From positions 1 to 52,534 of the IMG/VR virus record IMGVR_UViG_3300025411_000647: a DNA stretch of 52,534 nucleotides; one strand, given 5' to 3'. Below the pieces are notes generated by a model. The model saw nothing but the letters and a program-made list of their open reading frames with translations, searched no databases and was not told where the DNA came from. The position numbers and the translations under genes were made by a program. The first letter of the stretch is position 1. Each line of letters begins with the position of its first letter. This document shows, piece by piece, positions 1 to 52,534 of the stretch. This DNA is from a virus.

Positions 1-145
1 ACTGTACAGCCTGTAGGCTCAGTTCTTCTTGCTTACGGCGCTCGATCTGAGTTGAGCTTTCTGTTTGTGGACCACACCCAACCATTACCGCTGACATTGC
101 GGCAATGGCAACAAACGGAGCGGCTGTTTTCAAAAAGTTTTTCAT
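1..145 (-). CDS. Lipoprotein, 3' end outside window
   Basis: The reading frame starts with ATG at 145, preceded by AGGAAAAT, and is still open at base 1, so the C-terminus is missing. The N-terminus has two positive residues, a hydrophobic stretch and a lipobox-like VGCG with the acylated cysteine at residue 24, followed by a Q/E/R/K-rich region. This is a typical bacterial lipoprotein signal, so the product should sit in the inner or outer membrane of the infected cell. The start lies one base after the stop of the upstream gene, so the two are co-transcribed. Function not recognised. Confidence 0.75.
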   Translation of the reverse strand, partial: MKNFLKTAAPFVAIAAMSAVMVGCGPQTESSTQIERRKQEELSLQAVQ

Positions 146-146
146 T

Positions 147-464
147 TTATTTTCCTGCTTTCAAATCGTTATAAAAGTTACGAAGGTTGGGAGGCAACTT
201 GTCCTCTGGATACACCGAGAAACGATGTAACACTATAGCACGGACGGCATCTTTATGATCCTTGTCCGCATTGATATAATCCATTTGGAGATTTTCCAAA
301 TCACGAATCATACCATCATTGTACTGTTCACTTTGTTTGAACACTTCATTGTCAACAGCACGATATTTGGGAGCAAAATAGCTGTAGGCAAAATAGCTAC
401 CAAACATACATACTACAACGAACGCAATCCAACCTACTACGATTGCTGAGATTTCTTTAAACAT
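147..464 (-). CDS. Small protein with N-terminal membrane anchor
   Basis: 105 aa. Residues 7-32 form one hydrophobic segment (AIVVGWIAFVVVCMFGSYFA), followed by a polar, probably helical tail of about 70 residues. It is probably a bitopic inner-membrane protein. It lies between two lipoprotein genes in the same minus-strand operon, so it may act with them at the envelope. No family recognised. Confidence 0.75.
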   Translation of the reverse strand: MFKEISAIVVGWIAFVVVCMFGSYFAYSYFAPKYRAVDNEVFKQSEQYNDGMIRDLENLQMDYINADKDHKDAVRAIVLHRFSVYPEDKLPPNLRNFYNDLKAGK

Positions 465-465
465 A

Positions 466-1020
466 TTAATTGTCCAATTCTTTAAATGCTTGTTCTTGGC
501 GGCCAGCCGCGAACTGACGTTGTTTTGCTTCTTCTTTAGCCTTACGCAAAATGTTAGCGTCGCCTGTAGGCAATGCTACCAAAACGTATACACGATAACG
601 ACTACCTTCGGCAATACGCTTGATCTCTTTAACTTCTACACCAGTTAAATCAACTTTGGCACAACTTGTACGCAACGCCATTTCACTAAATTCTGAACTA
701 GATTTGTCTCCATCTGATCTGTAGATTTTAGTATTCTGACTAGCTGTGCCTCCAGCCGCCATACAAATCTTGCCATATGCGTCTGCTTTGGCTTTGATAT
801 CGGCCATACTAAAATCGCCACTGACGGCTGTTCCAGCTTCGTAGACAGCACTATTACTTAATGGAGGTTCAAACATCCATTTAGGTGCTTTATCAATACT
901 ACGCTCAACATAACGTTCTTGACGTTCACGTTCATTATCTGCACGTTTTTGATATACATCAGTCGTGCCACAAGCTGCCAAAATAGCAACAACAGGAACT
1001 AGCAATAAAAACTTTTTCAT
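466..1020 (-). CDS. LPP20-like lipoprotein
   Basis: 184 aa from the ATG at 1020, chosen over the in-frame ATG at 1050 because it gives a perfect signal sequence (MKKFLLLVPVVAILAAC, lipid-accepting Cys17) and makes an ATGA overlap with the gene upstream. After the lipobox comes a charged linker, then KAPKWMFEPP and an AGTAVSG / KADAYGKICMAAGG segment resembling the LPP20 group of outer-membrane lipoproteins, though this family link is tentative. The end is charged (KEEAKQRQ). The role in the phage is unknown; modification of the host envelope is a fair inference. Confidence 0.8.
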   Translation of the reverse strand: MKKFLLLVPVVAILAACGTTDVYQKRADNERERQERYVERSIDKAPKWMFEPPLSNSAVYEAGTAVSGDFSMADIKAKADAYGKICMAAGGTASQNTKIYRSDGDKSSSEFSEMALRTSCAKVDLTGVEVKEIKRIAEGSRYRVYVLVALPTGDANILRKAKEEAKQRQFAAGRQEQAFKELDN

Positions 1021-1142
1021 TTTGAACCACCCATCTTCTCTTTTGTCCATTCTGCGGACGATTGAATATCCTTACCTACACCTGCTACAGTTGAGCAAGC
1101 GGCAAGGGCTGAAATCAAAATAAGTAATGCAACCGCTCTCAT
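1017..1142 (-). CDS. Entericidin-like small lipoprotein
   Basis: 41 aa. MRAVALLILISALAAC gives a lipoprotein signal with Cys16, and the mature part STVAGVGKDIQSSAEW matches the signature of the entericidin A/B family (CNTVxGxGKDIxxxG). Bacterial entericidins are tiny outer-membrane lipoproteins of a toxin/antidote pair linked to stationary-phase lysis. ATG at 1142 overlaps the stop of the gene before it (ATGA), and its own stop overlaps the next start (ATGA), so three small envelope genes are translationally coupled. A role in lysis timing or membrane stress is inference. Confidence 0.8.
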   Translation of the reverse strand: MRAVALLILISALAACSTVAGVGKDIQSSAEWTKEKMGGSK

Positions 1143-1267
1143 TTTGCTAACTCCGTACTTTGTGTTTTAACTGTATCTACACCTTTGTCTAACATACGTG
1201 CAATGCCGGAAAAACCAACAGTAGCTAGTATTAGTCCAAAGATAGTGCCTGCTATAAATGCCTTCAT
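1139..1267 (-). CDS. Very small single-pass membrane protein
   Basis: 42 aa: MKAFIAGTIFGLILATVGFSG is one hydrophobic segment, then IARMLDKGVDTVKTQ is amphipathic. It has a good ribosome site (AGAGGCATTT) and starts right after the consensus promoter at 1298-1326, so it is the first gene of the lipoprotein operon. The gene ends in an ATGA overlap with the entericidin-like gene. No function assigned. Confidence 0.75.
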   Translation of the reverse strand: MKAFIAGTIFGLILATVGFSGIARMLDKGVDTVKTQSTELAK

Positions 1268-1297
1268 AAATGCCTCTCTGTGTGTTAATGTATATGT

Positions 1298-1326
1298 ATT
1301 ATAACTGATCTGTATTCAAATGTCAA
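1298..1326 (-). promoter_or_regulatory. Consensus sigma70-type promoter
   Basis: On the minus strand TTGACA (1321-1326), 17 bases, TATAAT (1298-1303): a perfect match to the bacterial consensus. It drives the small membrane protein/entericidin-like/lipoprotein operon. The transcript would begin near ACACACAGAG, a sequence also found after two other promoters in this region. Confidence 0.85.
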
Positions 1327-1342
1327 CAATCAAGTTTGCCAA

Positions 1343-1741
1343 TTATGACTCGTGACGTCTGCATTGAATATCAGCTTCACTTCGAAATGTGCCACCGATA
1401 CTCAAAAGTAACTCTTTCCTAGCACGTTGTTGGGCATAGTAGCAGAGACTTTCTTGTTGCTCTAACCCAATTTCAAATTCGTGCAAGTGGTGTGTCTGCC
1501 CATCTACTTCTAAATCAAAATCTACTGTACACAAATTCCTTGTACCGTATTTGTCTTTTTCTTTGACTAAATTTTTGATTGAGCTGACTACATGTTCTGT
1601 AACCAAATGACTAGATGTGTTAATGTCACACCCATTTGGCTTGGCGGGAACTTCCACTTCTTTAACTTGGATAATTGTCTGTGGAGGTGGCTGATCACAG
1701 GCTGTAAGCAATAATGCCGATAACAGTAATACATACTTCAT
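1343..1741 (-). CDS. Lipoprotein of unknown function
   Basis: 132 aa. The signal MKYVLLLSALLLTAC has the lipid-modified cysteine at residue 15, followed by a proline-rich linker (DQPPP). The mature domain has several cysteines (CDIN, LCTV, LCYY, IQC) that could form disulphides, consistent with export to the periplasm. It has its own promoter at 1773-1801. Function not recognised. Confidence 0.75.
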   Translation of the reverse strand: MKYVLLLSALLLTACDQPPPQTIIQVKEVEVPAKPNGCDINTSSHLVTEHVVSSIKNLVKEKDKYGTRNLCTVDFDLEVDGQTHHLHEFEIGLEQQESLCYYAQQRARKELLLSIGGTFRSEADIQCRRHES

Positions 1742-1772
1742 ATTGAACTTTCTGTGTAGTTACGATATAAGT

Positions 1773-1801
1773 ATTATACAGTCTTTATCGATACTTGTCA
1801 T
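1773..1801 (-). promoter_or_regulatory. Sigma70-type promoter for lipoprotein gene
   Basis: ATGACA (1796-1801), 17 bases, TATAAT (1773-1778) on the minus strand. It lies over the last codons of the upstream gene and is followed by an ACACAGA start-site region and the lipoprotein gene ending at 1343. Confidence 0.65.
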
Positions 1802-2225
1802 CCAATTCGACACTCGAAAGTCCTGCAATGGTTTGAAACTTATCCCATGCTTTTTTGGCTGTGGGATTCTTCTCCAATTCACTATTTGGCAAGACTGCTT
1901 CTAACCAAATTTCTGGACGGCGAGTAGGGTGTGCGCCAAACTTACGAGGCTGGTGTAGTTTACCAGTTTCCCAAAGTTCGATACTCACACTACGGAATTG
2001 GTCCTCGTCGTGGTACCCAGCCCACTCTGGATTACTTTGGCTAAAGAATCCACGGCTGTAGGCATTATCTGTACCACCGCCATATCCTAACCAAATGCTC
2101 GACCACTGGTTGTCATCATGCGGATCAAAGTCCGTACGAGTAATCAAGATAAGGACATCGTCGATGTTTACTTTGCCATCGACAATGTCTCGTACGCAAC
2201 GACTATAACTAAGTCCAATTTTCAT
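1785..2225 (-). CDS. Hypothetical phage protein
   Basis: 146 aa, acidic and aromatic, without signal or membrane segment. Visible elements are RTDFDPHDDNQWSS and a GGGTDNAYSRGF segment. I do not recognise the family. It starts next to the stop of the gene at 2227, so it is the last gene of the operon running down from about 5038. Confidence 0.65.
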   Translation of the reverse strand: MKIGLSYSRCVRDIVDGKVNIDDVLILITRTDFDPHDDNQWSSIWLGYGGGTDNAYSRGFFSQSNPEWAGYHDEDQFRSVSIELWETGKLHQPRKFGAHPTRRPEIWLEAVLPNSELEKNPTAKKAWDKFQTIAGLSSVELDDKYR

Positions 2226-2226
2226 T

Positions 2227-2460
2227 TTATCTTCCAGTCTGTGTTTTACTTACTTGAGGGCCATCGCTGGTAAAATCCATACCAGCACTACGACCTTCGT
2301 AGCATTTGCCGTTCCAACTCATTAGAATTTTAACTGTTTTGTTTACTACTACAATGAGATTACGACCTTCGTTAAAAGCCATAATCTCTCCTTTTACCTC
2401 TCGGCCACTGGATGTTTGCCGAACCATGCAATCATCACTGTGTCTGGTTATCGTTGCCAT
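2227..2460 (-). CDS. Small hypothetical protein, probable beta barrel
   Basis: 77 aa. The ATG at 2460 has AGAGG seven bases upstream, inside the end of the preceding gene. The pattern of short beta strands (SSGREVKGEIMAF, NLIVVVNKTVKILM) suggests an SH3/OB-like barrel. No function assigned. It overlaps the coiled-coil gene by 26 bases in another frame. Confidence 0.65.
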   Translation of the reverse strand: MATITRHSDDCMVRQTSSGREVKGEIMAFNEGRNLIVVVNKTVKILMSWNGKCYEGRSAGMDFTSDGPQVSKTQTGR

Positions 2461-2620
2461 TTTCTGCCTCTAACTCTTCTACACGTGTCCGAAGTTGTGC
2501 AACAGCAGCTTCTAGTTTTTCAATATGTTCTGCAACTTGTTGCATAAAACCTAAACTATTTTCTGCTGTTATACGAATCATTTCGCTAACTGAGGTCAGT
2601 TGTTGTACATTTTCTGTCAT
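2435..2620 (-). CDS. Small coiled-coil protein
   Basis: 61 aa, preceded by GGAG at ideal spacing. Residues 25-55 (AEHIEKLEAAVAQLRTRVEE) show a clear heptad repeat, so the protein probably dimerises or trimerises. Its start overlaps the stop of the phosphoesterase gene (TAAATG). Partner and function unknown. Confidence 0.65.
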   Translation of the reverse strand: MTENVQQLTSVSEMIRITAENSLGFMQQVAEHIEKLEAAVAQLRTRVEELEAENGNDNQTQ

Positions 2621-3481
2621 TTAAATCTCCAATAAAATATTTGGGTTCCAGCCACTGTCTTCGCTGTAGCCATCGCTTTCATAACCACGTGGGTTACATA
2701 CAATTCTAGTCTCACCAATCTTGTAATCAAATGGATGATGTGTATGCCCATGTGTCCATAATACAATCTGTGGGTGATCCAAAATGAACTCCTCTAAATT
2801 ACTGCTATAGCCACCATTCATTAATGTTTGGTCTTTGTAAATTTCATGAACACTTTGGAAGCTAGGACTGTGATGTCCGACTACAACACACTTTTTGTCT
2901 TTATGTTCCTGAACGATCAGTTTAATATAGGCAAGGGTCTTGTCGTGACGAACGGCAACATCCAAGGCACTCATAGGAGCATAGCTTCTAAAGTCATTGC
3001 GGATGATACGAAAGTCGTTCATCATACCTTCAATGGCATGCATGGTCAGTGGATCACGCTTGTTCATGTCGGTCCACAATGTTCCACCAACAAATACAAC
3101 ATCATCGATGATCTTAGTGTCCTGTTCCAACATATAGATGTTGGGAAACTTGGCAACTTCGTCACGCATATAATCGATGCCAGCATAGAACTTACCGTTG
3201 TAGAATTCGTGATTGCCCATGATGTAGATCACATGGGGAAACTGAAAACTACAACGCTTCAAAAAGTCACGGAACCTTTGAGCACGTTCTTGCCTACGAC
3301 CCAAGCCGGTGCCTGAGGCAATAGCCCGTTGATCAGCTGTATTGCTCACTTCAGGATGGTCGTGGAGATCCTGGGCGATCATAATGTCGCCACCAAGGAT
3401 CAAAACATCGTAATTCTGATCATTTTGAATGTTGATGTCACTGAACTCTAAGTGGAGATCACTGACTAGTTTGATTCTCAT
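2621..3481 (-). CDS. Calcineurin-like metallophosphoesterase
   Basis: 286 aa from MRIKLVSDLHLEF. I chose this ATG at 3481 because the frame upstream lies inside the preceding gene and the metal-binding DLH motif must be near the N-terminus. The full set of metallophosphoesterase motifs is present in order: SDLH (8-10), GGDI, GNHEFY, VVGHHSP and THGHTHHPFD. The two metal ions would hydrolyse a phosphomonoester or phosphodiester; the substrate cannot be told (phage members include nucleotidases, ligase-like end processors and cyclic-nucleotide phosphodiesterases). A second, unrelated-looking member lies at 35867-36472. Confidence 0.85.
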   Translation of the reverse strand: MRIKLVSDLHLEFSDINIQNDQNYDVLILGGDIMIAQDLHDHPEVSNTADQRAIASGTGLGRRQERAQRFRDFLKRCSFQFPHVIYIMGNHEFYNGKFYAGIDYMRDEVAKFPNIYMLEQDTKIIDDVVFVGGTLWTDMNKRDPLTMHAIEGMMNDFRIIRNDFRSYAPMSALDVAVRHDKTLAYIKLIVQEHKDKKCVVVGHHSPSFQSVHEIYKDQTLMNGGYSSNLEEFILDHPQIVLWTHGHTHHPFDYKIGETRIVCNPRGYESDGYSEDSGWNPNILLEI

Positions 3482-4070
3482 CTTCTTCTTTCTCAAAAGG
3501 AAACTTCGGTAAATTTTGTTCTTTCCATTTCTGGATATCTTCTTTATTATACTTGCCTTCGTTAACTTTGTCAACAAATTCACGTAATACTTTATTCATC
3601 CAATCATTGAACGTCATGTCTTCTTCATGTGCTTGTTTAAAGGCAAACAACAACAAATCATCGGGCAAGTTTAAAGGAACGCTTACATCTGTGCTGTATT
3701 CTTCTCCTGCCTTGATAGCTAGACATTTTTGAATGAAATCATCATCGACTTCTAAATCTACATACTCAACATCATCCCAAGCTTCATTTAAGTTAATTAA
3801 ATGACGTTTAGCTTCTTTGGCATGCTTTTCACGCTTGTTCTCTGCGATTATGCGATAAGCACGATCATTGGTGTAATCACATACTGTTACTTCGTAAACC
3901 TTCTGTGTCTTGGTGCTGAATACAATATTAAAACTCCAGCCACCTTTGTCGTGGAGTCCGTTCCAGCTACTTAATTGATAGGAATTAGGACCATAACAAG
4001 CCCAACCGTAATCGCCACCTTCAGTGATTTTATAGTCGATTAATTCCATCCATTCTTTCATTGTAATCAT
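3459..4070 (-). CDS. Hypothetical phage protein
   Basis: 203 aa. The N-terminal part contains WACYGPNSYQLSSWN and an ordered beta-rich stretch; the C-terminal third (DDLLLFAFKQAHEEDMTFND) resembles a small helical RHH-like segment seen in phage proteins, followed by a charged tail. It overlaps the phosphoesterase start by 23 bases, and its own start overlaps the previous stop (TAATG). No function assigned. Confidence 0.7.
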   Translation of the reverse strand: MITMKEWMELIDYKITEGGDYGWACYGPNSYQLSSWNGLHDKGGWSFNIVFSTKTQKVYEVTVCDYTNDRAYRIIAENKREKHAKEAKRHLINLNEAWDDVEYVDLEVDDDFIQKCLAIKAGEEYSTDVSVPLNLPDDLLLFAFKQAHEEDMTFNDWMNKVLREFVDKVNEGKYNKEDIQKWKEQNLPKFPFEKEEDENQTSQ

Positions 4071-4639
4071 TATTCAAATCCTTGTTTAAGTAATCTCTTT
4101 TCTTCACATGAGTTGCAAATGGATCTCATCCATCCGCCGTCATTTTGCACTTCACTAGGATTACCGCATGACTCGCAAGTAACACCGCTTAGGCTTTCTG
4201 CTAGGCTAACCATCCCACTGATATAGTCATCGCCACCTGTATAGTAAAAACGTAGTGTGCCAAACTTTTCTTTAACTTGATCCAAAGTTACTTGCTGAAT
4301 AGGTTCAGGAATAACTATAGGGTACCGATCAATAAGCTCTTGTCTACGCTTTTCTTTAAACTCTCCATTAATTGTATTCTTGTACTCTTCATCAAACAGT
4401 GTAGAGTCTCCAGCCTTAAGCTGTTCGGACATCCGGTTAAATTTAATAGCAACTTCACGCTGACGTTCACGCCAATCAATGTGATTTTGAATATTGCCCA
4501 TAAGCTGATTCAAAATATTAAACCAACCATCGCCACAATCAAAGCCCCAGCACATTGCGGTCTCAGTCATGGGCTTGTCACGGTTTACCATCATCTTTGG
4601 GTAAACCTTACATAGGTATTCATCTAGTTCTTGTCTCAT
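4070..4639 (-). CDS. Phage protein with C-terminal zinc ribbon
   Basis: 189 aa. The N-terminal region contains CWGFDCGDGWFNIL and a long helical middle. The segment VKEKFGTLRFYYTGGDD precedes a zinc ribbon made of CESCGNPS and, 16 residues on, ICNSCEEK. This arrangement recurs in phage proteins of unknown role. It overlaps the next gene upstream by ATGA, so translation is coupled. Confidence 0.75.
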   Translation of the reverse strand: MRQELDEYLCKVYPKMMVNRDKPMTETAMCWGFDCGDGWFNILNQLMGNIQNHIDWRERQREVAIKFNRMSEQLKAGDSTLFDEEYKNTINGEFKEKRRQELIDRYPIVIPEPIQQVTLDQVKEKFGTLRFYYTGGDDYISGMVSLAESLSGVTCESCGNPSEVQNDGGWMRSICNSCEEKRLLKQGFE

Positions 4640-4863
4640 ATAATTTTACCTAGTCCGTTGTAAATCAGTTGATCTAATTCTGCTTGGTAATCTTGACCTT
4701 GCCTACGCTTGAGCCAAATAGCTGTGAGCAATTCTCGGCCATCGCCAGTAGCTCCAACTGCTAGCCCACGAAATTCCATTTCTTCCAAAATGTCATCATC
4801 ATCGAAATCATCCAAATCAACATCGATTTCAACTTCTTTATAAACTGTAGTATATCTACTCAT
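4636..4863 (-). CDS. Small acidic hypothetical protein
   Basis: 75 aa with a very acidic N-terminal part (VDLDDFDDDDILEEME) and a helical C-terminus. AAAGGAA upstream in the tail of the preceding gene is the ribosome site. Not recognised. Confidence 0.65.
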   Translation of the reverse strand: MSRYTTVYKEVEIDVDLDDFDDDDILEEMEFRGLAVGATGDGRELLTAIWLKRRQGQDYQAELDQLIYNGLGKII

Positions 4864-4864
4864 T

Positions 4865-5038
4865 TTAATAAGTTTCCTTTACAATTTCAAATTCTTCTTT
4901 TGGCCATTTGACTTTAAACTCGTCTGTGTTTACATAGTCATTATATTCTTTAGCACTAAAAAATACTTTGGTAAATTCTGTTTTGTAACTACCTCGTTTG
5001 GTAATTGTTAAGTAAACCGATTTAGCTGTTCCTGCCAT
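4865..5038 (-). CDS. 57-aa hypothetical protein
   Basis: ATG at 5038 overlaps the stop of the gene upstream as TAATG, and the stop at 4865 is one base from the next start. The peptide begins MAGTAKSVYLTITKRGSYKT and ends EEFEIVKETY; it is lysine-rich and strand-forming at the start. The tight fit between two coding neighbours, with no gap on either side, argues that it is real. Function unknown. Confidence 0.7.
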   Translation of the reverse strand: MAGTAKSVYLTITKRGSYKTEFTKVFFSAKEYNDYVNTDEFKVKWPKEEFEIVKETY

Positions 5039-5712
5039 TATTGTGCCGCTTTCACATAGTTAAGTCTAGTCTCATCATTTTGATGTTTCCAGTGTTTGCT
5101 GTTATCTTTTACCTTGGCTTTCACTACAACACAAGGACCTCTTTTAAGTTCCACTTGACTCATCCAGGAGGCCATCTTATTGTTTATTATAGCACAGATG
5201 TTCCAACCTTCAAAGTTTTTTGACTTGATAACTTCAAGTATTTCACAATCTAAATCTGCCAAACGATCTCCTGGCTTGCCCAAAAAACCTTCTTCAACTG
5301 TTCGTGCGGCCTTCTTAACTTGGTTATGAACAGCGTCCCTAGCCTGTACACTAGGCAAACATGCTACATAACCAAATTGGTTTTCTTTTACAGACTCGCT
5401 ATTCAAAATTGTATTGATAGTGGTAAGGAATTCGTTCTCACCGTCAATAGCGGCAAACATCAAACGCTTGTAATAAGTTTTGATTTCTTCGGCACGGGCT
5501 ACATCTTCGGGTTCAATCTTAAGTGCTTTGGTATCAGGTATGACCATCCGGTCATCTAATGTAAGTATCATTAGAATTTTATTTGGTTGCTTGGCGTACA
5601 TAAAGACGCCGTCATCGGCATAGACTGATTCTTGCTCTTTGAGATAAGCACCATTAGTTCGCTGTGCCGCACATGCCAATTCCAGTACTTGCTGTGTAGG
5701 AAACTCTTTCAT
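5038..5712 (-). CDS. Hypothetical phage protein, first gene of operon
   Basis: 224 aa, soluble and helical, with MASWMSQVELKRGPCVVVKAKVKD near the end, suggesting a small beta domain that binds nucleic acid or a partner. It follows a consensus promoter at 5743-5771 and an ACACAGAG leader. Seven more genes follow without gaps. I do not recognise the family. Confidence 0.7.
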   Translation of the reverse strand: MKEFPTQQVLELACAAQRTNGAYLKEQESVYADDGVFMYAKQPNKILMILTLDDRMVIPDTKALKIEPEDVARAEEIKTYYKRLMFAAIDGENEFLTTINTILNSESVKENQFGYVACLPSVQARDAVHNQVKKAARTVEEGFLGKPGDRLADLDCEILEVIKSKNFEGWNICAIINNKMASWMSQVELKRGPCVVVKAKVKDNSKHWKHQNDETRLNYVKAAQ

Positions 5713-5742
5713 TTCACGCTCTGTGTGAGTTAATATACAAGT

Positions 5743-5771
5743 ATTTTACATGAAAACATATCTTTTGTCAA
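5743..5771 (-). promoter_or_regulatory. Sigma70-type promoter
   Basis: TTGACA (5766-5771), 17 bases, TAAAAT (5743-5748) on the minus strand. It overlaps the last codons of the zincin gene and heads the operon from 5712 down. Confidence 0.7.
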
Positions 5772-6408
5772 TCATTTCTAAATGCTGGTATATCTTTTTG
5801 GATAACTTTTTGGTAAGAGGATTTAGTCCAAAGTGGCTTATATATGCCCTAAGTTGTGGGCTAGAAAATTGACTACCTGTCCTCATCTTGCTCAAAACGC
5901 TGATCCTGCCCATACGTTTTTTAGCACGGTCGGCATCCATCGTGCGCAGTAGTTCAATAGCTATGCTAAACGCATAAGCATCCATTTCATCATCGTCGGC
6001 AAGATAACGCTCGTAAGGTGTGTCAAAATGTTCGCCGTATTGATTATGATCCCTGCGCATACTTTGATACTGATGTCTAAACTCATGTACAGTAGCATCG
6101 AAAATTTCTGTAAGGAAACTAGTCACTTGATGCGGACCAAACGGCTCGTCTCCTTTTAGATTGTGATAAACTATGACTTCTATAGCAGTATCCATATTAT
6201 AGTCATTCTCACTGTCGTAGTAAGCCATGACATACCATTTGTCTACGTCTAAGTCTCGATCTTTTTTACTTTTGATAGCAATATCAAAATCGTATAATTT
6301 GAATGTATTGCGTGTTCGACCAATAAGGTTTTTGAAAGTTGTCTGCTCAGGACAGTCTTCTCGAACTTTTTTACATACATTATATACACGTTCGAGAATG
6401 ATGTTCAT
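5746..6408 (-). CDS. Zincin-like putative metalloprotease
   Basis: 220 aa. The motif ATVHEFRHQYQ near residue 110 is an HExxH zinc-binding helix, with a possible third ligand in the acidic DDDEMDAYAF segment about 40 residues on (ExxxA-type, as in SprT/minigluzincin proteins). No signal peptide, so it acts in the cytoplasm. The start lies three bases after the IF-1 stop, with AGGTT as ribosome site in the end of IF-1. Substrate unknown; prohead maturation or host protein cleavage are both possible. Confidence 0.7.
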   Translation of the reverse strand: MNIILERVYNVCKKVREDCPEQTTFKNLIGRTRNTFKLYDFDIAIKSKKDRDLDVDKWYVMAYYDSENDYNMDTAIEVIVYHNLKGDEPFGPHQVTSFLTEIFDATVHEFRHQYQSMRRDHNQYGEHFDTPYERYLADDDEMDAYAFSIAIELLRTMDADRAKKRMGRISVLSKMRTGSQFSSPQLRAYISHFGLNPLTKKLSKKIYQHLEMIDKRYVFM

Positions 6409-6410
6409 AA

Positions 6411-6629
6411 TTACAACCTATAAGTTACTCTACCTTTTGTTAGATCATATGGGCTGACTTCTAATCGAACACTGTCGCCTAAAATGATTCTAATCTTATT
6501 CTGCTTTAATTTGCCACCCATATAACATAGTAGTGTGTTTGGCATATTTTCTACTTTTACCCTGAACATGTTGCCGGGTAGTACTTCTTCAACAGAGCCT
6601 GTTAATTCTATAATATCGTCTTTAGCCAT
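6411..6629 (-). CDS. infA: Translation initiation factor IF-1 homologue
   Basis: 72 aa, exactly the normal length of bacterial IF-1. It begins MAKDDIIELTGSVEEVLPGN and keeps the OB-fold landmarks: MFRVKVEN, GGKLKQNKIRI (normally GKMRKNYIRI), GDSVRLEVSPYDLTKGR. IF-1 binds the 30S A site and, with IF-2 and IF-3, controls start-site choice. The ATG at 6629 was preferred over 6653 because it makes TGATG with the gene upstream and matches the family N-terminus. The phage copy could bias host ribosomes toward phage mRNAs, which is inference. Confidence 0.93.
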   Translation of the reverse strand: MAKDDIIELTGSVEEVLPGNMFRVKVENMPNTLLCYMGGKLKQNKIRIILGDSVRLEVSPYDLTKGRVTYRL

Positions 6630-6793
6630 CAGTTTACTTTTTGAATAGTCCAACTACCATCGTTATTGTCGGTCCACTCTAATGTGTCTCCTTCTTTCCA
6701 CCCTTGTGTTTCTAAAAAGTCATCTGGAAACGGCAATAGTAAATCACCAGTTTCTGGATCTTCTTCTACGGTTATAATCCAATTTGTTTTCAT
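6629..6793 (-). CDS. AbrB-like small protein
   Basis: 54 aa. The sequence (WIITVEEDPETGDLLLPFPD ... GWKEGDTLEWTDN) has the pattern of an AbrB/SpoVT swapped-hairpin domain: a beta strand, an LPFPxxF turn, then GxxxGDxLxW. Such proteins are common in phages; some bind DNA as transition-state-type regulators. The TGATG overlap couples its translation to IF-1. Confidence 0.75.
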   Translation of the reverse strand: MKTNWIITVEEDPETGDLLLPFPDDFLETQGWKEGDTLEWTDNNDGSWTIQKVN

Positions 6794-6807
6794 ATTAGTA
6801 TTTAACC

Positions 6808-7341
6808 TTAAACTTCGTCATCCTCATAAGGAACTGGTCTCCACCCCAAACGGTTCAAGTCCAATTCAATTTCTTCAGTGACTACACCTTCTGGTACATA
6901 GCCTTTAGTACCCTCTTCGTCCCCATTACCAAGGCCTCCGCCGATACCGCTACAATACCAATCGATGTAATCACCTTCTTCACGCATATCGGCAATTATA
7001 CCGCCAGAGTGACGCCAAGAGCAAGACCAAGTTTCACCTTTCATTTCCTGCCAAAACTCTCTGCTTTGCCAAGTCATGTTACACATGGCCGCATATAAGT
7101 TTTGAGCATAGCTATCGCTGGCTTTGACTTTATCGCACATTTCTTTTGAGCTACGGAGATCGTATTCCATGTTGTTCTTTTGCCACCTAGGGTCCTTTAG
7201 ATTTTTTTCGTCTTGTTCACGGAAAGTCTTGTACATATTAACATAATCAGGATTAGGCTCTTTACCTTTTTCCTCACAGCGTTTGATGTACCCTTCTTTT
7301 TGAAAGGTATGTCGTTTTGGACTACTTGCTACTTTTTTCAC
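6808..7341 (-). CDS. Hypothetical phage protein
   Basis: 177 aa, strongly charged N-terminal third, then a tryptophan- and glycine-rich region (SCSWRHSGGIIADMRE, YCSGIGGGLGNGD) that looks like a compact domain with conserved aromatic residues. I do not recognise it. ATGA overlap with the exported zincin upstream. Confidence 0.7.
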   Translation of the reverse strand: MKKVASSPKRHTFQKEGYIKRCEEKGKEPNPDYVNMYKTFREQDEKNLKDPRWQKNNMEYDLRSSKEMCDKVKASDSYAQNLYAAMCNMTWQSREFWQEMKGETWSCSWRHSGGIIADMREEGDYIDWYCSGIGGGLGNGDEEGTKGYVPEGVVTEEIELDLNRLGWRPVPYEDDEV

Positions 7342-7661
7342 TTATGAAAATTACCTTGTAAACAATGTCGAACTTCGTGTCCGATTGTATGAAAATTTGC
7401 TGTATTAGCAGTGACAATAGTACACTCGCTCATATTGTAATTCCAAAAACTACAAGCTTCAATGCTGTAACCAAAAGCGGGCTTGCCTCTTTTAATTGCT
7501 TCTGAACTACATGTACCTTGTACATTATTAGTTTGAATAAAAGAAATTTTAACTTGATTTGTTTCGTTATGAGTCATATCAAATTGTTGATGCGGATCTT
7601 CGTAATATGCAAACACGTTAGAGGTTACTAACATTAATACAGTTGCTATTGCCTTTTTCAT
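7338..7661 (-). CDS. Exported zincin-like small protein
   Basis: 107 aa with a signal peptide (MKKAIATVLMLVTSNVFA, cleavage after residue 18). The C-terminal motif IGHEVRHCLQG is an HExxH zinc site and lies at the very end. Cysteines (TCSSE, EACSFW, SECTI, HCLQ) suit a disulphide-bonded periplasmic protein. Ribosome site AAGAGG. It may clip a periplasmic substrate at entry or lysis; that is speculation. Its tiny size and terminal metal site are unusual for a peptidase. Confidence 0.75.
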   Translation of the reverse strand: MKKAIATVLMLVTSNVFAYYEDPHQQFDMTHNETNQVKISFIQTNNVQGTCSSEAIKRGKPAFGYSIEACSFWNYNMSECTIVTANTANFHTIGHEVRHCLQGNFHK

Positions 7662-7689
7662 TTTGCCTCTTTCTTTGCCTAATTAAAAA

Positions 7690-7800
7690 TGGTACAGACG
7701 GTAGGATTCGAACCTACAAAGCTGCCATATTGGCTAAGCCCATTCCCTCCGTTCGCCGAAGCTACTAGGAGGAGGTTTACCATGTTACACTCACGTCTGC
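7690..7800 (-). ncRNA. Oversized tRNA-like RNA with no clear anticodon
   Basis: Both ends form a tRNA acceptor: GCAGACG pairs with CGTCTGT (seven pairs, first one G-U), followed by A and an encoded CCA. A perfect T arm is present (GTAGG TTCGAAT CCTAC). The middle is not tRNA: the D arm is poor, and the anticodon position holds CCTCC/GGAGG enclosing a GC-UUCG-GC tip and no seven-base anticodon loop. A second hairpin (GCT..GCC AATAT GGC AGC) precedes the T arm. It is 111 bases long. T4 also makes stable tRNA-like RNAs of unknown role within its tRNA cluster. A tRNA with an unusual fold cannot be excluded. Confidence 0.65.
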
Positions 7801-7820
7801 AATGCTAGTTTAACATAGTT

Positions 7821-7828
7821 TGTAAATA
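7821..7828 (+). promoter_or_regulatory. T4-late-like TGTAAATA box
   Basis: TGTAAATA six bases before the ATG at 7835, with no ribosome site in between. It resembles the phage T4 late promoter TATAAATA. It would make an almost leaderless mRNA for the first radical SAM operon. Confidence 0.5.
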
Positions 7829-7834
7829 CTGTCA

Positions 7835-8797
7835 ATGCAATTTTCAAACATACCTTTCGAAAAAATTACTCATTTTGGACAACAAACTATGTTGGATCGT
7901 CCATTATTTAACATAAGTTGGATATTAGGAAGATTTTGTAATTACAAATGTAGCTATTGTTGGCCTTATGCTAGGACTGACAAGCCTGATCACCAACCGC
8001 TTGAAGTATATAAATCTACTGTAGACGAGATTAAGCGTCAAGCACGAGCCAATGGGTTTGACCAGTTCCATTGGTCGTTCAGCGGTGGTGAACCAACTGC
8101 TTACAAGTACTTACTTGATTTGATTAAACATTTGGACGATGGTATCCAAACTCCTTATCAGACTGTACACATGACTACTAATTTGAGTCCTAGTTTAAAT
8201 TGGTGGCGTAGTTGGCATCATACAACAGAACTTTTACAAAGGAGAAGCATCACAGCCAGCTATCATGCAGAGTTTGCCAAAGAACAAGAATTTGGAGATA
8301 AGTGTTTACAATTAATGTACGATCTAGTACATGTTACTATTAACCAAGTGATGGTTCCGGAAAAGTTCTATGAAACACTAGAACGATGCGAACGATTCAG
8401 AGAACGAGGAATCAATGTAACTCTCAAACCACAAAGCAATGACACGGCTACTGCTGTAGTAAATGGGTACACACAAGATATGATTGATATCATGCAAAAT
8501 GATTTTGAACAGCAGGAAGGATATCAAATACGTTTAACAGACGGCACCCAAGATTATTACATAGATCAAGCAGAAAGATTTAATGCCCTAGGATTTAATC
8601 AGTTTGCCGGATGGACTTGCAATAGCGGCTATCAGAGTGTTATAATAAGAGGTAATGAAGTAAAACGAGCATATAGTTGTAAAGAAACAAGTTTAGGTAC
8701 GATAGAAAAATTTACTTTGTTTTCTGCACCTAAACTTTGCACAACAGATAGATGTGTTAGTAGTGCCGATAGCAAAATACCAAAATGTATAAATTAG
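7835..8797 (+). CDS. Radical SAM protein with C-terminal cysteine cluster
   Basis: 320 aa. The radical SAM motif is C35-x3-C39-x2-C42 (CNYKCSYC), with the SAM-binding SGGEP near residue 85. A C-terminal twitch/SPASM-type region has GWTCNSG, YSCKE and a final CTTDRCVSS..KC, enough for one auxiliary iron-sulphur cluster. Such enzymes generate a 5'-deoxyadenosyl radical to abstract hydrogen from peptides, sugars or other substrates. First gene of a plus-strand operon of six overlapping genes, five of them radical SAM. The substrate is unknown. Related in layout to the proteins at 12864-13940 and 13830-14729. Confidence 0.85.
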   Translation: MQFSNIPFEKITHFGQQTMLDRPLFNISWILGRFCNYKCSYCWPYARTDKPDHQPLEVYKSTVDEIKRQARANGFDQFHWSFSGGEPTAYKYLLDLIKHLDDGIQTPYQTVHMTTNLSPSLNWWRSWHHTTELLQRRSITASYHAEFAKEQEFGDKCLQLMYDLVHVTINQVMVPEKFYETLERCERFRERGINVTLKPQSNDTATAVVNGYTQDMIDIMQNDFEQQEGYQIRLTDGTQDYYIDQAERFNALGFNQFAGWTCNSGYQSVIIRGNEVKRAYSCKETSLGTIEKFTLFSAPKLCTTDRCVSSADSKIPKCIN

Positions 8798-9792
8798 AAG
8801 ATATACGGGATGTCCATTTAGAAGTAACAACTAAGTGCCAAGCAAGGTGCCCTATGTGCCCACGACGTATCAATGGAGGAGTTTTGAATCCATTAATGTC
8901 ACTAGTTGAAATAGATTTAGAGACATTTAAACAATGGTTTAGTGAAGAGTTTATTCAACAACTTGATAGTTTGTTTATGTGCGGTAATTTAGGAGATCCT
9001 ATTATTGCACAGGATTCTTTGGAAATTATACGTTACCTGAAAACAGTTAATCCTAACATACGATTAAGTATGCACACTAATGGCAGTGCTAGGAGCACTC
9101 AATGGTGGGAAGCATTAGCCGTTACGGGTACTAGAGTTGTATTTGGTATTGATGGATTAGCAGATACACATTCATTATACAGAATCAATACAGACTGGAA
9201 TAAGATCATAGAAAATGCTGAGGCATTTATTAATGCCGGAGGATATGCAGAGTGGCACATGTTGGTGTTTAAACATAATGAACACCAAATTGAAGAATGT
9301 CGTAGCATGTCAGAACAATTAAAATTTAAAACATTTCAAATTAAACATACAACAAGATTTACCGACGTTAAATTTCCTGTGTTAGACGACACTGGTAAAA
9401 CTATCTATAACTTGTACCCGTCTACTAAGACAGAAGAAATGTTACCGCAAATATTAACTTATGCTAGAGATTTGCCAATGTCACAGATTGATGCCAATTG
9501 TACAATTAACTGTAAAGCAGTTAAATGGAAGCAAATTTATGTTGCGGCTTCGGGTAATGTAGGGCCTTGCTGTTGGATGGACTTTAAAGAAAAATTACAT
9601 AAACAAAATACACGTATTGACTATATGGATAAAATAGGAATGTTTCCTAATCTGTACGAACAATCTTTGGCAGACATTTTTAATTCTGGGTATTTTGATA
9701 AAATTTCAAATACTTGGGATAACGAACCTGTATTTGAATGTGCTAAACAATGTGGTAAGTTTGACAAGTCGGGATCGCAATATGAATGTTGA
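8785..9792 (+). CDS. Radical SAM/SPASM protein, paralogue of 10371-11456
   Basis: 335 aa. Radical SAM cysteines C18, C22, C25 (CQARCPMCPR); the GNLGDP segment replaces the usual GGEP. A SPASM-like C-terminus has NCTINCKAVKW, a GPCCWMDF cluster and CAKQCGKF at the end. The segment NAEAFINAGGYAEWHMLVFKHNEHQ is shared almost word for word with the gene two places downstream, so the two arose by duplication. The start overlaps the previous gene by 13 bases, and the methyltransferase-like gene overlaps its end. Confidence 0.85.
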   Translation: MYKLEDIRDVHLEVTTKCQARCPMCPRRINGGVLNPLMSLVEIDLETFKQWFSEEFIQQLDSLFMCGNLGDPIIAQDSLEIIRYLKTVNPNIRLSMHTNGSARSTQWWEALAVTGTRVVFGIDGLADTHSLYRINTDWNKIIENAEAFINAGGYAEWHMLVFKHNEHQIEECRSMSEQLKFKTFQIKHTTRFTDVKFPVLDDTGKTIYNLYPSTKTEEMLPQILTYARDLPMSQIDANCTINCKAVKWKQIYVAASGNVGPCCWMDFKEKLHKQNTRIDYMDKIGMFPNLYEQSLADIFNSGYFDKISNTWDNEPVFECAKQCGKFDKSGSQYEC

Positions 9793-10378
9793 TACAGAAC
9801 ACTTACACTATTGGATGCAGGCCATACGTCAAAGTCCAGATCCTATGCGGACTATGGACGCCTTTTGGTCTGGTCAACTTAAAAGCAAAGAGTGGCTAAT
9901 CGATTGTTTAGACGAACATGTGCATTTTGCTTCTAGTATCGATATACATGGCGGATGGGTAGGTGTGTTAGCCAGTATGTTATTTCAAAGTAATATACCT
10001 ATCACTACTATTCGTAGCATTGACATTGATCCGTCCTGCGAACCTATCTCCACTATGATGAATAAGGGAGAAGAAATAAAAGGACGCTTTAAAGCGGTCA
10101 CTTCCGATATGTGTGTTATCCGTAGTGATGCAGATATTGTTATTAACACTAGCTGTGAGCATATTACACAAGACCAATACGACTTATGGTTGAGTGGTAT
10201 GCCTTACGATACATTATTTGTTTTACAAAGTAATAACTATAATATTCCCGAGCATGTCCGTATCGCTAATAGCTTAGAAGAATTTAAAGAACAATGCGAT
10301 GTTAATGTATTATGGGCAGGCGAATTAGAATTGCCATTATATACTCGTTATATGATTATAGGAAAACAAAATGTTTAA
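9782..10378 (+). CDS. Class I methyltransferase-like protein
   Basis: 198 aa from ATG 9782, chosen because the longer frame from 9695 lies inside the preceding gene. SIDIHGGWVGVLASMLF is in the place of the SAM-binding loop, IRSIDIDPSCEP fits the acidic motif II, and ADIVINTSCEH is the post-motif strand. This suggests a Rossmann-fold methyltransferase, though the glycine loop is atypical. It sits between two paralogous radical SAM genes with overlaps of 11 and 8 bases, so it probably acts on the same substrate. Confidence 0.65.
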   Translation: MNVDTEHLHYWMQAIRQSPDPMRTMDAFWSGQLKSKEWLIDCLDEHVHFASSIDIHGGWVGVLASMLFQSNIPITTIRSIDIDPSCEPISTMMNKGEEIKGRFKAVTSDMCVIRSDADIVINTSCEHITQDQYDLWLSGMPYDTLFVLQSNNYNIPEHVRIANSLEEFKEQCDVNVLWAGELELPLYTRYMIIGKQNV

Positions 10379-11456
10379 GTTTAATGAACTTAAGAGTGTT
10401 CATATAGAAATCAGCAACAGATGCCAAGCATCGTGTCCTATGTGTCCACGTAACATACACGGTGGAATCGAAAATCCATTATTACCTATTAATGAATGGT
10501 CCTTTGATGATTTTGTTAAAATATTTCCTAAAGATGTTTTATCGCAACTTAGGACAATTAATTTTTGTGGAAACTTTGGCGATCCATTAATGAATAATGA
10601 TCTTATCTACATGTGCAAGTATGTTAAAGATAATGCACCTGATATTGAAATACTACTAAACACTAACGGTAGTTTGCGTTCTACTGCTTGGTGGAAAAAA
10701 TTAGCTAGTGTATTACCTGAAAATCATAGAGTAGTATTTGCATTAGATGGACTAGAAGATACTCATAGCATTTATAGGGTAGGAACTAATTTTAATTTAA
10801 TTTTAAAAAATGCTAGAACATTTATCAATGCAGGTGGCATTGCTGAATGGGTGTTTATTAGGTTCAAACATAACGAGCATCAAGTTAATGATGCAGAAGT
10901 ATTATCTAATGAGTTAGGGTTTAAACGATTCAGTGTTAAGAATAGTAGAAGACACGCTCGCCCATTTCCAGTAGTTGATAATCAAGGTAAATTTTTATAC
11001 AACCTTGAACAACCATCGGATAGTGAAGTTAAATTTGTAAGCAAATCTTCTATTCAAGGACATCGGAATTGGCCTAATGCTGATAAAATAAATTGTATGG
11101 CTATTAATGACAAAGAGTTGTATATCGATGCACACTACCAATTAAGCCCTTGTTGCATGATTGGCGCATTTCTTTACACAAACTATGATGTCGAACTGTT
11201 AAAATCCTACAATTTGTTCCAGGAAGATTCGGTTGTTGAAGAAGGCGAATTAGTACGACAGCAAATATTAGGATTTCCAAGATTAAATGTTTTAGAAATG
11301 GGGTTAAAAACAATTATAGAAACGGATGCTTGGCAAACAATGTGGCAACAAAAATGGAAGGACAAGTCTAGTTCAACTTGCATAATAATGTGTGGACCGC
11401 ATAGTCCTTTTATAAAAATAGATGAACAAAAATTTAAGATAGCAGATAATGAATAA
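10371..11456 (+). CDS. Radical SAM/SPASM protein
   Basis: 361 aa. Motif CQASCPMCPR gives C18, C22 and C25; GNFGDP follows. The C-terminal half has KINCMAIND, SPCCMIGAF and CIIMCGPH, a SPASM-type set of cluster ligands. It is the paralogue of 8785-9792 but carries an insertion near residues 280-320. Overlaps by 8 bases on both sides show translational coupling. Confidence 0.85.
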   Translation: MFKFNELKSVHIEISNRCQASCPMCPRNIHGGIENPLLPINEWSFDDFVKIFPKDVLSQLRTINFCGNFGDPLMNNDLIYMCKYVKDNAPDIEILLNTNGSLRSTAWWKKLASVLPENHRVVFALDGLEDTHSIYRVGTNFNLILKNARTFINAGGIAEWVFIRFKHNEHQVNDAEVLSNELGFKRFSVKNSRRHARPFPVVDNQGKFLYNLEQPSDSEVKFVSKSSIQGHRNWPNADKINCMAINDKELYIDAHYQLSPCCMIGAFLYTNYDVELLKSYNLFQEDSVVEEGELVRQQILGFPRLNVLEMGLKTIIETDAWQTMWQQKWKDKSSSTCIIMCGPHSPFIKIDEQKFKIADNE

Positions 11457-12867
11457 AGTATTTTGGTTACAACCGGAAGAAACACAATTAGGTAATTGGC
11501 AACAACAAATTACTGAAGTGTCGGGTAGTCCTAGTTTTTGTGTCTTACCATGGATACATTTAGCAACGCGACCAAATGGCGACATGCGTATATGTTGTGT
11601 TGCTAATGCATCAGGAGCTGATACCGGTGATTATACTGTTGGGTTAGTTAAAATGGAAGACGGCAAGCCTGCTAACTTTTCACATGACTTGCCCACCGAA
11701 GCATTCAACAATGACTATATGAAGTCAGTTCGTAAAACTATGTTAGCAGGTGAAGTGCCTGCTAGTTGTGTTAAATGTTATGAAGAAGAAGCAGAAGGCA
11801 TTGCTAGCAAGCGTATTTGGGAAACTGGTACATGGTACTTAAATGAAAAAATTGACATTAAAGAGTTAATTGCTGAAACAGAATTAGATGGATCTGTTCC
11901 TTATAAATTACAGTACTTAGATCTGCGTTTAGGACACACTTGTAATTTAAAGTGTATTATGTGTAGTCCACACGATAGTAGTATGTGGGTACCAGAACAT
12001 AAAAAAGTATTCCCTATTTTTACCAGTCCATTAATTAAAAAACAAATGAGTTGGGAATCGAGCGAATTTAATAATAACTGGCATGAAAATCCTGCATTCT
12101 GGGAAGAAGTATATGATCAAATTCCTAATATTAAACAATTGTACTTTGCTGGTGGAGAACCTTTATTAATTAAAGAACACAAGGTATTTTTATTAGAAAT
12201 TATTAAACGTGGTTATGCTAAACAAATTAGTTTACGTTACAATACTAACGGCATCTTAGTTAACGATGAAATTATTGATATATGGAGTCAGTTCCGCAAA
12301 GTCAAGGTAGGTGTTAGTTTAGATGGAATCGGCCCGCAAGGCGAGTATATACGTTATCCGTTAGACTGGCGAACTGTGGAAGACAACTTAATTAAGTTAG
12401 ATAACGCACCTGATAATATACAGACTAATATTGCCATGGCCGTACAAATTTTAAACATTATGCACGTTCCTGATTTTATAAAATGGAAAGTGGGTATGAA
12501 CTTTAAGAAGATTAATTTTGATAAAAATGCCGCAGGTCATGTTATGGGTGGTGGGTTAGTCGGCGTACATCTACTTTGGATCCCTACATGGCTGAGTCTT
12601 CGTGTATTACCTAAAAAAGACAAACTAGAAGTTAGAAGATTGTTTGGCGATTTACAGGAATGGTTATGGAAACACTATACTCAGGACAAAGAGTTCTGGG
12701 AAACTAACCCGTATGGCTGGAAACGTTGGGAAGGTATACTAGATTGGATGGACAAAGAAGATCATACAAACTTGCTACCAGATTTTAAAGATTACATTAT
12801 TACAATGGACAAACAGCGTAAGACTAATTTTTCTACTACTTTTCCTGAGCTGGCACATTTAATATGA
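11449..12867 (+). CDS. Twitch/SPASM-first radical SAM protein
   Basis: 472 aa. It opens with an N-terminal cysteine cluster (FCVLPWIHLATRPNGDMRICC, C31/C49/C50, and SCVKCYEE, C107/C110), followed by the radical SAM core with C165, C169 and C172 (CNLKCIMC) and AGGEPLL. This cluster-first layout is found in marine bacterial and phage radical SAM proteins and is shared with 15550-16818. The SAM barrel continues through IRYNTNGI and VSLDGIGPQ. Substrate unknown. Confidence 0.85.
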   Translation: MNKVFWLQPEETQLGNWQQQITEVSGSPSFCVLPWIHLATRPNGDMRICCVANASGADTGDYTVGLVKMEDGKPANFSHDLPTEAFNNDYMKSVRKTMLAGEVPASCVKCYEEEAEGIASKRIWETGTWYLNEKIDIKELIAETELDGSVPYKLQYLDLRLGHTCNLKCIMCSPHDSSMWVPEHKKVFPIFTSPLIKKQMSWESSEFNNNWHENPAFWEEVYDQIPNIKQLYFAGGEPLLIKEHKVFLLEIIKRGYAKQISLRYNTNGILVNDEIIDIWSQFRKVKVGVSLDGIGPQGEYIRYPLDWRTVEDNLIKLDNAPDNIQTNIAMAVQILNIMHVPDFIKWKVGMNFKKINFDKNAAGHVMGGGLVGVHLLWIPTWLSLRVLPKKDKLEVRRLFGDLQEWLWKHYTQDKEFWETNPYGWKRWEGILDWMDKEDHTNLLPDFKDYIITMDKQRKTNFSTTFPELAHLI

Positions 12868-13940
12868 AACAAATAGTTTCAATTGTATCTACGCAACCTA
12901 AAGACCATCTTAACATAGGCTGGGCAACTAGCAACATTTGTAATTTTAAATGTAGGTATTGTTTTCCAGGATCAAACGAAGGAGATGCACCTAATCCTAA
13001 AAATGTCGATTTAATAGTTAACAACATCACACACTTGATCAATCATTACAGAACAACACTAGATAAGAAATTTTTTCACTTAACTGTACTAGGTGGAGAG
13101 CCTACAGTATGGAAGGACTTTGGTAACTTTTTAGAAAAAATTAAATTAGTAGATGGCGTGTATGTATCAATACTATCTAATGGTAGCAGAACCTTGCGTT
13201 GGTGGAGAGAATATGGTGGGTTGATTGACAACTTAACTTTGAGCCTGCACGTTAGTCAAGCAGATCTTGACCACTCTATTCAAGTTGCAGATATTGTCTA
13301 CGGTCTTGGTAAGAAAGTTACAGTACAAGTATTAATGGATACAGACTGTTGGGATCAGTGTGTAGAGGCTGTTGACTACTTGAAAAAAAATAGTCGGTAT
13401 CCTTGGATGATTGAAACTAAACCGGTTGTACATTCAACTGTTGAATATACACCTATACAAACAGAGTACCTAAAATCTAGTTTAAAGAGGTATCCAACTT
13501 TTACATGGTTGCTTAAAAATATCCGTTATTTGTTTAATGGGCATATAAGACTTTATAGAAGTATTGCCAAGTTTAACGACGGTACAAAATTAAAAGCTAA
13601 ACCCTCTACTTACATATTATCAGGCAATACAAAATTTAAAGGATGGAGTTGTGATATTGGTATAGAAAGTATTTTAATCGATCAATACGGTAATATAAAT
13701 GGATCTTGCGGACAAACATTATTCAATACTAACATATTGGATAATAATTTTATATCAAAATTTAACCCTCATTTAGGTGCTACTATATGTAATATGGATG
13801 CTTGTATTTGTTTACCCGCAACACATGCATCAAAGTTTGATTTTGGTCAAGGGAATATCAGCCGCACAAGTGCAGAAGTTCCTATCACATTCGATAGGAT
13901 TAGAAGGAACCAAAAAACTTCCGGTATAGATATTTCCTAA
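12864..13940 (+). CDS. Radical SAM protein with overlong C-terminus
   Basis: 358 aa. Radical SAM motif C26-C30-C33 (CNFKCRYCF), LGGEPTV, and a C-terminal GWSCDIGIESI / GSCGQT / CNMDACICLP cluster region. The last cluster cysteine is near residue 316, after which about 40 residues of ordinary-looking tail run into the opposite-strand gene for 111 bases. The tail is probably an extension after loss of an earlier stop. It is the last gene of the first plus-strand operon. Confidence 0.8.
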   Translation: MKQIVSIVSTQPKDHLNIGWATSNICNFKCRYCFPGSNEGDAPNPKNVDLIVNNITHLINHYRTTLDKKFFHLTVLGGEPTVWKDFGNFLEKIKLVDGVYVSILSNGSRTLRWWREYGGLIDNLTLSLHVSQADLDHSIQVADIVYGLGKKVTVQVLMDTDCWDQCVEAVDYLKKNSRYPWMIETKPVVHSTVEYTPIQTEYLKSSLKRYPTFTWLLKNIRYLFNGHIRLYRSIAKFNDGTKLKAKPSTYILSGNTKFKGWSCDIGIESILIDQYGNINGSCGQTLFNTNILDNNFISKFNPHLGATICNMDACICLPATHASKFDFGQGNISRTSAEVPITFDRIRRNQKTSGIDIS

Positions 13941-14729
13941 ACTACCTCCTACCCGGCAAGTAGCACGATGCACATCGCCGTCCCAATTGATCATTAGGCT
14001 TTCTATACCAGAATTACAACTCCATCCTTTAAATTGATTTTGATGGTTCTTGATCATATCATTAGCATGGTACATCACGGTGTCTACTTTATCTAACCAA
14101 ACTACTGTATTTGCTCCTACTGTAGATTCCATAGCTTTAATAAATTCTAAGTCTGTAGTATTATAACGCATGTCATCGAATAAATCATGATCGCCTTTAG
14201 TCCAGCGTATACGACGGACAGTATTAGGAATATTTCCTAATTGGCATTTAGCTCGTAGTTGCATAGCGGCAGGCATATAATCGTGATGGGCCATAATTTG
14301 TGCTATAACTTTAACCGTCTCTAGTTTATGGATGCTTTCGACGGTATTGAATACACGTTTCCAATCATACTCTAAATGTATACTAAACACATATTGGTCT
14401 ACAGGAAGACCAATATAAAATTCATATGGGCGAGTCCCATTAGTTGTTACACTAATCCAACTTATACCAACATGCTTACAATATTTTACTAACTCGTCAA
14501 ATTTAGGATGTACGCAAGGCTCACCTCCTGTAAAACTTAAACGCACAGGTTTGCCTAATAGCACTAATTGATCAACACAAGATTTTAAAATTTCTATATC
14601 TGTATGTGTGCTAGTATTGTCATGTATTTCACTAGGGCAATAACTACAGTCATAGTTACAACGCTTGCCAAGATTCCATTCAATCTTGATTGTATTCTGA
14701 TGGGGGTATCGACTGGTTACTTTAATCAT
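13830..14729 (-). CDS. Radical SAM protein
   Basis: 299 aa. C24, C28 and C31 (CNYDCSYC), SFTGGEPCVHP, and a C-terminal auxiliary cluster region (GWSCNSGIESL, ATCRVGG, ECDRNFCTC). Same architecture as 12864-13940 and 7835-8797. It begins a minus-strand block with an SGNH protein, another radical SAM enzyme and a PLP enzyme, all joined by four-base overlaps. Confidence 0.85.
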   Translation of the reverse strand: MIKVTSRYPHQNTIKIEWNLGKRCNYDCSYCPSEIHDNTSTHTDIEILKSCVDQLVLLGKPVRLSFTGGEPCVHPKFDELVKYCKHVGISWISVTTNGTRPYEFYIGLPVDQYVFSIHLEYDWKRVFNTVESIHKLETVKVIAQIMAHHDYMPAAMQLRAKCQLGNIPNTVRRIRWTKGDHDLFDDMRYNTTDLEFIKAMESTVGANTVVWLDKVDTVMYHANDMIKNHQNQFKGWSCNSGIESLMINWDGDVHRATCRVGGSLGNIYTGSFLVPSNPIECDRNFCTCAADIPLTKIKL

Positions 14730-15553
14730 AATCTGTTCGGCGGTTGTCGATAAGGCTTTTCAAAGTCTCCAAATATTTTCAGTTGCCATTGTTTTGTTAA
14801 TTCTCTAGCACTATCACTCAACGTGTTATTAGGCCATACCCAATCTAAAAATTTTAATGCTTCCTCGGGGGTAGGGTGTAAGTCGTTATCAGGTACCACT
14901 CTTGATTCAATACGACCATCATTAAACCATTTATAAGTAGCATCTACATTAGTAAATACATCTTGATATAATTCGATCACATCGCGATCATCGAAAAATT
15001 CAGCAATAGCACCGCCTTGATAAACTTCTTGGCTTGTTTTCTTCCACAGTTGTAGTAGAGATTCTTTATCTTCAGATTTCTTAAAAGGTTCTCTTAACTC
15101 TTCGCTATTAAAAAACTCATACCAAGTAAAGTTTGCCCAATCGCATTTTTTGTTTTTTAGTATAGTTTGAATGGCTTTCATGTACGCTAAATCTCTTATT
15201 AAGAAGCCTCTAGTATCTGTACCATATTTTTTTACCCAATCTTTACCGTATATGCGTTCTTGTCCAGAAGATGAAGCAATTAACCATTCGTTGTTAGAAT
15301 ATCTATCTTCTCGTTCCTTTGGACTCCAAAATATAATAACTAAATCATTTTTGTCAAAGTTATATCTAGTATCGGCTTCTATAACACTATTAAAAATATA
15401 ATGGTTGCCTGCACCTGGCTGACCCCAGTTCTCGTAATACTCGATGTCATGGCCGATGATATCTGCCCATGTCAGCCATTTGTAATTAGTAAAACTACAT
15501 CCAAAGGCAAAGAAGCGTTTATATTTTGCAGGATCAAGATTTTTTAGTTTCAT
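14726..15553 (-). CDS. SGNH/GDSL-like hydrolase
   Basis: 275 aa. Ser20 in FAFGCSFT, the glycine and asparagine blocks in WGQPGAGNH (Asn50) and a C-terminal DLHPTPEE that provides the Asp-His pair. SGNH enzymes cleave or transfer acyl esters on sugars, lipids or peptides. It has no signal peptide, so it works in the cytoplasm. ATGA overlaps join it to the radical SAM genes on both sides. A second SGNH protein with only motif-level similarity is at 21040-21870. Confidence 0.7.
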   Translation of the reverse strand: MKLKNLDPAKYKRFFAFGCSFTNYKWLTWADIIGHDIEYYENWGQPGAGNHYIFNSVIEADTRYNFDKNDLVIIFWSPKEREDRYSNNEWLIASSSGQERIYGKDWVKKYGTDTRGFLIRDLAYMKAIQTILKNKKCDWANFTWYEFFNSEELREPFKKSEDKESLLQLWKKTSQEVYQGGAIAEFFDDRDVIELYQDVFTNVDATYKWFNDGRIESRVVPDNDLHPTPEEALKFLDWVWPNNTLSDSARELTKQWQLKIFGDFEKPYRQPPNRL

Positions 15554-16818
15554 ACATAATTCCTAAACTCTGGAGTTACATCTGTAAAACTTTGTTTGCG
15601 GGTGACATCCAACCTACGATTAAATTCTACACAATCTTGCCACTTATCGCTTTGATCTCTAGCTTCTAAGTAATTGATATTGTCTTGTATCTGCCCAAGT
15701 GTATATTCTAATAGTTGAGGGTATTGCTTAACCATAGCAAAGTCTTTAACTCGTAAGCTAACTGATTGTAATCTCTTAATTGCCAAGGCACGCAGTTCAA
15801 ATGGTAACACTTGTGCAGATAATACTTTAGGGTATTCAACACGATGAGTATGGAATACAATTCCAAGGTCATTTAAAAAGTATTCAATTATCTTGTCTAA
15901 AATTAAGACATTACTAACCTGTACAGTAACGGCACCTACAATACGACTAATGTTTGAGATAGTCTGTATCTGTTTGACATTGTTAATCAACTCTGCCCAG
16001 CTAGCATTACCACGGATATATTCGTAACTAGCACCCATACCATCTATACTTACATTAACAGCAACACTTTTAAATTTAGGCCAATACTCCCAAACTGTTC
16101 TATTGCTCTTGCCCAGCATACTTAGATTAGTAGCATACTTGATTTCAATCTGATGCCCATATGGTGCAAGCATATCTAAAATGCGATAGTGCTGAGGATC
16201 CATTAATGGTTCACCGCCTGCAAATTCTACACGTCGGAAATAAGGTAAGTTTTTTTCTAAACTAGCCCACCATTCTGGATTATCCTGGAATTTGTCAAGG
16301 AATGGTTTATTTTCTAAATTATGATCTTCTACAATAGCATACATGATGTTATTTTCTTTCTTGTAGAAATCTTTAATTTCTCCCCAATCATTCCAACTGG
16401 TACTATCCATAGGATGGCACATGCGACATTTAAGGTTACATAAATTATTAAGTTTGAGTTCCATGGTAGGAATTTCAAAAGGCATTGTAAAATCGCTATT
16501 CATAGATTCTACAGCACGTGGATACAGTTTAATTCTAGCCTCGGGTATTTTCCCAGCAACATGACGTTGTCTAAGGCTTTCTACTCCTTGATCTTCTAGA
16601 CTAAAACAAGGTTCACACTCAGGTGGCTTGTAGCCATTTAGTACTTGGTAACGAATACGTTTCATATTGTCACTGTTCCAGATTTCTTCAAGTGTGTTAT
16701 TTTCTATGTTTCCAATAGGATGACTTCGACAGCATACACAAATAGCACCGTCTTCTCTTGTAGCCAATCCTGTAAAAGGATGCATACAGAATGTAGGAGG
16801 ATTAACGTTCAGAGACAT
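15550..16818 (-). CDS. Twitch/SPASM-first radical SAM protein
   Basis: 422 aa. N-terminal cluster ligands C11 (FCMHPFTGLATRED), C27/C29/C30 and C68/C71 (PPECEPC), then the core CNLKCRMC (C127, C131, C134) and FAGGEPLMD. It is the paralogue of 11449-12867. VSIDGMGASYEYIR is the typical loop of this group. Overlaps the PLP enzyme by 17 bases and the SGNH gene by 4. Confidence 0.85.
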   Translation of the reverse strand: MSLNVNPPTFCMHPFTGLATREDGAICVCCRSHPIGNIENNTLEEIWNSDNMKRIRYQVLNGYKPPECEPCFSLEDQGVESLRQRHVAGKIPEARIKLYPRAVESMNSDFTMPFEIPTMELKLNNLCNLKCRMCHPMDSTSWNDWGEIKDFYKKENNIMYAIVEDHNLENKPFLDKFQDNPEWWASLEKNLPYFRRVEFAGGEPLMDPQHYRILDMLAPYGHQIEIKYATNLSMLGKSNRTVWEYWPKFKSVAVNVSIDGMGASYEYIRGNASWAELINNVKQIQTISNISRIVGAVTVQVSNVLILDKIIEYFLNDLGIVFHTHRVEYPKVLSAQVLPFELRALAIKRLQSVSLRVKDFAMVKQYPQLLEYTLGQIQDNINYLEARDQSDKWQDCVEFNRRLDVTRKQSFTDVTPEFRNYV

Positions 16819-17653
16819 ATCTTATTAATGGACTTAGTCCTACAGGTTGGTTGTTTTGTAATGCAAGATATATACTTTTAGTTGGAGTTAGGTCAAAGTC
16901 TTTGCATATTTTATAATAGGTATCACTATAAGTATTCCACAAATAGTCCGGAGGTAAATTTCGTATAAAATATAGTCCTATCATAGCCGGTGCTCGTAAG
17001 TTCATATTAAAATCATTCATAATAGTAATAGCATCGGCGTTTGTATTCTTAGTCCATCGTAGTCCTATACGGTTCCACCCTAGCCCTAGACCTTTACTTA
17101 AACTTATAGCGACAGACTCAATTGATGGATGAGATACATCAAAGTCAATTCCGCAACAGCAAGTAAGCCAAGCGCCGTCCACATGTACACTAATACCTTT
17201 GTCTCTCGCTTCATCTAATATCTCCTTCATACTTACATGCACATCCCCCGTGCTAGGAAATGGCATGGCAATAATTAATGGTAAATCTTTACGTAGGTAT
17301 CCAGGTACACTAAAAACAATGTTCGGGTTTAATCTATTATGGTATCTATAGTCACCCTTTAGTGTTTGCACAGGTCCTTTCATGTAGATAGTATCTATAT
17401 ACTGTGTACAACCATTAGTTATATCTACGCGACTAAAATTATCAAATCCAGTTAATTTATTAAGTTTGCTTTGAAATAACCAATTGGTCATTTCTTTCTT
17501 GAAATTAGTATAAACACTATCCGTAATATCCTTATCTATTTTGCCACTCATTACATCTTGTATCATAGATTCAATTTGATTATCTACTAATGGCTGAGGA
17601 CGCTCTACTTCTAGATATTTTGGATCATAGTTCGGTGCTATTTTAATCTTCAT
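16802..17653 (-). CDS. PLP-dependent aminotransferase-fold protein
   Basis: 283 aa. Fold-type I landmarks: ITNGCTQYID (phosphate-side loop), VHVDGAW with Asp159 to hold the pyridine nitrogen, and SLSKGLGLGWNRIG with Lys187 as the Schiff-base lysine. It is about 100 residues shorter than a normal aminotransferase, with a reduced C-terminal domain. A CCC triplet at 165-167 next to the aspartate is odd. It could transaminate, or cleave C-S or C-C bonds. First gene of the minus-strand block, preceded by a TAAATA box. Confidence 0.75.
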   Translation of the reverse strand: MKIKIAPNYDPKYLEVERPQPLVDNQIESMIQDVMSGKIDKDITDSVYTNFKKEMTNWLFQSKLNKLTGFDNFSRVDITNGCTQYIDTIYMKGPVQTLKGDYRYHNRLNPNIVFSVPGYLRKDLPLIIAMPFPSTGDVHVSMKEILDEARDKGISVHVDGAWLTCCCGIDFDVSHPSIESVAISLSKGLGLGWNRIGLRWTKNTNADAITIMNDFNMNLRAPAMIGLYFIRNLPPDYLWNTYSDTYYKICKDFDLTPTKSIYLALQNNQPVGLSPLIRYVSER

Positions 17654-17657
17654 CTTT

Positions 17658-17665
17658 TATTTACG
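17658..17665 (-). promoter_or_regulatory. T4-late-like CGTAAATA box
   Basis: CGTAAATA ends four bases before the ATG of the PLP enzyme at 17653. There is no room for a normal ribosome site. It is divergent with the box at 17680-17687. Confidence 0.45.
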
Positions 17666-17679
17666 CAATAATAGTAGCA

Positions 17680-17687
17680 CATAAATA
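17680..17687 (+). promoter_or_regulatory. T4-late-like CATAAATA box
   Basis: CATAAATA four bases before ATG 17692, in the 38-base divergent gap. Same spacing as the other boxes in this window. Confidence 0.5.
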
Positions 17688-17691
17688 TTTC

Positions 17692-18357
17692 ATGCTAACT
17701 CCTACCAATTATACAATAGATCCAAAATTATTACAAGAGGCTTGTCAATCATTGCCCAAAGGTGGCATGAAAACGACTATTAATCAGCCAACTGGCGATT
17801 TCTTTTACGACTCTTGGTTTTTGAAAGATGAATACAAAGGAACTGTTTGGGAAACTTTATATAACAGTTTGCCTGTTACTAAAGGCGAAGCAAGGATAAT
17901 CATTTTGGATCCAGGACAAGCATATCAATGTCACGCTGATATTGACGACAGATACCATTTGAATCTTCTCAGTGATGAAAGTTTCTTAATTGATCTAATG
18001 CGCGAACAAATGTACAAGCTAAATCAAGATGGTATATGGTATGACATGGATGCAGGTTTCTTACATACTGCCGCAAATTTTGGTAAACGTGCTAGAGTAC
18101 AGTTAGTTGTTAGAAAATTACTAAAGAAGAACAAGTTAACTAATCCAATTAGTATAGCGTTAACTACAACTATGACAAATGTAGATCACGCTAGATATTT
18201 GTTTGACAACACAGTTAGTATCTGGCTTAACGAAGCAAATAAGTTAGGCTACATTGATAATTTTGCCTATTCCTCTCCTTTTGTGAAACTTGATATAGAA
18301 CAGGATAAGTTAGATTCGTTGAAACATATTTTGCCGGACGAGTTTAAGATCCTATGA
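17692..18357 (+). CDS. Asp/Asn-hydroxylase-like 2OG-Fe(II) protein
   Basis: 221 aa. Fe(II) ligands are probably H81 and D83 (QCHADIDDRYHLN) and H124 (GFLHTAAN), with R133 or R135 for 2-oxoglutarate. The spacing fits the cupin-like aspartyl/asparaginyl beta-hydroxylase group. The 65 residues after the core are a helical extension. It heads the second plus-strand operon and overlaps the B12-type radical SAM gene by ATGA. Confidence 0.7.
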   Translation: MLTPTNYTIDPKLLQEACQSLPKGGMKTTINQPTGDFFYDSWFLKDEYKGTVWETLYNSLPVTKGEARIIILDPGQAYQCHADIDDRYHLNLLSDESFLIDLMREQMYKLNQDGIWYDMDAGFLHTAANFGKRARVQLVVRKLLKKNKLTNPISIALTTTMTNVDHARYLFDNTVSIWLNEANKLGYIDNFAYSSPFVKLDIEQDKLDSLKHILPDEFKIL

Positions 18358-19898
18358 ATCACGCATTGTTTTTTAGCCTAACAGGTAAACGATGGGAACG
18401 AATACTATGGGTACATCGTGTGGCTACATTTTTACGTATGAATGATTGGGATGCCGAAGTGGTAGACTTTACAGCCTTTTGGCAATTAGAAGAACTACAA
18501 GAGTTTGTACGTTCACGCACAACCAACAAGACAGTTTTGTTTTGTTTTGGTACAGCATTTTTAAATCCCTGGAGTCCGTACTTAAACGAATTTATTGATT
18601 GGCTAAAAGAAGAATATCCAAACATACCAGTTGTAGTCGGAGGTAACAACGCATTAACTACACCTGCTAATAGTGTGGACTATTGGGTTGATAGCTATGG
18701 TGAAAACGCTGTGTTAGCATTGTGCCAACATCTTATTGGAACACTAGGCGCACCACTTATGACTGACCCTGCTTTCTTTGGCAGTAAGAAAGTTATTAGA
18801 GGCCTGCATCATTATCCGAGTGCTCCATTAGACAATTACCTAGTAGACTACGAAGCACGTGACTTTATGATGCCTTGGGAATGTCCGCAAATTGAAACAG
18901 CACGTGGTTGTATGTTTAGTTGCAGTTATTGTAACTTTCCAATCATTGGACAAGCTAAGGATGTTAGCGTAAGCAAAGAAGAATTTAAGAAGCAACTACA
19001 TTTAGGTTATGAAAAGTGGGGCATTAAGAATTGGCGTGTGATGGACGAAACATTTAATGACCGTCCTGAGAAATTACAAAAATATGCTGACGCAGTTGAC
19101 GAGCTAGGATACAACCCTTGGATATGCGGATTTGCTCGCGGTGACTTAGTTGTTAAACATCGAGAACATTGGGACACTTATATTAGGCTAGGTTTCCTTG
19201 GTCATAGCATGGGCATTGAAACATTTAATAAAGAAGCAGGCCGACTAGTACGAAAAGGTATGGATCCAGATAAGCTACAGCAAGGATTGTTAGACTTTCA
19301 AGCATATACCGATATTCATGCTCCTAAGCGTTATAGAGCTAACATACAAATGATATGTGGCATACCGGGCGAAACTGTAAAATCCTGGCACCAGTCATTA
19401 GAATGGTTAAACACCTATTGGACTAGACAAAGTGCCAGCGCACACATTTTAGAAGTACCAGACTATGATGAATCACTTACAAATCAAAGTCGCTTTACTA
19501 AAGAACTAGTGAGCAATGGACTAATTAAATTGGAAGCAAGGCAAAATCCAGGATATGAAGTATCCAAAGATAGTAATGGTAATGTTGTGTTTAAATCTAC
19601 TACACCTCGAGGCGGCGGCGTAGGTAGTACTAGAAATGATATTGTTATTTGGAAACATACCGATATGGATTGGCATCAGGCTGAAACATTGGTTAAGGAG
19701 TTTTATTCAGATAACGGGTTCAAAGGGCTAAGAGGATGTAACCCATTTTTAACTGATAGATTATTTGCATACTATAACACAAATTCATATGAAGAAGTAT
19801 ACGATTATAAATTAACTGACATAGATACATATGATCAAAAATTTAAAGATAATGTACAAACATATATTGATAAAAAATTAGATTGGAATAAAAAATGA
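18354..19898 (+). CDS. B12-binding-domain-type radical SAM protein
   Basis: 514 aa. The first 125 residues have the Rossmann layout of a cobalamin-binding domain (VLFCFGTAFL, VVVGGNNA, VDYWVDSYGENAV), but no DxHxxG is visible, so B12 would bind base-off/His-off or not at all. The radical SAM core has C186, C190 and C193 (RGCMFSCSYCNFP). Class B enzymes of this type methylate unactivated carbons or rearrange rings. The core continues through MDETFNDRP and SMGIETFNKEAGRLVRKG. ATGA overlaps on both sides. Confidence 0.85.
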   Translation: MNHALFFSLTGKRWERILWVHRVATFLRMNDWDAEVVDFTAFWQLEELQEFVRSRTTNKTVLFCFGTAFLNPWSPYLNEFIDWLKEEYPNIPVVVGGNNALTTPANSVDYWVDSYGENAVLALCQHLIGTLGAPLMTDPAFFGSKKVIRGLHHYPSAPLDNYLVDYEARDFMMPWECPQIETARGCMFSCSYCNFPIIGQAKDVSVSKEEFKKQLHLGYEKWGIKNWRVMDETFNDRPEKLQKYADAVDELGYNPWICGFARGDLVVKHREHWDTYIRLGFLGHSMGIETFNKEAGRLVRKGMDPDKLQQGLLDFQAYTDIHAPKRYRANIQMICGIPGETVKSWHQSLEWLNTYWTRQSASAHILEVPDYDESLTNQSRFTKELVSNGLIKLEARQNPGYEVSKDSNGNVVFKSTTPRGGGVGSTRNDIVIWKHTDMDWHQAETLVKEFYSDNGFKGLRGCNPFLTDRLFAYYNTNSYEEVYDYKLTDIDTYDQKFKDNVQTYIDKKLDWNKK

Positions 19899-20590
19899 TA
19901 GACATAAGCAATTGGGGTTATTACCATAAGATGAATCCTACAGGAACTCTGTGGCCTTCAAATTTATTATACACTCCTCGGATTAATCCAGAGCAAACAG
20001 TAATGTGTGCGCATTATTGTATTGATCTAGAATATAGACCAAACGAAACTAATAAAGTGTCTGAAGAATTAGTAGACTGGTTTTTTCATAGAGATGCTAA
20101 ATTTTTAAATCAACTATCTCATCTTAAAACAACACCAACACTTTATGATATAGATACAGTTAATAGAAAAATTTTTATAGAATGGAATAAAGAAACATTT
20201 TCACAAATTTTATTTACACCAGGCCGCAACTTAGATGAAGAAGTGCCTGATTGGAAAGAACAGATGAAAGCATTTTTTATTTCAACAAAGGAAAACAATT
20301 TTTGGAAACTATCTTTATATCCAAATTGTTTTTTTGTTACCAAAGATGGCCAGCTTAAAACTATAGACAACTATGCGGTAGTACCTTATGAAGAACGCTT
20401 TATAAAAAGAGATTTAATCGAGGGTGTTATAGGAAAAGATGGTGCATACCGTTTTAATTATTCAACCGACGAAAATGGAATTATTGATTTTAAGAAGTTT
20501 TTTGAAATCACGGTGACTAAACATCTGCAGGAAAAATCATGGGGCAATACCGTGTTTGCTGATATTTTTAAAGAAATTTATAATGATTGA
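19895..20590 (+). CDS. Phage protein, paralogue of 25862-26542
   Basis: 231 aa. It shares with 25862-26542 the pattern LLYTPRI / LIYTSLI near the start and, later, PDWKEQMKAFF .. YPNCFFVTKDGQLKTID. The latter (catalytic-loop-like segment, then a strand ending in D) recalls a small kinase-like fold, but key residues are not clear. It stands between a radical SAM enzyme and an oxygenase, overlapping both. Function open. Confidence 0.7.
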   Translation: MIDISNWGYYHKMNPTGTLWPSNLLYTPRINPEQTVMCAHYCIDLEYRPNETNKVSEELVDWFFHRDAKFLNQLSHLKTTPTLYDIDTVNRKIFIEWNKETFSQILFTPGRNLDEEVPDWKEQMKAFFISTKENNFWKLSLYPNCFFVTKDGQLKTIDNYAVVPYEERFIKRDLIEGVIGKDGAYRFNYSTDENGIIDFKKFFEITVTKHLQEKSWGNTVFADIFKEIYND

Positions 20591-21074
20591 TTGGAACATA
20601 GTCATTGCCAATCTTAAAGATGGTAAAGTAATTACTGTTGACCCAACGCGATGGAATATGAATAATCCAGAATACGCAGAAATATTAAAACTATGGAATG
20701 ACAGCAACTTTAATACCAACAGCGTTAAATGGACAAACTATTACGATACCAAAGAAATTGAATCAGAACTAGCTAATCAGTTTTATGTAAAACCGTTACG
20801 TAGTTGGATTAGTTGTGTAGAACCCGGATACATGACAGGGCATCATTATGACATAGATGACCATGAACAAGAGTATTTGCAGTTAGGTAAAATAAAAAGA
20901 TTCTCTGTGTTTATGAGCAAGCCCAGTATAGGTCAATTATTTATAATGGGCGATAATTATTATTATAACATGGAGCAAGGCAGTGTATTAGTTTGGAATA
21001 ATTATAGAGCGTGGCACAATGGTATTAACGGCAGTCTTATTAACAAGTATATGTTCCATTTGCTAGGTTACTAA
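20583..21074 (+). CDS. 2OG-Fe(II) oxygenase-like protein
   Basis: 163 aa from ATG 20583, preferred over 20556 since the latter is within the preceding gene. Iron ligands H88 and D90 (TGHHYDIDDHE) and H145 (YRAWHNGING), with a lysine/arginine shortly after, fit a cupin-like hydroxylase. The C-terminus overlaps the opposite-strand SGNH gene by 35 bases. Confidence 0.7.
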   Translation: MIDWNIVIANLKDGKVITVDPTRWNMNNPEYAEILKLWNDSNFNTNSVKWTNYYDTKEIESELANQFYVKPLRSWISCVEPGYMTGHHYDIDDHEQEYLQLGKIKRFSVFMSKPSIGQLFIMGDNYYYNMEQGSVLVWNNYRAWHNGINGSLINKYMFHLLGY

Positions 21075-21870
21075 TTATATTATTAGCAAACTGTTGATGA
21101 GATAATTCTCCAGGGTGGCCGTCTCTTGCTTTATCTAAAATATTAAATTTGATTATATCTAAATCAAATGCTATTTTAACTATTTCAATCATATCAGGAT
21201 CCCAACTAGACAATATTAGCTTAATATTGTTAGCTTTAGCAATGTCTAGAATCCATCGTATAGCGTCGATAGTTTGCGACAATAAAAATTGATCGCTAAA
21301 ATGCTGTACAATATCTTTACGCACAAATTCTAATTCTTTGACTTGTATTGGATGTGCTGGTAAAATTGAGTGTAGATGATTAGTACTATCGCAGTAATGA
21401 AATCGCGTAAAGGACGGAAGGTTTATTAAGGTTGTTTCTATATCCCACACATTTACGGCAGCAGCAAAAGTTAAAGCTATCCTGTGACAGTTTGATCCTG
21501 GAATTCCTAAGTTTAAATATTTTTTATTGCAATGTTGGGCAATTAAATTAGTGTATATTTTATCTTCAGATAACCCTTGGCCAAATGCAATGCTGCAACC
21601 GAATGATGCTAATAATTTTTTATCTTCTATACTAGGATAACTGCCTCTGAATCCTATATCATTTATATAATAACCAAAATGGTCTGACGGTGTTGTTGTA
21701 GAATTATTCTCTTCTTCTGCTGAAAAATATTTTACCCAACCAAACTTACTATATTTGTCAGAATATTCTTTATAGAATTGTAAACATCCAAATTCTAGCA
21801 TATCAGCTGGCATCTTAGTTAGTGCCGAGCTTTTGTTTTTGATAAAATTAAATAGTTGCTGATCTAGCAT
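21040..21870 (-). CDS. SGNH hydrolase
   Basis: 276 aa. Block I FGCSIAFGQG with Ser93, block II NLGIPGSNCH with Gly122 and Asn127, and block V DGHPGELSHQQFA with the catalytic Asp-His. The motifs are complete, so activity on an acyl ester or thioester is likely; the substrate is not known. A specific N-terminal domain of about 80 residues precedes the catalytic one. Last gene of a minus-strand block with two duplicated oxygenases and two duplicated radical SAM proteins. Confidence 0.8.
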   Translation of the reverse strand: MLDQQLFNFIKNKSSALTKMPADMLEFGCLQFYKEYSDKYSKFGWVKYFSAEEENNSTTTPSDHFGYYINDIGFRGSYPSIEDKKLLASFGCSIAFGQGLSEDKIYTNLIAQHCNKKYLNLGIPGSNCHRIALTFAAAVNVWDIETTLINLPSFTRFHYCDSTNHLHSILPAHPIQVKELEFVRKDIVQHFSDQFLLSQTIDAIRWILDIAKANNIKLILSSWDPDMIEIVKIAFDLDIIKFNILDKARDGHPGELSHQQFANNIISNLANGTYTC

Positions 21871-21871
21871 T

Positions 21872-22396
21872 TTAGTTGTATAACGTTATTTGAAGAGTAT
21901 ATCTTGGATTATATCCTATATTAGCAGGACCATGCACAGTCATAGGATCACTCCACTCGTACATATCTCCTGCTTTGTAATTAGCAATATATTTGTCATC
22001 CCAAACAAATATGTGTCCAGGTTCCCAATCCTGTAAGAACATAGTATAGCGTACAAAATCTGTAACTTCTGTTAACTGCGGATCTATATGCATGGCTTGA
22101 AACTCGCCAGGGTACAGCATCACAAACCACCAATTAACTTTGGATCTTTTTTCAGGAACGTCTGGTAATGCAAATTTAAAATCTTGCATTTCGATAGATT
22201 TAGGGTTCACCTGATGAAAGAAATATTTGTTATTGCTATATCCTGATCGGGCCATTTCGGTAAATTTTTCTAATATAGGATTACCTTTCCATCTATCAGG
22301 TTGCCATACAGGTGTACAGTCTCCTTGACATTGAGTAAGGTGTTCCATAATACCCTGTTCTTTGATCCAAGATGCATAGTTGCCTATATATTTCAT
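21872..22396 (-). CDS. 2OG-Fe(II) oxygenase, copy of 23204-23731
   Basis: 174 aa. H103 and D105 (AMHIDP) and H155 with R165 (TVHGPANIGYNPRYTLQI) make a full jelly-roll active site. The last two thirds are almost identical to 23204-23731, including at the DNA level, so this is a recent duplicate or converted copy. The N-terminal third has diverged, which would give the two enzymes different partners. Confidence 0.8.
   Translation of the reverse strand: MKYIGNYASWIKEQGIMEHLTQCQGDCTPVWQPDRWKGNPILEKFTEMARSGYSNNKYFFHQVNPKSIEMQDFKFALPDVPEKRSKVNWWFVMLYPGEFQAMHIDPQLTEVTDFVRYTMFLQDWEPGHIFVWDDKYIANYKAGDMYEWSDPMTVHGPANIGYNPRYTLQITLYN
21885..22048. repeat. Diverged direct repeat, copy A
   Basis: About 160 bases nearly identical to 23217-23380, coding for the catalytic end of two oxygenases. 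The two copies start with GTTATTTGAAGAGTATATCT and differ at scattered, mostly third-codon positions. Confidence 0.8.
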
Positions 22397-23199
22397 CAGT
22401 AAGTATCCAAATGATTAATGCCAAGTTTAATACGGAAATCTTCTGTGAACTTGCCGTCTATGCGCAGTCCGTAACTTTGTTCCATAATACGTTCTCCACC
22501 ATGCCAATCTACATCATTCCACCATGCAGCGCGAGTGTTAAGATATGTTTTGTCCTTAGTCTCTGGATCCCACAAGTAAAACGCTTTCTTTGTGTTAGGA
22601 CGAATGTGTATGAACTCATTGCGGTGTGGCTTGACTATATTAACACCATTCTTAGCATCTAGGTCTCTGTGTTCAAAAGGAATACCATCTGCCTCGCAAT
22701 GAAAAAATATAACACGGCCAATGTCTGCAAACACAGTACCTACTAGGCTTTCGACCCACTTAACCACATTAGGAAAGTATTCTGCTTCGGGTGTAAGTTT
22801 ACGTGGAGCGGTGCGATCATCCCATGACCCTTCTTCCCATAGATAATAATAAATGTAAGGATCATATGCACCCATAGCCATTTTCAGGAAGCGTGTAAAG
22901 ATATTGCGTTGTTGGAAGTTTTTAAAATCTTTAGGCATTAGTTTCATACCTGCTTGCTTAATGGGATCGGTGTCAGGTAAAGCCATAAATTCTTGCATAG
23001 CTTCGTATATAGGTTTCCAACTTACCCTATAACTCATATCATCAAATGTAAAGCCTGGAGCCATCCATGTGCCTTCTTTGGCATGCTCGCGTGCCAAGGC
23101 AAATCCTGATAATATTTCAGGTTGTAGACTGTCAAATTTCTCCATATCTAAAAATGGAGTCATATCAAAATAAGATTGCTTGTTTATTCCGTTAAGCAT
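22396..23199 (-). CDS. 2OG-Fe(II) oxygenase-like protein
   Basis: 267 aa. Probable ligands are H177 and D179 (FEHRDLDAK) and H233 (DVDWHGGE), with R246 (YGLRIDGKFTE) for 2-oxoglutarate. The N-terminal 150 residues are helical. Paralogue of 32742-33482, with the same order FIHI / DPETK / NTRAAWWN / DWHGG / LRI. Located between the duplicated oxygenases. Confidence 0.75.
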   Translation of the reverse strand: MLNGINKQSYFDMTPFLDMEKFDSLQPEILSGFALAREHAKEGTWMAPGFTFDDMSYRVSWKPIYEAMQEFMALPDTDPIKQAGMKLMPKDFKNFQQRNIFTRFLKMAMGAYDPYIYYYLWEEGSWDDRTAPRKLTPEAEYFPNVVKWVESLVGTVFADIGRVIFFHCEADGIPFEHRDLDAKNGVNIVKPHRNEFIHIRPNTKKAFYLWDPETKDKTYLNTRAAWWNDVDWHGGERIMEQSYGLRIDGKFTEDFRIKLGINHLDTY

Positions 23200-23203
23200 A
23201 TTT

Positions 23204-23731
23204 TTAATCGTTCATAGTTATTTGAAGAGTATATCTTGGATTATATCCTATATTAGCAGGACCGTGCATCGACATAGGGTCACTCCACTCGTACATATCT
23301 CCTGCTTTATAATTAGCAATATATTTGTCATCCCACACAAATATATGTCCAGGTTCCCAATCTTGTAAAAATATAGTATACCTTACAAGATTATCAACAT
23401 CTAAAGTATGCGGATCTATATGCATGGCTTGAAACTCTCCGGGATTTAATTTTATAAACCACCAATTCAGTTGTCTACGTGTTTCGGGCAAGATTGGTAA
23501 ATCAAATTTAAATTTTTTCATTTCAGTAGAATGTGGCCCTAACATATGAAAAGCTGATTGGCTATCACCGTACCACGGCTCTGATATTTTTCTGATTTGA
23601 TCTAGTACTGGATGACCAACTTGTATATCTTTTGCAGATGCTAATAGACTTTTATCCCACCGGCAAGCAGACAAATGCTCCATTATTTTTTGTTCTGCAA
23701 TCCAAGACGAATAATTTCCTATAAATTTCAT
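23204..23731 (-). CDS. 2OG-Fe(II) oxygenase, copy of 21872-22396
   Basis: 175 aa starting at the MKFIGNYSSW methionine (23731), which aligns with MKYIGNYASW of the sister copy; this start is next to the stop of the radical SAM gene upstream. Active-site residues are H104, D106, H156 and R166. It shares the block DWEPGHIFVWDDKYIANY with the sister exactly. Confidence 0.8.
   Translation of the reverse strand: MKFIGNYSSWIAEQKIMEHLSACRWDKSLLASAKDIQVGHPVLDQIRKISEPWYGDSQSAFHMLGPHSTEMKKFKFDLPILPETRRQLNWWFIKLNPGEFQAMHIDPHTLDVDNLVRYTIFLQDWEPGHIFVWDDKYIANYKAGDMYEWSDPMSMHGPANIGYNPRYTLQITMND
23217..23380. repeat. Diverged direct repeat, copy B
   Basis: Second copy of the repeat at 21885-22048, same orientation, 1.3 kb away. 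It marks a duplication of an oxygenase gene on either side of an unrelated oxygenase. Confidence 0.8.
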
Positions 23732-23732
23732 T

Positions 23733-24800
23733 TTAGGTATCTCTTGCATCGTATTTTCTTTGATACTTTTCAGGCACTGTATCATATAATGGCAAGTTTT
23801 TATTTACAGCACCATCCCTTAATATAACTTGATGCACTAATGGACTTACAGGTTTACCTGGCAACATATCGGCCCACGACTCGGTTTGATCTTCTTCTAA
23901 GTCAATAGTTCTTACATCGGGCCATTGAATTATTTTAACTAGTATGCCATTAATACGCAAAGGATAATGGACTCTGATACCATAAGATGGTTCATATTTA
24001 TATACCCATCTTTTACGTTCACATATAGCTATTACCATATCTACAAGTTCGGATAGATATATTTTCTCTTCTCCCGGATGACGACCTATGTCTGTGCCTA
24101 CTCGTACTCTATAGTTGTGAGGACTAAGAGTTTTTCCAAACTCTTGTATTTCATCTAGACAGTATTCCAATTGATCTATTGTTTCAAGTGTATAGCTGAC
24201 ATTTTTAATAGTCATGCCTAACTTCATACAGTTATCAATACCCTCCATCTGTTTTTTTCTAACAGTATGTCCTTGGTAGTCTGGGTGATTCAACCCAATG
24301 GTCCAAAACAAATTAGTTATATTTGTAAATTGATTAGCATAATCATAATCAGATAGATAAACACCGTTTGTTAAAATCATTATAGCACGTGGTTTACCTG
24401 GTAATGCTTGTATAGCACGACATAATTCAGGCAAGTCTTTTCTAGTTGTCGGCTCTGCTCCCATTAAAGCAACAGCATAACCATCGTCTTCCCATGCTCG
24501 AATAGTATCTAATATAGTATCTATACTAGGATCCTTGCTCATATTATCGGGTATTTGATAACAATGCGGGCAATTTAAGTTACAACGATTGGTAATATCT
24601 AGACAATATGTTTTATTTGTTGGTCTTGGATATTTGTAGTTGATATAAAAATCAGCATTGGGTTCTACTAAATGTTCAGACTCACCGTGCCATTTACATT
24701 TTTTACTCAACCATATAGAGCCATTTTTTTCAAAAAGAACAGCTGGTACATGCCTGTAACAATGTTCGCATACGGATGTAGTATCATGTATTTTATTCAT
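23733..24800 (-). CDS. Radical SAM protein with N-terminal zinc ribbon
   Basis: 355 aa from ATG 24800. The N-terminus has CEHCYRHVPA (C11, C14) and KKCKWHG (C35), a metal-binding ribbon, then the radical SAM motif C73-C77-C80 (CNLNCPHC) and VALMGAEPTTRKD. This layout is known from MoaA/SkfB-like and archaeal lipid- or tetrahydrofolate-type radical SAM enzymes with a leading CxxC..C segment. It is a tandem paralogue of 24793-25830. Confidence 0.85.
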   Translation of the reverse strand: MNKIHDTTSVCEHCYRHVPAVLFEKNGSIWLSKKCKWHGESEHLVEPNADFYINYKYPRPTNKTYCLDITNRCNLNCPHCYQIPDNMSKDPSIDTILDTIRAWEDDGYAVALMGAEPTTRKDLPELCRAIQALPGKPRAIMILTNGVYLSDYDYANQFTNITNLFWTIGLNHPDYQGHTVRKKQMEGIDNCMKLGMTIKNVSYTLETIDQLEYCLDEIQEFGKTLSPHNYRVRVGTDIGRHPGEEKIYLSELVDMVIAICERKRWVYKYEPSYGIRVHYPLRINGILVKIIQWPDVRTIDLEEDQTESWADMLPGKPVSPLVHQVILRDGAVNKNLPLYDTVPEKYQRKYDARDT

Positions 24801-25830
24801 GTCTGTATTTTTCAGGTACTGTATCAAACAACATCTGTCCTTTATTTACTGCTTGGTCTCGTAATATGACTTGATGTAATAATGGACTCATAGGCTTACC
24901 AGGTACTATACTTGCCCAAGATTCACTTTGAACTTCTTCCAAGTCTATTGTACGAACATCGCACCATTTAATAAACTTGTGTTCAATGCCGTTTATTCTA
25001 ACAGAGTAGTGTGTACGATTACCATTTATATAATCGGGTTCCCACGACCATTGGTTATCTTGACAAAATTGTTCTGCTACTGAAACGAGCTCAGACAAAT
25101 ACAATTCTTTAAAGTCGCCTTCCGGAACGCGACCAATTTCAACACCTAATTGTATTCTAGCATTAATCCCAAACTTTTGTACTTCGTGCATTACATCGGT
25201 TAACTGTTCTAAATTAGCTAGTGTGTAAGTTAATGTTTTAACGTCTAACCCTAGTTTAATACAGTTCTCTAAACCTTCCATTTGTTTAATACGTATTTGT
25301 CCACCATTGTAATCAGGATGGTTAAGACCGAAAGTCCATTTAAGATTGGGTATATCTTTGAAACGACTAACATAGTCCCATTTGGCTAGATACACACCGT
25401 TAGTAACTATTATAACATTTCTACGTTTAATGGGCAATGCATGTATTGCCAAAACTAAATCAGCAAGGTCTTTTCTCACGGTAGGTTCTGCCCCAACTAG
25501 GCTAACAGGGAGCCCATTGTCCGGCCAACTCATAACTTCTGTTAGTAAATAATCTATGCTAGGATCTGTACTTTTATTATCGGGCATTTGATAACAATGT
25601 GGGCAATCTAAGTTACAACGATTAGTAATATCTAACCAATAACTACTAGGCCTACGTCTTTGATATTGTTGACTTTTGTAAAATTCTGTGTTAATATCTA
25701 ATATTGCTTCTTGATATCCGTGTTTAGGACAAGTTTTACCTAGCATCATTTTGCCGTCTCGTTCGAAACGTTCAGCTGGTACGTGACGATAGCAATGTTC
25801 GCATAGGGAGATAGTTTCTAAAGTATTCAT
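24793..25830 (-). CDS. Radical SAM protein with N-terminal zinc ribbon
   Basis: 345 aa. C10/C13 (CEHCYRHVPAERF), C34 (KTCPKHG), radical SAM C72-C76-C79 (CNLDCPHC) and VSLVGAEPTVRKD. It is a tandem paralogue of the previous gene; both end with SPLLHQVILRDxAVNKxxxL and PEKY. The start overlaps nothing upstream; an AATAAATA box lies eight bases before the ATG. First gene of the five-gene minus-strand block. Confidence 0.85.
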   Translation of the reverse strand: MNTLETISLCEHCYRHVPAERFERDGKMMLGKTCPKHGYQEAILDINTEFYKSQQYQRRRPSSYWLDITNRCNLDCPHCYQMPDNKSTDPSIDYLLTEVMSWPDNGLPVSLVGAEPTVRKDLADLVLAIHALPIKRRNVIIVTNGVYLAKWDYVSRFKDIPNLKWTFGLNHPDYNGGQIRIKQMEGLENCIKLGLDVKTLTYTLANLEQLTDVMHEVQKFGINARIQLGVEIGRVPEGDFKELYLSELVSVAEQFCQDNQWSWEPDYINGNRTHYSVRINGIEHKFIKWCDVRTIDLEEVQSESWASIVPGKPMSPLLHQVILRDQAVNKGQMLFDTVPEKYRHE

Positions 25831-25838
25831 GTGGCAAA

Positions 25839-25846
25839 TATTTATT
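25839..25846 (-). promoter_or_regulatory. T4-late-like AATAAATA box
   Basis: AATAAATA on the minus strand, eight bases from the ATG at 25830. One base from the T4 late consensus. Confidence 0.45.
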
Positions 25847-25861
25847 GATAATTATTATACT

Positions 25862-26542
25862 ATGAAATATTATTACAACAATGTACCAGGCGAAGGGCCT
25901 TGCCGAAATAATTTGATTTATACTAGTCTTATATCCGAAGATAAGAAAGTATTTTGCCAGTGGTATCATAATGATACTGAGTATCATGCTGGGAAAAATC
26001 AAGTAGTTGATCCTAAATTGATGAAAGAAAAATTCCAAAGAGAACTACATTATCTTAGCAATATGGCTTGGCATAATCCCGATATGGTTCCGACAATTGT
26101 AGAAGTTAATGTTCCTGAACGCAAAATTTATCTTAAAATAGATGGACCTGATTTTTGGGAACAAGCAGGATGTAATCAAGCAAACTATGATAGTGTGTTG
26201 CCTGATTGGCAAGATCAAATGATTGCAATAATTCAAGAGCATAAAAAACTCAAATGGCACAAATACAGTATGCATCCTAGCAGTTATTTTGTAGTAGATG
26301 GTAAACTAAAAAGCATTAATTATTTTTTTACCTATCACGCAGATGAACCAAATATTAGTATTCAAAATGTAGAAAGCCACATTTATACTAGCCGACAAGA
26401 TGAAATGCGTAAACATCTTGATACACTTGGAATAAAATGGGATGAACCACAACCGTGGACAGTAATGGATCAACTATGCTGGAATAGTTTTAGTACAAAT
26501 TATCCGGCTGAATTTATCGAACGAGTAAAATGTATACTATAA
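25862..26542 (+). CDS. Phage protein, paralogue of 19895-20590
   Basis: 226 aa from MKYYYNNVPG at 25862, preferred to 25829 because the homologue aligns from there and the longer start would overlap the divergent gene. It contains LPDWQDQMIAI and YSMHPSSYFVVDGKLKSIN, the same pair of motifs as its paralogue. Possibly a kinase-like fold; low certainty on function. Overlaps the next gene by 13 bases. Confidence 0.7.
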   Translation: MKYYYNNVPGEGPCRNNLIYTSLISEDKKVFCQWYHNDTEYHAGKNQVVDPKLMKEKFQRELHYLSNMAWHNPDMVPTIVEVNVPERKIYLKIDGPDFWEQAGCNQANYDSVLPDWQDQMIAIIQEHKKLKWHKYSMHPSSYFVVDGKLKSINYFFTYHADEPNISIQNVESHIYTSRQDEMRKHLDTLGIKWDEPQPWTVMDQLCWNSFSTNYPAEFIERVKCIL

Positions 26543-27078
26543 TACCTTGGACAGAAGATTTAGATCTTACAGATTTTTATGCAGAAGCCGGAAAACGTGG
26601 TTTTGTAAATAATGCTAGTAAGTCTGCAATGATCGATTGTTTCAAAAATGAAACAAACTGGCGGGTTTGGATACTATACTATAATGATCGTGCGGTAGGT
26701 AGCGTTGCAGCACATAGTATAGAAGAAGGTTATAGAATTTGTGCCAGGACTTGTATTCTAACACACTTGTTGCCTACAAATACACTACGTACACGTAATC
26801 AAATTATCAATCATCAGCATCTTACAGCACAATATTTGATGCCCGCATGTATTGAATGGGCACCTCCCTGGGAAGATTTATACATAACAAGCCATCCTAG
26901 TGAAATAGGAACACAGCGTCTAGTACACACTGTATGGGGACCTAGTTTAGAAAAAACAGGAGTTCTTACTAGAGCCTTTGAAAAAGAGTATAGAGGGCAT
27001 GTTCAGACTTTTTGGAGACTGAACACTAATGAATTTCTTAAACAATTACGAAACGTACCCGAATACCATTCTATGTAA
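26530..27078 (+). CDS. Possible GNAT-like acetyltransferase
   Basis: 182 aa. The segment WRVWILYYNDRAVGSVAAHS followed by GYRICARTCIL is similar to the central strands of GNAT N-acyltransferases, but the acetyl-CoA loop (Q/RxxGxG/A) is not obvious. Alternative: an unrelated alpha/beta protein. The end overlaps the opposite-strand TauD-like gene by 33 bases. Confidence 0.55.
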   Translation: MYTIIPWTEDLDLTDFYAEAGKRGFVNNASKSAMIDCFKNETNWRVWILYYNDRAVGSVAAHSIEEGYRICARTCILTHLLPTNTLRTRNQIINHQHLTAQYLMPACIEWAPPWEDLYITSHPSEIGTQRLVHTVWGPSLEKTGVLTRAFEKEYRGHVQTFWRLNTNEFLKQLRNVPEYHSM

Positions 27079-27903
27079 CAAACGTTCCTGGATTTTTTCA
27101 AAAGGCCAACGTTTGTGTATGCCAAACCACTGATCGGCAATAACTACATCGCCGTCCTTCCAATCGTGATGGTAACAATATTTGTCCTGTATTATATGTT
27201 CGTGTAACGATTTTAATATAGGTAAACTTTCTTCTCTAGTCATTCCTTCGTATCGTTCTAATTGATAAAATGAATGATACATACCAAATTCACCCGTTGA
27301 GTGCTGTATAACTACTGGTTGACTAGGAGCATTTTCATCTATGGCAATGCCACCTGCAATTGGTCCTCTAAAATCTGCACTTCTATAATAAATGCCTTTA
27401 AGGTCTTTAATTTGATCTTTAGTAGCCTGATCAAGATCTTTATAAGCTAACACACTATTAGTGTAACTTGTTCTAGAACCCTCTGTTCCTGTTACTCCAT
27501 ACAGCCATACTAATGGACCACGTTGTTTACCGTGATTGCTATTTAAAAGATGCGGTTGATTATTATGCCATTCCATAGCATCTACATATCCAGCTGTTCC
27601 TGGTTTTCCATGTTCGTTAAGAGCTCCAGTTACACGAGTAATATGCCCGTTAGGGTCATTTGTTAAATCTGCTGTTTCGTGTTCAAACTCAGCTTGGCCA
27701 GGAGCATATTCAGTAGTAACATTACCAAACATGTATCCTACTTTTAATTCATCTTGTATAGTTAATGATTGATTTCTAAATACTATCAGGGTGCTAGTTT
27801 TCATCAAGTCAGATGCTTGTTTGATATCTGCAGGTGTTGCTGTTCGAAGATCAAAATCATCGACTATAACAGCCCATCCGTTGTTGTCTAAGTGATATTT
27901 CAT
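27046..27903 (-). CDS. TauD/TfdA-like dioxygenase with HxN site
   Basis: 285 aa. The overall layout fits TauD: LIVFRNQSLT near residue 45, a facial-triad segment MEWHNNQPHLL at 110, a variable middle, and WFGIHKRWPF (H263) with LLHRMVFGY (R278). However, the triad reads H113-N114-N115, so the carboxylate of the usual HxD/E is an asparagine. In halogenases this residue is Gly/Ala; an Asn could still coordinate iron, change chemistry or mark an inactive enzyme. It follows the adenylating enzyme by 4 bases. Confidence 0.8.
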   Translation of the reverse strand: MKYHLDNNGWAVIVDDFDLRTATPADIKQASDLMKTSTLIVFRNQSLTIQDELKVGYMFGNVTTEYAPGQAEFEHETADLTNDPNGHITRVTGALNEHGKPGTAGYVDAMEWHNNQPHLLNSNHGKQRGPLVWLYGVTGTEGSRTSYTNSVLAYKDLDQATKDQIKDLKGIYYRSADFRGPIAGGIAIDENAPSQPVVIQHSTGEFGMYHSFYQLERYEGMTREESLPILKSLHEHIIQDKYCYHHDWKDGDVVIADQWFGIHKRWPFEKIQERLLHRMVFGYVS

Positions 27904-27907
27904 TAGG

Positions 27908-29365
27908 TTATCCTTTTTTATTAATAGATTCTATTCCGTTTGTAGCCACTAGTCTTACCATTGCTGGGCTAAATTTCCATCCGTCGATTGTAAATTTTTC
28001 TCTTGGTCCTACAACTTGTGTACGTATACTATAGTAAGGAGGATCGATATGTGGAATCATTTTTTTGTTCAATTCAGCAAGATCGAGTTCTTGGTTTGTA
28101 CGGATATACCAACATTCAAAATCGCTATCAAACACAACATCGAAATCTTTTTCACGTATTAAATCAGTAACTTCTTCAATAACTGAATTTAAAAAATAAG
28201 AGTAAACAGTTTTACCATTGCAACGATATAAATCTTGACGACCTAGAAATGTAAAAACATTGTCTTTAACCTCAAATCTGTCGCCTGTATGAATTACATT
28301 ATTGTTGTAGTCAATCACTTGTAATAAATTATCTTCGACTACTGTAACTTCGTTAAAGAAAGGTGTCGGGCTTCCATAGGTTCTAACATTCCAATCTTTA
28401 TAATTAGATTGATCTATTTCGCAATAGAGAATAGGACCACCTGTTTCTTGACTTCCAAATTGCGGTAATAGCACGTATTTGAATTCTCCTACTAGTCTGT
28501 TAATATATTCTTCTTTAACACTTCCTACATAATGTATTCTCATTTGATCATGCTGTTTTTTATTGATATCTAATGCTTGGTAGAACCAATCCATTTGATT
28601 AAAGAAAATTGCAATACGATTAATTTTTTCAGATTGTATTTTGTCAATAACATATTCGCGAAATGCTAATTCTCTATCGCCACCGCCCCACCCTACCGGA
28701 GCATGAAAATGAGACTTGCATCTATTAACCATAGGTAAAAAGTATACACCAAGAATCACTCCATGCTGTAAATTTTTATCATGCCATACTTTTTCGTCTT
28801 CTTTTAAATTATACAAATTAGCATTAACATTCATATTTTTAAAAAAGAATTCGTGTGTATGTTCTATAATTTTAGGTGTTCCAGTTGTACCAGAACTTGT
28901 TGTTACTATTATATTGTCAGTGGGTTCACACCAAACAGGGGATACAATTTTATCAGGAGCATAGGTTTCTAAAAAATTAACATTTATTTTTTTATTTTCA
29001 AATTGAGGTTGATCGAATCCTATAGGATAAATCATGTCCCATAAAATAATATCAGATGTGTAATAAATGGGCATTTGCTCCATTGCTAATATTGTTTTTG
29101 GAAAATCAGAAATAATAAAGTTTAGCCCAAGCTCTGCACATGCAAAAAGCCATATTGGATAGTTAGGCCAGTATGTCATTGACATTACTACTCGTTGACC
29201 TTTCTTCACATTAAATTCTGTTATTAGATATGTTTTGGCAAGATCAATTTTTTCACTAAGCTGTTCTCTATTCATGTAGATAGGAAAAATATTATCACTG
29301 GAGTCCATATTAATTCCAGTTAGTTCAAATTTGGGATGTAGTATGTCCCTAGTGATTATATCCAT
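27908..29365 (-). CDS. ANL-superfamily adenylating enzyme
   Basis: 485 aa. Phosphate-binding loop TTSSGTTGTPKIIEHT at 155-170, GSQETGG (A5), HTGDRF (A7), FLGRQDLYRCNGKTVY (A8, hinge region) and a terminal PREKFTIDGWKF whose lysine takes the place of the catalytic A10 lysine. Enzymes of this family activate carboxylic or amino acids as acyl-AMP. There is no carrier domain and no carrier-protein gene nearby, so the acyl acceptor may be CoA, an amine or a macromolecule. Adenylating enzymes are rare in phages. Ribosome site AAAGGTAA; late box at 29428-29435. Confidence 0.85.
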   Translation of the reverse strand: MDIITRDILHPKFELTGINMDSSDNIFPIYMNREQLSEKIDLAKTYLITEFNVKKGQRVVMSMTYWPNYPIWLFACAELGLNFIISDFPKTILAMEQMPIYYTSDIILWDMIYPIGFDQPQFENKKINVNFLETYAPDKIVSPVWCEPTDNIIVTTSSGTTGTPKIIEHTHEFFFKNMNVNANLYNLKEDEKVWHDKNLQHGVILGVYFLPMVNRCKSHFHAPVGWGGGDRELAFREYVIDKIQSEKINRIAIFFNQMDWFYQALDINKKQHDQMRIHYVGSVKEEYINRLVGEFKYVLLPQFGSQETGGPILYCEIDQSNYKDWNVRTYGSPTPFFNEVTVVEDNLLQVIDYNNNVIHTGDRFEVKDNVFTFLGRQDLYRCNGKTVYSYFLNSVIEEVTDLIREKDFDVVFDSDFECWYIRTNQELDLAELNKKMIPHIDPPYYSIRTQVVGPREKFTIDGWKFSPAMVRLVATNGIESINKKG

Positions 29366-29427
29366 TAAATTACCTTTGATTTATTTTTTGACTCTTTTTA
29401 ATAACGATATATACATGAAGTCAAGAA

Positions 29428-29435
29428 TATTTATA
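29428..29435 (-). promoter_or_regulatory. T4 late promoter consensus TATAAATA
   Basis: An exact TATAAATA on the minus strand, 62 bases upstream of the adenylating-enzyme gene, followed by TATATA-rich sequence and a normal ribosome site. Fits a conventional T4-type late promoter with a leader. Confidence 0.6.
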
Positions 29436-29447
29436 TAAGGTATAAAG

Positions 29448-30881
29448 ATGGTAGTGAAATTCCGAACTGAAAAACAACAGTCGATAGTTATCTGTATACT
29501 AGATATAATTGATAATTGTAAAAGCGGATATGCTAGAGAAATATGCGTTAATTTAACTGATTTTTTAATTCACCGTTTTGACATGCACGGGTATGATATC
29601 TTTATCAGTAAAGACGAGGATAGTCTATTACAAGCCTCTGTAGAAAATGGATACAGTCATGCTGTTGTAATTTCAGCTGGCACTAGTTTAAAACTTTCGG
29701 ATAATTTATTTGGAGCTATCAAGAGTGCTTGTCAGGAAGATTTTTTTATAGCAGGTCATATTCTTGATAGAAAAGATCATTCTTATTATAAAAATGCCTG
29801 CTTTGAATTGCATCAGCAATTTTATATAGTTAATTTAGAACAATATAAAGAATTAGGATCACCTACTATAGGACAAGAAGAATGGGTAGAGTATCAACAA
29901 CTTGCTCCTATACGCAGTAAAGAATGTTTGTACGATGATCCAGAAATTCCAGTATGGATGAAAAAAGGCACTGAGATTCACACTTATTCTGTTAAACTTC
30001 ACGGATGGAACATATTAAATGTTGCCTTGGAAAATGATAAAGTGTTATTAACATTGAATCAAAAAATACGAGATAGTAAAAAATATCTGTATTATGAATA
30101 TGATCATGTATTTTTAAAAACATTAGCCGACATAAAATATTATCAATTTTTTGCTACTAATTTTTTTGCTGGGTGGAACAGCGATCAATTAAGAGAAGAA
30201 TTACCATTTGAAGGACCAATTGAACAATACGCTACTGTCGGGATTGGATTTAATTGGATTAAGAATTTAGAACTTGTCGGTTTCACTGACAAGACTAAAA
30301 TTATCTTTACAGACATTAATTATAACTGTTTAATGTTTATGAAGAAAATGGTCGAAGACTGGGATGGAAATAACTATGCAGATTTTTATTGGGAACATAA
30401 ACCAATGTTACCTAACAATCCTCCTCATATTTCTGACGAGTATCGACAGCAGATAGCTAATCAATGGGAAAAGTTTTTAACAACAATCGATAACTGGCCA
30501 GCACTATGGCATCAAGTTAAACAGTTAGAGTATGATTATATTCTTATAGATTATACAGCATCGTTTAACTTTGACTGGTTAGCAACAGGTTGTAAAACAA
30601 TATTAAATCTTAGCAATTTATATAATCATTCCCCGTTTGTTGCTATGAATAGTTTAAAATATCGCGTTAGATGCGAAAACAACTTAATCCGTCAATTAAA
30701 AGATAAAGATCCCAATATTACACTATTGATAACATCCAGGGCAGCAGATGGGTTTTGGAAAATTAAAAATAATCAATATTTAGATAAGATTAGTAATTTT
30801 ACATACACTGACATAAGTAAATTAAAAATTCCTAAATGGCATGAAACAGATTGGACTTACGATGGATTTAACTTATATTAA
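29448..30881 (+). CDS. Large hypothetical protein, possible two-domain
   Basis: 477 aa. The N-terminal 150 residues alternate strands and helices (IVICILDIID, SHAVVISAGTSLK, FFIAGHILDRKDHS) as in glycosyltransferase-like or Rossmann folds; the later YATVGIGFNWIKNLELVGFT and IIFTDINYNCLMFM suggest a nucleotide- or SAM-binding domain. No conserved catalytic motif is clear. AAGG nine bases before ATG. The PP-loop gene overlaps its end by 20 bases, suggesting a shared task. Confidence 0.7.
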   Translation: MVVKFRTEKQQSIVICILDIIDNCKSGYAREICVNLTDFLIHRFDMHGYDIFISKDEDSLLQASVENGYSHAVVISAGTSLKLSDNLFGAIKSACQEDFFIAGHILDRKDHSYYKNACFELHQQFYIVNLEQYKELGSPTIGQEEWVEYQQLAPIRSKECLYDDPEIPVWMKKGTEIHTYSVKLHGWNILNVALENDKVLLTLNQKIRDSKKYLYYEYDHVFLKTLADIKYYQFFATNFFAGWNSDQLREELPFEGPIEQYATVGIGFNWIKNLELVGFTDKTKIIFTDINYNCLMFMKKMVEDWDGNNYADFYWEHKPMLPNNPPHISDEYRQQIANQWEKFLTTIDNWPALWHQVKQLEYDYILIDYTASFNFDWLATGCKTILNLSNLYNHSPFVAMNSLKYRVRCENNLIRQLKDKDPNITLLITSRAADGFWKIKNNQYLDKISNFTYTDISKLKIPKWHETDWTYDGFNLY

Positions 30882-31542
30882 CATAAACGGAATACCTATA
30901 GGTATATACAAAGATGGACCGATTGGTGTAGGAATAAGCGGAGGAGCAGATAGTGCTATTTTACTTTATATTTTAATGTGTAATACCAATCAACCTGTAC
31001 ACATTTATAATATGTGGTCGAGCAGTAGAAAATATTCATTTGCTAAAAGTGTAAAATCTGTTATTGAAACATGTTCTAAGCTAACAGGCAACACTAATTA
31101 TGTAGAACATTTGTTTCAAGTCGAGCCTAGGGAAACTATCGAATTGTATTGCAACCAACTTAACTCTGCTCTTAATAAGAAAGAAATTGATATGTTTTAC
31201 ATGGGGTTGACCGCGTTTCCTCCTAAAGAAGTCTATATGAAGTTTGATGAACAACAGCAAGATTGGCATAATAAGTTTCGAGATCCGGACGTAGAACATC
31301 CTTTGTTTGGATTGACTATAGAAGAAAGTACAGATATGATTTCTAATATAGATAAAGTATACAGTCCATTTCGTAATTACAATAAAAAAGATATTGCTAA
31401 ACTTTACAAAGCACTCGACCTTGAAACAACATTATTTCCAATTACACGAAGTTGCGAAAATGATAATCATATTGAATCTCATTGCGGTAAATGCTGGTGG
31501 TGCCAAGAAAGATTGTGGGCTTTTGGTAAACTTGGAGACTAA
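30862..31542 (+). CDS. PP-loop ATPase, QueC-like
   Basis: 226 aa from MDLTYI at 30862 (an upstream ATG at 30841 is also possible). The ATP-pyrophosphatase loop GISGGADSAIL has S26-G-G-A-D30-S31. The C-terminus RSCENDN..HCGKCWWCQERLWAF holds four cysteines like the zinc site of QueC (7-cyano-7-deazaguanine synthase). Related PP-loop enzymes adenylate a carbonyl and install nitrogen or sulphur. No other queuosine genes are visible here, so a different amidation/nitrile-type reaction in the island is equally likely. Confidence 0.8.
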   Translation: MDLTYININGIPIGIYKDGPIGVGISGGADSAILLYILMCNTNQPVHIYNMWSSSRKYSFAKSVKSVIETCSKLTGNTNYVEHLFQVEPRETIELYCNQLNSALNKKEIDMFYMGLTAFPPKEVYMKFDEQQQDWHNKFRDPDVEHPLFGLTIEESTDMISNIDKVYSPFRNYNKKDIAKLYKALDLETTLFPITRSCENDNHIESHCGKCWWCQERLWAFGKLGD

Positions 31543-32184
31543 ATGAAAGAATATTTTCAGTCGGACGTTCGTTGTTTAAAATTAGATATAGAATTACCGT
31601 ATGATGACATGTGTAAAGAAGCATTTGCTTTACTCGATAGATTTACACCACATAGAGGTGATGATCATGCTGGATGGGAAAGTTTAACTATACATGGATT
31701 AGGTTGGAATAAACACGAAAGCTATAGCACTTACGGTTATGCTAAAGGTAAAGATGCTAGTAAAGATATGCACTGGACAGAAATAGCAGACTTATGTCCT
31801 ATAACATCTAAATGGCTTAAAGAAATATTTCCTTGCAATAGGTACGGCAGAGTTAGATTTATGTTGTTAAGATCTGGCGGGCATATTTCTAAACATAATG
31901 ATTCAAGCATGAAACTAGTTGAAAATATAAATGTAGCTCTTAATAACCCTGTAGGCTGTAAATGGATATGGGGAGATGGCGAAGAATTAATTATGGAACC
32001 TGGCGGTGTTTATGCCATGAATCTTTATTATGATCATATGTTAGTTAATGATAGCAACGAGGATCGCATGCACATGATTATTGCTAGGCACGATGCACTC
32101 GATAGTTGGAAAACATTGATAGAGGATGCTGCTAATAAACAAGGTGTTACGGGCGACTATATTATAATAGACGAATTACCTTGA
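31543..32184 (+). CDS. Asp/Asn-hydroxylase-like 2OG-Fe(II) protein
   Basis: 213 aa starting directly after the PP-loop stop. Active-site set: H118 and D120 (GGHISKHNDSS), H165 (LYYDHMLVND) and R175 (EDRMHMIIARHD), the spacing of aspartyl beta-hydroxylases. The N-terminal 100 residues are specific. It ends 9 bases inside the convergent neighbour. Confidence 0.8.
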   Translation: MKEYFQSDVRCLKLDIELPYDDMCKEAFALLDRFTPHRGDDHAGWESLTIHGLGWNKHESYSTYGYAKGKDASKDMHWTEIADLCPITSKWLKEIFPCNRYGRVRFMLLRSGGHISKHNDSSMKLVENINVALNNPVGCKWIWGDGEELIMEPGGVYAMNLYYDHMLVNDSNEDRMHMIIARHDALDSWKTLIEDAANKQGVTGDYIIIDELP

Positions 32185-32745
32185 AAAGACAATACTAAAT
32201 GCCAAACTAATTCTATCAGTTTCTTCGGTATTTGTTTTTACACCGTGTGCTAGCCATCCAGGAAACAATAATAATTTACCTACTACAGGAGTATGCTCGT
32301 GTCTTTTTACATATTTCTGATAACAGAGAGACGAGATTGCTGCACCAACAGGTGAATCAAAGAATATTTCTCCGTCAGTTTGAGTAGTTTGAAAATAATA
32401 TACACCAGCAATATCATGAGTATGATGTGTGTGAACATGAGTATGCCCGCCTTGAGAATTTTTTACAATCCAGGATGTTCTTTTATATGGTCTTGGTTCA
32501 AACCCAATTTCTTTACAATATTCTTTTAAATGATAATCAATAGATTGATCAAGAGCTATCATTTGTTTTTCTACAATTATATCTTTGCTAACATTTGTAG
32601 TTTCAAAAGTTTTCCCCCATTTATAATAGTTAACTGAATCATCATATTGAATAGTTACTAACGCATTAGATATTTCTGTTTGAATATCTTTTTGATTTTC
32701 TAAAAAACAACTGTATATGGGTGTTGAAAATAAGTTTTCAATCAT
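32176..32745 (-). CDS. 2OG-Fe(II) oxygenase, TIGR02466-like
   Basis: 189 aa. It starts with FSTPIY, the family's usual opening, and has a histidine-rich HTHHTHDIAGVYYF, then LLLFPGWLAHGVKTN with H167 and DRISLAFSI with R178. At least six such enzymes occur in this window. The segment HTHVHTHHTH has more histidines than needed for iron. Confidence 0.85.
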   Translation of the reverse strand: MIENLFSTPIYSCFLENQKDIQTEISNALVTIQYDDSVNYYKWGKTFETTNVSKDIIVEKQMIALDQSIDYHLKEYCKEIGFEPRPYKRTSWIVKNSQGGHTHVHTHHTHDIAGVYYFQTTQTDGEIFFDSPVGAAISSLCYQKYVKRHEHTPVVGKLLLFPGWLAHGVKTNTEETDRISLAFSIVFSR

Positions 32746-33482
32746 ACCGGTATTCCAATTTTTTCTTTAAACTCGTCTGAAAATCTTCCGTTAATTCTTA
32801 ACGTATAAGTAGGACGTTGAATAGGCAAACCGCCATGCCAGTCTCGTTCGTTCCAGTATGCAACTCTAGTATTCATGAAGGTACGTTCTTGTGTTTCAGG
32901 ATTTAAAATATAAAATGGTCTGTCAGTGTCTGTTTTAATATGAATAAACTCTGGAACAAAGGGCCTGCCTTTTTCATCGGGAGTTTCCCCGTCCTCTTTA
33001 GGATCAAGATGCTCCCATGGGATTCCACCAGCATCTATAGATATTAGATTTGAACCGTATAAACTTTTTAATGTTCCGTTAGTTACAAAACTTTGAATCC
33101 ATTTTAGTAAACCTGGAAAGTGTTCAGACACTTCTCCAATGACATTATTTGCTCCGATTACCGGGTACAGCCGATAAAAACAATATGCACCAAACGCATT
33201 TTTTAAATAATCAGTAAGTTGATTATAAGTTAATCCCTTGCCAGCTATTTTCATCGGATCATCTTCTGGTAATGCGTTCCACATACTAACTACTTCGTAT
33301 AATGGATTAACTTTTATACCTTGTGCATTTGGATGAATAGTGCCTTCAGGAATTCTTTGTATACCGTTAACACTTAAATGAAAGGCAGTAGCTATTCCTC
33401 TACAAATCTCAGGACGTAAGGCATCAAACTCTGTTAAGTCTACATGTTTTGCTAAATCTATATAAATGCGATCGTATATCAT
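32742..33482 (-). CDS. 2OG-Fe(II) oxygenase, paralogue of 22396-23199
   Basis: 246 aa. H158 and D160 (WEHLDPKED), H216 (RDWHGGLP) and R229 (YTLRINGRF). It shares FIHIKTDTDRPFYILNPETQ with the paralogue. ATGA overlaps at both ends. Confidence 0.8.
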   Translation of the reverse strand: MIYDRIYIDLAKHVDLTEFDALRPEICRGIATAFHLSVNGIQRIPEGTIHPNAQGIKVNPLYEVVSMWNALPEDDPMKIAGKGLTYNQLTDYLKNAFGAYCFYRLYPVIGANNVIGEVSEHFPGLLKWIQSFVTNGTLKSLYGSNLISIDAGGIPWEHLDPKEDGETPDEKGRPFVPEFIHIKTDTDRPFYILNPETQERTFMNTRVAYWNERDWHGGLPIQRPTYTLRINGRFSDEFKEKIGIPV

Positions 33483-33787
33483 ATTTCTTCCACAATTTTG
33501 TTAGTTGTAATGTTGTGCCAATTGTTGTATCGAAATTGTATAACTTTTTCTTGATACTGTAAGATTTTGTCGTTCAAAAATTCTGTATAAGCATCATGAG
33601 ATTTAAAAATTAATGTTTTAGTTTGTGTCGAGTAATCTTTACTAATACTAGTAGACATGCTAATTAATTTATTAGTATCTTGAAAATGCTGTTTAATATA
33701 TTCTTCAATACCATGATCACTATGATGAAATTGATCAATTGGGGTTCGGTCCAGTCTTCTTACACTAATTAATTCTAATTTTATCAT
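33479..33787 (-). CDS. Hypothetical protein
   Basis: 102 aa, basic and polar with no membrane segment. No motif recognised. Four-base overlaps on both sides place it firmly in the operon of oxygenases and the nitroreductase-like gene; a small partner or even a substrate protein is conceivable. Confidence 0.65.
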   Translation of the reverse strand: MIKLELISVRRLDRTPIDQFHHSDHGIEEYIKQHFQDTNKLISMSTSISKDYSTQTKTLIFKSHDAYTEFLNDKILQYQEKVIQFRYNNWHNITTNKIVEEI

Positions 33788-34383
33788 GTGTAGTCCTTGA
33801 TAAAATCAACTTCAAGTTTTGGGCAAGATACAAACAAGCTAGCTCTTGTCCAATCCCAGTTATGTGGACTATCGGGTATTAACTTACGACCTATACAGAT
33901 AAATGTTCTTACTGGAAAATCATCATCTGTTTTAGATGCTACAAACTCTTCATAGTCTAAATGTAAATATTCTTGAAGTTCGGCAACTCGAGGATCATGA
34001 TAGTCTAAGCTGTTTTGAAATGCTAACGCATAACCTCTTTTCAAAACTTCCATTCCTATTTTAGAATAAAGCCTTCCTAAATCAATTAAAGATTTTCCGT
34101 TGTCTCGATCAATAGGAGGAAGAACAATTAACAAAGGTGCCCACAATGAAGGAAGTTTAAATTCACTATTAAACTCTCCACTTCTATTCCAATGTCCTAT
34201 ATAATATAATTTTTTGATAATTTCTTTGTCTTGTATAACACTTTTTTTAGCTATTGGATTTTCATTTAAAAAATCATCTATCATACTGCTTAGATACTGC
34301 ACAGTTTCGTTATCAACGGGAGTGTCGATATCAAATGATCGATTAGCATGAGATAATGTATGATTTAAAGTAATGTTATACAT
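33784..34383 (-). CDS. Possible nitroreductase-like protein
   Basis: 199 aa. The segment RLYSKIGMEVLKRGYALAFQ, then ELQEYLHLDYEEF and FPVRTFICIGR resembles the helix and final strand of FMN nitroreductases (AxxNxxLxAxxxGL .. IxxGxP). The opening RSFDIDTPV would be the phosphate-binding part, but a clear RRSxRxF is lacking. Alternatives are open. Confidence 0.5.
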   Translation of the reverse strand: MYNITLNHTLSHANRSFDIDTPVDNETVQYLSSMIDDFLNENPIAKKSVIQDKEIIKKLYYIGHWNRSGEFNSEFKLPSLWAPLLIVLPPIDRDNGKSLIDLGRLYSKIGMEVLKRGYALAFQNSLDYHDPRVAELQEYLHLDYEEFVASKTDDDFPVRTFICIGRKLIPDSPHNWDWTRASLFVSCPKLEVDFIKDYT

Positions 34384-34702
34384 TAATTAGTACCTCAAAG
34401 TTTTTAGGTGAATTTGAATCATCTATACTATAAGGTATATTATTGTTTTGTAAAAAACATTCTAATGAACCTATAGCCAATCCAGTATGGTGATGACTTT
34501 CGTAAAAAGTAAAGGAATCTGCCATTTTAGCTTCGTCATCGATTCTTTCATCAATTTCGAAATACCCAGTAGTAGGTATAAAATTTATCTTAAGGGTATT
34601 ATTTTGTTTTGTTATAATGCATTCAAAATAAACTCTCCCGCATCTTGCAGGAGAATTTTTTATTACATTTTTAATTGATTCTAACAGATGCGGATATTTC
34701 AT
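34376..34702 (-). CDS. Hypothetical protein, first gene of operon
   Basis: 108 aa. Predicted alpha/beta, with CGRVYFECIITKQ and SHHHTGLAIGSLECF. No family recognised. The ATG is 5 bases after a GGTAAATA box and lacks a ribosome site, so translation may be leaderless. Confidence 0.65.
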   Translation of the reverse strand: MKYPHLLESIKNVIKNSPARCGRVYFECIITKQNNTLKINFIPTTGYFEIDERIDDEAKMADSFTFYESHHHTGLAIGSLECFLQNNNIPYSIDDSNSPKNFEVLINV

Positions 34703-34707
34703 GGAAA

Positions 34708-34715
34708 TATTTACC
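34708..34715 (-). promoter_or_regulatory. T4-late-like GGTAAATA box
   Basis: Five bases before ATG 34702 on the minus strand; the expected start site would fall on the A of the ATG. Confidence 0.5.
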
Positions 34716-34750
34716 TAAACGTAACACTCCACGAAACAAATATGAAATTT

Positions 34751-35764
34751 TTAATTATCTAATTGTTTCCAAGCTGTGCCATTGTATCCATAAAAATGGC
34801 TGTTGCTACTATCAAAAATCATCATTCCGGCATAAGCAGGAGAAGGGTAATTAGACGAACCATTATACCCACCATTGCCAGTGCCAGAGTAACCAGGACC
34901 TGCAAGCATTACAGCAGGTGCAAGAAATACACCCGAACTATTAAGTCCTGCATAGTTAGCATTACTGCCACCACCACCGCTACTAAGAACAATAGTAGAT
35001 TTTGGTTGAGCATCTGAAAGGTTAGCGCCTGAATCGAAATATGAAATTATAACGCCCGCTTGTGCATAACTTGTACCGTTATATCCCTTTAAAGCAAAAG
35101 TCATTCCATTCCCAGGTCCTGTTCCGATAGATGTTGGGCTTAAACTAGACCCTGCATAAAAATTAGCTGAAACACCGGCTCCGATAATAGAATCAATGTG
35201 TAAACCGAGGCCGCCATCTGGTACATTAATAAAAGCTGTATTAAGGGCTGTTAATGTTGCTTGTGAAGCTGAGATATTTCCATTATTATTGATATTTCCA
35301 GTAATTGCAATATTTCCTGTGCCTGTGATACTATATCCATTTAGTGGTAAATTTGCGCCAAGCCCTGTAGTTGCAGAAATAGTTGCACCCGTTATTGCCC
35401 CAAACGCTGAAATACCACCGCCAGTAGAAGAAATAGCACCACTGGCTGTAATTGTACCAGTGTTGTTAATATTGCCTGTTCCTGTAATGTTGTGATTATT
35501 TAACGATAGACTGCCACCTAATTGAGGAGCTGTATCTCCAACAACCGCTGATAACCCTCCACTATTTGTTGCTTGCAAAGTTTGCGAAATTGAGTTCCAT
35601 ATTAGCCCAGTTCCAGCTAATGATGCTCCAACAGCATTTCCGCCTGTAGTTGTGCCGTCTCCGACATATAATTTTTGGGTATCGGTTGTATATACTAATT
35701 CCCCTTGATCAAACAATACTGTTTGTCTTTGGGCGTCTGTTCCGCGTCTAATACGTAGCGACAT
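34751..35764 (-). CDS. Tail-fibre-like structural protein
   Basis: 337 aa. The first 50 residues (MSLRIRRGTDAQRQTVLFDQ, GELVYTTDTQKLYVGDGTT) are the MTD-like N-terminal domain found in phage tail fibres and tip proteins. The middle is made of repeated short G/N/T/S units (TGTGNINNTGTIT, TGTGNIAITGNINNNG) that form a fibrous beta structure, and the end YAGMMIFDSSNSHFYGYNGT is a typical closing module. It has a proper ribosome site (GGAGAT) and a late-type promoter. It is the only clear virion gene in the window, next to the oxygenase island. Confidence 0.88.
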   Translation of the reverse strand: MSLRIRRGTDAQRQTVLFDQGELVYTTDTQKLYVGDGTTTGGNAVGASLAGTGLIWNSISQTLQATNSGGLSAVVGDTAPQLGGSLSLNNHNITGTGNINNTGTITASGAISSTGGGISAFGAITGATISATTGLGANLPLNGYSITGTGNIAITGNINNNGNISASQATLTALNTAFINVPDGGLGLHIDSIIGAGVSANFYAGSSLSPTSIGTGPGNGMTFALKGYNGTSYAQAGVIISYFDSGANLSDAQPKSTIVLSSGGGGSNANYAGLNSSGVFLAPAVMLAGPGYSGTGNGGYNGSSNYPSPAYAGMMIFDSSNSHFYGYNGTAWKQLDN

Positions 35765-35789
35765 GGGCTATCTCCGTTATTCTATAGTG

Positions 35790-35797
35790 TATTTATT
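35790..35797 (-). promoter_or_regulatory. T4-late-like AATAAATA promoter of tail gene
   Basis: AATAAATA 25 bases before the ATG at 35764, leaving room for a leader with GGAGAT ribosome site. The best-supported late promoter in this window since it serves a virion gene. Confidence 0.65.
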
Positions 35798-35825
35798 AAA
35801 TACCAGGAGAAGTTTTAGCCAAAAA

Positions 35826-35847
35826 AATAGGGCCCTAAGGCCCTATT
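35826..35847. terminator. Bidirectional rho-independent terminator
   Basis: AATAGGGCC CTAA GGCCCTATT, a nine-pair stem with a run of seven T on the minus-strand RNA. It ends transcription from the phosphoesterase operon before the tail gene's own promoter. Confidence 0.85.
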
Positions 35848-35866
35848 AAAGTAAAGTACTACTATA

Positions 35867-36472
35867 TTACATAGTAGGACCATTTCCGTTCTTAAATCCT
35901 ACGCTTCCGCCCTCCGCTTCGATGTTCTTGATGACATCTTCAAACAAGATAGGCGCAAAGTCTGGAGTTTGTTCTACACAAACACAATGATAACGAACAT
36001 CGTTTTCATCACTGTATAAAACTTCACCAGTTCTAGCATCAACACCACGGGCTTTTTTAACACGATTTGCGTGTAAGTGTCCGTGAATGTTAACACCAAA
36101 ACGTCCAAGACTTTCTGCGTGAACAGGAATATGGCTAAGGATCATACCGTTCATAACGTGATAAGCTCTAAGTTCTCTAAAGTAAGCACGATAGTCCTCA
36201 TCCTTAAAGATATCGTGATTACCACGAATTAAAACCTTGTCGCCGTTAAGTCTGTGCATAATTGCTAACGCTTTACGATTGATGACAACATCGCCCAAGT
36301 GATAGACCTTGTCAGTGGGCTTTACCCGTTCGTTCCACGCCTTAACCATTGCTTCGTCCATTTCATCTGGATCAGTCCATGGACGGAGTTTTGTAACACC
36401 ATCGTTACGAGTAAAGCGACATACACCGGCATGGCCGAAGTGTGTATCGCTAACTAAAAATACGCTTGGCAT
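35867..36472 (-). CDS. Calcineurin-like metallophosphoesterase
   Basis: 201 aa from ATG 36472 with a perfect AGGAGG. The motifs are SDTHFGH (D9, H11), YHLGDV, RGNHD, LSHIPVH and NIHGHLHAN, a complete bimetal site. Small phosphoesterases of this kind are widespread in phages; the substrate is not known. Last gene before the terminator. Confidence 0.85.
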   Translation of the reverse strand: MPSVFLVSDTHFGHAGVCRFTRNDGVTKLRPWTDPDEMDEAMVKAWNERVKPTDKVYHLGDVVINRKALAIMHRLNGDKVLIRGNHDIFKDEDYRAYFRELRAYHVMNGMILSHIPVHAESLGRFGVNIHGHLHANRVKKARGVDARTGEVLYSDENDVRYHCVCVEQTPDFAPILFEDVIKNIEAEGGSVGFKNGNGPTM

Positions 36473-36485
36473 AATTGCCTCCTTT

Positions 36486-36653
36486 TTAATGAACGGAGGC
36501 TTTTTCATTAACCTCACATTCAATCACCCAATTATCAAACTGGGTAAATTTGTTTACTTCTACACCTAACCCAACCGCTTCATTTACAAAGTGTTGTAAC
36601 AGCGCATTGTACAATTCATCGGGCATTGTGTCTCGATCAAACTTAATTTTCAT
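36486..36653 (-). CDS. 55-aa hypothetical protein
   Basis: MKIKFDRDTMPDELYNALLQ and, after NKFTQFDNWVIECEV, a short end. ATG at 36653 makes ATGA with the stop of the gene upstream, and the stop is just before the phosphoesterase ribosome site. A real small gene by context; function unknown. Confidence 0.7.
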   Translation of the reverse strand: MKIKFDRDTMPDELYNALLQHFVNEAVGLGVEVNKFTQFDNWVIECEVNEKASVH

Positions 36654-36964
36654 GCTACTACCCAATCCATTTCTTCTTTGATTTCAATACTTTCGCTTCC
36701 ATCGTATTCATGAATACGAAAAGCTGTTCCTACAGGAATCCATTTAACAACTAAATCAGCCACTCCACCTGCATAGGCTTCTGGAAAACGCATGGCAATA
36801 TAACTTTCTGCTTCTGCTATTTTGCCTTCGTCTACATAGTCAGCCAACACAGGATCAAACATCAACTCGTGTCCGTATTCTGAATAATTCCAAGTATACC
36901 AACCTGCGCCAAACCCTGGGCTATAAATTACTGCTACTTTTCCATCACGCACTAATTTTTCCAT
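36650..36964 (-). CDS. Hypothetical phage protein
   Basis: 104 aa from MEKLVRDGKVAVIYSPGFG; the ATG at 36964 forms TAATG with the gene before it. The YSPGFGAGWYTWN opening and the LMFDPVLADYV segment recur in phage proteins of unknown role. Confidence 0.75.
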   Translation of the reverse strand: MEKLVRDGKVAVIYSPGFGAGWYTWNYSEYGHELMFDPVLADYVDEGKIAEAESYIAMRFPEAYAGGVADLVVKWIPVGTAFRIHEYDGSESIEIKEEMDWVVA

Positions 36965-37164
36965 TATAGTCTCCGTTTCTTCCAACTGTAATCAACACCA
37001 TCTGGACACTTACCGTCTTTAACGCTATCTGCTCCAAACTTACCTACAAGTTCCATACCATTAATTCGAATAGTAACAAACTCACCCAATACCTTAGCCC
37101 ACGCCATTGCTTGAGTCAAGTCTTCAAATTCTTTCGACATGTTGTCGTAAACTACTTCTATCAC
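36964..37164 (-). CDS. Small hypothetical phage protein
   Basis: 66 aa, beginning MIEVVYDNMSKEFEDLTQAM, with FVTIRINGMELVGKFG as a likely beta hairpin. ATGA overlap with the first gene of the operon. Function unknown. Confidence 0.7.
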   Translation of the reverse strand: MIEVVYDNMSKEFEDLTQAMAWAKVLGEFVTIRINGMELVGKFGADSVKDGKCPDGVDYSWKKRRL

Positions 37165-37352
37165 ATCAAACCTACTATTCTAAAATATTCATCATGCGGC
37201 ACATAGAAATCTGTCTTTGGATCCCAGTACTTGCCTTCTTTTGGATCGTAATATAATATACGTCCGTTAACTAAAAATGGCCCTTCAAGTTTAGGCAAAG
37301 GACCATAGCCTTGATACAAGTCCGCTGTTTTACCTAAAATCTTAAATGCCAT
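37161..37352 (-). CDS. Small hypothetical protein, operon start
   Basis: 63 aa rich in aromatic residues (ILYYDPKEGKYWDPKTDFY). AGGAG ribosome site, and the consensus promoter at 37383-37411 directly upstream. Not recognised. Confidence 0.7.
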   Translation of the reverse strand: MAFKILGKTADLYQGYGPLPKLEGPFLVNGRILYYDPKEGKYWDPKTDFYVPHDEYFRIVGLM

Positions 37353-37382
37353 TTTCTGCTCCTGTTTTGTTAGTATTTGTAT

Positions 37383-37411
37383 ATTATAGCATCAAAAAGA
37401 AACCCAGTCAA
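37383..37411 (-). promoter_or_regulatory. Sigma70-type promoter
   Basis: TTGACT (37406-37411), 17 bases, TATAAT (37383-37388). The -35 lies in a small CCCAGTCAACTGGG palindrome just after the tRNA-Cys gene, which could act as operator or as terminator stem. Confidence 0.8.
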
Positions 37412-37442
37412 CTGGGTTTCAAAGTGTTGTTTAAATACAACA

Positions 37443-37520
37443 TGGAGCTACGGGAGGGATTTGAACCCCCGGTTTTACGGATTTGCAATCCGCTGCATTG
37501 GGCCACTCTGCCACCGTAGC
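37443..37520 (-). tRNA. tRNA-Cys (GCA)
   Basis: GCTACGG/CCGTAGC acceptor, anticodon stem GCGGA-TTGCAAA-TCCGT with anticodon GCA, T arm GGGGG TTCAAAT CCCTC, CCA encoded. Confidence 0.92.
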
Positions 37521-37529
37521 ATATCTATT

Positions 37530-38063
37530 TCAATAAGCCCACGATACAAAAGAATATCGTGTACCTTTGGTAACTTCTTCGACTCTATGACGATATAAGA
37601 AAGTTGAAGGAAATACTAACACATCACCTTGATTTAAATTTATAACTCGATCGTTCATTATAAATTCTCCGCCTTCGTAGTCATCATTCAATGATCCTAC
37701 AATACTTAGCACCGGAATACCATCATCTTGATGTCGCCTAATTAAATCAGTATGTTCGCTCATCACTGTTCCTGTTTTATATCTATTAAATCGAGGTTGA
37801 CTAAATTGAGTAATTAACCCATCTAAACCAGTTTCCGCATAGTAATTTGTAATGCAATCTATTAAAATAGGTTGTAACGCAATTGATTCATTATTATAAA
37901 GTACATCGAGTTCGCGTGTCGGACGACTCTTTGCACTGTCGTCAAACGGAGTATACCATTTATGCATTTCCCAATTAGTATTACTTTCACACACAGTGAT
38001 TAACTTATTGCATACATCCTGCGGAATTAAATTTTTAACTTTTATATAAGAATCGACGGACAT
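37530..38063 (-). CDS. Prolyl-4-hydroxylase-like 2OG-Fe(II) oxygenase
   Basis: 177 aa. H104 and D106 (MSEHTDLI), H159 (YRHRVEEV) and a basic residue after KGTRYSFVSW (R169) form a P4H-type active site; EGGEF at 130-134 is also typical. First of nine such genes scattered between tRNA genes. Its start is next to the stop of the following oxygenase. Confidence 0.85.
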   Translation of the reverse strand: MSVDSYIKVKNLIPQDVCNKLITVCESNTNWEMHKWYTPFDDSAKSRPTRELDVLYNNESIALQPILIDCITNYYAETGLDGLITQFSQPRFNRYKTGTVMSEHTDLIRRHQDDGIPVLSIVGSLNDDYEGGEFIMNDRVINLNQGDVLVFPSTFLYRHRVEEVTKGTRYSFVSWAY

Positions 38064-38064
38064 T

Positions 38065-38652
38065 TTATTCGTCTGCTTCTACTAAAATTGTATTAAATGC
38101 AATACTGATTCGATCTTCTTTACTCAAATTAGGTTGTGTATAGTGCATCAACCAAGAAGGAAACATTATCAATAATCCAGGCGATGGCGGTAATGTACAC
38201 AGTTGTGAATTAAATGATCCGGGCTTACCAATTGCATCTGTTGGAATTGTATGATAAAAAGAAGTTACAGGATTCAACATTTCTATGCATCCTGAACGTT
38301 CTTCTGCTTTTACATAATATACACCCGAAAGGCACGAATGTGGATGCATATGAGCTTTATTATAATTCAATGGTTTGTTTATGTTAATCCACACATTGGA
38401 AATAATTTGTTTAAATTTATCGTTAAGCCCGATTTCTTTATGAAGCGTATTTGCCTGCTCTTCGATAGTAGTTACGAACAATTTCATTTCATCTGCTAAA
38501 CTAACATCATTGCTTTGCCAACCACCCTCATTGCTAATAAAAACTCCAGGATCTGTACCCATTACTGTGTAGGCGTACTTTGTTAGTTCGTCGTTATTAA
38601 AATTTAAGTTATCTGTTGAAACAAAGTTTGAAAAAATTGGTATAATATTCAT
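38065..38652 (-). CDS. 2OG-Fe(II) oxygenase, TIGR02466-like
   Basis: 195 aa. NEGGWQSND opening region, AHMHPHSCLSGVYYVKA, then IMFPSWLMHYTQPN and DRISIAFNTI supply the iron and 2-oxoglutarate residues. Close paralogue of 40002-40601. No ribosome site; it begins 13 bases after the tRNA-Val CCA. Confidence 0.85.
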   Translation of the reverse strand: MNIIPIFSNFVSTDNLNFNNDELTKYAYTVMGTDPGVFISNEGGWQSNDVSLADEMKLFVTTIEEQANTLHKEIGLNDKFKQIISNVWININKPLNYNKAHMHPHSCLSGVYYVKAEERSGCIEMLNPVTSFYHTIPTDAIGKPGSFNSQLCTLPPSPGLLIMFPSWLMHYTQPNLSKEDRISIAFNTILVEADE

Positions 38653-38664
38653 ATTTTTATATTT

Positions 38665-38739
38665 TGGTAGGACGTGACAGGTTCGAACTGCCGACCTCTT
38701 CCGTGTAAAGGAAGCCTTCTACCGCTGAATTAACGTCCC
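38665..38739 (-). tRNA. tRNA-Val (TAC)
   Basis: GGGACGT/ACGTCCT acceptor, anticodon loop TTTACAC, T loop TTCGAAC, CCA encoded. Its first ten bases overlap the end of the omega gene. Confidence 0.92.
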
Positions 38740-39011
38740 AAATATTTTCCACTACGATCAATAGCACGATCGCGAGGAGTGTTAAATTTAATCTTCTTCA
38801 TGTATTCTGGACCAATCTCTCCATTTTGAAATTCAAGTAAGGCTGTTACATTAGTATGAACATCTTCAAACTTTTGGCTACTAGCATTTTGACGTCGTAG
38901 TTCACGACTACGTGCTGCTGCCATAATAACAAGATTAAACCTATTGCCGCCGGCTTGTTTTACACAAGCATCGTTATTGAGTTGAGTTCCGCGACTGATA
39001 TATTGTGGCAT
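38730..39011 (-). CDS. rpoZ: RNA polymerase omega subunit homologue
   Basis: 93 aa from MPQYISRGTQ at 39011, with AAAGGAT at good spacing. NRFNLVIMAAARSRELRRQN matches the omega core (NRFxLVxxAxxRARxL) and NVTALLEFQNGEIGPEYMKK matches the second helix pair (TALxEIxxGKxxxE). Omega clamps the beta-prime C-terminus in bacterial RNA polymerase and mediates ppGpp effects. The gene has its own perfect promoter. A phage copy may exchange with or compete against host omega; that is inference. The extra basic end (RDRAIDRSGKYLGR) is not in the usual family. Confidence 0.88.
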   Translation of the reverse strand: MPQYISRGTQLNNDACVKQAGGNRFNLVIMAAARSRELRRQNASSQKFEDVHTNVTALLEFQNGEIGPEYMKKIKFNTPRDRAIDRSGKYLGR

Positions 39012-39033
39012 ATGATATCCTTTGTAAAAACTT

Positions 39034-39062
39034 ATTATATAATCTTTATTGACTAATGTCAA
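39034..39062 (-). promoter_or_regulatory. Perfect sigma70-type promoter of omega gene
   Basis: TTGACA (39057-39062), 17 bases, TATAAT (39034-39039). It starts in the last codon of the oxygenase gene upstream and gives a leader of about 15 bases. Confidence 0.85.
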
Positions 39063-39064
39063 CA

Positions 39065-39649
39065 CTATTCTCGATATTTCACGTCTGCAGCCAAAATAAA
39101 TCTATAATTGTTACTTTGCACAATACCTGGACGATGCCATATTTTACTTGGGTAAATTAACCAAGTATATTCGCTTGGGCGTACAAATAATTTGCCGTCA
39201 CCAGTAGGCCCGTTTGGAGCCATTTCTGTACCGCAAGTATCTCTATCAGTAACATCTTCAGGAATATGCAAATACATAATTCCACTCATTTTTTTTACAA
39301 TGCTACCTTCTTTTACATCCTGTGCATGATGATGCCACAGATTGTCTCGATCTTGCTGCCCTGCCAAATTAGTCATGAAACTCCATGCCATCATATCACT
39401 AACTTGAACTTCTCGACCAAGATACATAAACACACTCATTAAAAAACTCATGCGGTATTTTAACCAAACTGGATCTTGTATTTTAAATAAATTTTCCTCT
39501 GTTTGAAACAGCGGACTATTTTTAAAATACTTACCACTATTGATGATTTGTTGTATAGTGTTTATAGCATACTTTGTATCATCAGATGTGATTACACTGC
39601 TGAAATCGAATTTTTTAAATATGCTATCTTGGTCGATTACGGGTATCAT
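39065..39649 (-). CDS. Putative 2OG-Fe(II) oxygenase
   Basis: 194 aa. LWHHHAQD around residue 107 and IWHRPGIVQSNNYRFILAAD with H172 and R183 look like the two halves of a jelly-roll iron site, with a YLHIPEDV strand between. The HxD position is ambiguous (HHHAQD). The start overlaps the parvulin gene by 4 bases. Confidence 0.7.
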   Translation of the reverse strand: MIPVIDQDSIFKKFDFSSVITSDDTKYAINTIQQIINSGKYFKNSPLFQTEENLFKIQDPVWLKYRMSFLMSVFMYLGREVQVSDMMAWSFMTNLAGQQDRDNLWHHHAQDVKEGSIVKKMSGIMYLHIPEDVTDRDTCGTEMAPNGPTGDGKLFVRPSEYTWLIYPSKIWHRPGIVQSNNYRFILAADVKYRE

Positions 39650-39909
39650 GCTGTACGTTTAATAATGTGATAACCAAACTGTGTTTGTACAGGCTCACTG
39701 ACACTGCCTACGGCTGTTGCAACTGTAGCATCTTCAAATGGTTTAACCATTGCACCTGGTCCGAATTCTCCTAGATCTCCGCCGTTGCGACCGCTCGGAC
39801 ACTTGCTGTGTTGTGCGGCTAGTTGCGCAAAATCGGCACCTTCACTTATTTGATTTTTTAGGTTTACTGCTTCGATCAGTGTTGGTACTAGTATGTGGCT
39901 TGCTCTCAT
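39646..39909 (-). CDS. Parvulin-type peptidyl-prolyl isomerase
   Basis: 87 aa from MRASHILVPTLIEA at 39909 (AAGGAAAA ribosome site), a stand-alone PpiC domain. It has the parvulin opening (ASHIL), DFAQLAAQHSKCPS, GGDLGEFGPG, VKPFEDA, and the end TQFGYHIIK. It would catalyse cis-trans turnover of Xaa-Pro bonds in the cytoplasm, perhaps in phage structural or oxygenase proteins. Clear full-length match to minimal parvulins such as E. coli PpiC (about 90 aa). Confidence 0.92.
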   Translation of the reverse strand: MRASHILVPTLIEAVNLKNQISEGADFAQLAAQHSKCPSGRNGGDLGEFGPGAMVKPFEDATVATAVGSVSEPVQTQFGYHIIKRTA

Positions 39910-40012
39910 TTTCTTTTTCCTTTTTAAAAATTTTATCCCAGTTGTTACTAAACGTATTTTGATCCACACTATACGGACGTGGACGACTTCCTTTTCCTGC
40001 TTCACCTGCCAT
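39842..40012 (-). CDS. Small hypothetical phage protein
   Basis: 56 aa starting MAGEAGKGSRPRPYSVDQN, then WDKIFKKEKENE and a polar tail. The MAGxxKGxRxRP..YxxxWDxIF pattern is frequent in phages. GGAGAA ribosome site. Its end overlaps the parvulin start by 68 bases in another frame, which is long but plausible. Confidence 0.65.
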   Translation of the reverse strand: MAGEAGKGSRPRPYSVDQNTFSNNWDKIFKKEKENESKPHTSTNTDRSSKPKKSNK

Positions 40013-40601
40013 TATGTTCTCCAATTTCATCTAAGTAGCAATTAAATGCAATGCTAATCCTATCAGCACCGCTACGATTGGGCTGAACGCTGTGCATCAT
40101 CCAAGGTGAAAATATCAAACATGATCCCACTTCAGGATGTTCCCAATGCGTTCCGCTATTGTAATTATTATGTTGTACTACTGTTGAATTTGATATAGTA
40201 TAGTTATGCTCTCTTACTGGATGCAAGAATTCAATTGCACCAGATGCTGGTTCAGCTTTAACATAATATACACCTGTAAAAAAAGAATTAGGATGAGTAT
40301 GAGTTTTATTATAATCGCCTGGGCGATTTAAATTTATCCATGCTTGTCCTACTACAGGTTTAAACTTGTTAGAGAATCCCAAACTACTATATAATTCAAC
40401 AAGTTTAGTATCAACTTGATCTATCAATGGTTGCAATTCAATCCTATCTTGTATTAATTTACTTTGCCAACCACCTTCATTGCTTGAAAACACACCAGAG
40501 TCCGATTGACTCAAATCATAAGTGAGTTTTTCTAAAATGCTATTGTCGACATCTAAATTAGATTTAGAAAGCAAACTGATAAAAAGAATCTTTGTTTCCA
40601 T
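40002..40601 (-). CDS. 2OG-Fe(II) oxygenase, TIGR02466-like
   Basis: 199 aa. THTHPNSFFTGVYYVKAEPA, SCLIFSPWMMHSVQPN and DRISIAFNCY carry the active-site residues. SSNEGGWQSKL near residue 40 is shared with 38065-38652, its closest relative here. It starts 16 bases after tRNA-Pro. Confidence 0.85.
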   Translation of the reverse strand: METKILFISLLSKSNLDVDNSILEKLTYDLSQSDSGVFSSNEGGWQSKLIQDRIELQPLIDQVDTKLVELYSSLGFSNKFKPVVGQAWINLNRPGDYNKTHTHPNSFFTGVYYVKAEPASGAIEFLHPVREHNYTISNSTVVQHNNYNSGTHWEHPEVGSCLIFSPWMMHSVQPNRSGADRISIAFNCYLDEIGEHNGR

Positions 40602-40616
40602 TAAACACTCTACAAT

Positions 40617-40693
40617 TGGTCGGAGTACAAGGATTCGAACCTTGGACCTCCTGGTCCCAAACCAGGCGCACTACCAGGCTGTGCTACACTCCG
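40617..40693 (-). tRNA. tRNA-Pro (TGG)
   Basis: CGGAGTG/TACTCCG acceptor, CCTGG-TTTGGGA-CCAGG anticodon arm, T loop TTCGAAT, CCA encoded. Confidence 0.92.
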
Positions 40694-40699
40694 ATATTC

Positions 40700-41308
40700 T
40701 TAGACAAAGTTTGGTCCGCATATCCATCCTACTAAACTACGTCTAACACCTTTAGTAACAGGTGCTACACTGTGAGGAATGAATGATGGGAATAAAACCA
40801 TGTCGCCTTTATTTAATTCTACTACAGCAGGATCTTTTAAATAATGAAATTTTAATTCGCCGCCTTCGTACTCACTTGGATCATTTAATAAAATACTAAA
40901 TGAAATTTTTCTATTAAATCCTGTAGGATCTCTTAATGTACTATCACAATGTACATCATAATTTCCTAAATCTTCGCTTCGATATACGCTATATTGTAAT
41001 GGTTCTAAGTAACTAACACTATATTTAAAATTTTGAAAATTAACAGTTAATGCTACATCAATAATCCTATCATATAATTCTTTAAATAATTGCATGTCGT
41101 CTAACCACATTATGTCAGTTATTCGAGATGTAATGTCAAGGTTGCGTTTTTCACCTTGTTCTCTGTTATTTTGAACAGCAGCTGATTGTAATTTTTCAGG
41201 ATTCAAATTGGCATAATTTTCTACACTAGAAATTAAATTATTGTCAATTGCCTTTACTACAGTATAAGTCCATGCTTGTGGACGATTAGGCGCTTCAAAC
41301 CAAAGCAT
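40700..41308 (-). CDS. Prolyl-4-hydroxylase-like 2OG-Fe(II) oxygenase
   Basis: 202 aa. H120 and D122 (YDVHCDST), EGGELKF, H179 (FIPHSVAPV) and R189/R190 (KGVRRSLVGW) form the PHD2/P4H-type site seen in PKHD-type hydroxylases. Ribosome site AAAGG. Placed between tRNA-Gly and tRNA-Pro. Confidence 0.87.
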   Translation of the reverse strand: MLWFEAPNRPQAWTYTVVKAIDNNLISSVENYANLNPEKLQSAAVQNNREQGEKRNLDITSRITDIMWLDDMQLFKELYDRIIDVALTVNFQNFKYSVSYLEPLQYSVYRSEDLGNYDVHCDSTLRDPTGFNRKISFSILLNDPSEYEGGELKFHYLKDPAVVELNKGDMVLFPSFIPHSVAPVTKGVRRSLVGWICGPNFV

Positions 41309-41324
41309 ATAAACCTTTTATTAT

Positions 41325-41398
41325 TGGAGCGGAGTGAGAGAATCGAACTCTCGACCGAAGATTGGAAATCTGCTGTTTTACCATTAAACTAACCCCGC
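41325..41398 (-). tRNA. tRNA-Gly (TCC)
   Basis: GCGGGGT/ACTCCGC acceptor, anticodon loop TTTCCAA with one mismatch in the stem, T arm GAGAG TTCGATT CTCTC, CCA encoded. Confidence 0.9.
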
Positions 41399-41403
41399 AT
41401 ATC

Positions 41404-41967
41404 TTACCATTCAGATGTGTCATAAACAAACCATCCTGTAATTATGTATTTTACTTCATTGTCACATGGCATGCCTTGATGCATGTGAGTCCAGTCGGCT
41501 GGCCAAATCAAAGTTAAACCTTTTTCAGGTTTTACTTGTAAATTTTGATACAAAAATTCAGTGCCGCCACCTTCTTCTATATCATTCAAATAAGTCATGT
41601 AAACTAAATGACGATTGATAATATGTTTAAAACCATTTTGTTCGCAATGCCATCCTTTATAGTATTTTCCAGCGTCATATCTTTGAACTTTAACATCTGG
41701 AAACAACATCCATTTTGCTAAATGCATATCTAATGTAGGAGCAAATTCTGTTTTATATTTGTTCAAAGCTGTTGCCAATTCACTAATATATCTAGATTTT
41801 ATATCAGACGAAAACTCTGCTAGTTCTGAATTCTTATATGTTTTTATGCCTGACTTGAATCTCTCTAAATTATTTTCAGATTCCGTATATATATCATCAC
41901 ATAGTTTAGTATCTATGTAATATCCTCTGATAAATGGATTTTGTGAATTTAATGTATGTTCGCGCAT
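41404..41967 (-). CDS. Prolyl-4-hydroxylase-like oxygenase with HxE
   Basis: 187 aa. GWHCEQNGF places H107 and E109 as ligands, so the carboxylate is Glu; EEGGGTEFLY at 131-140 and H161/H163 (WTHMHQGMP) complete the site and K173 may bind 2-oxoglutarate. It starts 10 bases after the small gene upstream without a clear ribosome site. Confidence 0.8.
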   Translation of the reverse strand: MREHTLNSQNPFIRGYYIDTKLCDDIYTESENNLERFKSGIKTYKNSELAEFSSDIKSRYISELATALNKYKTEFAPTLDMHLAKWMLFPDVKVQRYDAGKYYKGWHCEQNGFKHIINRHLVYMTYLNDIEEGGGTEFLYQNLQVKPEKGLTLIWPADWTHMHQGMPCDNEVKYIITGWFVYDTSEW

Positions 41968-41977
41968 AATTTAAAAA

Positions 41978-42115
41978 TTAGTGTCTAGCTACTCCCACCA
42001 CAGGAGCCCTAGACCGAGCTGTTACTCTGTCCATATCATTTCTTCTTCTGGCTAGGTTGATAGTCCTAACCCACGATAGTTTTAAGTCATCCATATAGCG
42101 GATCTCTAAGGCCAT
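41978..42115 (-). CDS. 45-aa basic protein
   Basis: MALEIRYMDDLKLSWVRTIN, then LARRRNDMDRVTARSR and a short end; strongly basic in the second half. The frame stays open upstream through GGYHILRALTE without another start codon, and a GGAGG..CCTCC hairpin lies about 15-35 bases ahead of the ATG. There is no spaced ribosome site. Probably a real small gene; the start is uncertain. Confidence 0.5.
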   Translation of the reverse strand: MALEIRYMDDLKLSWVRTINLARRRNDMDRVTARSRAPVVGVARH

Positions 42116-42185
42116 TTCCGTGAGTGCCCGGAGGATATGGTAACCTCCTACCCACTTTATTCTCGGAAAAGTGTAACCGGGATTT

Positions 42186-42261
42186 TGGTGCCCCTTGTCC
42201 GACTCGAACAGACCACCTACTGATTACAAATCAGTTGCTCTACCAGATGAGCTAAAGGGGC
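42186..42261 (-). tRNA. tRNA-Thr (TGT)
   Basis: GCCCCTT/AAGGGGC acceptor, ACTGA-TTTGTAA-TCAGT arm, T loop TTCGAGT, CCA encoded. Confidence 0.92.
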
Positions 42262-42266
42262 AAATT

Positions 42267-42488
42267 TTATTCTACGTTTACTGCACTAGTTTCACTAACT
42301 TGATAGTTACTGGTTCCACGAGGTGCTCGATCTTTCTTCTCAGGCTTAATAACGACTTCGCTACATAATTGAGCATCGATCATCATACGTTTAAATTGAT
42401 TACGCTGTTCTGCTGTAGATCCTTTCATTAATGCAAGCATACGTTTGTATGATTTTGCAAACTTAAATGTCTTACTTGGTTTTAACAT
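42267..42488 (-). CDS. Small basic hypothetical phage protein
   Basis: 73 aa. KTFKFAKSYKRMLALM and QRNQFKRMMIDAQLC, with a lysine/arginine-rich tail, resemble small conserved phage proteins of unknown role. AAAGGAAAG ribosome site. Between tRNA-Thr and tRNA-Ser. Confidence 0.75.
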   Translation of the reverse strand: MLKPSKTFKFAKSYKRMLALMKGSTAEQRNQFKRMMIDAQLCSEVVIKPEKKDRAPRGTSNYQVSETSAVNVE

Positions 42489-42508
42489 AACTTTCCTTTT
42501 ATATAACT

Positions 42509-42598
42509 TGGCGGAGCGACTGGGAGTCGAACCCAGTCAACGCTATTACACGTTGTACGGATTAGCAATCCGCTGCCTTACCGTTCGGCCACCGCTCC
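42509..42598 (-). tRNA. tRNA-Ser (GCT)
   Basis: Class II with a long variable arm (CAACG..CGTTG); GGAGCGG/CGCTCC acceptor, anticodon loop TTGCTAA, CCA encoded. Confidence 0.92.
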
Positions 42599-42626
42599 GT
42601 GCGGTATTTTACTTATACTAACTAAC

Positions 42627-42713
42627 TGGTGCGAATGGCCGGAATCGAACCGGCATGGACTTGCGCCCGACAGATTTTAAGTCTGTTGTGTCTACCTATT
42701 TCACCACACTCGC
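42627..42713 (-). tRNA. tRNA-Leu (TAA)
   Basis: Class II; GCGAGTG/CATTCGC acceptor, ACAGA-CTTAAAA-TCTGT arm, T arm GCCGG TTCGATT CCGGC, CCA encoded. Confidence 0.92.
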
Positions 42714-42723
42714 AATTTAATCT

Positions 42724-42797
42724 TGGCATCCCCCCAGGGATTTGAACCCCGACCAACAGTTTTGGAGACTGGTATGCTGCCATTACACTAGGGAGAC
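42724..42797 (-). tRNA. tRNA-Trp (CCA)
   Basis: GTCTCCC/GGGGGAT acceptor, CCAGT-CTCCAAA-ACTGT arm, T loop TTCAAAT, discriminator G, CCA encoded. Confidence 0.9.
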
Positions 42798-42803
42798 ATT
42801 GAT

Positions 42804-42916
42804 TGGTACTTGCTGTGGCGCTTGAATCCACGATAGCCCTTCTCTTCCTGGCCGGTCCTTGTACATGGTCGACATTGACAAGTATTTCGGTGTTCCAGTG
42901 TAGCTACTCAGCAAGT
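42804..42916 (-). ncRNA. Second oversized tRNA-like RNA
   Basis: A perfect seven-pair acceptor ACTTGCT/AGCAAGT with A and encoded CCA, and a T-arm-like GTGG..TTCAAGC..CCAC. As in the RNA at 7690-7800, the D region has a poor stem but a similar TACACTGGAACACC (TAACATGGTAAACC there), and the anticodon arm is a long hairpin CTTGT..ACAAG with an inner ATG-TCGAC-CAT and no regular seven-base loop. GTAGC near the 5' end can pair with GCTAT before the T arm, as in the long helix of tmRNA. 113 bases, close to 111 in the other. Confidence 0.6.
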
Positions 42917-42922
42917 ATAACT

Positions 42923-43012
42923 TGGCGGAAACGGTGAGATTTGAACTCACGGACGGTTGCCCGTCGACAGTTTTCAAGACTGTTGCAATAAACCGGACTC
43001 TGCCACATTTCC
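42923..43012 (-). tRNA. tRNA-Ser (TGA)
   Basis: Class II; GGAAATG/CGTTTCC acceptor, ACAGT-CTTGAAA-ACTGT arm, long variable arm GACGGGCAACCGTC, CCA encoded. Its first two bases are the end of the hairpin repeat at 43011-43088. Confidence 0.92.
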
Positions 43013-43088
43013 ATATAGAAACACACTAAGGGCAATGCCATCTTACGATCCCAGTATGTCGGGTGTTGCTTAATGTGTTTTTATATGG
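43011..43088. repeat. Long hairpin element between tRNAs, copy 1
   Basis: CCATATAGAAACACACTAAG at one end faces CTTAATGTGTTTTTATATGG at the other; nearly all bases pair. The hairpin joins exactly the CCA of tRNA-Leu(TAG) to the 5' GG of tRNA-Ser(TGA). Inner GGCAATGCC and CCC..GGG hairpins make a three-way junction. A second copy is at 46639-46717. Likely a processing signal. Confidence 0.85.
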
Positions 43089-43168
43089 TGCCCCAAGCGA
43101 GACTCGAACTCGCACACCGAAGTACTGGCTTCTAAGACCAGCGTGTCTACCAATTCCACCATCGGGGC
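43086..43168 (-). tRNA. tRNA-Leu (TAG)
   Basis: Class II; GCCCCGA/TTGGGGC acceptor, CTGGT-CTTAGAA-GCCAG arm, variable arm with a CTTCGG tip, CCA encoded and part of the hairpin repeat. Confidence 0.92.
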
Positions 43169-43218
43169 ATTTGCTTTTGATTTTTTAAAGAACGTTACTA
43201 ATTACTTAGTATGTGACT

Positions 43219-43247
43219 ATTATACTGTCTTTATACATTAGAGTCAA
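43219..43247 (-). promoter_or_regulatory. Sigma70-type promoter for tRNA genes
   Basis: TTGACT (43242-43247), 17 bases, TATAAT (43219-43224), pointing into tRNA-Leu(TAG) and the tRNA genes after it. Confidence 0.85.
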
Positions 43248-43253
43248 CAACTT

Positions 43254-43883
43254 TTAAAATATTTTATTGCCTAAAGGATTATTTTCAAACCCAACTAAAC
43301 CTTTCCAAAATGTATTAAACGATATACTTCGTCTTGGTTTAGCATCATCCGGTAATTCACCTACAGAGTGACCTACGTTCGATAAAAACAGTACTAGATG
43401 ATATACCAAGTTTCCATGATCTGTACCAATCATATCTTCTAAACTTATTTTAGGTGTTAGACTTGGCAAATAGTAAGGTACATCTTGACAATATGATTGT
43501 AATGTAAATTTTAAATTAGCAGGATTATCGTCTAAAAATAGTACTCCACTCACTACACTGAACGGGTGTACATGCTCGTGATGTGATTCCGATGCTGTAG
43601 TTATATTAGACCATGAATTAGTAATTTCTAAACCTTCAAAATTCTTACCTACAAAAATTTTATGTGTATTTTGCAAGTAGTTTATGCATTCAGAAATTAA
43701 AAATTGTTTTGTATTTGTAAATTCTTCAGTATCAAGCAAATTTAAATTTTCACTAATACTATTATTAACATTGCGTATGTATGTTTGTTCGGATACATGC
43801 TTAGTAAGCGACTCAAAGTCGATAAAAGCTGAAATATCTTTAATTAATACAAAATTTTGAGCTGTATTTAAAATACTATTCAT
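43254..43883 (-). CDS. 2OG-Fe(II) oxygenase, TIGR02466-like
   Basis: 209 aa. SHHEHVHPFSVVSGVLFLDD, LVLFLSNVGHSVGELP and RRSISFNTFW carry the likely iron and 2-oxoglutarate ligands. The N-terminus is more diverged than in other members. GAGGAAAC ribosome site. Located between two tRNA groups. Confidence 0.8.
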   Translation of the reverse strand: MNSILNTAQNFVLIKDISAFIDFESLTKHVSEQTYIRNVNNSISENLNLLDTEEFTNTKQFLISECINYLQNTHKIFVGKNFEGLEITNSWSNITTASESHHEHVHPFSVVSGVLFLDDNPANLKFTLQSYCQDVPYYLPSLTPKISLEDMIGTDHGNLVYHLVLFLSNVGHSVGELPDDAKPRRSISFNTFWKGLVGFENNPLGNKIF

Positions 43884-43921
43884 TAAGTTTCCTCTATTGA
43901 CTAGTACTTATTAAAATATAT

Positions 43922-43996
43922 TGGCCGGCCTTGCAGGAATCGAACCCACACCCTCTGTTTCGAAGACAGAGATGATATCCATTTCACCAAAGGCCG
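43922..43996 (-). tRNA. tRNA-Arg (TCG)
   Basis: CGGCCTT/AAGGCCG acceptor, TCTGT-CTTCGAA-ACAGA arm, T loop TTCGATT, CCA encoded. Confidence 0.9.
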
Positions 43997-44001
43997 ATAT
44001 A

Positions 44002-44076
44002 TGGTCCGGCTGCCAGGAATCGAACCTGGATCAATAGCTTAGAAGGCTACTGCACTATCCATTGTGCTACAGCCAG
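44002..44076 (-). tRNA. tRNA-Arg (TCT)
   Basis: CTGGCTG/CAGCCGG acceptor, GTAGC-CTTCTAA-GCTAT arm, T arm CCAGG TTCGATT CCTGG, CCA encoded. Confidence 0.9.
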
Positions 44077-44101
44077 TTAATGCTATTATACACTAAAAAC
44101 T

Positions 44102-44179
44102 TGGTACCCCCACTCTGATTCGAACAGAGAGAACTTCTCCTTTTGAGAGAGATGACTTTACCAATTTGTCCATGGGGGC
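44102..44179 (-). tRNA. tRNA with CAA anticodon in class I body
   Basis: GCCCCCA/TGGGGGT acceptor, D stem GAC/GTC, TCTCT-CTCAAAA-GGAGA arm, short variable loop, T arm CTCTG TTCGAAT CAGAG, discriminator A, CCA encoded. Anticodon CAA means Leu, but bacterial Leu tRNAs have a long variable arm, which is absent here. Confidence 0.8.
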
Positions 44180-44187
44180 GAAAAGAG

Positions 44188-44263
44188 TGGAGCGGGTGAT
44201 CGGAATCGAACCGACGACAATCACGTTGGCAACGTGGCGCTCTACCAGCTGAGCTACACCCGC
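44188..44263 (-). tRNA. tRNA-Gly (GCC)
   Basis: GCGGGTG/CACCCGC acceptor, anticodon loop TTGCCAA, T loop TTCGATT, discriminator T, CCA encoded. Confidence 0.9.
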
Positions 44264-44264
44264 G

Positions 44265-44876
44265 TTAAAAATCTGGTTTTTGAAAGTTAATATTAAAACT
44301 AATACTTATTCTTTCATGATCGGTGTAATTAGTACTTACATCATGATCTAGCCAACCGGGAAATAAAATAATTTTTCCTTCGTGTGGCTTATGCACAATA
44401 TCTACTTTTAGATGTTCTAAAAAGTAACTCATCCAAAATTGAGTGGTAGGATTTCTAAATCCGATTGAACCATCTACTCCGTTTGTTTTAAAATAATATA
44501 CTCCAGAAATATCACATCGACCATGATTGTGTAAATGAGCATATTCATTTTTACCTGTTTTAGTCATCCAACATTGCATAACTCTGTATGCTTGAAATCG
44601 TTCTGCTGGGGCATCGATACTTTGTAAGTATGCTGTTACATGATTGGATAATTCTTTTTCAAAAGTTTTTAAATTGTAATCTAACAACAAATTTTTAGTA
44701 AATGTAGTATCTGATATCTGATGTGTGCCAGGATGCCAATATTCTTTGTAAGCGAACAATTTTTTTGAATTCAAATCTTCTTCTACTATAGTAAATTCTT
44801 TTTGAATTTTATCAAAAATATTACCCTCTATCATGTCATGATATATTGGAACAGAAAAAAATCCTTGTGTTGGCAT
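44265..44876 (-). CDS. 2OG-Fe(II) oxygenase, TIGR02466-like
   Basis: 203 aa. FFSVPIYHD opening, HLHNHGRCDISGVYYFKT, IILFPGWLDHDVSTN and ERISISFNINF. Nearest relative in the window is 32176-32745 (same DISGVYYF/DIAGVYYF and LFPGWLxH). The stop lies one base before tRNA-Gly. No clear ribosome site. Confidence 0.85.
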   Translation of the reverse strand: MPTQGFFSVPIYHDMIEGNIFDKIQKEFTIVEEDLNSKKLFAYKEYWHPGTHQISDTTFTKNLLLDYNLKTFEKELSNHVTAYLQSIDAPAERFQAYRVMQCWMTKTGKNEYAHLHNHGRCDISGVYYFKTNGVDGSIGFRNPTTQFWMSYFLEHLKVDIVHKPHEGKIILFPGWLDHDVSTNYTDHERISISFNINFQKPDF

Positions 44877-45219
44877 GTTTATTTTAAAAAGTATTAGTAG
44901 AAAGCACTAAGAGTTTTGGTCCCGATTAAGGAAACTATGGCTACCCAGGATCTACAGTCCTGCTCTATTGGTCTAGCAAACATGGAGCAAATTTTAGTAC
45001 ATTAGGTATCTTATGCTGTAAACACTCAACCTCTCAGACTATCACATATAGTTTATAACTATGTTTTTCTCCGCAACTTTCCAGGTTGCAAATACTTGTT
45101 CTTACGAAATGTTTATATGCCTCGTGCTCTCTACTAATAACTTTACTTATAAAGTGCCAGATTGTTCACCGCACAATCTTGGCAAAAGCGGGGGTCTGTC
45201 TTGAAAAACTATATTTGAT
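44877..45219. other. Gene-free stretch with a chain of hairpins
   Basis: No ORF of interest in 343 bases. On the minus strand there is a series of stems: TGCCA-GATTGT..ACAATC-TGGCA class hairpin (45155-45184, 11 pairs with one bulge), ACTTTA-TAAG-TAAAGT, GCAAC-CTGGAAA-GTTGC, ATAGTT-ATA-AACTAT and CAGGA-CTGTAGA-TCCTG. The last (about 44945-44961) is a perfect tRNA-Tyr anticodon arm (GTA), but no T arm or matching acceptor follows. It may be a structured RNA of about 300 bases or a ruined tRNA region. Confidence 0.5.
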
Positions 45220-45927
45220 TTACATCAGATCCTGATGTCTAAACATTTCTTCCAAAGATCCATATTTTTGGTATCCAAATTTTATAGTAAACGCTAACCT
45301 ATTTTTACTACCTTGATTAGAAACATTATGTATAGTGTCTGTCTTAATAAAAGTGATACGATCTATGTTGGTACTTGCAATATGTTTTAATTGTACATGC
45401 GGTCTTATATAAGATGCAAAAAAACTATAAGGATATATTTCTCTAGTGTAATTACGTATCTCCTCTTCGTCATCGCCTACATCATTATTGTTGTACCAAT
45501 AGTTAACTGTGGTTTCATAATTTAGAATAGGAACCATCATGGCAAACTGTATTGCGCTTGGCAATCTATCTAGGTCTTTTTGATCAATACTAAGACTTGC
45601 AAAATCGGGATGATTAATTATAGTTTGTTTAACTCTATTCATGTACTCATCATTTTTGTCTTCTCTCAATCCGTCTATATGCTTGAGAGTTTCTGTTTTG
45701 GGCGGTACACATATTAGTCCTATTTCTTCAATGCAACTCGTTACCCTTGAATCCAAAAAAGATTTCAATATGGGAAAATTTTCAATAGACACAATGAAGT
45801 ATCCGTCAGTAAGTATATCGTCTCTCAATAATTCGGGATATTTCAGCTTGACATAGTCAATAGCTTCATTTTGAATCTCTCTAAAATTTTCTACATTCAA
45901 TTTTTGATACAACATTTTATTGTCCAT
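45220..45927 (-). CDS. Asp-hydroxylase-like 2OG-Fe(II) protein
   Basis: 235 aa from MDNKMLYQKL at 45927, chosen because a TATAAATA box sits just upstream and the longer frame (45957) runs into tRNA-Phe. H83 and D85 (LKHIDGLRED), H200 (DTIHNVSNQ) and R210 (KNRLAFTIKFG) match the cupin-like hydroxylase pattern, with an unusually long insert of about 115 residues between the two halves. Confidence 0.7.
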   Translation of the reverse strand: MDNKMLYQKLNVENFREIQNEAIDYVKLKYPELLRDDILTDGYFIVSIENFPILKSFLDSRVTSCIEEIGLICVPPKTETLKHIDGLREDKNDEYMNRVKQTIINHPDFASLSIDQKDLDRLPSAIQFAMMVPILNYETTVNYWYNNNDVGDDEEEIRNYTREIYPYSFFASYIRPHVQLKHIASTNIDRITFIKTDTIHNVSNQGSKNRLAFTIKFGYQKYGSLEEMFRHQDLM

Positions 45928-45932
45928 AAATT

Positions 45933-45940
45933 TATTTATA
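45933..45940 (-). promoter_or_regulatory. T4 late promoter consensus TATAAATA
   Basis: Exact consensus on the minus strand, five bases before ATG 45927 and ten bases after the tRNA-Phe end. The transcript would start on the A of the ATG. Confidence 0.6.
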
Positions 45941-45949
45941 AACAAAAAA

Positions 45950-46025
45950 TGGTGCAACCTCCAGGAATCGAACCTGGTTCAATGGTTCTTCAGACCACCG
46001 CTATGACCACATCAGCTAAAGTTGC
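45950..46025 (-). tRNA. tRNA-Phe (GAA)
   Basis: GCAACTT/AGGTTGC acceptor, GTGGT-CTGAAGA-ACCAT arm, T arm CCAGG TTCGATT CCTGG, CCA encoded. Confidence 0.92.
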
Positions 46026-46026
46026 A

Positions 46027-46118
46027 TGGTACCAGCGGAGGGGATCGAACCCTCTCAAGAACGCTAATCTGGCGCTAAAAGTCTTATAAGGACTCTCTGA
46101 CTTCCAAGTCTCGCTGGC
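46027..46118 (-). tRNA. Class II tRNA with TAT anticodon
   Basis: GCCAGCG/CGCTGGT acceptor, GAGTC-CTTATAA-GACTT anticodon arm (anticodon TAT, reading AUA Ile), a long variable arm (AGCGC..GCGTT), T arm GAGGG TTCGATC CCCTC, CCA encoded. A long variable arm with an Ile anticodon is abnormal; charging by Leu, Ser or Tyr enzymes is possible. Confidence 0.8.
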
Positions 46119-46125
46119 ATTAAAT

Positions 46126-46201
46126 TGGGGTGTCTTACCGGTATCGATCCGGTACTACCGCTTTCACAGAGCAGGGTGCAGGCCACTACACTAAAGACAC
46201 C
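46126..46201 (-). tRNA. tRNA-His (GTG)
   Basis: GTGTCTT/AAGACAC acceptor with the His-specific extra G(-1) opposite C73, CTGCT-CTGTGAA-AGCGG arm, CCA encoded. Confidence 0.92.
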
Positions 46202-46208
46202 ATAAATA
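46201..46208 (+). promoter_or_regulatory. T4-late-like CATAAATA box
   Basis: CATAAATA four bases before ATG 46213, on the plus strand, starting at the first base of the opposite-strand tRNA-His. Confidence 0.45.
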
Positions 46209-46212
46209 CTTT

Positions 46213-46419
46213 ATGGACTACAATGACAAATATACTGAATTCTTAAATTTATACAAACTCAGCGAGCAACCATTTAGTCCCCGAAAATCTTATTCTGCTT
46301 GTAAAGAGTTTAAAAACTCATTCGAACGTATTGAAAAAGAATTTATTCCTACCGAACTTAAACAATGGCAGGCCCACTTGGGATCGAACCAAGAACGACG
46401 GAATCAAAATCCGTTGTGA
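46213..46419 (+). CDS. Small protein antisense to tRNA-Gln
   Basis: 68 aa: MDYNDKYTEFLNLYKLSEQP, then a charged helical stretch to TELKQWQAHL; the last 18 residues come from the complement of tRNA-Gln. The only plus-strand gene in the tRNA region, with the box spacing seen at other starts. The first 50 residues look like a real coding sequence. Function unknown; could be a false ORF. Confidence 0.45.
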   Translation: MDYNDKYTEFLNLYKLSEQPFSPRKSYSACKEFKNSFERIEKEFIPTELKQWQAHLGSNQERRNQNPL

Positions 46420-46439
46420 TACCATTTCACCATGAGCCA
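46366..46439 (-). tRNA. tRNA-Gln (TTG)
   Basis: Weak first acceptor pair (T1-T72) then GGCTCA/TGGGCC, as usual for Gln; ACGGA-TTTTGAT-TCCGT arm, discriminator G, CCA encoded. Confidence 0.88.
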
Positions 46440-46445
46440 ACAATT

Positions 46446-46521
46446 TGGTGGTAATAGCTGGACTCGAACCAGCGATAGACTGCGTATGAAGCAGTTGCAT
46501 TAGCCACTATGCTATATTACC
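46446..46521 (-). tRNA. tRNA-Met (CAT)
   Basis: GGTAATA/TATTACC acceptor, ACTGC-TTCATAC-GCAGT arm, T arm GCTGG TTCGAGT CCAGC, CCA encoded. Elongator Met or Ile2 with modified C34; not separable by sequence alone. Confidence 0.88.
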
Positions 46522-46638
46522 AAATTCTAGCCGGTTACGTGTTTTTATCATCCGGCATATTAGGAACAGCCCAACCCTAATATCGTCTACAGAATAAATC
46601 ATGAGCCATAGCTGTCTATTCCAGCGTCAATGGTAATA
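46522..46638 (-). ncRNA. Structured non-tRNA spacer
   Basis: Between tRNA-Met and the hairpin repeat. It contains TATTAGG-GTTGGGCTGTT-CCTAATA (seven pairs), GCCGG..CCGGC and AGC-TATG-GCT hairpins, but no acceptor/T arm. Possibly a stable RNA from the tRNA transcript. Confidence 0.4.
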
Positions 46639-46717
46639 CCATATAGAAACACACTTGATATAGTAAATTACTTTATCACGGATGAACCCGAATTTAGTCA
46701 AATGTGTTTTTATATGG
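46639..46717. repeat. Long hairpin element between tRNAs, copy 2
   Basis: CCATATAGAAACACACTTGA pairs with TCAAATGTGTTTTTATATGG (18 of 20). Same arms as copy 1 at 43011-43088, and again it begins on the CCA of the upstream tRNA (Lys). The loop differs and has GATATAGTA/TACTTTATC and CGG/CCG hairpins. Confidence 0.85.
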
Positions 46718-46790
46718 TAGGACGTATTGGATTCGAACCAATGACCAATAGATTAAAAGTCTACTGCTCTACCAACTGAGCTAACGTCCC
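46715..46790 (-). tRNA. tRNA-Lys (TTT)
   Basis: GGGACGT/ACGTCCT acceptor, GTAGA-CTTTTAA-TCTAT arm, T loop TTCGAAT, CCA encoded. Confidence 0.92.
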
Positions 46791-46842
46791 ATCATCTTGC
46801 CACTCTTGTCACTATTCATGACAGATCTCCTTTTTAAAAAAT

Positions 46843-46919
46843 TGGTAGCCTTACTCTGACTCGAACAGAGGACCTATGCGTTATCAACACATTGCTCTAA
46901 CCAACTGAGCTATAAGGCT
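46843..46919 (-). tRNA. tRNA-Ile (GAT)
   Basis: AGCCTTA/TAAGGCT acceptor, ATGTG-TTGATAA-CGCAT arm, T arm CTCTG TTCGAGT CAGAG, CCA encoded. Confidence 0.92.
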
Positions 46920-46921
46920 AA

Positions 46922-46997
46922 TGGTGGAGGTTACAGGGATCGAACCTGCGACATTTTGCTTGCAAAGCAAACGCTCTCCCAACTGAGCTAAACCCCC
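46922..46997 (-). tRNA. tRNA-Ala (TGC)
   Basis: GGGGGTT/AACCTCC acceptor, TTTGC-TTTGCAA-GCAAA arm, T loop TTCGATC, CCA encoded. The usual G3-U70 should be checked: here it is G3-T70, as required for Ala. Confidence 0.92.
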
Positions 46998-47002
46998 AAA
47001 AA

Positions 47003-47076
47003 TGGTTGCGGGTGATGGAATCGCACCACCAACTGGAGCTTATGAGACTCCCGAGATACTATTTCTCTAACCCGCC
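47003..47076 (-). tRNA. tRNA-Met (CAT), initiator-like end
   Basis: GGCGGGT/ACCCGCA acceptor with a G1-A72 mismatch, GGAGT-CTCATAA-GCTCC arm, T loop TGCGATT, CCA encoded. An unpaired 1-72 is a hallmark of initiator tRNA, but the three G-C pairs of the anticodon stem are not complete. Confidence 0.82.
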
Positions 47077-47081
47077 AAACT

Positions 47082-47157
47082 TGGCTCCACAGGGTGGGCT
47101 CGAACCACCGACCAAATGATTAACAGTCATCTACTCTACCGACTGAGCTACTGCGGA
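47082..47157 (-). tRNA. tRNA-Asn (GTT)
   Basis: TCCGCAG/CTGTGGA acceptor, GATGA-CTGTTAA-TCATT arm, discriminator G, CCA encoded. Confidence 0.92.
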
Positions 47158-47163
47158 ATAACT

Positions 47164-47238
47164 TGGTACACGGTACGGGAATCGAACCCGTCTTACTGAC
47201 GTGAAAGGCCAGTGTCCTAACCGATAGACGAACCGTGC
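47164..47238 (-). tRNA. tRNA-Glu (TTC)
   Basis: GCACGGT/ACCGTGT acceptor, CTGGC-CTTTCAC-GTCAG arm, T arm ACGGG TTCGATT CCCGT, CCA encoded. Confidence 0.92.
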
Positions 47239-47247
47239 ATACTAACT

Positions 47248-47322
47248 TGGCGGCTCCAAGGAGAATCGAACTCCTATTAATGGCGTGACAAGCCACCGTA
47301 CTAACCATTATACTATGAAGCC
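47248..47322 (-). tRNA. tRNA-Asp (GTC)
   Basis: GGCTTCA/TGGAGCC acceptor, GTGGC-TTGTCAC-GCCAT arm, discriminator G, CCA encoded. Confidence 0.92.
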
Positions 47323-47328
47323 AAAATT

Positions 47329-47414
47329 TGGTGGAGGAAGTAAGATTCGAACCTACTCATCCATTGGAAACAGATTTACAGTCTGCCGCGCCTCTCCAAC
47401 TGCGCCGTTCCTCC
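47329..47414 (-). tRNA. tRNA-Tyr (GTA)
   Basis: Class II; GGAGGAA/TTCCTCC acceptor, GCAGA-CTGTAAA-TCTGT arm, T loop TTCGAAT, CCA encoded. First gene after the promoter at 47423-47451. Confidence 0.92.
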
Positions 47415-47422
47415 ATGTCTTA

Positions 47423-47451
47423 ATTATAACACTCTCCCGCTATGCTGTCAA
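47423..47451 (-). promoter_or_regulatory. Perfect sigma70-type promoter for tRNA array
   Basis: TTGACA (47446-47451), 17 bases, TATAAT (47423-47428) on the minus strand, leading into tRNA-Tyr, Asp, Glu, Asn, Met, Ala, Ile, Lys. Confidence 0.9.
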
Positions 47452-47479
47452 CCGTTATGCATACGGTAGAGGAGAGTGT

Positions 47480-47553
47480 GTATTAAAAGCCACTAACGAC
47501 ACATGCTATGCACAACAGTTTTCATGACTGCTTGTGGCAATGGCTTTTAATAC
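47480..47553. repeat. 13-bp perfect inverted repeat with nested hairpin
   Basis: GTATTAAAAGCCA (47480-47492) and its complement (47541-47553) enclose 48 bases that contain CACAA-CAGT..ACTG-C-TTGTG. The stem-loop lies between the 49-aa gene's terminator and the tRNA promoter. No coding sequence or other feature is seen in the rest of 47415-47670. Confidence 0.75.
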
Positions 47554-47670
47554 GCTGTAATTTTTCACACTAGAAGAAGTGGTTCATCCTACAGGCCGCC
47601 CATTCGCCCATGTTTTAAGTGCGGGCTAGGATCTCGTTTCCTATACACACTTTTTCGAAAGTCTAAAAAC

Positions 47671-47700
47671 AAAAAACCCCAGGGTTGTTAATCCTAGGGT
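47671..47700 (-). terminator. Rho-independent terminator of 49-aa gene
   Basis: Minus-strand ACCCTAGG and CCTGGGGT form an eight-pair stem followed by TTTTTT, 27 bases after the stop of the small gene. Confidence 0.85.
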
Positions 47701-47726
47701 CCTTGGAGTTTAAATGTAAACTTAGT

Positions 47727-47876
47727 TTACAAAATGTCCTCCCGGACCCTACTATTAATCTCTGGTGTGCGATCATATGATAAACTTCCGCCATTAATCG
47801 CTGACCAAGAACAGGCTATTACACCTGCCAGTTTGGGCATCGTATTAAATTGCTGATGTTTAAAACTCGATTGCAT
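47727..47876 (-). CDS. 49-aa protein with its own transcription unit
   Basis: Reads MQSSFKHQQFNTMPKLAGVI, ACSWSAINGGSLSYDRTPEI, then a short charged end. Two TTGAC-type promoters upstream and a strong terminator downstream bracket this one small gene, so it is probably highly expressed early. There is only weak ribosome-site sequence (ACGAGAAC). No family recognised; a host-takeover protein is a fair guess. Confidence 0.65.
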   Translation of the reverse strand: MQSSFKHQQFNTMPKLAGVIACSWSAINGGSLSYDRTPEINSRVREDIL

Positions 47877-47933
47877 TTTTGTTCTCGTTTATCTCTTCTG
47901 AAAATTAGCTAGCATTATTGCTAACTAGTCTCT

Positions 47934-47962
47934 ATTGTAGCACCTTGCTACAACTGCGTCAA
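47934..47962 (-). promoter_or_regulatory. Sigma70-type promoter (proximal)
   Basis: TTGACG (47957-47962), 17 bases, TACAAT (47934-47939), followed by AGAGACTAGTTA. The same TACAATAGAGACTAGTTA also follows the distal promoter. Confidence 0.75.
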
Positions 47963-48017
47963 CCACTTTTGGCTAACTTGTTAAAGTTATTTATGCCTTA
48001 GTGGTTAACTAGTCTCT

Positions 48018-48046
48018 ATTGTATTATATATAGTCTCTTATGTCAA
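48018..48046 (-). promoter_or_regulatory. Sigma70-type promoter (distal)
   Basis: TTGACA (48041-48046), 17 bases, TACAAT (48018-48023). Between the two promoters the RNA folds as AACCACT-GGC..AACTT-TAAC-AAGTT..GCC-AGTGGTT. Confidence 0.75.
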
Positions 48047-48070
48047 GACCTATATGATAATGTGGCTTTT

Positions 48071-48199
48071 TTACAACGATTCGTATTCATCCTTGCCTAC
48101 ACCACACTCGGGGCAGGTAAAGTCTGCTGGCAAATCTTCCCATACACCTTCTGTTTCCTCATCGTGGACATGACCACATACTACGCATACGTGTTCCAT
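48071..48199 (-). CDS. Rubredoxin
   Basis: 42 aa. MEHVCVVCGHVHDEETEGVW, then LPADFTCPECGVGKDEYE. Iron ligands C5, C8, C29 and C32; CPxCGVGKDxxE is the rubredoxin signature. It is about ten residues shorter than common rubredoxins, missing part of the middle loop. ATG overlaps the rubrerythrin stop (TAATG). It probably passes electrons to the rubrerythrin next to it. Together the two genes look like a rubrerythrin split into its parts. Confidence 0.92.
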   Translation of the reverse strand: MEHVCVVCGHVHDEETEGVWEDLPADFTCPECGVGKDEYESL

Positions 48200-48648
48200 T
48201 ATAGTGCCTCCAAAACTTTCTTGTAAGCAAGAGCGTGACGCTCTTCAACTTTCTTCAAAGCCGCAAAACGTTTTTCTGCTTTTTTAAGCATTTGAACAAA
48301 CTCACTAGCGTGTTCTCTGCTTTCGGCAATTTGAGTTTTGGCTTCTTTAGCTGCCGCATAGTCCCCTTCTTCCATTGCCTTGTCTAAAAATTCAGGATAC
48401 ATTACTGTGAACTCATATGTTTCACCTTCGATGGCTTTTTGTAGGCACTCCTGAGTTGTTGGCTTGCCAATTAGCAATTCTAAATGCCCCCATGCGTGTA
48501 GTAACTCTTGATCAGCAGTGTGTTCAAAATGTTTAGCTACATCCTCAAAGCCTTCTGCTCTTGCCAATTTGGCAAAATAGCGATACTTGATGTGAGCTTG
48601 TGACTCACCGGCAAACGCCGATTCTAAGTTTTTAATTGTGATAGACAT
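48199..48648 (-). CDS. Rubrerythrin-type diiron protein
   Basis: 149 aa from MSITIKNLESAF at 48648 (AAAGGAG ribosome site). Four-helix ferritin-like fold with ligands in FAGESQAH, ADQELLHAWGH (ExxH), GETYEFTV and AESREHASEF (ExxH). Rubrerythrins reduce hydrogen peroxide in the cytoplasm using electrons from rubredoxin. The usual C-terminal rubredoxin domain is not fused but encoded by the next gene. It may protect the many oxygen-sensitive iron-sulphur enzymes of the phage, which is inference. A GTTAAATACTATTA late-like sequence lies upstream. Confidence 0.92.
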   Translation of the reverse strand: MSITIKNLESAFAGESQAHIKYRYFAKLARAEGFEDVAKHFEHTADQELLHAWGHLELLIGKPTTQECLQKAIEGETYEFTVMYPEFLDKAMEEGDYAAAKEAKTQIAESREHASEFVQMLKKAEKRFAALKKVEERHALAYKKVLEAL

Positions 48649-48790
48649 TTTTTTTCTCCTTTGTGTGTGTTGTCTTACTAGTTTTATTGTAATAGTATTT
48701 AACAATAAGATCGAGCATTTTAATTGATTTTTTAATAATTATTTTAATAACGATAATAGAAAAAATCAATAACAATTAGTGGTAAAAAAA

Positions 48791-48804
48791 GGCTCCGAAG
48801 AGCC
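48791..48804. terminator. Bidirectional rho-independent terminator
   Basis: GGCTC-CGAA-GAGCC with T runs on both strands, after the outer-membrane protein gene. The AT-rich 100 bases beyond it carry nothing clear. Confidence 0.88.
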
Positions 48805-48823
48805 TTTTTATTCTAATCTTGGA

Positions 48824-49288
48824 TTAGAATGCGTACTTAACACCGATCAATGCTTGATTGCCAGTTTGGCTGCTAATACGATCTTGTGCCTTAGCATAAC
48901 GATAATCAGCTGTTGCTGAAATCTTTGCTGTAACTGGAATAGTTACACCAGCACCAATAAGACCTTCGTATCCGTTTGGTTGACCATTACGAGAATCAAC
49001 ATAACCGACACCAGCTTTTAGTCCAATGCTTGTAGCACCCAATTTAGCTACTTCGTATGAACCAATTAAGTTGAAGTTATTAGCTTCAACTGAGTTTTTC
49101 TTTTTGAAGTTGTGATCAATTTCAGCTGTTACACCAAATTTACCAAACGATTCACCAACAGTAATACCTGCTGGATTGCTTGTGTGGCTATTTGATTGGA
49201 AAGTTTCCCCGCCGATAATACCAACTTCTACTGCGCTTGCTGAAATAGCTGCTAGAGCTAAGATTGATGCAATTGCGATTTTTTTCAT
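48824..49288 (-). CDS. Outer-membrane beta-barrel protein
   Basis: 154 aa. Signal peptide MKKIAIASILALAAISASA, then alternating strands (FGVTAEIDHNF, NFNLIGSYEV, IGLKAGVGYV, ISATADYRYA) ending ALIGVKYAF with the C-terminal aromatic residue that outer-membrane insertion needs. About eight strands, similar in size to OmpX/Lom/OmpA-barrel proteins. Phage-coded barrels can exclude other phages or alter adhesion. A strong promoter and its own terminator make it a single-gene unit. Confidence 0.85.
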   Translation of the reverse strand: MKKIAIASILALAAISASAVEVGIIGGETFQSNSHTSNPAGITVGESFGKFGVTAEIDHNFKKKNSVEANNFNLIGSYEVAKLGATSIGLKAGVGYVDSRNGQPNGYEGLIGAGVTIPVTAKISATADYRYAKAQDRISSQTGNQALIGVKYAF

Positions 49289-49316
49289 AGTTTACTTCCT
49301 TTTAATATTAAAAAAC

Positions 49317-49332
49317 AATGACTATTGTCATT
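49317..49332. promoter_or_regulatory. Palindrome at transcription start
   Basis: AATGAC-TATT-GTCATT over the predicted start site of the barrel gene. It could be an operator or a 5'-stabilising hairpin. Confidence 0.55.
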
Positions 49333-49337
49333 TGACT

Positions 49338-49366
49338 ATTATATATGTCTGATAACGGATAGTCAA
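49338..49366 (-). promoter_or_regulatory. Sigma70-type promoter of barrel gene
   Basis: TTGACT (49361-49366), 17 bases, TATAAT (49338-49343). Confidence 0.85.
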
Positions 49367-49386
49367 GAAATATTTAACTCAAATTT

Positions 49387-50553
49387 TTAATTACTTAAAT
49401 TAGCTGTTTTCTTAAAAATATAAACACCCTCGCTTTTATACGCATTCTGGGTTTTACCGTTTCCTACTCCTGGCCGTACATTTAACATCATATCAATAGT
49501 TTCTATGTATTTAAAACCCATTTTTTGACTTAATTCTAACCAAGTATCTACAATTTTTGTTTGATCTTTACCGACTTTATAATCTGCTATATTCACAGCA
49601 TAAATGCCATCTTCAGATAACCCTTTATGTATCATACGAAGTGTGGGTTCGACATATTGCTCAAACCATGTTTCTCTATTAGAATAACGGTTCATACATT
49701 GTGTAGGTTCATCGCTATAGATTTCTAAATTAAAATAAGGTGGGCTACTAAATGCGGCATCAAAAAATTCTGGTATAACATTAAAATCTTCACTGCCACA
49801 ATGATGCATTTCGAATTCAGTGCCAACTACATCATTAATCAATTCGCCTAACGCTACTAGCCCGTTATATGTTTTTGTATTAGGATCTATACCAGTATAA
49901 TGATAACGCATACCGCTAGTCATTGCACCCAACATTCGGCCACCGTACCCACTACTAAAATCAAGTACACGGCCGAACATTGTGGGACAAATATATTCCC
50001 AAACGGCTGTGGCATTTAAAGGTTTAAAATTTTGTATTGTGCCACCGCTGACTAATTCTAATGCTCGTCGAATATTAATAGGTAATACAGTTTTATCGCC
50101 TTCGTCCCTATGTTTATAACATAAGTTTATTGCACGACGCAATTTTTTATCGTTATGAAATCTGCTGTCAAGACTTACTGTTTTACTTCCTGCTGTAGTT
50201 GCTTCCTGCATATTTGGAAACCAAAATCTGCTAAGTCCTAAACCAGCTGTATTACCGGTAGGAATTTTTTTATCCTTGATAACTGGACTACGACCTCTAA
50301 GGTTGAGTATCTGTTCTCGGCAACCATCCAGACTATAATATGTAATTGGCAATATATCAATGCCGCGATACAAATCAAAAACATCTTGTTCTATTGCCAA
50401 TTTACCTGCGTCATTTTCCTTAACCCATCGATCCTTGGTGAGTTTCATAAGATCGGGATAAACAGATTCATAACCCGTAGATGAAGGATCAGAAGAAACA
50501 TAGTTCCATTCTAATCCAACATAGTCGAAGTAATCAGTTATCGTCTTGTCCAT
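49387..50553 (-). CDS. DNA methyltransferase (amino-type)
   Basis: 388 aa. VLDFSSGYGGRMLGAM holds the SAM-binding motif I (FxGxG variant) and AAFSSPPYFN holds motif IV SPPY, which points to N4-cytosine or N6-adenine methylation. The order motif I then IV suits the gamma/alpha class. The first 190 residues would contain the target-recognition or extra domain. Overlaps the HNH gene by 20 bases. No matching restriction enzyme except the HNH neighbour. Confidence 0.82.
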   Translation of the reverse strand: MDKTITDYFDYVGLEWNYVSSDPSSTGYESVYPDLMKLTKDRWVKENDAGKLAIEQDVFDLYRGIDILPITYYSLDGCREQILNLRGRSPVIKDKKIPTGNTAGLGLSRFWFPNMQEATTAGSKTVSLDSRFHNDKKLRRAINLCYKHRDEGDKTVLPINIRRALELVSGGTIQNFKPLNATAVWEYICPTMFGRVLDFSSGYGGRMLGAMTSGMRYHYTGIDPNTKTYNGLVALGELINDVVGTEFEMHHCGSEDFNVIPEFFDAAFSSPPYFNLEIYSDEPTQCMNRYSNRETWFEQYVEPTLRMIHKGLSEDGIYAVNIADYKVGKDQTKIVDTWLELSQKMGFKYIETIDMMLNVRPGVGNGKTQNAYKSEGVYIFKKTANLSN

Positions 50554-51010
50554 TAGTACCTTTGCGCCAATCTTCGCTTATAATAGTCTTATCAGAATTA
50601 CAATTCAAGCATAACGATCTGATGTTTTCTTCTGAGTCGTTACCGCCATCTGCTTGCCTAATTTGATGGTCTCCGATAATACGATTACGACAAAGCCTAT
50701 TAAACAAAACAGGGTTATCTGATTCCATTGTAGGATACTTTTGCCTTACTTGTTCTGAAACATCTACACCACAGTCATCACATATCCATTTTCTATGCAA
50801 TGTATGTAGTCGATCAATTTTTCCAGGACCGCCATATTCGACAAGTTTAAGACTGTGATCTCTACATAAGATATCACTACCCGGGCCCTCAAACATGGAC
50901 AGAGGATTTTTACATCCGTCCATGCAACAGATTCGATTTAGTCGAATCTGTTCCTTGAGAACACTTTGACTTTTTAATTTGTCCTTGCTAGGATCTCGTA
51001 ACTTAGTCAT
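50534..51010 (-). CDS. HNH endonuclease-like zinc protein
   Basis: 158 aa. Zinc-type pairs CCMDGC..CRDH and WICDDCG, then the HNH core IIGDHQIRQADGGND..NIRSLCLNCNSDKT. The catalytic His is in GDH, Asn in NxR and the last His is replaced by a CxxC-anchored D/K. It could nick foreign DNA or act in packaging or homing. Lies between the ParB-like and methyltransferase genes. Confidence 0.8.
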   Translation of the reverse strand: MTKLRDPSKDKLKSQSVLKEQIRLNRICCMDGCKNPLSMFEGPGSDILCRDHSLKLVEYGGPGKIDRLHTLHRKWICDDCGVDVSEQVRQKYPTMESDNPVLFNRLCRNRIIGDHQIRQADGGNDSEENIRSLCLNCNSDKTIISEDWRKGTNGQDDN

Positions 51011-51011
51011 A

Positions 51012-52175
51012 TTACCACAAGTCTGCTTTATTAACTACAGTAAAACCATTGTTAGGAACAAACTTAGGAACTTTAAGTTTGGTACTCTTTTTCAGTTGTG
51101 CAATCAAGAATGGAATTCCTGTACGCATTTCTGTTGTAAATCCTCTTACAATGATATCGCCGTTAGCATCAACATCAGTACTACCGTTATTAGCCGACCT
51201 GTACCAATTTTTATAGGCATTTTGTACCTTGTCCCAGAAAGGACTATTAGGACTAAAGTCAGCGGCAAAATTTTGTTTGGTAAAGGCAACAAACTCTAAC
51301 AAGTATGCATCATCTACTTCGATACCTTGCTCGTAGCAAAGATTAAAATATTCATACAACTGTCTAGCTTCCTTAGGTTCTACAGGACGGTCTTCGTTTA
51401 AGAAACTCCAGTACTGTGCAAACATACGAGTAACTTCTGGATGCTTGCGTGTTTTCAAACTTTTACTCATTAGTGTATCAGCAAGCAAGGTAAATGCACC
51501 TGGCTGATCTTCATCACCAAATTTATTGTGTGTTGCAAATAATCCGGCTGCTGAAAGATAGTCATTTTTCAATGCTGTATCTTTCCACTCGTCATCGTCG
51601 GCACCGTCTACCTTGGCACCAAACACCATCTGAATGTACTTGTCGATAAAATCTAATTCTTCTTTAGCATCGCCGTTCAACAAAATAAAGTTACGACGGA
51701 TTTCTAATTTATGTTTAACATTATAAACTACAACTGGCACAAGTGCGTTGGCTGTTTGTTCGCCAAATACTTTTGTAAGTATAATGTAAAGTGAGATTGC
51801 AGTGTGCTGCCCATCCCATGCTATATAGTAGCCAGGTTTACTTTCATCTTCATATACTTGAATAGCCATTGCCATCGTGCTTTTGAAGAATTGCAAAATT
51901 TTCAATACATGACGTAGATTCAAACTACGTTGCATTGTAGTGTCAATTAGGATCTTATCCATAGGGATCATAATTGCTTTACACAATTCAAGATCCGTGA
52001 ATTTCTTCCAATCTGCGTGTCTACGTTTAAATTCATCTACTACCGCTGTTAGCATCGGAGTAAACACAGGTGCAAATTTTAGAGCATCATTTAATCGTTG
52101 TTGTAACGTGATAAAATGACTTTGGTTAGTCAAGTATCGTGAATTAATTTTTTGAGCGTGAGATAATTGAGTCAT
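51012..52175 (-). CDS. ParB-like/DGQH-domain protein
   Basis: 387 aa from MTQLSHAQKINSRYL at 52175; the ATG at 52202 is another possibility. A ParB/Srx-like N-terminal fold is seen in AIMIPMDKILIDTTMQRSL and the active-site-like IAWDGQHTAISLYIIL. The C-terminal half is helical. Family members include ParB nucleases and DndB-like DNA-modification regulators. The gene has a strong promoter and a leader with three hairpins, so it is probably regulated after transcription. Confidence 0.75.
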   Translation of the reverse strand: MTQLSHAQKINSRYLTNQSHFITLQQRLNDALKFAPVFTPMLTAVVDEFKRRHADWKKFTDLELCKAIMIPMDKILIDTTMQRSLNLRHVLKILQFFKSTMAMAIQVYEDESKPGYYIAWDGQHTAISLYIILTKVFGEQTANALVPVVVYNVKHKLEIRRNFILLNGDAKEELDFIDKYIQMVFGAKVDGADDDEWKDTALKNDYLSAAGLFATHNKFGDEDQPGAFTLLADTLMSKSLKTRKHPEVTRMFAQYWSFLNEDRPVEPKEARQLYEYFNLCYEQGIEVDDAYLLEFVAFTKQNFAADFSPNSPFWDKVQNAYKNWYRSANNGSTDVDANGDIIVRGFTTEMRTGIPFLIAQLKKSTKLKVPKFVPNNGFTVVNKADLW

Positions 52176-52196
52176 ACTTCTTTTTTCCTTTGTTGC

Positions 52197-52257
52197 GGGC
52201 ATACTTGCCCTAATTTGCGGTCATACTCGACCATATACACAGCAGAATTACTGTGTA
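52197..52257 (-). promoter_or_regulatory. Three-hairpin leader of ParB-like gene
   Basis: In transcript order: TACACAG..CTGTGTA (52236-52257), GGTC-GAGTAT-GACC (52219-52232) and GGGC-AAGTAT-GCCC (52197-52210). The last two have the same AGTATG loop, each followed by CGCAA, so they look like a tandem protein-binding site. The second covers the upstream ATG 52202. Confidence 0.6.
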
Positions 52258-52264
52258 CAATGTA

Positions 52265-52293
52265 ATTATAATATCTTTGAGTACTCGAGTCAA
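52265..52293 (-). promoter_or_regulatory. Sigma70-type promoter of ParB-like gene
   Basis: TTGACT (52288-52293), 17 bases, TATAAT (52265-52270). Confidence 0.85.
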
Positions 52294-52300
52294 TAAAAAA

Positions 52301-52316
52301 GGCACTCGAAAGTGCC
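52301..52316. terminator. Bidirectional rho-independent terminator
   Basis: GGCACT-CGAA-AGTGCC with T runs on both strands, just after the tmRNA-like gene and before the ParB promoter. Confidence 0.9.
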
Positions 52317-52330
52317 TTTTTGGTTAAGTT

Positions 52331-52534
52331 TGGTGACAAGGATCAACCAATCCTCGCGAGGGCAGTTTCTTAGGCTGCGATTGCAAATTCTGCATCATTA
52401 GCAGAAGCTAATGTTACTGGAACTTGGAAAAACTCGAATGTATTTGCTTTTGCATTTACGTTATTTGCTTGATTTACAGTCATCGCCTACTGTGTTGCCG
52501 TCTCTACTATCTACCCCTGTCGAAACCATGGCAG
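52331..52534 (-). ncRNA. ssrA: tmRNA-like RNA (ssrA), 5' end outside window
   Basis: The minus strand holds the tmRNA 5' hallmark TGGTTTCGAC (52519-52528). It is followed by a reading frame that ends GCTAATGATGCAGAATTTGC.. = ANDAEFAIAA and TAA at 52370; the last ten codons fit the normal degradation tag (E. coli ANDENYALAA). The frame is open upstream to GCA at 52468, so the tag could be 10, 27 or 32 residues long depending on the resume codon. A CCA end is at 52331 after an AGGAT..ATCCT stem. The 3' part is much shorter than usual (about 40 bases after the stop, no room for pseudoknots 2-4), and the T loop is not standard. The terminator follows directly. Confidence 0.7.

What the first reader, a model, noticed from the sequence alone, without database searches (positions are those of the whole stretch)
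7821..34702. 27-kb phage island of ten radical SAM enzymes with oxygenases, ANL, PLP, PP-loop and SGNH proteins
Ten proteins have the CxxxCxxC radical SAM motif, nine are 2OG-Fe(II) oxygenase-like, and with them come an adenylating enzyme, a QueC-like ATPase, a PLP enzyme, two SGNH hydrolases and a methyltransferase-like protein. Nearly all genes overlap by 1-20 bases in alternating operons, so they are one functional unit. Several have auxiliary-cluster (SPASM/twitch) domains that usually act on peptides. I found no precursor peptide. This may be a phage pathway that modifies its tail proteins, the host surface, DNA or a small molecule, and I know of no described system with this set.
Basis: partly seen in the sequence, partly recalled or inferred. 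Interest (0 to 1): 0.95.

Follow-up and report, generated by a model that had tools for sequence, protein, structure and literature searches.

The report
Phage island of many tailoring enzymes
Large T4-like viruses of freshwater bacteria carry a conserved 27-kb block of about 30 enzymes, ten of them radical SAM enzymes, that looks like an assembly line for heavily decorating one unknown molecule, most likely on a cell or virion surface; nobody knows what it makes.

Summary
Window 7835-34702 encodes ten radical SAM proteins above the Pfam cut-off, nine proteins that fit 2OG-Fe(II) oxygenases, and ANL, QueC-like, PLP-like, SGNH-like and methyltransferase-like proteins, in eight alternating-strand blocks, 99.4% coding. 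A marker gene of the island (g31) occurs in 389 viral contigs but was not found in 84,980 species genomes by the same scan. In 80 loci gene order is largely kept around a phage-only core (g31 oxygenase, g35/g27 kinase fold, g36) with exchangeable accessories; other contigs add a tryptophan halogenase, sulfotransferase, aminotransferase or amidinotransferase. Long contigs hold 7-17 radical SAM genes each; many carry T4-type Gp23. Relatives of single modules lie in Bdellovibrionota chromosomes, Vibrio phage K566 and Campylobacter phage CP220, each time with glycosyltransferases nearby. No precursor peptide, PqqD domain or general thymidylate synthase was found. I favour a surface glycoconjugate-tailoring pathway (0.4) over virion-protein hypermodification (0.25). 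Radical-SAM-rich modules in T4-like phages were reported in 2010 (CP220, 11 proteins), so this is a much richer variant of a known but unexplained kind. The substrate remains unproven.

The parts
7835..8797 (+). g15 radical SAM, C-terminal auxiliary-cluster cysteines (C262, C302, C307)
   Evidence: PF04055 1e-12; cysteines conserved in all 64 relatives
8785..9792 (+). g16 radical SAM/SPASM
   Evidence: PF04055 6e-9, SPASM 2e-7
9776..10378 (+). g17 methyltransferase-like (motif only)
   Evidence: no Pfam/PDB match; GGW and IDxD motifs conserved to Bdellovibrionota
10371..11456 (+). g18 radical SAM, paralogue of g16
   Evidence: PF04055 6e-8
11449..12867 (+). g19 N-terminal-twitch radical SAM
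   Evidence: NF033640 396 bits, cut-off 170
12864..13940 (+). g20 radical SAM with C-terminal auxiliary cysteines
   Evidence: PF04055 5e-13
13830..14729 (-). g21 radical SAM with C-terminal auxiliary cysteines; overlaps g20 convergently by 111 bp
   Evidence: PF04055 7e-11
14726..15553 (-). g22 SGNH-hydrolase-like (GCSF, GxxGAGN, DxHP motifs only)
   Evidence: sequence; no Pfam or NCBIfam hit
15550..16818 (-). g23 N-terminal-twitch radical SAM
   Evidence: NF033640 335 bits, cut-off 170
16802..17653 (-). g24 PLP-enzyme-like, fold type I motifs (D159, SLSKG)
   Evidence: invariant D159 and K187; no profile hit
17692..18357 (+). g25 AspH-like 2OG oxygenase
   Evidence: PF05118 2e-4, just under cut-off; motif in 65/65 relatives
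18354..19898 (+). g26 radical SAM with B12-binding-like N-terminal domain
   Evidence: PF04055 2e-12, PF02310 0.0015; PhpK family 60 bits, far under its cut-off of 600
19895..20590 (+). g27 kinase-fold protein, paralogue of g35
   Evidence: aligned with g35
20583..21074 (+). g28 small 2OG-oxygenase-like
   Evidence: invariant H88, D90, H145
21040..21870 (-). g29 SGNH-hydrolase-like
   Evidence: weak Lipase_GDSL_3, E 0.09
21872..22396 (-). g30 small 2OG-oxygenase-like
   Evidence: HxD...H motif
22396..23199 (-). g31 core 2OG-oxygenase-like marker of the island
   Evidence: EHxD...H...R invariant; in 389 viral contigs
23204..23785 (-). g32 small 2OG-oxygenase-like, paralogue of g30
   Evidence: HxD...H motif
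23733..24827 (-). g33 radical SAM with N-terminal zinc ribbon
   Evidence: PF23545 1e-13, PF04055 2e-12
24793..25830 (-). g34 radical SAM with N-terminal zinc ribbon
   Evidence: PF23545 3e-14; profile hits 7TOL tetraether synthase 2e-23
25862..26542 (+). g35 core protein-kinase-fold protein without HRD/DFG catalytic residues
   Evidence: AlphaFold2 pLDDT 92; kinase folds E 4e-6, Z up to 12.7
26530..27078 (+). g36 core protein, GNAT-like by eye only
   Evidence: conserved family; no profile hit
27046..27903 (-). g37 TauD-type 2OG dioxygenase
   Evidence: PF02668 2e-29
27908..29365 (-). g38 ANL adenylating enzyme
   Evidence: PF00501 4e-14
29448..30881 (+). g39 GT-A-like domain without evident DxD, plus methyltransferase-like domain
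   Evidence: AlphaFold2 pLDDT 89; PBCV-1 capsid glycosyltransferase Z 11.1, EgtD/NNMT Z about 9
30841..31542 (+). g40 QueC-like PP-loop protein
   Evidence: PF06508 2e-9, match confined to the C-terminal part
31543..32184 (+). g41 AspH-like 2OG oxygenase
   Evidence: PF05118 8e-11
32176..32745 (-). g42 2OG-FeII_Oxy_5
   Evidence: PF13759 2e-16
32742..33482 (-). g43 2OG-oxygenase-like, paralogue of g31
   Evidence: aligned with g31, motif kept
33479..33787 (-). g44 unknown
   Evidence: conserved in relatives
33784..34383 (-). g45 unknown
   Evidence: 83% identical in sister contig
34376..34702 (-). g46 unknown, island edge
   Evidence: 74% identical in sister contig

Best explanation
The island is a conserved tailoring-enzyme cassette of large T4-like phages. 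Shown: it is a syntenic unit with a phage-only core (g31 oxygenase-like, g35/g27 kinase fold, g36, small oxygenases) and an exchangeable set of radical SAM, oxygenase, transferase and hydrolase genes. Inferred: the enzymes act in turn on one shared scaffold. Radical SAM enzymes (5'-deoxyadenosyl radical) and 2OG oxygenases (Fe(IV)=O) open C-H bonds; methyltransferase-like, PLP, ANL/PP-loop and SGNH enzymes then methylate, aminate, amidate or de-acylate. Most likely, and inferred only from the neighbourhoods of relatives, the scaffold is a surface glycoconjugate: the host envelope glycan changed during infection to hide receptors from rival phages, or a glycan attached to the virion. Phages would differ in their decorations because the surface is under diversifying pressure.
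For: Conserved order and co-occurrence: g35/27 near g31 in 80/80 loci, g36 69/80, twitch radical SAM 68/80; g35-g36 adjacent and opposite in strand to g31 in 56/80. Purifying selection on the island genes. The twitch radical SAM family lies beside glycosyltransferases in Vibrio phage K566 (five radical SAM with two GT8, a GT4-like gene, an LpxC-like gene and an annotated PagP) and in Bdellovibrionota chromosomes (GT2 genes); in Campylobacter phage CP220 other radical SAM families of the island lie with two nucleotide-diphosphosugar-transferase-domain proteins. g39, kept next to g41 in Bdellovibrionota and next to or one gene from it in phages, has a GT-A-like domain closest to a viral capsid glycosyltransferase. 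Relatives' islands add FkbM methyltransferase, sulfotransferase, hexapeptide acyltransferase and class III aminotransferase. Pelagimyophage radical SAM cassettes vary within the host-recognition cluster (PMC7029224).
Against: The window has no canonical glycosyltransferase or nucleotide-sugar gene; the GT-A-like domain of g39 shows no DxD. The phage-only core was not found in the bacterial glycosyltransferase loci, so those loci may not share its substrate. AspH-like oxygenases and SPASM enzymes elsewhere often act on polypeptides. The island lies 60-80 kb from the capsid genes in two long contigs. No biochemical data exist.
Confidence: 0.4

Rival explanations
1. Virion-protein hypermodification: the enzymes modify side chains of a phage protein such as a tail fibre, to widen or vary host recognition.
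For: SPASM and auxiliary-cluster radical SAM enzymes, AspH-like hydroxylases and, in relatives, a tryptophan halogenase (5e-88) and amidinotransferase suit amino-acid side chains. A fibre-like protein g47 lies at the island edge here and within range in 39/80 loci.
Against: No RRE/PqqD domain in 12 records; capsid and portal genes far away in two long contigs; g47 is near only half of the cores; relatives sit with glycosyltransferases.
Confidence: 0.25
2. A diffusible small molecule or RiPP-like peptide made during infection, from a scaffold or precursor encoded elsewhere.
For: The mix of ANL, PLP, radical SAM, 2OG and (in relatives) halogenase genes resembles natural-product clusters.
Against: The island is 99.4% coding with no gap over 82 bp, so no separate precursor gene fits between genes; no PqqD; no transporter was noticed in the island.
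Confidence: 0.15
3. Nucleic-acid hypermodification (phage DNA, or the phage's 27 tRNAs).
For: QueC-like, PLP, radical SAM and 2OG enzymes occur in such pathways; the tRNA array is interleaved with more oxygenase-like genes.
Against: Thymidylate synthase homologue in only 2 of 12 records; g40 is far under the QueC equivalog cut-off (27 against 150 bits); no RNA-binding domain was reported for the island proteins scanned.
Confidence: 0.08
4. No single pathway: a hot spot where unrelated metabolic genes collect.
For: Accessory genes come and go between phages.
Against: Order, strand pattern and a constant core recur across contigs with divergent sequences; motifs intact and selection purifying.
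Confidence: 0.12

Closest known systems
Radical-SAM-rich interchangeable module of Campylobacter phages CP220/CPt10 (PMC2853527)
   Same: T4-like phage, 11-12 radical SAM proteins, five in one exchangeable cluster; g16/18-like (1e-30) and g20/21-like (1e-22) families shared; its amidinotransferase has a relative (28% identity) in distant relatives of this island
   Different: no hit to the oxygenase, kinase-fold or g36 families of this island in the 100 kb compared; CP220 has two glycosyltransferase-domain proteins and an amidinotransferase that the window lacks
Radical SAM cluster of Vibrio phage K566 (OZ196521)
   Same: five twitch-type radical SAM proteins matching g19/g23 profiles (5e-24 to 9e-41) in a 255-kb phage
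   Different: with GT8/GT4-like, LpxC-like and annotated PagP genes; no hits to the phage-only core among the proteins tested
Bdellovibrionota chromosomal radical SAM loci
   Same: g15 + g16/18 + g19 in 12 of 57 loci, eight with g17; g39 next to g41 in three loci
   Different: GT2 genes present in those annotated; none of g25, g27, g28, g30-g32, g35, g36 found
Radical SAM cassettes in the host-recognition cluster of pelagimyophages (PMC7029224)
   Same: radical SAM gene cassettes that differ between related myophages
   Different: only reported in passing; not compared gene by gene here

Membership tests
NF033640 twitch-domain radical SAM subfamily (g19, g23) | curated score cut-off 170 bits | tested here: met
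   396 and 335 bits
SPASM domain (g16) | PF13186 cut-off 21.5 bits | tested here: met
   31.5 bits
Tetraether lipid synthase Tes (g34) | equivalog cut-off 450 bits | tested here: not met
   73.6 bits; shares the radical SAM core (and the PF23545 zinc ribbon) only
QueC (g40) | TIGR00364 cut-off 150 bits | tested here: not met
   26.9 bits, C-terminal match only
Active protein kinase (g35) | protein-kinase fold | tested here: met
Active protein kinase (g35) | HRD aspartate and DFG motif | tested here: not met
   replaced at the corresponding positions of the alignment (KYSMHP, SINYF), judged by eye
RiPP cluster | precursor peptide gene in the cluster | tested here: inconclusive
   no gap over 82 bp in the island; a precursor elsewhere or overlapping is not excluded
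RiPP cluster | PqqD-type recognition element | tested here: not met
   0 of 12 records; records may be fragments
Phage thymidine hypermodification | dUMP hydroxymethylase (thymidylate synthase family) | tested here: inconclusive
   2 of 12 records, window none; fragments
Campylobacter CP220-type radical SAM module | shared radical SAM families | tested here: met
   g16/18 1e-30, g20/21 1e-22
Campylobacter CP220-type radical SAM module | amidinotransferase in the module | tested here: not met
   not identified in the window; present in distant relatives of the island
Surface-glycan biosynthesis locus | canonical glycosyltransferase in the locus | tested here: inconclusive
   only g39 with a GT-A-like fold and no evident DxD
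Surface-glycan biosynthesis locus | altered surface glycan | not testable with these tools
   needs mass spectrometry

The most novel reading that the evidence does not exclude
A phage-only biosynthetic system in which a conserved core (g31, g35/g27, g36) builds or presents a scaffold of a kind not known before, on which each phage lineage installs its own combination of radical, oxygenase, halogenase and transferase decorations: a viral chemical-diversity locus comparable to O-antigen diversification.
Probability: 0.3. Interest if true: 0.9.

Novelty: new variant of a known kind. Interest (0 to 1): 0.74.

Why it matters
Ten or more radical SAM enzymes in one virus, kept in order over many contigs, means that large phages carry an elaborate chemistry whose product is unknown. 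It would turn the unexplained radical SAM modules of Campylobacter phages and pelagimyophages into one testable question, and it offers dozens of uncharacterised enzymes, including a phage-only core that was not found in cellular genomes.

Tried and rejected
DNA hypermodification: thymidylate synthase is not general. RiPP: no PqqD, no room for a precursor between genes. Tes-type lipid synthesis by g33/g34: only the core domain matches. Promoter and terminator scans gave counts equal to shuffled sequence (88 against 88.6 and 10 against 10.1), and the T4 late promoter word is not placed at the island's blocks apart from one copy at 29428 on the strand opposite to g39. GenBank phages gave no hit for g26, g31, g36, g38 or g41 at 1e-5. 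Profile searches of the PDB gave nothing convincing for g17, g24, g26, g31, g36 and g39. The g31 scan of genome contigs found no relative, but it rests on short exact peptide patterns, so distant bacterial homologues are not excluded. Literature searches found no description of this gene set; subscription journals and preprints were not searchable.
Full report
Observation. The window is a 52,534-base virus record. Between 7835 and 34702 it encodes 32 genes (g15-g46) in eight blocks of alternating strand; 24 of 31 junctions overlap, the region is 99.4% coding and the largest gap is 82 bp. Ten proteins exceed the Pfam radical SAM cut-off. g19 and g23 are full members of the N-terminal-twitch subfamily NF033640 (396 and 335 bits against 170); g16 has a SPASM domain; g26 has a weak B12-binding match; g33 and g34 have the zinc ribbon of PF23545 and a core that resembles tetraether lipid synthase without reaching its cut-off. 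Auxiliary-cluster cysteines are conserved at the C-terminus of g15, g16, g18, g20 and g21 and at the N-terminus of g19 and g23. Nine proteins fit 2OG oxygenases, four by profile (one just under cut-off) and five by a conserved facial-triad motif. ANL (g38), QueC-like (g40) and TauD (g37) are clear at family level; PLP (g24), methyltransferase (g17) and SGNH (g22, g29) rest on motifs.

It is conserved. A sister contig (39.7 kb) has the same genes in the same order, mostly at 60-93% identity, again with ten radical SAM proteins, but lacks g40 and g42 and has two TauD genes. Scans with g26, g33/34 and g31 found 31 loci, 72 loci and 389 matching stretches of viral contigs; the g31 scan of 84,980 species genomes found none. 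Across 80 loci centred on g31, g35/g27 is always present, g28/30/32 in 71, g36 in 69, twitch radical SAM in 68, g25 in 64, g33/34 in 60 and g26 in 59, whereas PLP, QueC-like, TauD and ANL are variable. Some of these contigs come from the same lakes and are not independent. Island genes show dN/dS of 0.02-0.30, with dS close to saturation. Two long contigs read almost in full (186 and 201 kb) carry such an island; half of twelve records tested have a T4-type Gp23 and fourteen records have 7-17 radical SAM matches each. In the two long contigs the island is about 60-80 kb from Gp23 and portal.

Unknown proteins. g35, the most constant partner of g31, was predicted at pLDDT 92 and has a protein-kinase fold (Foldseek E 4e-6; Z up to 12.7 at 3.6 A over 192 residues), but the HRD and DFG residues are replaced in g35 and its paralogue g27 keeps only an ID at the DFG position (judged by eye); it may be a pseudokinase or have another chemistry. 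g39 (pLDDT 89) has an N-terminal domain closest to GT-A glycosyltransferases, first of all one that glycosylates the capsid of virus PBCV-1 (Z 11.1, 3.1 A over 149 residues), and a C-terminal domain like EgtD/NNMT methyltransferases (Z about 9). These Z values are moderate, and the GT-A-like domain lacks an evident DxD.

Accessory genes in relatives. Islands of other contigs add a tryptophan halogenase (5e-88), class III aminotransferase, sulfotransferase, FkbM and other methyltransferases, a hexapeptide acyltransferase, further SGNH proteins, and an amidinotransferase-like protein 28% identical to that of Campylobacter phage CP220.

Relatives elsewhere. CP220 (11 radical SAM proteins; PMC2853527) shares the g16/18 and g20/21 radical SAM families and has an exchangeable module with two glycosyltransferase-domain proteins. 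Vibrio phage K566 has five twitch radical SAM genes among GT8 and GT4-like genes, near an LpxC-like gene and an annotated PagP. Bdellovibrionota chromosomes hold g15 + g16/18 + g19 (+ g17) modules and the g39-g41 pair, often with GT2 genes; the phage-only core was not found there. Pelagimyophage radical SAM cassettes vary inside the host-recognition cluster (PMC7029224).

Interpretation. Synteny, co-occurrence and selection show a functional unit with a constant core and exchangeable decorations. That the enzymes act on one scaffold is inference. The neighbourhoods of the relatives point to surface glycoconjugates more than to any other substrate (0.4); virion-protein hypermodification is the main rival (0.25). 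RiPP-type synthesis lacks precursor and PqqD, and DNA hypermodification lacks a general base-modifying synthase. Because radical-SAM-rich modules in T4-like phages are already on record, though unexplained, I class this as a new variant of a known kind.

Limits. No host is known, all close relatives are metagenomic fragments, several annotations rest on motifs, and no biochemical evidence exists.

Noticed in passing
window 7689-7799, minus strand, between g14 and g15: Unannotated tRNA-like RNA ending in CCA behind a TTGACA-17-TAAACT promoter-like site; acceptor stem shows compensatory changes in L018, L042 and L049 and the sequence recurs upstream of g15 there. ARAGORN does not call it and Rfam tRNA scores 18 bits against 29.
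   Followed up: partly
window 52370-52534, minus strand: Permuted tmRNA (RF04321, 55 bits) cut by the window end: a possible host clue.
   Followed up: no
window 37443-47414: 27 tRNA genes interleaved with further oxygenase-like genes (for example g52, g53, g57, g58, g59, g61, g62; by eye).
   Followed up: no
window 34751-35764: g47, fibre-like protein with a conserved RRGTDAQR...YTTDT N-terminus, found near g31 in 39 of 80 loci; highest dN/dS of the genes compared with the sister contig (0.34).
   Followed up: partly
window 48199-48705: Phage-borne rubrerythrin (PF02915 2e-14).
   Followed up: no
L252, L253, L256-L260, L264, L267, L270 (mostly Bdellovibrionota contigs): Chromosomal clusters of the same radical SAM modules, often beside GT2 genes and proteins with a DGDN motif; I found no description of them.
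   Followed up: partly
L290 15413-16679 (Vibrio phage K566): Phage-encoded LpxC-like protein (TIGR00325 3e-33, below cut-off) next to an annotated PagP, close to the radical SAM cluster.
   Followed up: partly
L191 14344-15954 and relatives: Flavin-dependent tryptophan halogenase (PF04820 5e-88) inside the islands of distant relatives.
   Followed up: partly
G004 142797-149000: A second run of four twitch radical SAM genes just outside the main island of a 201-kb contig.
   Followed up: no
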